In this document: piece by piece, positions 1-33,521 of the stretch
How positions within the stretch are numbered: the stretch's first letter is position 1
Layout: each line of letters starts with the position of its first letter
Source: Calditrichota bacterium
GTDB taxonomy: Bacteria; Calditrichota; Calditrichia; RBG-13-44-9; J042
Direction: 5' to 3'
NCBI GenBank assembly: GCA_013150955.1
Contig: JAADJD010000027.1
Span: 1 to 33,521, forward strand
Length of the DNA stretch: 33,521 nt
Made by a program: the position numbers and the translations under genes
Notes under the pieces: model-generated
What the model was told of the DNA's origin: nothing
Databases searched by the model: none
The model's input: the letters and a program-made list of their open reading frames with translations, nothing else

Positions 1-1000
1 TAATGCTTTGTAGTGACAAATCGCCCATTTTTGGTTTGAGATATCCTGTTGATATTACAAGGCTTAGCAAAATTTTGCTGTCAAACTCGGGTTCCAGCAC
101 CTGAATGGCGGTTTTAAACATCTCGATCTGAAATGGATAATTGATATTCACATGGTAATCCACCGAATAAGACGTTCGGTAGCGGTAAGTGGTGCCCGGA
201 TAACCCAGAATGAAGGTAAAATCCCCTTCCCTGACGCCTTCAGCCGAAATCGGCAGGTAAGCACGGGGTTGGTAGGGGATGTTGTCCCGGGAATATTCAG
301 CCGGTTTGCCTTCCTTGCTGGCATACACCCGGAAAAATGCGAAGTCTCCCGTGTGTCTTGGCCACATCCAGTTGTCGATGTCGCCACCGTATTCGCCAAT
401 GCTTCGCGGAGGGGCATAGACCAGACGAACATCCTTGAAACGTTCATAAATAAACAGATAATATTTCACTCCCGAAAACATCTCCACCACACGCGCTTCA
501 ATCCCTTCTTCCTTCGCTTCCGTAGAATCTTCAATTTCTTCGATGCGTTTTTGAATCGCCTCGAATCGATCGGCCGGTGCCATATCCTCGGTAACCGCGG
601 AAAGGACATCGTCTGTAATTTCTTTAAAAGAGCGGGTCACCAGGACTTCGTAACCGGGAATGGGGATTTCTTCCGTCATGGTTTTCGCCCAGAAACCATT
701 CTCGATGTAATTATTTTCTGGAGTACTGGCCCGCTGAAGGGCACCATAAGCCACGTGGTGATTGGTTAATACCAATCCCTTGGGAGAAACAAACTCGCCC
801 GTCCCCCCATCGATAATGACCACGGCATCTTTTAACTTTTGGATTTCTTCCGGGGACAGCTGCAGACCACGTTGCTTGAGCGTTTTCCAGTCCAGTACCT
901 GTAGCTGATCCAGTAACCACATGCCTTCATCGGCAATGGCCGAAAGGGTCATCAGACACGCAAGAATCCACCCCATAAAAAAACCGGCAGCGCGTTTCAT
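1..1000 (-). CDS. S46-family dipeptidyl peptidase, N-terminal part (runs off the left edge)
   Basis: The frame stays open from the ATG at 1000 to the window edge and gives 333 residues of an exported serine peptidase. The N-terminus is a Sec signal (MKRAAGFFMGWILACLMTLS, then AIADEGMW). Residues 75-86 carry the S46 catalytic-His segment (KGLVLTNHHVAY), and 205-220 the conserved block with the catalytic Asp (GGDIDNWMWPRHTGDF). Family members (DPP7/DPP11, about 700 aa) cleave dipeptides from peptide N-termini in the periplasm. The nucleophile Ser lies in the C-terminal half, which is outside the window, so activity cannot be judged. A GAGGCC-type ribosome site precedes the ATG. The His segment has Val where most members have Cys. 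The gene is transcribed away from the lipoprotein gene at 1329. Confidence 0.88.
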   Translation of the reverse strand, partial: MKRAAGFFMGWILACLMTLSAIADEGMWLLDQLQVLDWKTLKQRGLQLSPEEIQKLKDAVVIIDGGTGEFVSPKGLVLTNHHVAYGALQRASTPENNYIENGFWAKTMTEEIPIPGYEVLVTRSFKEITDDVLSAVTEDMAPADRFEAIQKRIEEIEDSTEAKEEGIEARVVEMFSGVKYYLFIYERFKDVRLVYAPPRSIGEYGGDIDNWMWPRHTGDFAFFRVYASKEGKPAEYSRDNIPYQPRAYLPISAEGVREGDFTFILGYPGTTYRYRTSYSVDYHVNINYPFQIEMFKTAIQVLEPEFDSKILLSLVISTGYLKPKMGDLSLQSI

Positions 1001-1328
1001 GAGAGGGCCTCCTGATTATGATAAATTGCCATAAAACAATAAGGTAACAATAAAATTACGGCCTTTACAGGGGAAAAGTTACAAAAAATTCATTTTGCGG
1101 ATTGAAATCTGAAGGACCTGTTGGGTATTCCGACACACCAGCGGCTTTGTCCGTTTTCTGTCTACAGAAAATGAGGATGGAAATATTCCGGGAAAATGTT
1201 CAAAATTCGGGGAACAGATTCATATTTAATGATATTGAATTAAGAATGGCTTTTATGTATATTTTGACGTTTATTTGAACGGCATTAGGAAGCGTACACT
1301 TAAATCTGGAGAGTGGGAGTAACTGTCG
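1001..1328. other. Divergent intergenic region
   Basis: This 328-bp AT-rich spacer separates the divergent S46 peptidase and lipoprotein genes, so it must hold promoters for both. A TATATTTTG near 1257-1265 could serve the rightward gene as a -7-like element, but I cannot fix a matching upstream box. No gene, repeat copy or strong hairpin was seen. Confidence 0.4.
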
Positions 1329-2534
1329 ATGGGAAACTGGCGTCTGCTGTTGGTGGCTCTGGCGGGTCTGGTCTTTTTCATGCGCTGTAGTGAGAATCCG
1401 GTGAATCTGGGAGAGAAGGTGCTTCCGGATCCTGAGCTAAGCGGGAAATTGTTGAAAGACACATTGTACGCCAATGTGTTGACTTCGGTAAAGAAACCGG
1501 AAAATTTAAAAACGAACAACACATCCCGGTTGTTAATCGGAAAATTTCAGGGATTGCAATTCCGACCCATCATAAAATTCACCAAGCCGGTGGCCTTCCC
1601 CAATAAGGTTTATGTTCACAAGGCAACGGTGGCCCTCATTGTACGGGCGGTACAGGGGGATACCCTCATTCCCTACCAGATTTCGGCTTTTCGGATTACG
1701 GAGGAATGGGAGGATAACACCGATGACATCTGGACGGATTATCGAACGAGCATTGACGCGGCGGTGCCCCTTGGAACGGTAACCCTGGAAGGCCGTGCGC
1801 AGGACACGCTATATTTGTCGCTGGAAGATACCGCCCTGGTCGCCACCTGGACGGATACCGGCAGTGCGATTCCCAACTATGGTTTTCTTCTGGACTTTGA
1901 TGATAGCCACCCGGACTTTATCATCGAGTTTCAGGCCCATCCGAAATTAATCATTGAGTACGAGGTTGAGCTGAATACTATTGTCCGGAAGGATTCGTCT
2001 TTCGCAGTAACCGATGCCTTTCTGATTGACGGAGATTTTAATAGTCTGGATACCACCCGGTACCATTATGTTTCCACATTGCGTCCGCGAAATATTGTGC
2101 TGGGGTTTGATTTTCAGCGGTTTGTGGATCGATTTCCCGATGGGGTGCTGGTAACTTCGGTTAATTTGCATTTGCCTTTCGTGAAGGAAAAAAGCTGGAT
2201 TCATCCGGAATACGGAGCCAACCTGTATTTACGGGCGTTAACCCAACCGCTGACGTCCGGAGAGCTAAGTTACGATACCACCCTGGCTCCCATTGGTTTC
2301 GATCGGCTGAACCTGGACAGCACGTATTTACAAATCGCTGCGGGCACCGAAAGGCGAAATTTCGCCATTCAATACCTTCAGCGATGGTTTAAGGAAGATC
2401 GTCCGTACGAGGGGTTTCTGATCGAATTTCGCAATGATACGGATTATTTTTCCTATTTTGCGGTGCCAGAGCTGGATCAGGCGGTACCCTACCTGATCAT
2501 CTATTACTGGATACCGCCCGGAACCCGATTTTAG
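1329..2534 (+). CDS. Lipoprotein with two tandem DNRLRE-like domains, function unknown
   Basis: 401 aa. The N-terminus is a lipoprotein signal: a hydrophobic stretch, then FMRC with Cys at about residue 20, followed by SENPVNLGEK. The rest reads as two similar all-beta units of about 140 residues (about 60-215 and 245-398). Each has an R-x-ll-F strand, an 'A-x-V-x-L' or 'V-N-L-H-L' strand, a middle 'ITEEW' or 'LQRWF' stretch, and a closing 'LIIEY' or 'LIIYY' strand. This resembles the DNRLRE fold of surface proteins, but the assignment rests on pattern only. A purine-rich site (GGAGAGTGGGAG) lies upstream of the ATG. The gene is the first of a three-gene set with the barrel (14-nt gap) and TPR genes, suggesting a joint envelope or surface role. 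No enzymatic motif was seen. Confidence 0.75.
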   Translation: MGNWRLLLVALAGLVFFMRCSENPVNLGEKVLPDPELSGKLLKDTLYANVLTSVKKPENLKTNNTSRLLIGKFQGLQFRPIIKFTKPVAFPNKVYVHKATVALIVRAVQGDTLIPYQISAFRITEEWEDNTDDIWTDYRTSIDAAVPLGTVTLEGRAQDTLYLSLEDTALVATWTDTGSAIPNYGFLLDFDDSHPDFIIEFQAHPKLIIEYEVELNTIVRKDSSFAVTDAFLIDGDFNSLDTTRYHYVSTLRPRNIVLGFDFQRFVDRFPDGVLVTSVNLHLPFVKEKSWIHPEYGANLYLRALTQPLTSGELSYDTTLAPIGFDRLNLDSTYLQIAAGTERRNFAIQYLQRWFKEDRPYEGFLIEFRNDTDYFSYFAVPELDQAVPYLIIYYWIPPGTRF

Positions 2535-2548
2535 ACTGAAGACGAAGA

Positions 2549-3763
2549 ATGGGATGGTTCATGAGAAATCTTCTGATAAGCCTGACTTTCATCACCGGTT
2601 TACTGGTCTCCCTGCATGCGGGGTCGTATTTTGAATCGCAGGCACACGGACTGGGACTCAAGGCCTACTTTACCAGTGTTCGAGGAATGGGGATGGGCAA
2701 TGCGGGCATTGCCATTCATGACTCCATCAGTCTGGCCCAGTATGCCCTGTCCCAGTGGCGCCATATTCGAGATACCCGATTTACGGTAGGGGTCGGATAT
2801 TACCAAAATTTTACCGACATCCCCCAGTTAAAATATTACACCTCCACAGCCAATTTTGGGGGATTAAGCCTGGCCATTCCCCTGCAGCGAAAAGTATGGG
2901 TGATTGGCTTCACCCTTTATCCCTATACCAATCTGGATGTTCAGTATCGTCGCAGTTTTCAAACCCCGGATGTGGAGTACGAGCAAACAATTTCCACCAG
3001 GGGAAACATTTCGAAAGCGCAATTTTTAGTGGTCTGGTCACCGCATCGGCGGATTGGGTTGGCGGTGGCTGGAAATTATTATTTTGGCCTCATTCGGGAT
3101 AAATTCCAGCTGCAATTTGATGACGGCAGTTTTTACGATGCCGGGCACGAGGTGGAATATCGCGTCAAGGGCCCGGGGGCGGGAATTTATCTGGATGTGA
3201 TCCCCTTTAATCCTTTTCGATTGGCCGGGTTTGTGGAGCTGCCCCCGTATTTAAAAGTGCGACGGGTGTTCAATTCGGTTTTAAGCACCGAGGCCGAATT
3301 TCTACCTGGCAGGAAGACGTTTCCTTTAAAGTATGGAATTGGCGGTGCACTTGCGTTGAGCGAACGCTGGACGCTGGTCGCCGATTATGTGATGCAGGAG
3401 TGGTCAAAAGGATTTGGACTGGAAAAAGAAATCCCGGAGAATCTGGACGATTGGTTTAATCTGGGAGTGGGATTGGAACGCCAGATCAGCCGCAAGCGGG
3501 ATGCGGGGTTCTTCAGCCGGCTGGATTGGCGGGTGGGTTTTTCAATACAGCAATTGGGATATAAATTTAATGGGAATTCAGTTTATCAATATGCGGCTCA
3601 TTTTGGGATGGGCATTCCCTTTTTCTTTTACATCAGCCGGCTGGATGTGGGGATTGTGGCCGGTGTGCGCGGAGATCGCGTGAAAAATGGCGCCCAGGAA
3701 CGGTTCATCAACCTGCGGGTCTCCATTTCCACCGGGGAACGTTGGTTCCTGAGGTTTCGTTAA
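2549..3763 (+). CDS. Outer-membrane beta-barrel protein (FadL/PorV-like)
   Basis: About 400 aa with a cleavable signal (MRNLLISLTFITGLLVSLHAG). After it comes the 'GMGMGNAGIAIHDS' segment typical of FadL/PorV/UPF0164-type barrels, whose N-terminus normally reads R-x-x-x-M-G-x-A. The remainder is alternating amphipathic strands rich in aromatic girdle residues, ending in a strand finishing WFLRFR. The likely role is an outer-membrane channel or secretion-associated barrel, with substrate unknown. Two starts are possible: 2549 (MGWFMRN) or 2561 (MRN). The second gives a more normal signal peptide. The gene sits 14 nt after the lipoprotein gene and 53 nt before the TPR gene, consistent with one transcript. 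Confidence 0.8.
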   Translation: MGWFMRNLLISLTFITGLLVSLHAGSYFESQAHGLGLKAYFTSVRGMGMGNAGIAIHDSISLAQYALSQWRHIRDTRFTVGVGYYQNFTDIPQLKYYTSTANFGGLSLAIPLQRKVWVIGFTLYPYTNLDVQYRRSFQTPDVEYEQTISTRGNISKAQFLVVWSPHRRIGLAVAGNYYFGLIRDKFQLQFDDGSFYDAGHEVEYRVKGPGAGIYLDVIPFNPFRLAGFVELPPYLKVRRVFNSVLSTEAEFLPGRKTFPLKYGIGGALALSERWTLVADYVMQEWSKGFGLEKEIPENLDDWFNLGVGLERQISRKRDAGFFSRLDWRVGFSIQQLGYKFNGNSVYQYAAHFGMGIPFFFYISRLDVGIVAGVRGDRVKNGAQERFINLRVSISTGERWFLRFR

Positions 3764-3816
3764 TTAGTAAATGATAATTTAAACCTTTTACTCGATAAAA
3801 CCAGAGGAGGTTTGTC

Positions 3817-5097
3817 GTGAAACTTCAAATATCCAGGCTGCTGTTGGTAGGGGTTGTGATGCTTTTATTGGGCATGTTTGGCAGTTCGTCCATCTACGCC
3901 CAGTTTGATGAATTTGAAGAAGAAGAATTGGAAGAAGTCAAATGTAAACCCGACACGCTAATCAGCGGATACGAACATTTCAAGGTGGATACGGTAACAC
4001 AACAGCAGATCGCCATCTGGTATAGCTTTGGACAGGAAGAATACAAATATAAACATTACGACCGGGCCATTCCTTACTTCTGGCGGGTGCTGATGAATGA
4101 TCAGACCGGAAAGTTTAGGGTGGTGTATTCCAAGCTGGCCGATTGTTATTTCCGCCTGAACAAGGTGGACAGCACCCTGCTGGTTGTGTACATGGGGCTG
4201 GAAAAGTATCCCAATTATGCCCGGTTGCATTATTGGGCGGGATTTGTACACGATCGCCTGGGGCATACTAAATGCGCCATTCCCCACTATGAATTTCTGG
4301 TAAAGCAATATCCCAAAGAAAAAGACTACTGGGTAAAGCTGGCCTACCTGTATTACAAAGTGGAAGATCCCAAAGCCATTGAGGCGCAGAAGAAGGTTGT
4401 GGATCTGGATCCCAAGGATGTGGAAGCCTCTCGACTTCTGGCCGAAATCATGACCCATTTTGGGGAAGATCCCCTGGAAGCCCTGAAAGCCACCTTTGAA
4501 AAAGATACCACCAATGTGGAAAATGCCTTGCGCTATGGAAAAGAGGCGTTCAATGTGGGAAATTACGAGGAAGCGCTTCGGCCATTTCGGGCCATTCTGA
4601 AAGTAGATCCCAAAAACACGCTGGCGATGGAGTACATTGGGCGGAGCTACGAAGGATTGAATCAACTGGGGAATGCCATCCGTGCCTACAAAGATATTTT
4701 AAAGATTGAGCCCAAAAATGTTAAGGTGATGAGTCTGATTGCTTCGGTTTATGCCCGGATGAATAATTTCACCAGTGCACGTTCATATGTGAATCGTGCC
4801 AAACGACTGGAACCGAATAACGGACTGCCGTACATGATCATGGCCGAGATTTACGAAACGGCGGTAAATTATTGTTCCAATAAGCGGAAAAAGAAAGAAT
4901 TTACTTACGACGATAAGCTGGTGTATCGGCTGGCCGCAGAGGAATATAAAAAAGCGGCTCGCGATCCCAATTATGCGGGAGATGCCAAACGGCGATTGAA
5001 ACAGCTGGAAACCCTGTTGCCAACCAAAGAAGATTACTTTATGCACAAGAATCGTTTAAAACCGAAAGATCCCTGTTATAAATGGATCAATCAGTAA
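3817..5097 (+). CDS. Periplasmic tetratricopeptide-repeat protein
   Basis: 426 aa, GTG start chosen because AGAGGAGG lies 7 nt upstream. A signal peptide (residues 1-28, ending SSSIYA) is followed by a short acidic linker (FDEFEEEELEE). About eight to nine TPR units follow over roughly residues 65-345, with recognisable helix pairs such as 'ALRYGKEAFNVGNYEEALRPFRAILKVDPKN' type repeats. The C-terminal tail (about 360-426) is basic and ends in a conserved-looking KDPCYKW. TPR arrays are protein-interaction scaffolds, so a structural or assembly role with the upstream barrel and lipoprotein is the natural inference. No catalytic motif is present. A factor-independent terminator follows directly, marking the operon end. 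Confidence 0.85.
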   Translation: MKLQISRLLLVGVVMLLLGMFGSSSIYAQFDEFEEEELEEVKCKPDTLISGYEHFKVDTVTQQQIAIWYSFGQEEYKYKHYDRAIPYFWRVLMNDQTGKFRVVYSKLADCYFRLNKVDSTLLVVYMGLEKYPNYARLHYWAGFVHDRLGHTKCAIPHYEFLVKQYPKEKDYWVKLAYLYYKVEDPKAIEAQKKVVDLDPKDVEASRLLAEIMTHFGEDPLEALKATFEKDTTNVENALRYGKEAFNVGNYEEALRPFRAILKVDPKNTLAMEYIGRSYEGLNQLGNAIRAYKDILKIEPKNVKVMSLIASVYARMNNFTSARSYVNRAKRLEPNNGLPYMIMAEIYETAVNYCSNKRKKKEFTYDDKLVYRLAAEEYKKAARDPNYAGDAKRRLKQLETLLPTKEDYFMHKNRLKPKDPCYKWINQ

Positions 5098-5120
5098 TTT
5101 GAATTTAACCACACAGCCGG

Positions 5121-5152
5121 GGCTGCTTCTTAAAAGGGAGCAGCCTTTTTTA
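5121..5152 (+). terminator. Rho-independent terminator of the lipoprotein-barrel-TPR operon
   Basis: GGCTGCTTC pairs with GGAGCAGCC (nine pairs including one G-T) around a short A-rich loop, followed by TTTTTTATT. It starts 24 nt after the TPR stop codon. Confidence 0.85.
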
Positions 5153-5316
5153 TTGTTCATAGAAAGTAGCGATGCCGTTACCCATCTATCAAATGCCCCC
5201 AATCGGCGTTTTTTAAAGGGGGTTAAAATAATTCCCGCTATTTCTTTTTTCTATTGGACGATTTAAATTGAGTCTTAAAAACAGGAAAGCTCCATTAAAA
5301 CAAAAGGGATACGACG

Positions 5317-6618
5317 ATGCTACAACACATTAAACAGACCGATCCGGAAGTCTATCAGGCCATCGTTGGCGAGATAAATCGCGAAAATCATACCCTGGAA
5401 CTCATTGCCTCGGAAAATTTTGTGAGTAAAGCCGTGCTGGAAGCCGCAGGCTGTGTTATGACCAACAAATATGCGGAAGGGTATCCGGGAAAACGCTACT
5501 ATGGTGGATGTGAGTGGGTGGACGTTGCGGAGAATCTGGCCCGGGAACGGGCAAAAGCTCTGTTTCAGGCTGAACATGTGAACGTTCAACCCCATTCGGG
5601 TACCCAGGCCAATATGGCGGTTTACTTTACATTTTGCAAACCCGGGGACACCATCCTGGGAATGAACCTTGCCCATGGCGGCCATCTCTCGCATGGGAGT
5701 CCGGTTAATTTTTCCGGCAAAATGTATCACGTGGTGGCTTACGGAGTCAGTCGGGAAACGGGTTACATCGATATGGATGATGTGGTGCGCAAGGCGCGGG
5801 AACATAAGCCGCGCTTGATCATGGTGGGGGCCAGTGCCTATAGCCGGTTCTATGATTATGCCAAGTTTCGGGAGATAGCGGATGAGGTGGGCGCCATACT
5901 GGTGGCCGATATTGCCCATCCTGCCGGTCTGGTTGCTGCAGGGGAACATCCCTCCCCCATGCCTTATTGTGATGTGGTAACCACCACCACCCACAAAACG
6001 TTACGGGGGCCACGCGGCGGCATGATCATGATCGGAAAAGATAAGGAGAATGATATGGGAATTGTGGCCCCGAAGTCCGGGCGCGTGAAGCGCATCTCGG
6101 AAATCATCGATAGTACAGTTATGCCGGGTATTCAGGGAGGGCCACTCATGCATATCATTGCCGCCAAAGCGGTGGCATTTCAGGAAGCGTTGCAGCCTTC
6201 GTTTAAAGAATATGCCCGCCAGATTGTTCGCAATGCCAAAGCACTGGCGGACGAACTGATTCGCCTGGGATATGATATCGTGTCCGGTGGCACGGACAAC
6301 CACTTGATGCTGGTAGATCTAACCGCCACCGGCATTACCGGTCGGGATGCTGAGGATGCCCTCCATGCGGCTGGCATCACGGTCAACAAAAATATGGTAC
6401 CCTTTGATGAACGCAGCCCCTTTGTCACCTCGGGCATCCGGCTGGGCACCCCGGCACTGACCACGCGGGGTTTTCGCGAGGATGAAATGCGCCGTGTTGC
6501 CCGATTAATCGACCGGGTACTAAAGAACATGGGGAATGAGAAAATTTACGAACAGGTTCGTGGAGAGGTGCGGGAAATGTGCGAAGCCTTTCCTTTATAT
6601 GATTTTGGGAGCCTGTAA
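5317..6618 (+). CDS. glyA: Serine hydroxymethyltransferase
   Basis: 433 aa, the normal length for bacterial GlyA. It is a cytosolic PLP enzyme that interconverts serine plus tetrahydrofolate with glycine plus methylene-tetrahydrofolate. Visible hallmarks are LIASENFVS and [16 protein letters not shown] near the N-terminus, the HSGTQAN loop, the DIAHPAGL motif and the PLP-binding lysine, Lys227, within [13 protein letters not shown]. The C-terminal third has the usual [15 protein letters not shown]. The gene stands alone, 165 nt after the preceding terminator, with AAAGGGA before the ATG. The upstream region has a weak CCCCC/GGGGG hairpin but no riboswitch I can recognise. It is followed by interspersed repeat copy A. 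Confidence 0.98.
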
Positions 6619-6712
6619 ATCGATTTAGGAGAAGGCCAGTAAACCACTTTACCGAAAAGAGATCGGATCGTGTCCGAAATGACGCATGATCCCTCTGATT
6701 AACCGACGATTG

Positions 6713-6919
6713 AACCCAGGTAATACAATAAACCGCGAATCACGCGAATGAAACCAAAAAATATATACAAAAATCGCGAATAAACTCTGAACCACATTTT
6801 CATCCAGACACAATCCAATGTATTTTATTGGTTTTATTTGTGTTAATTCGTGTAATTCGTAGGCTAATGCATAATCTGGGATTAATTTTATTTGTGTTCA
6901 TTCGTGTCATTCGCGGTCT
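6713..6919 (+). repeat. Interspersed repeat family, copy A (with extra right arm)
   Basis: Left arm AACCGCGAATCACGCGAATG at 6731-6750. The invariant core TTTTCATCCAGA is at 6797-6808. The right arm, with ATTCGTGTAATTCGTAGG, ends near 6863. It is followed by the outer terminal sequence (AATGCATAATCTGGGATT, read at about 6866-6883). A second partial right arm (TTCATTCGTGTCATTCGCGG) follows at 6897-6916, so this copy is compound. It lies in the convergent gap between glyA and the SGNH gene. Confidence 0.85.
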
Positions 6920-6935
6920 ATTTTGTCGAAAAGGA

Positions 6936-6966
6936 AAAGCCCGGTCCATAGACCGGGCTTTATTAT
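6936..6966. terminator. Bidirectional terminator between glyA and the SGNH-hydrolase gene
   Basis: A perfect 11-bp inverted repeat (AAGCCCGGTC, loop CATA, GACCGGGCTT plus flanking A/T) is present. It is followed by T-rich sequence when read on either strand. The position fits the 3' end of the minus-strand SGNH operon, and it may also stop glyA transcription. Confidence 0.8.
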
Positions 6967-6991
6967 TGTAGGTATTATGGGAGCCCCGCAA

Positions 6992-8524
6992 TTATTTCGT
7001 ATCTCCCTTAACAAACAGATGTTTGACGCCCTCCAGTGCGCGTTCGGCCGCCTCGGTAATTCGGATCTTGCCGGAATATCCCTGCAGTTCCTTCAGATAC
7101 TGTCCCTTGAACTGGGCTGTATTCACTGGCGGAATTTCCAGCCCGATTGCCTGGCCGAAAGATTTGTTAATCACTTCAATAAATTCGTTGGCAATCAGGG
7201 CGTATCCGCCATTGTTGGGATGCACACCATCCAGACTGAAGGCTGTATTCTCTAAATCAAACAGCACATATTTTCCGGTATATCCATCAATACCAGACGT
7301 ATTTAATGTGGTAAGCATGGTATTGGCATCCACGATGGGAACCTGGTACGTCTGGGCCAGGGTGTTAATGATGTTATTGAACCCATCCACCGCGTCCCGA
7401 ATGGACTGGGTCTCGTCCGCGGTTAAAGAGAGATTGCCAGGAATGGGAATTCCGGTGGGGTTCAATCCGCTGGCGATCATCCCCTGCACGATCTGGCCCG
7501 CCTGAACGGCAGCGACGGCCGCATCCACACCGAGCTGGATGAGGAAATCCGCGATGAAAGCCGAATCCGGTACCCCGATGCCCTTCTTATAAGCCGTTAA
7601 GTATGGCAACAGCAGGTGGGCAACACCGGTTTCTTCCATTTTTAAAGGCAGATAAAGAACGGCACCGGCTGCGGTATCGGGATCGAAATCAACCGGCTGG
7701 AAGTTTTCATCAAACACGACGGGCAATTTCCCCAGTTGACCGAAATCCATAAAAATCCCGTCCAGAGCATTCACGTAAGGAATGTCTGTTACATAGGGGA
7801 TGTTTGCCATGACAATCTGGGCACTGCTCTTTTCACGGATGGTGGAGAGGATGGTTTCCAGGCGGGTTTGAAAATCTTCCTGAGACGTAATCTGGGTCAG
7901 ATCCCCACCATCGATTGCGGCACCCAGAACATCGTTATTCCCGATCCATAGCAAGATTAATGATGGATTTAAGAGCAATGCTTGTTCGAGCATGGTGAGA
8001 TTGCCGAGCTCCGGATTCCGTAATACAATTCTAAAAAATGGATTTGTTATGCTGATTTTTGTGTTTAACACATCATTCAGGTCTGCACCCGGCACCGCTA
8101 AATTATCATACGGTCGGGGCAGCTTGGCATTGGAAAGTAACTCCTCCACCTGATCGGCCAGGGTGGAGTCCACAACAGCCGGGCCCGTAGGGGTCATTCG
8201 CAATGGTCCCGCAACATAATTGGTGTCGCTCAATTCGGTAGACCCAATTCCCGGCTCTTCGATCCAAGGCATGGCAAATCGCCAGCTAATCCCCATCTGT
8301 TTGGCAATTAAATAGGGATAGCTATTTTCCTGGAAGGAACGAACCAATCCGGAAGATTGGTATCCCGCTGTCAGACTATTCCCGATGGCCACCACCTTCC
8401 GTAAAAACGAGTTTTGCAGCTGTTCGGGGGTCAGGGTGATTTTTTCCGGTGTCGGGGTGGGCAACTCACACCCAAACCAGAGCATAAAGGATAAAAGGAC
8501 AATGCATATGATGATTTTTTTCAT
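6992..8524 (-). CDS. SGNH/GDSL-hydrolase lipoprotein
   Basis: 510 aa. The ATG at 8524 is chosen, rather than a longer frame, because AGGAGAG lies just upstream and a lipoprotein signal starts there (MKKIIICIVLLSFMLWFGC, Cys19). SGNH blocks are visible. GNSLTAG carries the nucleophile Ser50 (block I, with N in place of the usual D). GNND is block III. DGVHPNNGGY near the C-terminus supplies the Asp and His (block V). The family hydrolyses ester or thioester bonds in lipids, glycolipids or acetylated sugars. A long insertion between blocks III and V is rich in small residues. The gene lies 28 nt after the FadL-type gene in one operon, suggesting ester cleavage at the envelope coupled to uptake of the released acyl chains (inference). 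Confidence 0.88.
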   Translation of the reverse strand: MKKIIICIVLLSFMLWFGCELPTPTPEKITLTPEQLQNSFLRKVVAIGNSLTAGYQSSGLVRSFQENSYPYLIAKQMGISWRFAMPWIEEPGIGSTELSDTNYVAGPLRMTPTGPAVVDSTLADQVEELLSNAKLPRPYDNLAVPGADLNDVLNTKISITNPFFRIVLRNPELGNLTMLEQALLLNPSLILLWIGNNDVLGAAIDGGDLTQITSQEDFQTRLETILSTIREKSSAQIVMANIPYVTDIPYVNALDGIFMDFGQLGKLPVVFDENFQPVDFDPDTAAGAVLYLPLKMEETGVAHLLLPYLTAYKKGIGVPDSAFIADFLIQLGVDAAVAAVQAGQIVQGMIASGLNPTGIPIPGNLSLTADETQSIRDAVDGFNNIINTLAQTYQVPIVDANTMLTTLNTSGIDGYTGKYVLFDLENTAFSLDGVHPNNGGYALIANEFIEVINKSFGQAIGLEIPPVNTAQFKGQYLKELQGYSGKIRITEAAERALEGVKHLFVKGDTK

Positions 8525-8552
8525 TTTTATCTCTCCTGTGTTTTTTGTCTCA

Positions 8553-9830
8553 TTACCTAATCGAATAACCAAAGCTGAAGAATACCAGCGATGCGTTTGA
8601 AGCATAGCTGCCATTAAATTCGGCGACGGGGATGCCATTTTCGATCGTGCTGCGAGTGCCAAAATTGACGAACATGTATCCCGCATCGACAGTTAATTTT
8701 CCTGTCTTGTAGCCGAATCCAAACGAGAAGTTGTTACGGTCATTATCCGGCAGCAGAGGAGAGACGGAATGGGTCGGTTGGGGTGTCTTATCCCGAATGT
8801 AACCGGCACGCAGGGATAAGTTGTCATTTAATTCATAATGGACGCCTAAGCGCAGGGTATAGCTGTCCCGATAGTCTTCTTCGATTTTGGTATCCAGCCG
8901 ATAATTTTCAAAATCCAGCACCAGTTCTTTAAAAATCGACCAGGTGTAGTAATTATAGTCTAATTCGACACCCAGTTTGGGGGTAACTTTAAAGTACATT
9001 CCTACGGTGATGATTCCCGGAAAGGGGATCTCGGTGGAACCTTTCTGGTCCACAAACAGCTGCAGGTTATCCACAAAAAGCGTCTTGTATTGATCGTAAA
9101 TGGTAAAATCAGCGGTGGCGTCCTCAAATTTGTTGATTATTCGATGGCGATAGGATAAACCGAAGCCAACCCGCTCAGAACGGGCCATTAAACTGGCGGT
9201 GAAGCCCACAGCCAGTTTGGATGTGCCTTCCATGTACACAGTACCCACTTCCACTCCGGGATCCGAATTGGGAGGATCGATGGACACCAGTAGATAGCGA
9301 TCCAGGATAACTTGAGAGGTGACGATATCCAGTCCACCACCCAGGCTGATGTAGGGGCTGATCTGATAGGCGACGACTGGAGAAATGTAAAACGAACGAA
9401 TTTCAGAATTCTTTGAGAAATATTTTCCGGGGAAATCGTCGGACCATTTCAGCCCCAGACCGAAGGGATTGGTTACTCCAATGCCAAAGCCCAGTCGTTC
9501 GGTAAATTTGTGGGCAATGTAGATGCCGATTGGGGTGAAGACCTGCGACTCGGCATCATAGACGTTGCCTGCCCAGGGATACGGTTCGGGTCCCACATAG
9601 CGGGCTTTGGGGAAAATCAAGGTCGTTCCCCCGTAAAATTGGGTCCCTTTCAGGAAGGCCAGACCGGCAGGATTGTAAAAAATGGTGGACGCATCCACTG
9701 CCTGGGCGACTGTTGCCCCGGCCATTGCCGATGCGCGGCCGCCGAATTCGTAAAGGGCAAATCCGCCTCCCAGAATACTGCTCGCCGAAAAGAGCAAAAT
9801 AACCACGATAGCGATGAATTTTTGATGCAT
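8553..9830 (-). CDS. FadL/OmpP1/TodX-family outer-membrane transporter
   Basis: 425 aa with a Sec signal (MHQKFIAIVVILLFSASSILGGG). The mature N-terminus shows the family plug or hatch signature, GRASAMAGATVAQAVDASTIFYNPAGLA (residues about 31-58), including the NPAGL motif. The rest is beta-strands with the terminal strand FFSFGYSIR. Family members pass hydrophobic compounds, such as fatty acids and aromatic hydrocarbons, laterally through the outer membrane. A GGAGGAGG ribosome site lies upstream of the ATG. It is the first gene of a two-gene operon with the SGNH lipoprotein. A sigma-70-like promoter is visible about 60-90 nt upstream. Confidence 0.93.
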   Translation of the reverse strand: MHQKFIAIVVILLFSASSILGGGFALYEFGGRASAMAGATVAQAVDASTIFYNPAGLAFLKGTQFYGGTTLIFPKARYVGPEPYPWAGNVYDAESQVFTPIGIYIAHKFTERLGFGIGVTNPFGLGLKWSDDFPGKYFSKNSEIRSFYISPVVAYQISPYISLGGGLDIVTSQVILDRYLLVSIDPPNSDPGVEVGTVYMEGTSKLAVGFTASLMARSERVGFGLSYRHRIINKFEDATADFTIYDQYKTLFVDNLQLFVDQKGSTEIPFPGIITVGMYFKVTPKLGVELDYNYYTWSIFKELVLDFENYRLDTKIEEDYRDSYTLRLGVHYELNDNLSLRAGYIRDKTPQPTHSVSPLLPDNDRNNFSFGFGYKTGKLTVDAGYMFVNFGTRSTIENGIPVAEFNGSYASNASLVFFSFGYSIR

Positions 9831-9890
9831 AGGGCCTCCTCCAGAGTTAGTTAAGTTTAGATTTTTGAAAACTTGCTTCTGCTGTTAAAG

Positions 9891-9919
9891 ATTTTAAGAA
9901 AGCCATCTAAAAAAATCAA
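9891..9919 (-). promoter_or_regulatory. Putative promoter of the FadL-SGNH operon
   Basis: Read on the minus strand, TTGATT (9919-9914) and TAAAAT (9896-9891) are separated by 17 bp, a good sigma-70 match. A start near 9884 would give a leader of about 54 nt. This is sequence match only. Confidence 0.45.
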
Positions 9920-10030
9920 GAGGTATTGCGTGAATCCTTTGATATATCAATACATTAGGGGAAATTTTCGAAGAATGAAGGAGGGTGGGACAGGATTTGC
10001 CGAATGGGAACCGAAAAAAATTTTTTTCGT

Positions 10031-10059
10031 TTGGAAAAAGTGGAATTAGAAACTATATT
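10031..10059 (+). promoter_or_regulatory. Putative sigma-70 promoter of the ferritin-perR operon
   Basis: TTGGAA (10031-10036), a 17-bp spacer and TATATT (10054-10059) precede the ferritin-like gene. Transcription would start around 10066, inside the Per/Fur-type palindrome. This is the classical geometry for repression by such a regulator. Confidence 0.6.
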
Positions 10060-10073
10060 CATAATGATTATGA
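10059..10073. promoter_or_regulatory. PerR/Fur-type operator (perfect 7-1-7 palindrome)
   Basis: TCATAAT-G-ATTATGA is a perfect 7-1-7 inverted repeat. It differs from the B. subtilis Per box consensus (TTATAATNATTATAA) only at the second position of each half, and similarly from the Fur 7-1-7 box. It abuts the -10 element and covers the predicted start of transcription. The operon encodes its own PerR-type regulator, so autoregulation is likely (inference). Confidence 0.8.
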
Positions 10074-10112
10074 TTTTGGTTATTGGCTAAACAAAAAACA
10101 GGAGGATGCATC

Positions 10113-10556
10113 ATGAGCAACACCAAAGTGGACAAGCAAACCCTCATTGACGGATTGAATGAAGATCTCGCCAATGAGTATCAGGCCGTCATCACGTATC
10201 TCACGTATGCCGCCTGCGTGAGCGGTATTCATCGCCAGGAATTAAAAGAGTTCTTTGAAAAAGAGATTCAGGAAGAACTCCAGCACGCTCAATTTCTGGC
10301 TAACAAAATTGCTGCACTGGGTGGTAAACCCACCACTGTTCCGGCAAACGTGCCTTACACCGAAAATCCGAAGGAGATGCTGGAAAACGTCTTGAAAGCC
10401 GAGACGGAAACCATTGAGCGTTATGTGGAACGCATGAAGCAGGCAGAAGCGTACGGTGACTATGGACTGGCCAACGATCTGCATGATATCATTAGCGACG
10501 AAACCAGCCACAAGGAAGAAACCGAGAAAATTTTAAAAGGTTATCAGGGTGACTAA
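10113..10556 (+). CDS. Ferritin-like (bacterioferritin/Dps-like) iron-storage protein
   Basis: 147 aa. The ATG at 10113 is chosen because AGGAGG lies 7 nt upstream. It is a four-helix ferritin-like protein. Putative di-iron ligands are Glu22 (NEYQ), Glu55 and His58 (EELQHA), a Glu around 97-102 (AETETIE), and Glu130 with His133 (DETSHKEE). Proteins of this group oxidise Fe(II), often with peroxide, and store it as ferric mineral in the cytoplasm. It is first in an operon with a DUF2214 membrane protein and a PerR-type regulator, behind a Per-box-like operator. That context argues for a role in peroxide and iron stress. Whether it forms 12- or 24-subunit cages cannot be told from sequence. Confidence 0.88.
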   Translation: MSNTKVDKQTLIDGLNEDLANEYQAVITYLTYAACVSGIHRQELKEFFEKEIQEELQHAQFLANKIAALGGKPTTVPANVPYTENPKEMLENVLKAETETIERYVERMKQAEAYGDYGLANDLHDIISDETSHKEETEKILKGYQGD

Positions 10557-10568
10557 TGCCCAATGGTT

Positions 10569-10595
10569 CGAGGGTTCCCGTAAGTGGAACCCTCG
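10569..10595 (+). terminator. Intra-operon hairpin after the ferritin gene (attenuator-like)
   Basis: CGAGGGTTCC and GGAACCCTCG form a perfect 10-bp stem with a 7-nt loop, 13 nt after the ferritin stop codon. It lacks a T-run, so it is more likely a partial terminator or an mRNA-stabilising 3' hairpin. Either would allow higher ferritin than downstream expression. Confidence 0.5.
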
Positions 10596-10642
10596 ATTAA
10601 TAACGATTCCGATAAAACAAAATTAACGAATGGAGGAGTCCC

Positions 10643-11095
10643 GTGGTCGATATTTTGATCAAGTATGTTCACATTCTTTCCTTCATGGTGGTATTTACGG
10701 TGCTTTTTATGGAGATGATTTTTGTCAAATCCCAAAGTGCTGTAAGTGATCTGGTGCGGGTGCGCCGATATCAAAATATATTGCTGTTGTTTTTGGGGTT
10801 CACCCTGCTGTCTGGATTGATCAAATTGGTTACAATGGGAGAGCATGCGGCCATTTACATGAAAAATGGGGTATTTCACTTGAAAGTAACCCTGTTTCTT
10901 CTTATAACCATCTTAACATTCATCCCTTACCGGTTTTTCCGGAATATTTCGGCTGAACCGGCCGGAGCAGGGAGTCCACAGGAGGTTCCGGTTCCGCGAT
11001 CGGTACGGTTGATTGTTCACATTCAGATGATTCTTCTGGTATTATTGCCCTTGTTGGGGGTAATGATGGTGCGAGGCATCGGGTATTTTGGATAA
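10643..11095 (+). CDS. DUF2214-family integral membrane protein
   Basis: 150 aa, GTG start supported by GGAGGAG 8 nt upstream. Four hydrophobic helices are visible (about residues 5-27, 46-66, 80-97 and 127-147). Conserved-looking His residues lie at the helix ends (KYVHIL, HAAIYMKNGVFHLKV, VHIQMI), as in the DUF2214/CopD-like four-helix group, some of whose members bind haem. The function is unknown. It sits between the ferritin-like gene and the PerR-type regulator gene and is probably co-regulated. A role in membrane redox or metal handling during peroxide stress is only an inference. Confidence 0.75.
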   Translation: MVDILIKYVHILSFMVVFTVLFMEMIFVKSQSAVSDLVRVRRYQNILLLFLGFTLLSGLIKLVTMGEHAAIYMKNGVFHLKVTLFLLITILTFIPYRFFRNISAEPAGAGSPQEVPVPRSVRLIVHIQMILLVLLPLLGVMMVRGIGYFG

Positions 11096-11143
11096 TCCCC
11101 AAAACGGAGGGTGTAAATTGAATGCGAATGGAAGGTGAAAATA

Positions 11144-11608
11144 ATGAAAATTCAAATAGATCAGGCCATCACCCAGGCATTGCAACGGCACGGATTGCGC
11201 CCGACGCGTGCCCGGCAACTGATTCTGGCGTTGATTGAACAGGATAATCAACACTATACGCCGGAAGAAATGCTGGTGCGGTTGAATGCCATGGGAGAGC
11301 GGTTAAGTATTGCCACCCTGTATCAGAATCTGGCCAAGCTGGTGGATAAGGGATTGCTGGTGAAGTTTGTGGGATTGGATGGGGAATATCGCTACGATTA
11401 CAATAAAATGCCCCATCACCACCTGATCTGCAAGTCCTGTGGGCGTATAGTGGATGTGCTGGTGGATCAGACCCTGGATGCCATCGAACCGCAATTGATG
11501 GATGCAGATGGGCAAAAGAAGTTGCCGCCGGGATGGAAGATCCTGCAGCGTCGGGTGGATTTCATTGGCGTTTGCCCGGATTGCAGCCAGCATGGGACAG
11601 ATAATTAA
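11144..11608 (+). CDS. perR: PerR-type peroxide-sensing Fur-family repressor
   Basis: 154 aa. The ATG at 11144 is preferred because GGAAGG lies 8 nt upstream; an in-frame GTG lies 9 nt earlier. The protein has an N-terminal winged helix (LRPTRARQLIL, SIATLYQNLAKLVDKG) and a C-terminal metal-binding and dimer domain. The regulatory-metal ligands of B. subtilis PerR are all present at the same numbers (from memory): His37, Asp85, His91, His93 and Asp104. Asp104 is the residue that favours PerR-type peroxide sensing over Fur, which carries Glu there. The structural zinc site is Cys96/Cys99 and Cys144/Cys147. With Fe(II) the family represses; H2O2 oxidises a ligand His and releases DNA. The operator upstream of the ferritin gene is the evident target. 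Confidence 0.82.
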   Translation: MKIQIDQAITQALQRHGLRPTRARQLILALIEQDNQHYTPEEMLVRLNAMGERLSIATLYQNLAKLVDKGLLVKFVGLDGEYRYDYNKMPHHHLICKSCGRIVDVLVDQTLDAIEPQLMDADGQKKLPPGWKILQRRVDFIGVCPDCSQHGTDN

Positions 11609-11639
11609 CCGGGTTTGGCAGTTGTGTAAAGTGGAGTCA

Positions 11640-11676
11640 CGCCACATCTGTTGAAGAGACAGGTGTGGCGTTTTTT
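11640..11676 (+). terminator. Rho-independent terminator of the ferritin-perR operon
   Basis: A 12-bp stem (CGCCACATCTGT with ACAGGTGTGGCG, one G-T pair), a 7-nt loop and a run of six T, 31 nt after the perR stop codon. Confidence 0.92.
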
Positions 11677-11802
11677 CTTCGTTCCATGAAATGGGACATT
11701 CGATGGGCCGCATCTGCAGGTGTGTGGAGAATCCGGGTTGGATGAGGTGCCCCTGGAGAGGGTGAGGGAAGTGGTATTTTCCCGCTGGTGAACGGCTCTT
11801 TT

Positions 11803-11990
11803 AATCCAAATAAAGCGTTAAACCACGAAGCACGCGAATGAATTCGAATGATCCAAAAAATGCAATTAACCGCGAATCACACGAATGAAGCTAAAACACA
11901 TCCACAAATTGCGGATAAATCACAAAAACAAGTTTTCATCCAGATACAATTCAATCTATTTTTTTTATGTTAATTCGTGTCATTCGTGGT
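11803..11990 (+). repeat. Interspersed repeat family, copy B (left arm duplicated)
   Basis: The left arm appears twice: CCACGAAGCACGCGAATGAA at 11823-11842, then CCGCGAATCACACGAATGAA at 11870-11889. The invariant core TTTTCATCCAGA is at 11933-11944. The right arm TTAATTCGTGTCATTCGTGG ends at 11989. The copy occupies the convergent gap between perR and the beta-helix lipoprotein gene. The rest of the gap (11677-11802) shows nothing recognisable. Confidence 0.85.
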
Positions 11991-12007
11991 CAAAAGTATA
12001 ATTTAGA

Positions 12008-13030
12008 TTAATTGCGACTGGTTTCTTTCACTTCCGGGCTGATCCAGTCCCCCAGCGGGCCTCCAAAAGCCCCCTGATCGTTGCGGGTGCCGTCGGGATC
12101 CCGAAATTCTGGTGCGGGATTCCCCTGATCCCGGCAGGGTGAATTCGGTTGCAGGCGCAGATCCGTTTCCGACAAGAAGAGGGGATCCGGTTCATCCACT
12201 GAGAAGAAATTATACTGGCTGAGATAACTATCCGTCCCGGCGTGCAAAATTTCCAGTCGGGGATCCCCCTGATCGGATCGGTTCTGGAACACAATGTTGT
12301 TCTGGAGTTCGTCGAAGACAGGATTAAATAAAACCAGAGCACCCCCTACATTTTGAGAATAGTTTTTAAAAAACGTATTGTTAATTACCCGCGATCGGGA
12401 CTGGACGAGAAGCACGGCTCCTCCCATGGAAAGCGCCTGGTTTTCTTTAAAAATATTGTTGAACAGCTCCAGCTCGGATTCCAGCGCGACCAATCCCCCA
12501 CCCAGGAATGCTCGATTCTTCCGAATTAAACAGTTCATGAAGGTTGCCGAAGCGTTCTGAAGCACCACCCCACCGTAACCCGCATCACCGTAGGCTTCAC
12601 GCATGATCTTTTCAATGATGCAAAACCGAAATACCGAGGGGGTTTTCCGACCAAATAGTTGGATGCCCTGCCAGCTTTCGTCTTTTGCTGTGAAAGTAAT
12701 GAAGCTGTCCTGCCGGCCAATTGCACTGACGTTTCCCTGAACGATCAATGCGGTATGTGGTTCAAAATACAGGGTTACGCCGGCCTGGATGACCAGCGTT
12801 TTGTTCTCCGGGACGATCAGGCTTCCCGTTACCAGGAAGGGAGCATCTTTCAGGTAGAGGATCCCCTCAATGGTTCCCTGTAATTCCGTGTATTTGTTGG
12901 AATCGGGGCTTCCCGGGGCCAGCGGTTCCCGTACGGAGCAGGCAAACAGTATCACCAGTAGGGCCATCGCAGCACACCGCACCGGGCGCCATATTCCATC
13001 TGTTCTCTGTTGGGAGCCGAAAGTAATCAT
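12008..13030 (-). CDS. Right-handed parallel beta-helix lipoprotein
   Basis: 340 aa from the ATG at 13030. A lipobox (LLVILFAC, Cys31) follows an unusually long basic N-region. A second ATG at 12967 would give a shorter conventional signal, but neither start has a clear ribosome site. Residues about 55-110 and 125-260 are short repeated strands typical of pectate-lyase-like beta-helices (VIQAGVTLYFE; NASATFMNCLIRKNRAFLGGG; ESELELFNNIFKENQALSMGG; NNTFFKNYSQNVGG). The C-terminus has the SPCRDQGNP and DPDGTRNDQGAFGG pattern common in this group of surface proteins. It may bind or degrade polysaccharide, but no catalytic residues can be assigned. It lies 147 nt downstream of the dipeptidyl peptidase gene on the same strand. 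Confidence 0.82.
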   Translation of the reverse strand: MITFGSQQRTDGIWRPVRCAAMALLVILFACSVREPLAPGSPDSNKYTELQGTIEGILYLKDAPFLVTGSLIVPENKTLVIQAGVTLYFEPHTALIVQGNVSAIGRQDSFITFTAKDESWQGIQLFGRKTPSVFRFCIIEKIMREAYGDAGYGGVVLQNASATFMNCLIRKNRAFLGGGLVALESELELFNNIFKENQALSMGGAVLLVQSRSRVINNTFFKNYSQNVGGALVLFNPVFDELQNNIVFQNRSDQGDPRLEILHAGTDSYLSQYNFFSVDEPDPLFLSETDLRLQPNSPCRDQGNPAPEFRDPDGTRNDQGAFGGPLGDWISPEVKETSRN

Positions 13031-13177
13031 CTTAATCTTTTGTCGTCTTTGCTCTGTCCGACCAACAATGACCCGAATCCATCGTCTGGAGTCGAAAGCA
13101 ACTGCGAACGGATCATCGGCGTTCGACGGCCGGCTTTTTCCAGTTTGCTTTTCTGGCGACCACCGTGTCCCCAGGGA

Positions 13178-15373
13178 TTATTCCTGCTTCAAGTATCGTT
13201 CCAGAAATTGGGTCATCATATTAAACAGATGGATCCGGTCGGTGGTGGAGCCGATGCCGTGCATTTGCTGGGGATACACCATGAATTCAAATTGTTTTCC
13301 GGCATCGATGAGCCGATCGACCATGTGAATGGAATTCTGAAAATGCACATTGTCGTCCCCGGTACCGTGAACCAGCAGCAGATGGCCGTGCAGGCTGTCG
13401 GCAAAAAATACCGGCGAACTATTTCGATAGCCTTCTTCATTTTCCTGAGGCAGTCCCATATAGCGTTCGGTGTAGATGGTGTCGTAATCTCGCCAGTCGG
13501 TTACCGGGGCCACAGAAATGCCGGCCTTAAAAACTTTCGACCGGGTCATTGCATAAAGGGTCATGTACCCGCCATAGCTCCATCCCCAGATGCCGATGCG
13601 GTCTTTATCCACGTAAGGCAGGTTTTTCAAATAAGCGACTCCTCGTAATTGATCTTCCAGCTCGTATTTCCCCAGCTGGCGGTAAACCACTTTCTCCCAA
13701 TCGTGTCCGCGTCCCCAGGAACCGCGATTGTCCATACTGAAAATAATGTAACCTTTCTGGGCCAGCATCAGGTGCCATAGGAACCGGAATCCACCATACC
13801 GTTTGCGAATAACCTGCGCATGGGGGCCACCGTACACGTACACCAGCACCGGGTATGTCCGTTCCGGATTAAAATCGGGGGGTTTGATCATGCTGGCGTA
13901 ATAGGTAATCCCGTTATCCCCTTCGAAGGTGAAAAATTCAGGGAGTCGTACATTGTATTTTGCCGCGATGTCCACTTCGCTGGCGCGGAGTAGCCGCAAT
14001 TGTTTTCCGCTGCTTTTGTAAACAAACATTTCATAAGGGGTAAATACGTGGGAGTAGGTGTCCACAAAATAATTTCCACTGGCCGAAAGCGCAATGCTGT
14101 GGGTGCCTTCCCGCTGGGTCAATCGCTTAAATCCGCTACCATTAGTTTTTACCCGGTACAGGTGCCGTTCCCGGATGTCCTTTTCCGTGGCGGTGAAATA
14201 CACCCATCGTTCGTTCTTATCCACCCCCAGAAACTGAGTGACCATCCAGTCCCCCCGGGTGAGTTGGCGGATTTGCTTGCCGTTGTAATCGTATAGGTAA
14301 AGATGACGGAAACCCGTCCGCTCGGATCCCCAGATGAAACGCGGACTGTTTTTGAAGAAATAGACGAAATCTCCCACATTGATGAAATAAGGGTCGCGTT
14401 CTTCGAGAACCAGCCGACTTTCCCCCGTCTGAATATCGGCAAACAGAAATTCAAGATGTTGTTGATAGCGATCCAGGCGCATGAATGCCAGCTGATCCGA
14501 TGTGGGAAGCCAGTACACCCGGGGCAGGTAAATATCGGTATTTTCTCCAGTGTCGATCCACACCGTTTTGGCGGTGTTCAGGTTAACCACACCCAGTTTG
14601 ACAATGGGATTGGGATCCCCGGCTTTGGGATAGCGCATCATCTCCACCGTGGGATGATAGGGCATCCAGTCGACCAGTGGGTATTGCGGAACGGGTTCTT
14701 CGTTGAACTGCAAGTAGGCAATGAATTGAGAATTGGGTGCCCACCAGTAGCCACGGAAAATGCCCCGTCCCACCAGCTCTTCCTGATAGACCCAGTCCAG
14801 CTTACCATTCAGCAGATCGGCGTGTCCGTCAAAAGTTAGCTGTTTTTCTTCGCCGGTGGCCAGATCGATGACGTAAATATTAAAATCGCGCACAAAAGCC
14901 ACTTTGCGACTGTCCGGCGAAATTTGAATCTCTTCCTCCTTTTCGGGCGTGTTGGTCAGCCGGATTAATTGACGGGTTTTCAAAGGGAAATACCAGATGT
15001 CATTTTCGGAATCGAAGATCAATCCGGATTCATCCGGTAGCCATTGATATGCGTAAAGGGAGACCTCGATGGTGTCGTCTGCCGTAATGTGTTTTAAATC
15101 GTCGCTGGTCAGCACCACGGATTCTTTCCCGTTGCGCGCCTGGTGAACGATCAATTTCTGCACACCGGCTTCCCGGTCCGATTGGATGTAGGAGAAGCGA
15201 TCGCTTTTGGGAAGCCATTTCAATCGCGTGGGGTAATTCCGGTAGATCTCCCGGCTCAGCGAGGTGAAGATTTCTTCCACCGAAAGATCCTGCCGTTCCT
15301 GGGGTGCGGCGGATTGGGTTAAAACAACGACCAGCAGTAAAGCAACAAGCACGCGCAGATTTTTCCAGATCAT
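13178..15373 (-). CDS. Dipeptidyl peptidase IV (S9B)
   Basis: 731 aa, a normal DPP IV length, with a Sec signal (residues 1-24) and AGGGAGA before the ATG. An N-terminal beta-propeller (about 30-480) carries the substrate N-terminus-binding double Glu in YQEELVGRG. The C-terminal alpha/beta-hydrolase has the catalytic triad Ser599 (GWSYGGY), Asp673 (HGTGDDNVH) and His705 (MHGI). The oxyanion-hole Tyr is in VYVYGGPH. Spacing of the triad (74 and 32 residues) is close to human DPP IV (78 and 32). It releases X-Pro or X-Ala dipeptides in the periplasm. With the S46 peptidase at the left edge it suggests a peptide-feeding lifestyle. It is divergent from the AGPS-like gene. Confidence 0.95.
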   Translation of the reverse strand: MIWKNLRVLVALLLVVVLTQSAAPQERQDLSVEEIFTSLSREIYRNYPTRLKWLPKSDRFSYIQSDREAGVQKLIVHQARNGKESVVLTSDDLKHITADDTIEVSLYAYQWLPDESGLIFDSENDIWYFPLKTRQLIRLTNTPEKEEEIQISPDSRKVAFVRDFNIYVIDLATGEEKQLTFDGHADLLNGKLDWVYQEELVGRGIFRGYWWAPNSQFIAYLQFNEEPVPQYPLVDWMPYHPTVEMMRYPKAGDPNPIVKLGVVNLNTAKTVWIDTGENTDIYLPRVYWLPTSDQLAFMRLDRYQQHLEFLFADIQTGESRLVLEERDPYFINVGDFVYFFKNSPRFIWGSERTGFRHLYLYDYNGKQIRQLTRGDWMVTQFLGVDKNERWVYFTATEKDIRERHLYRVKTNGSGFKRLTQREGTHSIALSASGNYFVDTYSHVFTPYEMFVYKSSGKQLRLLRASEVDIAAKYNVRLPEFFTFEGDNGITYYASMIKPPDFNPERTYPVLVYVYGGPHAQVIRKRYGGFRFLWHLMLAQKGYIIFSMDNRGSWGRGHDWEKVVYRQLGKYELEDQLRGVAYLKNLPYVDKDRIGIWGWSYGGYMTLYAMTRSKVFKAGISVAPVTDWRDYDTIYTERYMGLPQENEEGYRNSSPVFFADSLHGHLLLVHGTGDDNVHFQNSIHMVDRLIDAGKQFEFMVYPQQMHGIGSTTDRIHLFNMMTQFLERYLKQE

Positions 15374-15542
15374 TCTTCTGTCTCCCTTTGTTATCGTTTT
15401 ACGGCTGAAAATTTTTGAACGAAATAAATTAAGGCATAAAATTTTTTTCTCAAATACGATTTTGCGCTCCTTGCCGAACGTTTCCCCGGTAAAAATCGCC
15501 GGTTTATCTTTCTAAATCGATGAAATTTTTGTATTTTTCTTT

Positions 15543-17231
15543 ATGTGGAATGAGCAATTAAAAGAACTGAAATGGTGGGGATGGGGGGAAGTGGATCGGC
15601 GATTCCCGCTGGAGCAGCGGCCGCATTTCTGGCCGCACCTGCGGAAATTGCTGCCCGTTCCCGAAAAACCCTTTTTATTTCCTCCCCGGCCAGAAGAAAT
15701 TTCCCTCCCCCCTTCCCGGCTAACCGACCCGATTTTACGGGAATTGCACGCCATTTTGCCCGATTCGCACATCGCGCGGGATGATTTCATGCGATTGGTA
15801 CACACGTACGGCAAAAGTTATCGGGATTTGATTCGGATTCGTTTGCGGCAATTTCCACGGGTACCGGATGCGGTTCTGTTTCCCGATAACGAAGACGAGA
15901 TTATTCAGATCCTGCGATGGGCGACCCGTCATCGGATTGCGGTGGTGCCCCGGGGTGGGGGTACCAGCGTGGTGGGGGGCGTGGAGTGTGTGCCGGCAGC
16001 GGCACATCAGGCGGTGGTGGTAATGAATCTTTGCGAACTGCGACGGGTGCTGGAAATCGATCCCGTCTCGTACACCGCAGAGGCTGAGGCGGGGATTACC
16101 GGGCCGGAGCTGGAAAGCGCGCTGAACCGGGAAGGCTTTACGCTGGGACATTTTCCGGAATCCTTCCATTACTCCACGCTGGGGGGCTGGGTGGCCACCC
16201 GTTCCGCCGGCCAACAATCCACCCGGTACGGAAAGATAGAGCACATGGTGGAGAGTATTCGGGTCATCACTCCCGAAGGGATCTGGCAAACGCCACCATT
16301 ACCCGCCGCCGCCGATGGCCCGGATTTCGATCAGCTGTTCATTGGTTCGGAAGGGGTGCTGGGCGTCATCTCCCGGGTGCGGGTGCACATTCGCCCCCTG
16401 CCGGAGCGAAAGTACTACACCGCCTATCTGTTTCCTGATTTTACCGCGGGTGTGGAGGCCGTGCAGCACATCATTCAGGAAGACCTGCTGCCGGCTACGA
16501 TCCGCCTGTCTGACCCCATCGAAACGGATTTCGTGTTTGCCTTGCGGGAACGCCCGGCTCATCGCTGGCAGCAGGTGGTTCAGGAATGGGGGCTGCGCTG
16601 GCTCGCCTTCAGGGGTTACTCCGCTTCCCGGCGAACCGTTCTGATCCTGGGTCTGGAGGGAGGCGCTGAGCGCGTAAAATGGCAACAACATACCATTCAT
16701 AAATTGATCCGGCGGTACCGGGCGTATCATCTGGGCGAATCCGTGGGGCAAAACTGGTACCGTCATCGGTTTGACAATCCTTATTTACGGGACGAACTGC
16801 TGAATTACAATCTGCTGGTGGAGACGCTGGAGACGGCTTCGGATTGGTCGCGTTTCTGGCCGCTTTACGAGGAGGTACGCGCCGCCATTCAAAAGGCGTA
16901 TGACCAGCTGAATATTCCGGGAATTGTGTTTGCCCATCTCTCCCACGTTTACGAGACCGGCACCTCCCTGTACTTCGTGCTGCTGGCCGTCCCCGAAAAT
17001 GGAAAGGAGCTGGAGCAGTGGGCTCACATTAAGCGGGCGGCTTCGGAAGCCATTCTAAAAGTAGGAGGAACCATCAGCCATCACCACGGTGTGGGATTGG
17101 ATCATCGGCCCTGGATTGCCCGCGAGATTGGAAGGCCCGCTGTGAAATTGTTGCAGCAGATTAAACAATCGCTGGATCCCGAACAGATATTGAATCCCGG
17201 AAAACTGATCCCCGATCTTGAGGATGAGTAA
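15543..17231 (+). CDS. AGPS-like FAD-binding oxidase (alkyl-DHAP-synthase family)
   Basis: 562 aa, starting with the family-typical KWWGWG. The VAO-type FAD domain has the PRGGGTSVVGG loop at residues 136-146. The AGPS-characteristic segment FPESFHYSTLGGWVATRSAGQQ is present, with SEGVLGVI after it. The cap domain ends with PYLRDELL and the triple-His motif His513-515 (SHHHGVG), which in alkyldihydroxyacetonephosphate synthase is essential. The eukaryotic enzyme swaps the acyl of acyl-DHAP for a fatty alcohol, making the ether bond. Bacterial members of this branch are largely uncharacterised, so the substrate is not certain. There is no Shine-Dalgarno sequence before the ATG, so the mRNA may be leaderless. 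It lies 43 nt before a glycerol-3-phosphate dehydrogenase gene. Confidence 0.88.
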   Translation: MWNEQLKELKWWGWGEVDRRFPLEQRPHFWPHLRKLLPVPEKPFLFPPRPEEISLPPSRLTDPILRELHAILPDSHIARDDFMRLVHTYGKSYRDLIRIRLRQFPRVPDAVLFPDNEDEIIQILRWATRHRIAVVPRGGGTSVVGGVECVPAAAHQAVVVMNLCELRRVLEIDPVSYTAEAEAGITGPELESALNREGFTLGHFPESFHYSTLGGWVATRSAGQQSTRYGKIEHMVESIRVITPEGIWQTPPLPAAADGPDFDQLFIGSEGVLGVISRVRVHIRPLPERKYYTAYLFPDFTAGVEAVQHIIQEDLLPATIRLSDPIETDFVFALRERPAHRWQQVVQEWGLRWLAFRGYSASRRTVLILGLEGGAERVKWQQHTIHKLIRRYRAYHLGESVGQNWYRHRFDNPYLRDELLNYNLLVETLETASDWSRFWPLYEEVRAAIQKAYDQLNIPGIVFAHLSHVYETGTSLYFVLLAVPENGKELEQWAHIKRAASEAILKVGGTISHHHGVGLDHRPWIAREIGRPAVKLLQQIKQSLDPEQILNPGKLIPDLEDE

Positions 17232-17274
17232 TGGCCCCGACGCGGGACAGGCTTGAAACAACCGCGAGCACTTT

Positions 17275-19011
17275 ATGAGAAAGAAAACCTGGGAATTTTC
17301 CCCGCAAACCCGATGGGAGTATCTTAACTGGCTGAAAAAGGAGACGCTGGACGTCCTGGTAATTGGCGGAGGCATTACCGGTGCCGGGATTGTTCGTGAC
17401 GCGGCCATGCGGGGACTGAAGACTGCCCTGATCGAAAAAGGCGATTTTGGCGGGGGTACCAGCAGTAAATCATCTAAATTAATTCATGGGGGATTTCGCT
17501 ACCTGTCTCAGTTTAAATTTGGACTGGTACACGAGGCGCTGATTGAACGTCGAACGCTGATGCAACTGGCTCCTCACCTGGTTTATCCGCAGGAATGCCT
17601 GCTGCCGATTTATGGACATTCCCGTAGTTCACCATTTATGATTCACATCGGCCTCTGGCTGTACGATTTGCTGGCCGGCCGGCGAAACATTGGCCGGCAC
17701 CGGATGGTTTCGGTGAATCGAATGTCTCGCATTGAACCCCTGTTACGCCGGGAAGATTTACGGCAGGTGGCCATTTATTATGATGGAAAGGCGGATGATT
17801 TTCGGCTTGTGCTGGCCACTTTACAAAGTGCCTCCTGGCACGGGGCGGCCATTGCCAATTATGTGCAGGCAGAGGAGGTGGCCATGGAGAACGGGCGCCT
17901 TGCGGCTGTGGCGGCTATCGATCACCTGACCGGCGAGCGCTTCTGGATCAAAACCCGCTGCGTGGTGAATGCCACCGGCCCCTGGAGCGATGTGGTGCGC
18001 CATCATCTTTTGCAGGTTACCGATCGACGGGTGCGCACCACCAAGGGAATCCACCTGGTCATTCATCGGGAAGATCTGCCCATCCGCCACGCCGTGATGG
18101 TGTTTGCCCCTCAGGATGGGCGTCCCATCTTTGCAATTCCCTGGAAACGCTTTGTCCTGCTGGGCACCACCGACACCGATTACACCGGCGATCCCGACTG
18201 GATCCCCACGGAGCGCAGCGATGTGGATTATCTGCTGGAGGCGTACAATGATTATTTCCCCGGGGCCCGACTGACCGACGAGAAGATCGTTTCCACATTT
18301 GCCGGGCTGCGGCCGTTAATTTACGAGGAAAACAAATTGGCATCGGATATCACGCGCGAACACTTCATTTTCGAGGGGCCGCCGCTGTTTTTTTCCATCA
18401 TCGGGGGCAAACTGACGACCTATCGGGTGATGGCGCGGGAAATTGTAGATCGGGTTCTGCAACGGCTGGATCGGGTGTATGGCGTGAAACCCCTGCATCC
18501 CGAATGTCGCACCGCACGGGAACCCCTGGCCGGTGGGGCCATTTCTTCCTTCCCCGCATTCCGTGAGCGATGGATCCAGCGATTGCACAGCGAAGACAAA
18601 CTTCCCCGGGATGTAGCGGAGCATCTCGTCGAAACCTACGGCAGCCAGCTGCCCACATTTCTGGAGGTGATGCACCGGGTGACGGATGGAACCGAGCGCC
18701 TGTTGCCCGATTTACCCTATGTGCGAGCGCAGATCGATTATGCCGTAAATTACGAGATGACCCTGGCCATGGACGATTTTTTGATCCGCCGAACCCATGT
18801 CTTTTCTCTGGATCGCGATCAGGGGCAGGCGGTTTACGAGTCCGTGGGGGATGTACTGGCCCGGTTGCTGGGTTGGGATCAGGAGGAGTGGCAACGTCAG
18901 GTGCAGCGTTACCGGAAAAAGATTACCTACACCCGTCGATACAGGGAGCAATCGGACAATGAAGACCAAACTCATCATCAATCCCAGAGCCGCCAACGGG
19001 AAGACCCGTAG
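17275..19011 (+). CDS. glpD: FAD-dependent glycerol-3-phosphate dehydrogenase
   Basis: 578 aa. The N-terminal FAD dinucleotide fold is VIGGGITGAGIVRDAAMRG (residues 29-47), followed by the family segment GTSSKSSKLIHGGFRYL. TKGIHLV, WKRFVLLGTTDTDY and GGKLTTYR are further GlpD hallmarks, with a C-terminal helical domain from about 400. It is membrane-associated and oxidises glycerol 3-phosphate to dihydroxyacetone phosphate, passing electrons to quinone. The last about 18 codons (polar tail RREQ...DP type) overlap the lipid-kinase gene in another frame, so the extreme C-terminus is probably not conserved. There is no strong ribosome site. DHAP is the precursor for the AGPS reaction, which gives the pairing biochemical sense. 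Confidence 0.93.
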   Translation: MRKKTWEFSPQTRWEYLNWLKKETLDVLVIGGGITGAGIVRDAAMRGLKTALIEKGDFGGGTSSKSSKLIHGGFRYLSQFKFGLVHEALIERRTLMQLAPHLVYPQECLLPIYGHSRSSPFMIHIGLWLYDLLAGRRNIGRHRMVSVNRMSRIEPLLRREDLRQVAIYYDGKADDFRLVLATLQSASWHGAAIANYVQAEEVAMENGRLAAVAAIDHLTGERFWIKTRCVVNATGPWSDVVRHHLLQVTDRRVRTTKGIHLVIHREDLPIRHAVMVFAPQDGRPIFAIPWKRFVLLGTTDTDYTGDPDWIPTERSDVDYLLEAYNDYFPGARLTDEKIVSTFAGLRPLIYEENKLASDITREHFIFEGPPLFFSIIGGKLTTYRVMAREIVDRVLQRLDRVYGVKPLHPECRTAREPLAGGAISSFPAFRERWIQRLHSEDKLPRDVAEHLVETYGSQLPTFLEVMHRVTDGTERLLPDLPYVRAQIDYAVNYEMTLAMDDFLIRRTHVFSLDRDQGQAVYESVGDVLARLLGWDQEEWQRQVQRYRKKITYTRRYREQSDNEDQTHHQSQSRQREDP

Positions 19012-19885
19012 AATCTGGCCCGTGTTGAAGTCGATATTGGCACAAAAGTGGCCGGGTGCGTTTGATGCGGAGTTTACCGAATATCCCGGACATGCCACGC
19101 GTCTCACCCACACCGCGCTGACTCAGGGCTATGCGTGCATTCTTTCCGTGGGGGGCGATGGTACCCTGAACGAGGTGTTGAATGGCTTTTTTGAAAACGG
19201 TACCGACCGTCCGTTACCCGGTGTACTGGGGGTGATCGAAATTGGTACCGGGTGCGATTTTGCTCGAACCATTGGCATGCCCACCGATCCGCGGGCGGCA
19301 GTGGACTATCTAATCCAGGCCCAACCCGTGCCCACGGATGTGGGACGAGCCCGTTTTCAGACGTTGTCTGGAGAAGAGAGCGTCCGGTATTTCATCAACA
19401 TCCTGGATTTTGGCATTGGTGGAGCCGTGGTAGAGCGGGTAAATCGCACCTCGAAGGCGCTGGGTGCCCGCATCACCTTCCTGTACGGTATTCTGGCCAC
19501 TCTGGCAACTTACACCAATAAGACCATTGAGTATCGTCTGGATGAAGCGGACTGGAAGCAGGCCCGGTTGAATAATTTTATTGTCGCCAACGGCCGGCAT
19601 TTTGGGGGCGGATTGACCCCGGCGCCAATGGCCCGTATCGATGATGGCTGCTTTGAGATTGTCCTGTTTGGCGATATTGGCCGCTGGCAGGCCGTTACCA
19701 ATCTCTCCCGCCTGCGAAAAGGCACGCACCTGGAGAATCCGCTGGTGACCACTGCCCAGGCCAGAACAGTGGTGGCGCGCTCGGCCGAAGAGGTGTTCAT
19801 CGATATGGACGGCGAGCTGGTGGGGAAGCTGCCGGTGACGGTGGAAATTTTGCCCGCAGTCCTGCCGGTGCTTCGGCAGGCATGA
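18959..19885 (+). CDS. Diacylglycerol-kinase-family lipid kinase
   Basis: 308 aa. The ATG at 18959 lies inside the end of glpD (53-nt overlap, shifted frame) and is preceded by AGGGAG, so translation is probably coupled. The DAGK/YegS/LCB5 catalytic domain shows IINPRAANGK (residues 6-15), the nucleotide and metal loop SVGGDGTLNEVLNG (63-76) and GTGCDFAR. The C-terminal beta domain has NGRHFGGGLTPAPMARIDDG and the closing IDMDGE. The family phosphorylates diacylglycerol or related lipid alcohols with ATP at the inner membrane face. In this context a mono- or di-radyl glycerol substrate is plausible but unproven. Confidence 0.92.
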   Translation: MKTKLIINPRAANGKTRRIWPVLKSILAQKWPGAFDAEFTEYPGHATRLTHTALTQGYACILSVGGDGTLNEVLNGFFENGTDRPLPGVLGVIEIGTGCDFARTIGMPTDPRAAVDYLIQAQPVPTDVGRARFQTLSGEESVRYFINILDFGIGGAVVERVNRTSKALGARITFLYGILATLATYTNKTIEYRLDEADWKQARLNNFIVANGRHFGGGLTPAPMARIDDGCFEIVLFGDIGRWQAVTNLSRLRKGTHLENPLVTTAQARTVVARSAEEVFIDMDGELVGKLPVTVEILPAVLPVLRQA

Positions 19886-20040
19886 TTTAGGATAAAGCGT
19901 TAAACCACAAATCACGCGAACGAAACCAATAAATATCAATTTTTAATCGCGAATAAACCTCGAAACACATTTTCATCCAGAAATAATCCAATGTATTTTA
20001 TTAATCCTATTCGTGTTAATCCGTGTAATTCGTGGTTTAC
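19886..20040 (+). repeat. Interspersed repeat family, copy C
   Basis: It begins directly after the lipid-kinase stop codon. Left arm AAACCACAAATCACGCGAACGAA is at 19902-19924 (a few mismatches). Core TTTTCATCCAGA is at 19970-19981. Right arm TTCGTGTTAATCCGTGTAATTCGTGG ends at 20035. The outer right terminus (AATGCATAATCC...) is missing. A 7-bp hairpin (CCTGCCG/CGGCAGG, 19861-19880) lies just before it, inside the last kinase codons. Confidence 0.85.
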
Positions 20041-20151
20041 TGCAACATCTGAGACAAAAACCACCTGGCTGTTCCAGGAGCTTTCCCATTCTGCGAAAAT
20101 CCACCGACCTTTTATTTGCCTTTCCGGGAAATCTCCCTTAAACTTCATTGT

Positions 20152-23100
20152 ATGCGGAAAACCCTGTTGACATTGGGACTCCTCTGGTTTGCGCAGGTGC
20201 TCCAGGCGGGCACCGGTGTCGAAAAAATTCTTTTCCAGCGCTACACCATCGACGATGGGCTGTCCCAATCCAGTATTTACAGCATCGCGGAAGATAGCCT
20301 GGGGTTTCTCTGGTTTGGCACCCAGGATGGCCTCAACCGATTCGATGGGTACACGTTCAAAATCTTTCGCAGCGATCCCCACGATTCTACCACCATCTCG
20401 GACAATTATTGCTGGACGGTGATCGCTTCCCGCCGGGGTGGGCTGTGGATTGGCACCTACGATGGCGGGTTTTGTTATTACGATCCCATCACCGAATCCT
20501 TTACCCGGTATCGAGCGGGACGGGGAGCCGCGCGCATCATGCGCAGCAACAACGTTCCGGCATTGCTGGAAGAACCCTCCGGGGTGTTGTGGGTCGGTAC
20601 CTGGGGTGGCGGCCTTTACCGGTTTGATCCCCGCACCGGTGAGTGGCACGCATTCATCGCAGATGCTCAGAATCCTCACGCGTTGATTAGCAACCGCATT
20701 TCCAGTTTTGCGCTGGAGCAGGGGCGTTATCTCTGGATTGGTACCTGGGCGGGCGTTTGCCGCCTGGATCTTCAAAACTGGCGGAAGGGTATTTTTGAGC
20801 ATTATCGATATCCCGACACGGGGGCACAACCGGAGCTGGAAAACCAGGTGTGGAAGCTGTTTGTTTCCCGCACCGGAACCATCTTTGCCAGCAGCTGGGG
20901 CGGTGGGGTCAATCTGATCGATCGTCAGAATCGACGCATGATTGATTGGGAGGAGCGCTTGCCCCTTGCCCGGCAGGTGAGGGCGCGCTTCATCTCCGAG
21001 ATGTTCGAAGATGAAGAGGATCGATTGTGGATTTTGACCTACGACGCCGGGTTGTACATCTGGGATGCGGCTAACGGGGAGCTGCGCTGGATTCGCCATC
21101 GGTTAAACGATCCGCTCAGCCTGGTCAGCGATGCACTTTACTGTATTTACCAGGATCGATCGGGGCGCATCTGGATTGGGGGTGAGGGCGGTGTGGCGAC
21201 CACCGATCTGTCTGAATGGAAGTTCGAAAACTTTCGCTACATTCCGGGAGAGCGGGGAAGCCTGAGTCATCCCAACGTGCGCGCCATTCTGGAGGACAGT
21301 CGGGGCGGCGTATGGGTGGGTACGCTGGGAGGGGGCTTAAATTATCGCCCACCGGATGGAGACCGTTTCCAGCACTTTCGGTATACACCGGGACGGCGTC
21401 AGGGGCTTTCCAGCGACCGGGTGGTGGCGCTGATGGAAGACATGCAGGGAAACATCTGGATTGGTACCGAAAACAACGGCATCGACATTTACCATCCCGA
21501 TACCCGGAAGTTTTCTCACCTGCGCAGCGATCCTGATAATCCCAACAGCCTTTCCAGCAATGCCATTGTGGTGTTGTATCAGGATCGGCAGGGGATCATC
21601 TGGATTGGAACCTCTGGCGGAGGACTGAATCGGTACGATCCGCTAACCGGCCAGTTTCGGCATTACCGGATGAATTTGCACGATAGTACCTCTCTGAGTG
21701 GGGATTGGGTCTGGGCCATTCACGAAGACCCGCAGGGAAATTTGTGGGTGGGTACCTGGGGCGCCGGGGTGTGCCGGCTGGATCCGAAAACCGGCCGGTT
21801 TAAACGGTACTGGCACAAACCGGAGGATGATCGCAGTTTAAGTAAGAATTCCATCTTTGCGATTATGACCGATCGTCAGGGCAATCTCTGGCTGGGTACC
21901 TGGGGCGGCGGTCTGGAACGTTATGATCCCCGGATCGATGGATTTCATCATTTCACGGAAAAAGACGGTCTACCCAATAATGTGATTTACGGAATTCTGG
22001 AAGATGAAGATGGCAATTTGTGGCTGAGTACCAACAGGGGATTGTCCCGGTTTAATCCCCGTACCCGGCAGTTCACCAACTTTGGGATCGATGACGGCTT
22101 GCAGAGCAATGAATTTAATCAGGGAGCCTATTGTCGCGGGCGGGATGGCAGGCTGTATTTCGGGGGTATCCGCGGGGTAACCCGCTTTTATCCCCGGCAG
22201 ATTCGTCCTCATCGGTACCTTCCGCCGCTGGTGATTACCCGGTTCGAAGTGCTGGCAGAGCCCTTTCCCATTCAACCCTATATCAATTCCCCCCGAACGC
22301 TGGTTTTGAAGTACTGGGAAAACAACTTCTCTTTTCAAATGGCTTCGCTGGACTATCGCGCTCCCCAGAAGAATCAGTACATGTATTTTCTGGAAGGGTT
22401 TGACGAACACTGGACGTACAGCGGTACGCGGCGCTACGTGGCGTATACCAACGTTCCCCCTGGCGATTACATTTTACGCCTGAAGGGTTCCAACAGCGAT
22501 GGCATCTGGAATCCTCGTGGCATTTCAGTAAAAATCAAAATTCTGCCCCCGTTCTGGCAAACCTGGTGGTTTATTTTATTGTCGGTTTTGCTGGTGGGCG
22601 GCACCATTGCCGCTTTTGTGGTGTATCGGTTTCGACAGTTGCTGGCCATAGAGCGGCTCCGGGCGCGCATTGCCGCCGACCTGCATGACGACATTGGCGC
22701 AGGGCTTACTGAAATCTCCATATTGAACGAGATCCTGTATCAGAAATTGCCATCCGAATGGCAGCAGACCATTGGAAAAGAATTCCGCCAGATTGGTGAA
22801 CGGGCCCGCTTGTTGATCGATAAGATGAGCGATATTGTCTGGCTGGTGAATCCCCGGCGGGATACGTTGTTCGATTTGCTGTCCCGGCTGGGGGATTCTG
22901 CCAGGGAGATTTTACCGGCAGAACAGGCCATTTTTCGTACGGAGAATCTGGAATCCCTGAAAAACGTTCGGTTAAACATGGAAAATCGTCAACATCTGTT
23001 TTTGATTTTCAAGGAGGCCATTCACAATGCCCTGAAACACAGCGAGGCCACCGAAGTGGTGCTCTCCGCCACGTTTGATGGGCGAAAATTGCGAATGACG

Positions 23101-23259
23101 CTTCGGGACAATGGGAAGGGTTTTGTGCTGGAGGAAGTCCGTGGCGGCAATGGATTACAGAACATGCAGGATCGTGCCCGGCGTCTGGGCGGGGAATTGC
23201 ACATCCATTCCCGCCCCGGAGAAGGAACGGTTGTGGAATTCCACGGGCGGGTGCGTTGA
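20152..23259 (+). CDS. Two-component propeller sensor histidine kinase (HisKA_3)
   Basis: 1035 aa from the ATG at 20152 (signal peptide MRKTLLTLGLLWFAQVLQAG; no Shine-Dalgarno sequence). About 14 Reg_prop repeats (residues about 28-690) follow the pattern 'hedxxGxlWiGTxgGGlxxxdp', enough for two seven-bladed periplasmic propellers. A Y_Y_Y domain follows at about 700-800, then one membrane helix (WFILLSVLLVGGTIAAFVV). The cytoplasmic kinase has the phospho-acceptor His845 in DLHDDIGAGLTEIS and a HATPase with N box (EAIHNALKH), DNGKGF and GNGLQNM. No receiver or HTH is fused, unlike many hybrid members of this class. The LuxR-type regulator gene downstream is the obvious partner. The ligand is unknown; propeller sensors in related bacteria often detect oligosaccharides. 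Confidence 0.95.
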   Translation: MRKTLLTLGLLWFAQVLQAGTGVEKILFQRYTIDDGLSQSSIYSIAEDSLGFLWFGTQDGLNRFDGYTFKIFRSDPHDSTTISDNYCWTVIASRRGGLWIGTYDGGFCYYDPITESFTRYRAGRGAARIMRSNNVPALLEEPSGVLWVGTWGGGLYRFDPRTGEWHAFIADAQNPHALISNRISSFALEQGRYLWIGTWAGVCRLDLQNWRKGIFEHYRYPDTGAQPELENQVWKLFVSRTGTIFASSWGGGVNLIDRQNRRMIDWEERLPLARQVRARFISEMFEDEEDRLWILTYDAGLYIWDAANGELRWIRHRLNDPLSLVSDALYCIYQDRSGRIWIGGEGGVATTDLSEWKFENFRYIPGERGSLSHPNVRAILEDSRGGVWVGTLGGGLNYRPPDGDRFQHFRYTPGRRQGLSSDRVVALMEDMQGNIWIGTENNGIDIYHPDTRKFSHLRSDPDNPNSLSSNAIVVLYQDRQGIIWIGTSGGGLNRYDPLTGQFRHYRMNLHDSTSLSGDWVWAIHEDPQGNLWVGTWGAGVCRLDPKTGRFKRYWHKPEDDRSLSKNSIFAIMTDRQGNLWLGTWGGGLERYDPRIDGFHHFTEKDGLPNNVIYGILEDEDGNLWLSTNRGLSRFNPRTRQFTNFGIDDGLQSNEFNQGAYCRGRDGRLYFGGIRGVTRFYPRQIRPHRYLPPLVITRFEVLAEPFPIQPYINSPRTLVLKYWENNFSFQMASLDYRAPQKNQYMYFLEGFDEHWTYSGTRRYVAYTNVPPGDYILRLKGSNSDGIWNPRGISVKIKILPPFWQTWWFILLSVLLVGGTIAAFVVYRFRQLLAIERLRARIAADLHDDIGAGLTEISILNEILYQKLPSEWQQTIGKEFRQIGERARLLIDKMSDIVWLVNPRRDTLFDLLSRLGDSAREILPAEQAIFRTENLESLKNVRLNMENRQHLFLIFKEAIHNALKHSEATEVVLSATFDGRKLRMTLRDNGKGFVLEEVRGGNGLQNMQDRARRLGGELHIHSRPGEGTVVEFHGRVR

Positions 23260-23381
23260 CCGCATCAATAGGTAGTGGGATGCGGGGATTCCTCCCGGAA
23301 CCTGGAAAAACTACATCAATGGGCAATTGGAAAAACCCGAACAATTGACTACTTTTAAATGATCAAATCGGATAGACACCC

Positions 23382-24014
23382 ATGATACGCATTGTGATTG
23401 TGGAGGATAATCGCACCATTCGGGAAGGACTGACCGTGCTGATTAACGGCACGGAAGGGTTGCGTTGTGTGGCATCTTACCGGGATTGTGAAAAGATGCT
23501 GAGTCAGCTGGAGCAGGATCAACCCGATTTGATCCTGATGGACATTGGGTTGCCTGGTATGTCCGGGATTGAAGGGGTGAAGCGGGTCAAGGAAAAACGT
23601 CCGGAAACGCAGGTGGTTATGTTAACGGTTTATGAGGACGATGAATCCATTTTTAAAGCCCTGTGCAATGGCGCGATTGGTTATTTGTTGAAGAAGACGC
23701 CCCCGGCTCAGTTGCTGGAGTCCATTCGCAGTGCCTACGAGGGGGGCTCTCCCATGAGCAGCCAGATTGCGCGCAAGGTGGTAAATTTTTTCCAGCGGTT
23801 TGCCCCGGAAGAAAGCGAACAACCCACTTTGAGCAAGCGCGAGCTGGAAATTCTGGAGGGATTGTCCCGCGGGAACAGCTACAAAATGCTGGCTGATTCC
23901 CTGTGCATTAGCATGGACACAGTGCGCTACCACATCCGAAATATTTACAAGAAGTTGCATGTGCATTCCCAGTCCGAGGCGGTAGCCAAGGCGCTGCGTA
24001 AGGGGTGGATTTAG
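23382..24014 (+). CDS. NarL/LuxR-family response regulator
   Basis: 210 aa. The receiver domain has the acidic pair (VEDN), phospho-acceptor Asp54 (LILMDIGLPG), the switch Thr in MLTVYED and Lys in YLLKKT. The C-terminal LuxR-type HTH runs from about residue 146 (LSKRELEILEGLSRGNSYKMLADSL, then DTVRYHIRNIYKKLHVHSQSEAV). It is a DNA-binding partner for the upstream HisKA_3 kinase, which is the class NarL-type regulators normally pair with. It lies 122 nt downstream on the same strand. Its regulon cannot be inferred, although the AGPS-glpD-kinase operon is the nearest upstream neighbour. The stop codon touches repeat copy D. Confidence 0.96.
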   Translation: MIRIVIVEDNRTIREGLTVLINGTEGLRCVASYRDCEKMLSQLEQDQPDLILMDIGLPGMSGIEGVKRVKEKRPETQVVMLTVYEDDESIFKALCNGAIGYLLKKTPPAQLLESIRSAYEGGSPMSSQIARKVVNFFQRFAPEESEQPTLSKRELEILEGLSRGNSYKMLADSLCISMDTVRYHIRNIYKKLHVHSQSEAVAKALRKGWI

Positions 24015-24180
24015 CCCAGGTTATGCATTCGCCTACGAATGAACCCAGATAAAAATAATGCCATCCTTTGGATGATGTCTGGATGAAAATGGGTTTTAGG
24101 GTTGATTTGCCATTTTTGTGGATATTTTTGGTTTCATTCGCGCGATTCATGGTTTAATGCTTTATTTGGGTTTATCCTGG
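24014..24180 (-). repeat. Interspersed repeat family, copy D (inverted)
   Basis: Reverse orientation, starting at the response-regulator stop codon. The outer terminus CCCAGGTTATGCATTCGCC is at 24015-24033. Core (as TCTGGATGAAAA on +) is at 24078-24089. The arm TTTCATTCGCGCGATTCATGG is at 24132-24152, followed by the distal terminus with TTTGGGTTT near 24166-24174. It has an extra GGATG near the core compared with other copies. Confidence 0.85.
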
Positions 24181-24319
24181 CATGAATGGGTGGGTTGAGC
24201 CCGACTTTTGGCGACAATCCTGAAAAAATCTCACCTTTTATGCAGGTGACGCATTGCCCCTCCTGACTTAATTTATTGTGAAAAGGTAAGAAACCCGTAC
24301 CAAAAAGATATACCGGGAA

Positions 24320-24469
24320 ATGAAAGGATGGAGCCCATTACATCGTCGGTGGATGCGGCGCGGCTTACAGATTGTATTGCTGGTAATTAGCTGGATAATC
24401 GTGATGCTGGCATGGCTACAGATTGTCTTCCCGCGCGAACAGCAGCTCACCGTGTTCTTCAAATACTGA
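24320..24469 (+). CDS. Possible small single-span membrane protein
   Basis: A 49-codon frame encodes a basic N-terminus (HRRWMRRG), one hydrophobic helix (LQIVLLVISWIIVMLAWLQIVF) and a short tail, the topology of a small inner-membrane protein. The ribosome site is weak (CCGGG, 3-4 nt before the ATG). I recognise no family and the frame could be chance, but a charged-then-hydrophobic pattern like this is uncommon in random DNA. Confidence 0.3.
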   Translation: MKGWSPLHRRWMRRGLQIVLLVISWIIVMLAWLQIVFPREQQLTVFFKY

Positions 24470-24980
24470 GACCTGGTGTGCGTTTGAACCGGATCGGTGA
24501 GTGGAATGGCCGATATGGAGTACCGGAGAGCGTCAGCAGGCAAGAGGAGGAGCCGGGAAGGAGGTTTACCGTTACCCGCATGGATCGGTTAATTTGATAT
24601 GTCTCAGGCGGGTGACCCGTGTGAAACTGCACTTTTGTGCGGTTGAATGGGAACGGGAGGAAAGGTATCTTGTTGTTGAATGAATCGCGTTGTCAGGGGA
24701 GGGGCCAGCCGACCAATTGTTTGGGGGACTGCATCACCCGGGATGGGTGGTGCAGTCCTCTAAAATTTGCAGCCGTAAAGCCCTTCCCGCAATCGAGAGT
24801 GAGGTGTCCCGGAACCCATTCGCCCGTAGGTGCATGGAGATCGGGTAAAAAGTGTGACCGAGACGCTGCGGATTTTATTCAAATCGCTTTTTGAAAACCC
24901 GGATCCAAACCAACATCCGGGATGGGAAGGAAAGCGAAATCCAATTATTTAATCTTTTACCCCGGAGGGGAAGCCATTTT
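24470..24980 (+). other. Non-coding stretch with strong hairpins, possible structured RNA
   Basis: No convincing gene is present. Three inverted repeats stand out. CGGGT-G-ACCCG lies near 24609-24619. AACTGCAC/GTGCGGTT with a TTTT loop is at 24625-24644. A 14-bp stem, GGACTGCATCACCC with GGGTGGTGCAGTCC (one G-T), is at 24726-24758. None is followed by a T-run, so they do not look like ordinary terminators. I cannot match the region to a known ncRNA or riboswitch. Confidence 0.35.
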
Positions 24981-25316
24981 ATGGATGAACCAATGAATCG
25001 AACCGTATCGCCATTGCCCTTCCCGATTCCCCGTGATGGGAAGAATCTGACGCGAGTACCGGGATCTAATCTGGTGACGTTTCAGACGGGAATGGAAATG
25101 TCCCATATAGCGGATTTTTACCGGCAGGAGTTTGCCGAATGGGGATTCCAGGAGCGAACGGATCTTAATGCCGAGCGGCTGGATTTTCTCCGCCTGGTGT
25201 TCGAGAACCTGCAGGATGGTTCCATGGTGGTGGTTCAGATCATGAATTTAAAATACACCATGAGCATTGATATGCGGTATGTGAATATTTATCAGGAGCA
25301 TCAGCGTATTTGCTAA
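24981..25316 (+). CDS. Small conserved-looking cytosolic protein, function unknown
   Basis: 111 aa. The ATG at 24981 follows GGAGGGG at 10 nt; an in-frame upstream extension has no support. The protein begins with a Pro-rich segment (PLPFPIPRDGKNLTRVPGSNLVTFQT). It continues with 'MEMSHIADFYRQEFAEWGF', then a beta-rich part (LVFENLQDGSMVVVQIM). The pattern 'f.t.m....v..FYr..l...Gw.e' followed by strands recurs in small bacterial domains, often in lipoproteins, of no assigned function. There is no signal peptide or metal motif. It is convergent with the HIRAN protein gene 66 nt away. Confidence 0.65.
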   Translation: MDEPMNRTVSPLPFPIPRDGKNLTRVPGSNLVTFQTGMEMSHIADFYRQEFAEWGFQERTDLNAERLDFLRLVFENLQDGSMVVVQIMNLKYTMSIDMRYVNIYQEHQRIC

Positions 25317-25382
25317 TCCCTGTATTCAGCCGTTCTTTCACTGTTAACCATCTTTAGAATCGAGCCAGGGGGCTGGCTGCCG

Positions 25383-25787
25383 TTATTGCTGCAACAGCCA
25401 GACCCGTATCTGCACCTGCTGCCAGGGGGGTGCTTCCGGCTGAATACCGGCGATGCGTCCAACCAGCGGCACCCCGTTTTGCAGCAACCGACTGATGTGA
25501 CGATTGTCGCTACGGGGCACGTAACCAATCTGTCGGCCCCGATAAAGAATTTTGACCGCAAATTCGTCGTGCGGATTGGTGGGTTCCACTTCAAGGGAGA
25601 TCCGTTCTCCGACCTTCATCAGGGGTAGCAATGCCGGCCCCCTGTAATATTGAAATCCCGCAATGCTGAACTGATTCATCAAAACTCCCCGTTCGGGATG
25701 TTCCTTTGCGGTCAATTCCCGAAATCCCAGCAGGCCCAATAATGGCAGGGCCAGAATTTGTTGTAGAAATTTCCGTCGCGATAGCAT
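25383..25787 (-). CDS. HIRAN-domain protein with a Tat-like signal
   Basis: 134 aa; AGGAGGG lies 5 nt before the ATG. The N-terminus has a twin-arginine motif (SRRKFLQQ, residues 3-10) and a hydrophobic stretch (ILALPLLGLLGF), ending near TAKE. From about residue 42 it is a HIRAN domain: AGFQYYRGPAL, then LEVEPTNPHDEFAVKI, then IGYVPRSDN and a final strand. HIRAN domains are known as DNA-end-binding modules of HLTF-type helicases, but free-standing bacterial forms exist whose role is unclear. An exported one would not be acting on chromosomal DNA. It stands alone, followed by a small convergent gene and preceded by repeat copy E. Confidence 0.82.
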   Translation of the reverse strand: MLSRRKFLQQILALPLLGLLGFRELTAKEHPERGVLMNQFSIAGFQYYRGPALLPLMKVGERISLEVEPTNPHDEFAVKILYRGRQIGYVPRSDNRHISRLLQNGVPLVGRIAGIQPEAPPWQQVQIRVWLLQQ

Positions 25788-25827
25788 CTTATCCCTCCTG
25801 GTTTTTCGCTGAATGTGTTATTCGGAA

Positions 25828-25981
25828 AACCGGTTAAACCCACGAATGAAACCAGAAAATATCTGCAAAATCGCGGATAAACCCCGGGACACATTTTCAT
25901 CCAGACATCATCCAATGGGTTTTATTATTTTATTCGTTTTTATTCGTGTCATTCGTAGGGCGATTGCATAATCCGGGTTAA
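25828..25981 (+). repeat. Interspersed repeat family, copy E (short left arm)
   Basis: The left arm is shortened: AACCCACGAATGAAACC at 25837-25853, lacking the second CGAAT half. Core TTTTCATCCAGA is at 25894-25905. Right arm TTATTCGTGTCATTCGTAGGG is at 25939-25960, followed by the outer terminus GATTGCATAATCCGGGTTA. It is the only copy that sits between divergent genes, about 40 bp upstream of the HIRAN gene start. Confidence 0.85.
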
Positions 25982-26395
25982 ACGCGCCATCCAGAAGCCG
26001 GTTTTTCAGATGGCATCCGAACGGAAGAGCGAATCGAACCACAACACCTGAATATCAGGATGCGCTTCTGTGGAACAACAATGTTTCTCCGGGCTATTCC
26101 CGAATCTTGAAAGAACCCGGGTTAATCATGTGGCTGTTCGCATCCGTTCGAGAAAAAGATCCGCATCGAAGAAGATTCACTTTCGCCCTGTTTCAGAGAA
26201 AATCCGTCCGTAAATTGATCGTTCATAAAAAGTACTTTTTATTAGATGCTCCGGAGTAAATGTTCCCGGAAAAAATATTCTGTGAAACGCCGGTTGTTCT
26301 AAGGAATCTAATCATGCGGCAGTGGATCGGGTACCCGGAAGTGAATTTATCTGGGTTTGTTGTGGAATTGCGGGCAATGAGGAAGGATTGGGGTT
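25982..26395. other. Intergenic region upstream of the flippase gene
   Basis: 414 bp with no convincing gene. A 43-codon basic frame (26128-26259) lacks a ribosome site and family resemblance. Small inverted repeats (GCCATC/GATGGC near 25987-26016; CCTGA/TCAGG near 26048-26060) are present. The last bases hold the AGGAAGG ribosome site of the next gene. Confidence 0.35.
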
Positions 26396-27727
26396 GTGGA
26401 AACGCGTCTATCATTTAAACGCATCTTGAAATTGTGGTTGCCGCTGGCTTCCACCTGGCTCATGATGGCGTTCGAAGGGCCATTTCTTTCGGCGGTGATT
26501 GCCCGATTGCCCGACGAAACGTTTAATCTGGCCGCTTACGGGGTGGCCTTCTCCTTTGCCCTCATTATCGAGGCGCCCATCATCATGATGCTCAGTGCTG
26601 CCACCGCTCTGGTCAGGGATGTACCCAGTTATCGAAAATTGCGCAACTTTACGTTTTTTCTGAATGGGGCATTGACCCTGGTGCTGGTTTTGTTGTTGAT
26701 CCCACCGGTATTCCATCGGGTAATGATTGACTGGATCCAGTTGCCGGCGGAAGTGGCCCGATTGACCCGGTGGGCGCTGTGGATTTTGTTGCCCTGGCCA
26801 GGAGCCATTGGTTACCGACGATTTTTTCAGGGAATTTTGATCCGGTTTAACCAGACCGGTAAGGTGGCACTGGGAACGCTCCTGCGATTGGGAACGGTGA
26901 TCACGGTCGCCTTGTCTCTGGCTTATTGGGGAAGCCTGCCCGGGGTGGTGGTTGGCGCCGCGGCACTTTCCGCGGGGGTAGTCGTGGAAGCCCTGGCCGG
27001 CCGCTGGATGGCCCAATCCATTATCCGATCTCTGTTTCGAGCCCCATCCCCGGACATTCCTTCCGATACCGGTAAATTAACCTACCGAAGCATTGCGGCC
27101 TTTTATTATCCCCTGGCACTGACGGCGCTACTGGCGCTGGCGGTGCATCCCATTGCCACATTTTTTATGGGGCGAAGCCGCCTGCCGGTGGAGTCCCTGG
27201 CCGTTCTTCCGGTCATGAATGCCCTGATTTTCATTTTCCGCAGTGTGGGATTGTCTTTTCAGGAAGTGGTCATTGCCCTGCTGGAAGAAAATCGCCGCTA
27301 TTATCCGACCATACGAAAATTTAGTTACCTTCTGGGTGGAGCATTGTTGACCGCCCTGGGACTGCTGGCCTTTACTCCCCTGCTGGATGTCTGGTATCAG
27401 ACCATCTCCGGGCTGAACCCCACACTCAGCCAGCTGGCAAAAATCCCGACCCGGATCATGGTCTGGATGCCGGTGTTGACCCTGTGGATTTCCTTTCAAC
27501 GGGCGGTTCTGGTGGTGACCCGGAAAACCCAGCCCATTACCCTGGCCAGCGTGCTGGAGGTTGGGGGGATTTCGCTGATTTTGTGGGTAACTATTTATCA
27601 CCTGGATTTTGTGGGGGTGGTTGCCGCAGCCCTGGCCTTCGTTCTGGGACGTTTGCTGGCCAATGGCTGGCTGTTTTTCCCGGTCTGGAAGGAAAGTCGT
27701 CGCTTTGGGGGCAATGCCATTTTGTAA
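26396..27727 (+). CDS. MATE/ANKH-like polytopic membrane transporter
   Basis: 443 aa, GTG start 9 nt after AGGAAGG. About 12 hydrophobic helices fall in two related halves. Each half opens with a 'PLA.T.L' segment (LWLPLASTWLMMA at about 13; FYYPLALTALLALA at about 232). This is followed by a loop with an 'ARLP' or 'SRLP' motif and then an R or Q-x-V helix, the pseudo-twofold plan of MATE-superfamily exporters. The closest resemblance I can name is the bacterial ANKH-like (progressive ankylosis) branch, because of the loop wording in the first half; drug or lipid flippases are alternatives. The substrate is unknown. It is monocistronic, with repeat copies on both sides. Confidence 0.75.
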   Translation: METRLSFKRILKLWLPLASTWLMMAFEGPFLSAVIARLPDETFNLAAYGVAFSFALIIEAPIIMMLSAATALVRDVPSYRKLRNFTFFLNGALTLVLVLLLIPPVFHRVMIDWIQLPAEVARLTRWALWILLPWPGAIGYRRFFQGILIRFNQTGKVALGTLLRLGTVITVALSLAYWGSLPGVVVGAAALSAGVVVEALAGRWMAQSIIRSLFRAPSPDIPSDTGKLTYRSIAAFYYPLALTALLALAVHPIATFFMGRSRLPVESLAVLPVMNALIFIFRSVGLSFQEVVIALLEENRRYYPTIRKFSYLLGGALLTALGLLAFTPLLDVWYQTISGLNPTLSQLAKIPTRIMVWMPVLTLWISFQRAVLVVTRKTQPITLASVLEVGGISLILWVTIYHLDFVGVVAAALAFVLGRLLANGWLFFPVWKESRRFGGNAIL

Positions 27728-27812
27728 ACCGTTTGCAGGAAATCGGGATCTGTTTCAGAGACATTGGTAACCGCATGCATCATCCGGATTGAAAATGCCG
27801 CCCAATATTTAT

Positions 27813-27987
27813 CCCGGATTATGGATTCGCCTACGAATGACACGAATTGAACGAATAAAAATAATTTGGTGATATCTGGATGAAAATGTGTTCCAGGGTT
27901 TATTCACGATCTTGTGGATATGTCTTGGTTTCATTCGCGTGATTCGCGGTTTAATGAATTATTTGGTTTAACGCATGATTTGGGTTT
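27813..27987 (-). repeat. Interspersed repeat family, copy F (inverted)
   Basis: Reverse orientation. The outer terminus CCCGGATTATGGATTCGCC is at 27813-27831, directly followed by the arm TACGAATGACACGAATTGAA. Core (TCTGGATGAAAA on +) is at 27875-27886. The arm TTTCATTCGCGTGATTCGCGG is at 27929-27949. The distal terminus (GCATGATTTGGGTTT) ends near 27987 after a small insertion. It lies between the flippase and the NtrC-like gene. Confidence 0.85.
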
Positions 27988-28359
27988 GTTGCATCCTTGG
28001 ATTCGTCTGGCAAGTCCCTTTTTCCTGCCAATCAGATGTTCTGAACCCGGCGGGATTGAGGATACCGGCCTGGGCAGCAGCAGGTAGGAAGGCGCGTCCT
28101 GCTGGCATAAAATTTGGACAGTTTTATGGTGCTGGATGTGGAGCTGGAGACAATCTTTCCTGCGGGACAGTGGGAGAAGAAAGCCAGAAAAAGCGATTTA
28201 CCTGTTCCCGAACGGAAGAAGTAGGGATTATCGATTGAAAGCGGGGTTCTGTGGTGGTGAGTGTTGGGAATCGATATCGGGATGTCGGGAGCCACCTGTG
28301 TCAATTTTGCAACAATCCGGTGAATGATGTTGCCGATTGGAAACAGGGGAGTGGAACCC
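27988..28359. other. Intergenic region upstream of the NtrC-like regulator gene
   Basis: 372 bp without a convincing gene. A 32-codon frame near 28126-28224 has no ribosome site. GGGGAGTGG just before 28360 is the regulator's ribosome site. A partial match to a -24/-12 promoter (28103-28118) was considered and not accepted. Confidence 0.35.
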
Positions 28360-29727
28360 ATGAATCGAATCCTGGCCGTTAGTGAAGATGAAGAATTTTT
28401 GATGGCCCTGACCAACCGGCTCCAAGATCCTTTATTTCAGGTGGAAACGCTTGCGGATCCGCTGGCGGCGGAGACCGCCTGCCGAAAGAAATCGTACGAT
28501 TGCGTGTTTATTGATCTGGAAATGACGGCCAGGGAAAGGCTGGCGCTGGTGCAAAAACTACTGACCCTTCAACCCGGCGTTCCGGTAATCGTGACGGCCA
28601 CCCGGAATACTCTGCCGGCCGCAATGGAAGCCATAAACATCGGTGCATTTGATTTCGTTGAGAAGCCCGTCCCCGCGGAACGATTGCGGATCTCCCTGCA
28701 ACATGCAGTGGAATGGAAACACTGGCAGGAGGAAAAACGGAATCTACTGGTGCAACTGGAAGAAACGTATCTCATGATTGGGGTGAGTGATGGCATGCGT
28801 CAGGTGTTTGAGGCCATTCAGCGGGTGGCGCCCTCCAGGGCTCGTGTGCTGGTGCTGGGGGAAAGCGGGACGGGCAAGGAGCTGGTGGCACGGGCCATTC
28901 ATCATCAGAGTCCCCGGAATGGTAAACCATTCGTGAAAGTAAATTGTGCCGCCATTCCAGCGGAGGTACTGGAACGCAAACTTTTTGGGTTTCCCGGGAA
29001 CGGGTTGATGGCCGCAGCGGGGAATTCCAGCGGGAAAGTGCTGGCAGCCAACGGCGGCACGCTCTTCCTGGACGAAATTGCCGACCTCGATTTCCGGTTG
29101 CAGGCGCAATTGCTACGGGTGCTGGAACGGGAAGCCGTTGAAAGCCCGGGAGATCATCTGCCCCATCCGGTGGATGTGCGCATCATTGCCGCTACCAACA
29201 AGAATCTGGAACGGCGGGTGGCTGCCGGGAGGTTTCGGGAAGACCTGTACCATCGGCTCAATGTGGTTCAGATTTATGTGCCACCCCTTCGCGAACGTGT
29301 GGAGGACATTATTCCGCTGGCCAATTATTTCTTACAACATTTTGCCGAGATGTTCAACAAACCGTTGACCGGTTTTACCCCCGGCGCCCTGCGTCTATTA
29401 ACCGAGCATGAGTGGCCAGGAAATGTGCGTCAGTTGAAAAGGGTCATCGAATATGCCGCCTTTTTCGCTCAGGACGGGCTCATCCGCGAGGAGGACGTTC
29501 AAATGGCGTTTTATTCCCGAAATGGCCCGTTGATTGAATCCGACGATCCGGTGTCCCTGAAGGCAGCGCGAGATGCCTTTGAGCGGCAATTTATTTTGAC
29601 GCGGCTTCAGCGTACGGGCTGGAAGATCCAGGAAACCGCGCGGTTATTGAAAATTGACCGATCGGCACTATTTAAGAAAATGCGCAAGCTCGGGATCGTC
29701 CGCCAGTCTCACTCCGGGCCAAAATAA
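28360..29727 (+). CDS. NtrC-architecture response regulator with a replaced GAFTGA loop
   Basis: 455 aa. The ATG at 28360 is favoured by GGGGAGTGG upstream. Receiver domain 1-120 has Asp52 (VFIDLEM), Thr in TATRN and Lys102 (FVEKPV). AAA+ domain about 136-370 has Walker A GESGTGKE (167-174), Walker B GGTLFLDEI (232-240), sensor I ATNKNL, REDLYHRLNV and GNVRQL. The Fis-type HTH is at the end (IQETARLLKIDRSALFKKMRKLGI). In the column where sigma-54 activators have GAFTGA, this protein has NGLMAA (about 214-219) with no length change. The loop that contacts sigma-54 is therefore lost while the ATPase looks intact. It probably works with sigma-70, like TyrR or R. capsulatus NtrC. No partner kinase gene is adjacent. 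Confidence 0.93.
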   Translation: MNRILAVSEDEEFLMALTNRLQDPLFQVETLADPLAAETACRKKSYDCVFIDLEMTARERLALVQKLLTLQPGVPVIVTATRNTLPAAMEAINIGAFDFVEKPVPAERLRISLQHAVEWKHWQEEKRNLLVQLEETYLMIGVSDGMRQVFEAIQRVAPSRARVLVLGESGTGKELVARAIHHQSPRNGKPFVKVNCAAIPAEVLERKLFGFPGNGLMAAAGNSSGKVLAANGGTLFLDEIADLDFRLQAQLLRVLEREAVESPGDHLPHPVDVRIIAATNKNLERRVAAGRFREDLYHRLNVVQIYVPPLRERVEDIIPLANYFLQHFAEMFNKPLTGFTPGALRLLTEHEWPGNVRQLKRVIEYAAFFAQDGLIREEDVQMAFYSRNGPLIESDDPVSLKAARDAFERQFILTRLQRTGWKIQETARLLKIDRSALFKKMRKLGIVRQSHSGPK

Positions 29728-29817
29728 ATCGTCTGCCCAATGGGTTCCAGTTCCATCGACCCAATTAAGTTGGGATACCCAAAATTAAGCAATCGTTTTA
29801 GCCGAAATCATGCTTTG

Positions 29818-29975
29818 ACCCAGATAATGCATGAAACCACGAATCACACGAATGAAAACAAAAAGTGTCTACAAAATCGCGAATCAATCCTGAAACACAT
29901 TTTCATCCAGATATCATCAAAATATTCTTATTCGTTTAATCCGTGTCATTCGTAGGCAAATGCCCAATCCGGGTT
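29818..29975 (+). repeat. Interspersed repeat family, copy G (most complete ends)
   Basis: Left outer end ACCCAGATAATGCAT is at 29818-29832. Left arm GAAACCACGAATCACACGAA is at 29832-29851. Core TTTTCATCCAGA is at 29900-29911. Right arm TTTAATCCGTGTCATTCGTAGG is at 29935-29956, and the right outer end GCCCAATCCGGGTT finishes at 29975. Left and right ends are imperfect inverted repeats of each other. It lies between the NtrC-like gene and the promoter of the next operon. Confidence 0.88.
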
Positions 29976-30092
29976 CAACGATGGTTGAGGGAAACGTTTC
30001 GACAGGGGGATGGGCTATCGGGCGGATAAAGGAGCAGGACAAACCGCACCATCCTGTGGCAGCATTCAGCCAGTGCAGGAAGTTCATCCTGG

Positions 30093-30121
30093 TTGACATT
30101 CAATGCCCCAGCGGTTATATT
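30093..30121 (+). promoter_or_regulatory. Near-consensus sigma-70 promoter of the TPR/binding-protein-satD operon
   Basis: TTGACA (30093-30098), a 17-bp spacer and TATATT (30116-30121). Transcription from about 30128 would leave a leader of about 44 nt before the AGAGGAGG ribosome site at 30159-30166. Confidence 0.72.
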
Positions 30122-30171
30122 TTCCAGTTGATAATCGGATTCGAAAGAACATTTCGGTAGAGGAGGTTACC

Positions 30172-32016
30172 TTGAGAAAATCACCCATGCGGTTCACCCT
30201 GTTGTGGATTTTTATTTTTACATCCATTGCCTTTACCCAACCATCCGAAGATGCCCTGTTTCAACAGGGATTGTCTGCGTATCAGAAAAAGGATTATGCC
30301 AGAGCACAAACCCTGTTTTTTAAGCAGCTTCAATCCTTTCCACGAGGCCGTCTGGTGACCGCGGGCAAGCTGATGCTGGCAAAAAGTTATTACAAATTGG
30401 GGGATTACAATGCGGTGACCATTCTGTGCCGGGATTTCTTCAAACGCTATCCCGAAAGTCAGTACCTGGACGATATGCACCATTTATTGGGCAATACCCA
30501 CTTCCGGCAGGGGAAGTACGTACCCGCCATCGAGGAATGGTTCTGGGTCGTGGAAAATGGCACCGATGTACGGTTGAAAAAAATTGCTGCTCGATACATT
30601 TATCAGACGGCCAGTCGTTATCTGAGTGAGCCGGAATTGCAAACCCTGCAGCGGCGGTATCGCTCGGGCGTGTTGAATGGATTGTTAACGCTGCTGGAAG
30701 CCCGTCAGCTGCTGGAACAGGGACGGCGCGATCGGGCCGTGGAATTGCTGAACAAGTTCCTGCAGGAACAGCCCAATCATATATATGCGGATCAGGCCCG
30801 GCTGTTGTTGCAGTTTCAACAGAAACCGGTATCGGGGAATCCCACCATCGTTTACCTGAAGTCCATCTTCCCGGACGAAGAACCCGTTAGCGAAGCCATT
30901 GAGCTGGGGATGCGCTATGCGCTGCAGGAGTTTAAAGAACGCAAGAAAGCCGGAGGGGTGGATTTCGTGTCCATCCCGGTTGGCGAAAGTGTATTGAACA
31001 CCTTACAGGCTGCTCAACAGGGCGTCAGCAATAATAACACCCTGGCCCTGGTAGGGCCACTGGATACCGATCAGTGTGCTGCGGTGGCGCTGTTTTCTCA
31101 CTATGAGCAGATTCCATATGTCGTTCCTACCAGTGCGGCGGTGGGTTTCACCGAAATTAGCGAGTTTGCCTTCCAGTTGAATCCCGATGCCGAGACCAAA
31201 GGCCGGTTTCTGGGGAATTATGCCACCCGGGAGATGGGACTGAAAACCCTGGCAATTCTGGCGCCCGTCAGCGAGTACGGAGAAAGTTTTGTGCACAGTT
31301 TTATTGAGGCAGTTCAGGCCAACCAGGCCGAAGTGGTGACCACTCAGTGGTATTACGAGGACACCCAGGATTTCACCCGCCAGTTTCGGGCCATTCGAAA
31401 AAAGGGATTTTTTGTTTTTTATCGAGATTCCATTCGGCAGGTAGATTCGACCCTCTCGGATGAGGCCATCCAGAAAGGTTTCCGGGAGTGGATGGATGAA
31501 AAATTTTCCGCCAAAAAATTTGGCGCCAAGGTGGATTCCACGCAGATCCCATCCACCGGGATAGATGGTTTGCTAATCATCACCTCTCCCGATCTGATTC
31601 CTATTATTGCCTCACAATTTGCGTTTCACAACATCCAGTGTACCCTGCTGGGTAACGAAGGGTGGAATCATCTGGAGGCGTTGCAGAAAAATAAGGACTA
31701 TCTGCCGGATCTGGTGTTCATCAGTGCGGCGTATTACGATCCACAGTCCTGGGAATATCGCCAGTTTGTGACCCGCTTCCGAAGCCGGATGAAAACCACG
31801 CCGGAACTCTTTCACATGCTGGGTTACGATCTGATGACCTGGATGCTGGAGAAATACCGGCCGGCCATCACCCGGCAGGAATTTGCCTCTCGCCTTACCA
31901 ATCCCGGGAAATACCAGGGCATTGTGGAAAACATTGAGTTTCGGGAAAAGCCCAGAATTAACAGCCATCTTTTTGTGCTGCGGTTCAAGCTGGGCCAGTT
32001 GTTGAAGGTGAAATAA
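30172..32016 (+). CDS. TPR protein fused to a type-1 periplasmic-binding fold (LpoA/LppC-like)
   Basis: 615 aa from a TTG at 30172, chosen because AGAGGAGG lies 5 nt upstream; ATG at 30187 is the alternative. A Sec signal (LLWIFIFTSIAFTQ) is followed by about five TPR units (residues 20-220: SAYQKKDYARAQTLFF, AKSYYKLGDYNAVTILC, LGNTHFRQGKYVPAIEEW and others). A Peripla_BP_6-like domain runs from about 225 to 610 (VYLKSIFPD, ALVGPLDTDQCAAVALFSHYEQIPYVVPTSAA, LAILAPVSEYGESF, GLLIITSPD). TPR plus binding fold is the layout of the penicillin-binding-protein activator LpoA and of some transporter-like receptors. No lipobox is visible and no permease gene is nearby, so a direct transporter role is less likely. 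satD follows 12 nt later. Confidence 0.85.
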   Translation: MRKSPMRFTLLWIFIFTSIAFTQPSEDALFQQGLSAYQKKDYARAQTLFFKQLQSFPRGRLVTAGKLMLAKSYYKLGDYNAVTILCRDFFKRYPESQYLDDMHHLLGNTHFRQGKYVPAIEEWFWVVENGTDVRLKKIAARYIYQTASRYLSEPELQTLQRRYRSGVLNGLLTLLEARQLLEQGRRDRAVELLNKFLQEQPNHIYADQARLLLQFQQKPVSGNPTIVYLKSIFPDEEPVSEAIELGMRYALQEFKERKKAGGVDFVSIPVGESVLNTLQAAQQGVSNNNTLALVGPLDTDQCAAVALFSHYEQIPYVVPTSAAVGFTEISEFAFQLNPDAETKGRFLGNYATREMGLKTLAILAPVSEYGESFVHSFIEAVQANQAEVVTTQWYYEDTQDFTRQFRAIRKKGFFVFYRDSIRQVDSTLSDEAIQKGFREWMDEKFSAKKFGAKVDSTQIPSTGIDGLLIITSPDLIPIIASQFAFHNIQCTLLGNEGWNHLEALQKNKDYLPDLVFISAAYYDPQSWEYRQFVTRFRSRMKTTPELFHMLGYDLMTWMLEKYRPAITRQEFASRLTNPGKYQGIVENIEFREKPRINSHLFVLRFKLGQLLKVK

Positions 32017-32028
32017 ACGGCTGCCGGG

Positions 32029-32682
32029 ATGAACACGCTGCAACTACACAGCTACTACCTGGCCATCATCGGGGATATTGTGCGTTCCCGGGAAATTGAA
32101 AACCGAAAGGCCTTCCAGCGGCAATTTCATCGCGTTATGGCGGAATTGAATCAGCAATTTCAATCGGAAATTGTGTCCCCGTTTACCGTTACCCTGGGGG
32201 ACGAGTTTCAGGCATTATTGCATCGCGCCGATGCGCTGTTTGAAATTTATCGGTTTCTGCACCAGCAGTTACATCCCCGGCAGCTGGTGATTGGTGTGGG
32301 GGTGGGCGAGATCGAGACCGAAATCAATCGGGAATCGTCCATAGGAATGGATGGCCCCTGTTTGCGGCTGGCCCGCGAAGAAATTGAGGCCGCCAAGCGT
32401 CAGCCCCCCCGATTGCGATTTAACGTTCAGGGATTGGAAGTGCCCGTTTTAAATGTGCTGATGCAGCACATCGAACGGCTGGAGGCAAAACGCACGCCGC
32501 GTCAGCGGGAAATTGTGGCGGTCTATCGGAACGTTCGACATCAGGAAACCGTCGCCCGGCAGCTGGGCATCTCCCAGGCAGCCGTTAGCCAGGCGCTGGA
32601 AAACGCCCATTATTTTCTGGTGGAGGAAAGTCAGGCGGCCATCGTGCAATTTCTGAATCAGTTTATAAAACCCATTGTATAA
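32029..32682 (+). CDS. satD: SatD-family protein: cyclase-like fold plus C-terminal HTH
   Basis: 217 aa. The first about 145 residues match SatD: YYLAIIGDIVRSREIENR, then SPFTVTLGDEFQALL, then a helix, LVIGVGVGEIETEINRES and MDGPCLRLAREEIEAAK. This order (D-I-x-x-S; G-D-E-F; G-x-G-x-G-E; G-x-x-x-x-x-A-R) resembles class III nucleotidyl cyclases, including both metal-Asp positions. That resemblance is my inference. Residues about 160-200 form a helix-turn-helix (RQREIVAVYRNVRHQETVARQLGISQAAVSQALENA). SatD has no established biochemical function. It is 12 nt downstream of the binding-protein gene with only a weak ribosome site, so it is probably co-translated in the same operon. The stop codon overlaps the first dyad of the array that follows. 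Confidence 0.85.
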   Translation: MNTLQLHSYYLAIIGDIVRSREIENRKAFQRQFHRVMAELNQQFQSEIVSPFTVTLGDEFQALLHRADALFEIYRFLHQQLHPRQLVIGVGVGEIETEINRESSIGMDGPCLRLAREEIEAAKRQPPRLRFNVQGLEVPVLNVLMQHIERLEAKRTPRQREIVAVYRNVRHQETVARQLGISQAAVSQALENAHYFLVEESQAAIVQFLNQFIKPIV

Positions 32683-32757
32683 GCGATATGGCTTATATGT
32701 GTTGTGCATAAGTAATATTGCTTATATGTTCCCTTTATAAGGTGAATCGCTTATATG
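32679..32757. promoter_or_regulatory. Array of three dyad operator-like sites, 29-bp period
   Basis: Three 18-bp sites of the form ATAAG-N7-GCTTAT: ATAAGC-GATATG-GCTTAT at 32679-32696, ATAAGT-AATATT-GCTTAT at 32708-32725 and ATAAGG-TGAATC-GCTTAT at 32737-32754. Each GCTTAT is followed by ATG. Site-to-site spacing is exactly 29 bp both times. The intervening bases are not conserved, which is typical of protein-binding sites and not of a recent tandem duplication. Confidence 0.7.
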
Positions 32758-32814
32758 GTCCTTCCGGCCGGACGACAGGATGCATTGCGCGGTTTGGGAT
32801 GGAGGATGCAGGAA

Positions 32815-32965
32815 GCGGTTGGGGCAAGCTGAGTCATTGGGCTGCCTCGTTCGCCAGATCCGGTAGAAGGACCAATCCGAAACGTCGGGTTCTGGTGGTG
32901 GACGGAATATTTTGGATTCGGTCGTCAGTGGATTCATCCGCCAAAATAGGCAACGAGGCAACCGC
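32815..32965. other. Nested imperfect inverted repeat (about 150 nt), possible structured RNA or small element
   Basis: GCGGTT (32815-32820) pairs with AACCGC (32960-32965). TGCCTCGTTCGCC (32843-32855) pairs with GGCAACGAGGCA (32949-32960) with one bulge. Inside, GGACCAATCCGAAA (about 32869-32882) pairs with a TTTTGGATTCGGTC segment (about 32911-32924). The stems are nested, so the whole can fold as one long imperfect hairpin. No T-run follows. No known family was recognised. Confidence 0.4.
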
Positions 32966-33028
32966 AAGGTAAGAATCCGTAAAAAAGGGTTTATCGGTAT
33001 AGAACCATCAATTGCTAACAATTTGCCA

Positions 33029-33521
33029 ATGTCCATGACGCCTCAGACCTGTCAATTGCTGGTGAGTGTACTGCTGGCTTATTCGGTGGCTTATTTCTGG
33101 GTTATCTTTCGTGGAAATCGTGTGCAGAAGCCATCGGATTGGCAGGATGCCTGGCGGAATGGATGGAAATTTTTGTTGCCGCATCTGGTATTGGCGATTG
33201 CCCTGCCAAATTGGACAGTGGCGGGATATCTTTTCGCCGTGACGGTTGCGGTTGTACTGATTGTTCGTTACACCCACTGGCTGGACATGCCGGCCAGCCC
33301 GCTGCAGTTTACAGGGGTACAACTGGTTGCTGCCATCCATATCGCGATAATGATCCATCTCCTTCAAGGGACTTCCAGTTCCTGGATACAGCAGTGGGGG
33401 GTCGGGCGTGGGGAATGGTTGCTTCCCCCGGGAATATTTTTCCTGGCGATGTGGTATTTTGTTGGGTTTCTCTGGATGGTCTGGGGTGGCACCGCCTTTG
33501 TTCGCGCGGTGCTGGCGCCTT
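33029..33521 (+). CDS. Integral membrane protein, possibly DUF3307-like, 5' part (runs off the right edge)
   Basis: 164 codons are visible, from ATG at 33029 (or 33035, MTPQTCQ). There is no strong ribosome site. At least four hydrophobic helices are present (about residues 8-27, 48-80, 95-112 and 133-153). The motif order LLLAYxxxxFW, then PHLVLAI, then an H-W-L-D helix end, then QLVAAIHIAIM, then a terminal helix with a G-x-x-x-V-R end, loosely follows the DUF3307 membrane family. DUF3307 genes are often next to satD in Bacteroidota, as far as I recall. The identity is tentative. The dyad array and the nested hairpin both lie in its upstream region. Confidence 0.6.
   Translation, partial: MSMTPQTCQLLVSVLLAYSVAYFWVIFRGNRVQKPSDWQDAWRNGWKFLLPHLVLAIALPNWTVAGYLFAVTVAVVLIVRYTHWLDMPASPLQFTGVQLVAAIHIAIMIHLLQGTSSSWIQQWGVGRGEWLLPPGIFFLAMWYFVGFLWMVWGGTAFVRAVLAP

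Follow-up and report, generated by a model that had tools for sequence, protein, structure and literature searches.

A genome-wide MITE family in a Calditrichota bacterium, most likely mobilised by an IS1380-family transposase

The window considered here is the whole of a 33,521-nt stretch of contig JAADJD010000027.1 (assembly GCA_013150955.1) from a Calditrichota bacterium, whose genome is labelled G000 below. It holds seven clusters of an inverted repeat (Table 1), five on the forward and two on the reverse strand, all of which contain exactly the 12-base core TTTTCATCCAGA, just as the initial annotation had reported. There is also one core match with a single mismatch, while shuffled sequences at this threshold (up to one mismatch) give a mean of 0.36 matches and at most 2, and a profile model of the repeat recovers the same seven clusters, two of which include an extra arm fragment. 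Other parts of that first description proved correct as well: the arms are inverted and rich in CGAAT, the copies have a common outer end, and no transposase is present among the 10 window proteins scanned. The copy boundaries first proposed were nearly right, but the modal element is 165 bp long and the target duplication accounts for the outermost bases of AACCCGG. The first repeat is closely followed by a terminator-like hairpin (AAAGCCCGGTC-CATA-GACCGGGCTTT, positions 6936-6961) that is separate from the repeat family.

Table 1. Repeat copies, arm fragments and core positions in the window.
Feature	Position	Strand	Remarks
Full MITE copy, 166 bp, CCC..GGG	6715..6880	+	flanks TTGAA / ATTAA, no exact duplication; limits read from sequence
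Right arm, truncated, of another copy; adjoins the 6715..6880 copy	6881..6920	+	model 128-167
Fragment of an arm from another copy; adjoins the 11851..12021 copy	11795..11851	-	model 135-191
MITE copy, degenerate ends	11851..12021	+	model hit limits
MITE copy, degenerate ends; starts at the end of ORF 18797-19885	19879..20068	+	model hit limits
MITE copy, 156 bp; abuts the stop codon of ORF 23382-24014	24015..24170	-	flanks ATAAA / CTAAA, one mismatch
MITE copy, left end truncated	25837..25986	+	model hit limits
MITE copy, 172 bp	27813..27984	-	flanks ACAAA / ATAAA, one mismatch
MITE copy, 155 bp	29819..29973	+	flanks TTTGA / TTCAA, two mismatches
12-base core TTTTCATCCAGA, example	6797..6808	+	other starts 11933+, 19970+, 24078-, 25894+, 27875-, 29900+

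The repeat unit is about 165 bp long, bounded by CCC..GGG and AT-rich (35% GC in the copies versus 50.5% for the sampled DNA), with long inverted ends whose terminal repeats read CCC(A/G)(A/G)AT(A/T)ATGCATTA and CACGAAT-like words, two to three of them, in the arms. When 51 core-bearing copies were used to start a profile, it recovered 72 full-length copies from the window and a further 382 kb, and adding the rest of contig C38 brought the set to 82 full copies in 505 kb. Both ends are recognisable in 72 of these 82, the other 10 having no recognisable end or lying at the edge of a stretch. Target duplications, which the initial annotation had suggested looking for, were found: an exact 5-bp duplication flanks 27 of the 72 end-bounded copies (shuffled pairing gives a mean of 5.1 and a maximum of 13 in 5000), the number rises to 45 when up to one mismatch is allowed (shuffled mean 25.1, maximum 39), and among lengths from 2 to 10 only this one exceeds chance at the CCC..GGG boundary. 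The duplication has the form WTNAW: its second base is T and its fourth A in all 27 cases, and the outer bases are A or T except once. In addition, eight of the 82 full copies interrupt another copy, the two parts of which resume adjacently in the model; these parts overlap by 4-5 model positions in three nestings, which is what target duplication would give, and by 9 or -1 to -6 in the rest. Two observations count against reading the repeats as a MITE, namely that an exact 5-bp duplication is lacking from all three window copies that were scored, and that identity to the consensus is the same with or without the duplication (0.870 versus 0.868), whereas its loss would be expected to go along with divergence. 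Nevertheless, by their ends, target duplication and nesting, together with the lineage restriction described below, the repeats are a MITE.

The family is real and genome-wide. The scan for further copies that had been advised found the exact core at 438 sites in G000 (4,068,269 bases in 66 contigs) and its reversed control at none, and the same 12-mer occurs at most 12 times in any of 59 other genomes. It is present at least once in 54 of the 60 genomes, G000 included, and the low background in relatives, a few occurrences per genome, is probably due to coding sequence. Longer words gave higher counts, with 654 sites in G000 for the 16-mer CACATTTTCATCCAGA (up to two mismatches) and 1089 for a 26-mer covering end plus arm (up to three mismatches). 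Extrapolation from the 82 full copies in 505 kb leads to about 660 genome-wide, which is a rough figure because the sampled stretches were picked partly for visible cores. The view that copies never lie inside a gene holds for most of them only: in the window plus 382 kb, the overlap with a greedy ORF set is no more than 20% for 60 of the 72 full copies (as for 12% of random 170-bp intervals), but greater for the other 12, six of which lie in ORFs by over half, and some of these ORFs may be spurious. AT-rich targets and selection against gene disruption suffice to account for this mostly intergenic placement, and there is no significant bias with respect to gene orientation (convergent p 0.25, divergent p 0.065).

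Comparison with a sequenced congener (G001) bears on when the copies spread. Its 115-kb contig C103, syntenic in long blocks with contig C38 of G000, gives no model match at E 0.001, while C38 has 23 clusters, and in 19 of 20 collinear cases the conserved blocks are spaced more widely in G000 (rough estimates, with two pairs of rows sharing a gap). The empty orthologous sites envisaged at the outset are thus visible at the level of the syntenic contig but hardly at that of single junctions, since queries made of joined flanks aligned across the junction in G001 in only one of 23 cases, with gaps right there. With up to three mismatches, the end-plus-arm 26-mer has two matches in G001, one in G007 and none in the other 37 genomes searched for the phylum. 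The matches in G001 mark both ends of one 307-bp element (L036 1505-1811, contig C15), the only one found there, which has the same ends, CGAAT arms and an exact ATAAT duplication, and contains no core within three mismatches. The interior of this element, about 200 bp with short TCTTCAA repeats, is unrelated, that is, a different passenger for the same ends. As for G007, which represents another family of the same order, its single match (L138 1501-1526, contig C504) is without mismatch, and no other end was found for it. A segment of about 24 kb is inverted relative to the congener, with breakpoint intervals at 38753-39348 and 63496-64939 of C38 (L059 and L060). Both intervals contain MITE copies (a cluster at 38779-39228 and a copy at 63680-63862), as if the inversion had been caused by recombination between them.

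Repeats of this kind might instead act at the RNA level, as a structured RNA, small RNA or terminator selected at many intergenic sites, and the consensus strand does fold better than its shuffles (z -4.2, DNA parameters). However, two-sided change is seen at none of 20 consensus pairs among 45 copies, so the fold looks like a by-product of the inverted ends; moreover, there is no Rfam match in the window at gathering scores, copies between tandem genes take either orientation about equally often (22 opposite, 18 same) and the congener's syntenic contig is free of model matches. An RNA-level element is therefore highly improbable.

The 12-base core, which had been singled out as invariant and as a possible binding site, was examined in two ways, with a profile model in which it was masked and with copies chosen by their ends alone. 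The masked model finds the exact core in 41 of 70 full copies. Selection by ends gave 85 end pairs, reduced to 72 that do not overlap, 71 of which match the model (the remaining one is a chance pair), and 41 of these 71 have the exact core. Identity in all seven window copies stands, but invariance does not extend beyond the window, and the former is largely a small-sample effect and partly luck. In the ends-only set, the core is the most conserved of 154 12-base windows (94.7% identity, 85.5% overall), a rank that supports the notion that it is better conserved than its flanks, but only just, since a window in the left arm reaches 94.2%; before removal of overlaps the figures are similar (exact core in 50 of 84, 95.1% for the core, 94.2% for the best window outside it and 85.3% overall). 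It is also unpaired in the consensus fold, as had been proposed. The core is thus a conserved block, best by a small margin and not in a class apart. That it might be a selected functional site of the MITE, such as a transposition enhancer or a site for a host or nucleoid protein, would fit this top rank, but the near-equal arm window, the 30 of 71 copies without an exact core and the congener element, which has an exact duplication and no core within three mismatches, all speak against it. A binding site is neither shown nor needed, and we consider it unlikely.

Which transposase moved these elements? The search in G000 covered PF01609-type genes, found at seven places, and Y1 genes. One of these seven places, at the start of contig C18, holds a transposase that matches PF13701 (E 1e-40), which we take to be the IS1380 transposase domain. 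A frameshift splits this gene, which is also incomplete because the contig ends within it, and the DNA beyond its 5' end finishes in CCCAGATTACGCAATAG; 8 bases of this end are then repeated, and TTTAT follows. Of 17 positions in the relic end CCCAGATTACGCAATAG, 15 agree with the right end of the MITE, CCCAGATTATGCATTAG. The same terminal 149 bp or so recur in a second fragment, on contig C8, which stops at the same point, next to TTTAA. The likeness is one of ends and not of interiors, which counts against an IS1380 partner. It also counts against such a partner as an active source that no intact autonomous IS1380 copy was found in G000: the one transposase copy detected there is the frameshifted gene at the end of its contig, although further copies could be concealed by gaps in the assembly. 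Near the relic (L065 about 1950-2200) there is an array of short near-palindromic repeats of the form AAAACATAnnnTTGTTTT.

Relatives in other genomes make the connection stronger. A search of genome contigs found 64 loci with IS1380 relatives, 31-71% identical over the best segment. Among 29 with long matches that were looked at, 21 were carried forward and eight dropped, seven of them without an end pair and one (L106) with an unconvincing pair and no duplication, which counts against the connection. Both ends were identified at 18 of the 21 loci, where they read CCC(A/G)(A/G)ATT..CCATTAG or near it, and an exact 5-bp duplication of the same type at 13, not all independent because two on one contig share flanks. 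These 13 come from eight genomes, namely two Nitrospira, Nitrosomonas, Nitrosospira, Candidatus Magnetominusculus, Undibacterium, Rhodoferax and a betaproteobacterium (5 of the 13). A 5-bp duplication, TATGA, also appears in a case given for ISEcp1, a member of the IS1380 family (PMC2887853). Within the phylum itself, further relatives at E 1e-30 occur only in G017 (31% identity), and the viral contigs searched contain neither an IS1380 relative nor an end-plus-arm match. The MITE is absent, as judged by the end-plus-arm 26-mer, from the 23 searched genomes with IS1380 relatives, which again counts against this partner. On balance, the sequences of the ends and of the duplications suggest that the partner of the MITE is most likely an IS1380-family transposase.

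The initial annotation had instead envisaged a RAYT-like partner, and a Y1 gene flanked by the same ends, which would make the copies REP/REPIN elements. They are indeed palindromic, intergenic and present in high copy number, and G000 has two Y1_Tnp genes. However, neither of these is directly bracketed by copies: the gene on contig C35 has a partial copy about 1.25 kb away on one side, while its other side is free of copies for more than 4 kb, and that on C13 is preceded by a copy at about 1.9 kb and followed by one at 0.46 kb, distances that are not unusual at such copy density. Furthermore, the copies show a 5-bp target duplication and CCC..GGG inverted ends, neither of which, to our knowledge, is expected from Y1 transposition. 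The ends, the WTNAW duplications and the matching ends of insertion sequences point to an IS1380-family DDE transposase, and movement by a Y1 enzyme has a negligible chance of being correct.

More serious, though still rather improbable, is a DDE transposase of another family such as IS5, with the likeness to IS1380 ends being coincidental. Some IS5 groups duplicate TNA, which lies inside the WTNAW duplication, and three-base TNA duplications likewise occur more often than after shuffling (40 of 72, against a mean of 20.5); besides, PF01609-type and Y1 genes were what the transposase search covered, and an IS5-like copy is present in G000. The three-base reading was replaced by the 5-bp one once the boundary was set at CCC..GGG, and it is the IS1380 relatives that have both the same end and the same type of duplication. 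The IS5-like and IS982-like transposases of G000 were set aside as partners, since their ends are apparently different. The apparent ends of the IS5-like copies (L064 on C4, L069 on C8) lie near GTAGAAACCTTTGATTTAA, and one such copy appears to interrupt a MITE copy while another adjoins the IS1380 fragment. Those of the copies that we presume to belong to the IS982 family (L067 on C14, L068 on C4) are TAGCACAACGGG.

Altogether, we favour, with a probability of about 0.87, a single MITE family that was mobilised by a DDE transposase with a 5-bp WTNAW target, most likely provided in trans by an IS1380 insertion sequence, and that expanded in a burst after the split from the congener. The transposase would recognise the CCC..GGG inverted ends, which its own insertion sequence and the MITE would have in common, and would duplicate the 5-bp target on insertion. 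It would have been supplied in trans by an IS1380-family element whose intact copy would end in CCCAGATTAYGCAWTAG, which may later have been lost, or be hidden in assembly gaps, and of which the frameshifted relic in G000 would be the remains. The burst would have spread several hundred copies, probably after separation from the sequenced congener, and those between genes would mostly have been kept, other insertions presumably being harmful. The earlier proposal of a mobile, non-autonomous family mobilised in trans is therefore probably right. A bolder version, according to which an IS1380-type MITE burst of some 660 full copies remade the intergenic DNA and the core TTTTCATCCAGA is a functional site absent from the congener element, appears doubtful to us.

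How does this family compare with known systems? REP/REPIN elements with their RAYT are similar in being intergenic palindromic repeats; they depend on a Y1 enzyme, and we know of none with CCC..GGG ends and a 5-bp duplication. No IS1380 MITE is described in literature on IS1380 and MITE, as far as the opening lines of abstracts show (which is not proof of absence), and a literature search by sequence word gave no match for CGAATCACACGAAT or six other arm words. ERIC, of which up to 711 copies are cited for Photorhabdus luminescens (PMC10969869), is likewise a very high-copy and mostly intergenic repeat, so the MITE is in the range of the highest copy numbers cited there; it differs from ERIC in having no Rfam match in the window (Rfam being what the sequence comparison covered) and in that its duplication and likely IS partner can be named. 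In a 2007 review, matches of bacterial repeats to insertion sequences are said mostly not to have been looked for or found (PMC2229807), and here a likely partner family is named for a very abundant bacterial MITE. The closest parallel is RUP of Streptococcus pneumoniae (107 bp, 108 copies), for which IS630-Spn1 is the proposed mover (PMC2229807). As presented there, RUP is also a MITE with ends that match an insertion sequence and its movement in trans is also deduced from ends and target; it differs in IS family and target, and the present MITE has several times more copies and a relic as source. MITE of this kind are thus a known phenomenon, and no known mechanism is overturned by one more that resembles RUP (PMC2229807) and other bacterial MITE, yet this particular family looks new and unusually abundant, with a lineage-specific burst and copies in both breakpoint intervals of an inversion. 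With IS1380 insertion sequences themselves, e.g. ISEcp1, the MITE has the 5-bp target duplication in common, and its 17-bp ends are nearly those of the IS1380 relatives found here; unlike them, it has no transposase gene, its interior is unrelated as far as seen, and it measures about 165 bp where they reach about 1.5 kb. A candidate MITE is thereby added to IS1380, the family to which ISEcp1, a mobiliser of CTX-M genes (PMC2887853), belongs.

Follow-up and report, generated by a model that had tools for sequence, protein, structure and literature searches.

The closest working analogue of the arrangement described here is NrdR, a nucleotide-sensing repressor that acts at two palindromic boxes placed at a fixed distance, makes oligomer contacts (PMC9110341, PMC12051234) and has a preference for boxes whose centres are separated by whole helical turns, usually three (PMC12051234). 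While paired boxes at a fixed distance resemble the dyads found beside genes of the SatD family, NrdR is built from a zinc ribbon and an ATP-cone, both of which SatD lacks as judged by Pfam and by its predicted fold (SatD has a palm domain and a helix-turn-helix [HTH] instead). Moreover, the SatD arrays comprise between two and five dyads with a step of 28 or 29 bp, which does not correspond to whole turns at 10.5 bp per turn, and, unlike those of NrdR, their half-sites differ between lineages. The PucR-type regulator MabR (Rv2242) resembles SatD in joining a GGDEF-like domain to an HTH (PMC11617747), but has an extra N-terminal globin-like domain and another family of HTH. Class III nucleotide cyclases, the Cas10 palm and the Panoptes mCpol (OptS) have the same palm fold as the N-terminal domain of SatD; unlike in these proteins, the palm of SatD is joined to an HTH, and the membrane protein with which SatD pairs is of another kind. 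The founding member of the Pfam SatD family is the protein encoded in the streptococcal sat operon. The streptococcal sat genes have been tied to acid tolerance in work cited by a transposon survey, which itself found satD of Streptococcus pyogenes to be an essential accessory gene (PMC11323703). In the openly accessible literature searched, we found no paper describing a DNA-binding role or an operator for SatD. We propose SatD as a new family of regulators, of a kind (regulators with tandem operators) that is already known.

The locus analyzed here is located in a stretch of 33,521 nucleotides from a Calditrichota bacterium (contig JAADJD010000027.1; "the window" refers to this whole stretch), which includes the following features:

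30103 to 32016, + strand: upstream gene encoding TPR repeats and a periplasmic-binding-protein-like domain; ends 12 bp before satD
32029 to 32682, + strand: satD (217 aa; Pfam SatD, PF16264), encoding the proposed operator-binding protein
32053 to 32427, + strand: nucleotide-cyclase-like palm domain of SatD, residues 9-133 (sequence conservation, AlphaFold2, Foldseek)
32497 to 32604, + strand: C-terminal HTH of SatD, residues 157-192 (Pfam, AlphaFold2, half-site covariation)
32575 to 32604, + strand: predicted recognition helix of SatD, residues 183-192, which covaries with the half-site
32679 to 32696, no strand: candidate operator dyad 1, ATAAG-N8-CTTAT, ATAAGCGATATGGCTTAT; only the right arm is present in G001, the whole dyad at the same place in G003
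32708 to 32725, no strand: candidate operator dyad 2, ATAAGTAATATTGCTTAT; starts 29 bp after the start of dyad 1 and is present in register in G001 and G003
32737 to 32754, no strand: candidate operator dyad 3, ATAAGGTGAATCGCTTAT; starts 29 bp after the start of dyad 2; G001 and G003 have degenerate copies in register
32755 to 33028, no strand: interval of 274 bp separating the array from the partner gene; missing or strongly reduced in three family relatives (G001 to G003)
33029 to 33521, + strand: partner membrane-protein gene (254 aa), starting at about 33029 and continuing to 33793 beyond the window; proposed target of the array

In addition, a small HNH-type gene overlaps the end of the partner gene (L005 11790-12065, corresponding to window coordinates 33790-34065, beyond the window). 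Elsewhere in the window, short tandem repeats at 27833-27983 (ACGAATGA; GGTTTAACGAATGATTT x 2.1), possibly binding sites, precede a sigma-54-type response regulator gene at 28324 by approx. 350 bp.

The SatD protein encoded in the window belongs to the Pfam SatD family (PF16264; E = 2.8e-34, 119 bits against a cut-off of 29), and Pfam searches found only SatD and HTH matches in it. Structure prediction (AlphaFold2, pLDDT 95.6) shows a palm domain followed by an HTH; the C-terminus resembles HTH domains of the sigma-70 region 4 type, with weak matches to known HTH families. Foldseek matches of the palm included class III nucleotide cyclases (E of 1e-4 to 1e-3 for mycobacterial cyclases), the Cas10 palm, GGDEF domains and the Panoptes mCpol. 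D16 and G57-D58, which are located at the two metal-binding positions of the palm fold, were invariant in 60 sequences. On its predicted fold and these two acidic positions, SatD falls into the class III nucleotide cyclase/palm superfamily, and the conservation of both metal-site aspartates (D16 and D58) makes a ligand or product at the palm plausible. A C-terminal fragment of Rv2242 was the third Foldseek match of SatD, with poor superposition (TM of approx. 0.27, rmsd 13); Pfam found no PucR match in SatD, and GGDEF_2 appeared only at E = 0.08, below the cut-off. No PADLOC match was obtained for SatD, the partner or the HNH gene with the 2023 library, which is older than the description of Panoptes and hence tests only weakly for this system.

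An earlier note on this DNA had reported three dyads at an exact 29-bp period after satD, with the array beginning on the satD stop codon. Both observations hold: the dyads, with the symmetric form ATAAG-N8-CTTAT, occupy 32679-32754 in exact 29-bp steps, and the stop codon TAA (32680-32682) is located inside the left arm of dyad 1. Allowing one mismatch, 0.62 matches to ATAAG-N8-CTTAT would be expected in the window, while three exact matches were found, all in the array. In the 4.07-Mb genome, however, this pattern occurs four times (including the three dyads of the array), as compared to seven times for the reversed control pattern; tandem pairs of dyads 29 bp apart occur twice, both in the array (0 for the reversed control). 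As single dyads are thus not rare genome-wide, the significant feature is the 29-bp tandem arrangement. A wider regulon of SatD sites in the source genome is not claimed, since the search found one further single dyad beyond the array, and single dyads were fewer than for the reversed control. The earlier note also described the sites as slightly rotated relative to each other; at 10.5 bp per turn, a step of 29 bp instead corresponds to -85 degrees, and a step of 28 bp to -120 degrees.

In the genomes of a relative from the same genus (G001) and of two relatives from the same family (G003 and G002), an array is located between satD and the membrane-protein gene as in the window. Compared to the window, the arms were identical at 25/30 positions in G001 and 27/30 in G003, while the dyad centres were identical at only 12/24 and 13/24 positions and the spacers at 8/22 and 6/22 positions, respectively; G002, with two degenerate dyad copies, represents the weakest case. 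The selection on the sites proposed in the earlier note is thus borne out by arms conserved over spacers, and, of the two outcomes that would have counted against a regulatory element (no motif beside orthologous satD genes, or a period lost in close relatives), neither was observed. The note also placed the array before a membrane-protein gene; the gene order is correct, but the gene starts 275 bp after the array in the window. In the three family relatives, the partner start codon is near or overlaps the last dyad. The interval at 32755-33028 may represent an insertion or a long leader.

Among 40 genomes of the class, the N8 form of the pattern was found only beside satD in the family of the window, and in other families the array is located upstream of satD, with the forms ATAAG-N7-CTTAT (families f4 and f5) and ATAAC-N7-GTTAT (family f6). 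A genome-wide search of the same 40 genomes for N7 forms, which was blind to the location of satD, found 17 places (two matches for the reversed control), of which 13 were within approx. 250 bp of satD, two were at a contig end in G029 (where satD is cut by another contig end), one was upstream of a lipoprotein-like gene in G019 and one was elsewhere, in G033. Together with the gene order, these data indicate that the array represents, in most of the class, the promoter region of an operon of satD and the membrane-protein gene. In the window, the upstream gene ends 12 bp before satD, and satD is thus probably located on its transcript rather than driven from the array; the same TPR/periplasmic-binding-protein-like gene also precedes satD in G001 to G003. 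Judging from this gene order, satD apparently came under the upstream gene in the family of the window, and the array stayed with the membrane-protein gene. As to the site in G019 (G019:C261; L135 1830-1890), two ATAAG-type dyads 29 bp apart are located directly upstream of the lipoprotein-like gene; G019 is a metagenome-assembled genome, 80% complete, in which no SatD was detected, and its dyads possibly represent a second target or a relic of a lost satD.

We also read SatD loci from Bacteroidota, Balneola-type bacteria and one further phylum, as well as plasmid loci from haloarchaea, Sphingomonas and Agrobacterium. Arrays located upstream of satD recur in other phyla. The half-sites vary considerably (e.g., TTTCC/GGAAA, TTTCA/TGAAA, TTGCA/TGCAA, TTAAC/GTTAA, ATCGG/CCGAT, ACAAC/GTTGT), yet the dyads still repeat at 28 or 29 bp. 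When any period from 20 to 40 bp was allowed, the best dyad period among 96 regions was 29 bp in approx. 50 and 28 bp in approx. 16, as compared to approx. 4.5 each in dinucleotide shuffles; among loci fetched after the idea had been formed, 28 or 29 bp was chosen in 24 of 33. After clustering at 60% identity, 28 or 29 bp was the best period in 52.8 of the 66 non-redundant loci (approx. 6 expected; binomial value of approx. 1e-40 for a chance of 2/21 per locus, with residual relatedness ignored), as compared to 3.9 of 69 and 4.3 of 70 control regions further upstream and downstream, respectively. When the f1, f4/f5, f6 and f3 groups were pooled, a lag of 29 also ranked first among 72 lags. Approx. 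one fifth of the non-redundant loci showed no clear 28/29-bp array. The automatic dyad caller sometimes takes the mid-point dyad between two palindromes (e.g., in L088), and low-score calls of single half-sites are unreliable; the hold-out phylum of G090, with five genomes, is too small. Overall, comparison across loci shows a fixed-period array associated with SatD family-wide. The site in the window is no peculiarity of its genome; it represents one among many variants of an element that occurs throughout the SatD family.

Loci with a DUF3307 partner usually have the 28-bp form and those with another membrane protein as partner the 29-bp form, with exceptions (e.g., L083 and the haloarchaeal L128). 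Three haloarchaeal plasmid loci (L128, L129 and L134) carry SatD, a membrane partner and 29-bp dyad arrays, and in two of these the SatD is 35-36% identical to that of the window; transfer of the SatD module between domains, i.e., between bacteria and haloarchaea, seems likely.

We propose, with a probability of approx. 0.8, that the array is a tandem operator on which SatD dimers would occupy dyads 28 or 29 bp apart, probably repressing the membrane-protein gene. One SatD dimer would read each dyad of 17-18 bp, and neighbouring dimers would touch each other, presumably with cooperativity. Such contacts would best explain why the step is invariant although the half-sites vary: the period would reflect protein-protein packing, and the half-site sequence would drift as the recognition helix changes. 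With a rotation of -85 or -120 degrees per step, successive dimers would wind around the DNA rather than line up on one face. In most relatives, the promoter of the array would drive the operon of satD and the membrane-protein gene, making SatD autoregulatory; in the family of the window, with satD behind the upstream gene, the array would control the membrane-protein gene alone. The suggestion in the earlier note that the array regulates this neighbouring gene gains support from the comparison across loci.

The arrays, mostly of three dyads, end close to the gene (the last dyad is located at a median of 18 bp before the start codon), and repressors usually act from such a position at the promoter near the start codon. 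A dyad is located within a TTGACA-N16/17-TATATT promoter in both L011 and L028, and TATATTTG boxes occur at or beside the arrays of several other loci; a scan of the window, including its array, recognized no sigma-70-like promoter, which, like the 275 bp that separate array and target gene here, counts against the proposed operator. Bound SatD would hence most likely repress a promoter inside or next to the array, a direction we infer from the position of the arrays and from satD being accessory yet essential in S. pyogenes, which would fit a repressor of something harmful. Alternatively, SatD could activate from the array, or switch in both directions depending on a nucleotide bound by the palm. 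Recruitment of polymerase by upstream arrays is conceivable, and the retained D16 and D58 leave room for a ligand or product; we nonetheless consider activation or two-way switching possible but unlikely, given arrays that end so close to start codons and overlap promoter-like elements in several loci.

Half-sites vary together with the recognition helix of SatD. SQxxVSQ helices pair with ATAAG in families f1, f4 and f5 and again in Bacteroidota (L083 and L084), and the SQPAVSK helix of f6 pairs with ATAAC; VYK helices occur with TTAAC, TCAAC or TGAAC, VSE helices with ATCGG or ATCTG, aromatic-K-R helices mostly with TTTCA and aromatic-R-R helices with TTGCA. The last residue of the helix motif (K/R vs. 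Q/E) was associated with the inner base of the half-site (C vs. other; P of 1e-4 to 1e-6 depending on the score cut, Fisher's exact test), and helix similarity explained half-site similarity beyond the relatedness of the palm domains (partial Mantel r = 0.44-0.65; P = 0.0002 for each of the three cuts). A VSE helix with an inner C, as found in L128, is an exception to a simple code, and the four tree-based independent K/R vs. Q/E pairs, of which two were concordant and two had unreliable or absent arrays, are too few on their own. A second SatD paralogue (B) of the class, with the helix QAV[CW]D (G000:C3:7130-7735, L093; equivalents in approx. 20 relatives) serves as an internal negative control, as a dyad array was found in 0 of 9 paralogue B clusters; a membrane partner was absent in 22 of 23 cases and present in one. 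The covariation revealed by this comparison supports SatD as the binder of the array, and with it the nomination of the SatD HTH in the earlier note. A different (e.g., global) regulator that binds the array and controls satD operons without any contact by SatD could draw on the weak matches of the SatD HTH to known families, but appears improbable, as the half-site follows the SatD helix even with palm-domain relatedness controlled, as paralogue B, with another helix, lacks the array, and as tandem dyads are nearly absent elsewhere in the genomes, unlike the sites of a global regulator.

The inverted repeats located just past the satD stop codon could also form hairpins, and we consider it very improbable that they act at the RNA level to terminate, attenuate or process the transcript behind satD. 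Folding of the array can give a single long structure, but this fold is not better than those of shuffled sequences (z = -1.38) and the region has no Rfam match; in most relatives, moreover, the array is located upstream of satD at the promoter, and hairpins would not need a fixed period of 28 or 29 bp with variable arms. A chance repeat in an AT-rich stretch, for which one could cite the genome-wide frequency of single ATAAG-N8-CTTAT dyads, which does not exceed that of the reversed control, is already refuted by the register kept in relatives and by the family-wide period as compared to matched controls.

Comparison across loci also shows a conserved membrane partner, the putative target of the array. 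A C-terminal motif (G-x2-IG-x2-ER...AxKxxxRF...FAEYxLIGTL) was found in the partner at 87 of 109 non-paralogue-B loci and in the neighbour of satD in the window. This segment is common to all partners, and ten of its positions, among them G-x2-IG-x2-ER, K, R, Y and G, do not vary across the 44 long forms. The N-terminus of the long partners is either DUF3307 (L083, L115 and L128) or, in the class of the window, a different one, and short partners have neither. The partner in the window had no Pfam match, including DUF3307 (PF11750), and PF11750 was likewise not found in the partners of L009, L011, L019, L020, L038 and L065. The label "DUF3307-like" used in the earlier note was accordingly rejected for the window's partner in the sense of a profile match; what remains of it is the C-terminal part shared with DUF3307 proteins that accompany SatD elsewhere, by which the partner belongs to the same partner family as these proteins. 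Its fold was predicted with moderate confidence (pLDDT 84), and comparison of the model to the PDB yielded no informative match. A search of a viral fold library was uninformative.

It is tempting to hypothesize that SatD represents a hitherto undescribed class of nucleotide-responsive regulators, in which the palm would bind or make a nucleotide signal that assembles or dissolves the oligomer on the dyad ladder (approx. 85 to 120 degrees per step), freeing a conserved membrane effector that does harm when left unchecked. Such a guard-like or toxin-repressor module, present in bacteria and haloarchaea, is doubtful at this stage. Overall, the array gives the functionally empty SatD family a testable job and provides ready-made candidate binding sites for many lineages. 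It also represents a natural experiment on the evolution of a recognition code at constant operator spacing. Should the palm sense or make a nucleotide, SatD would be a new palm-HTH type among one-component regulators.
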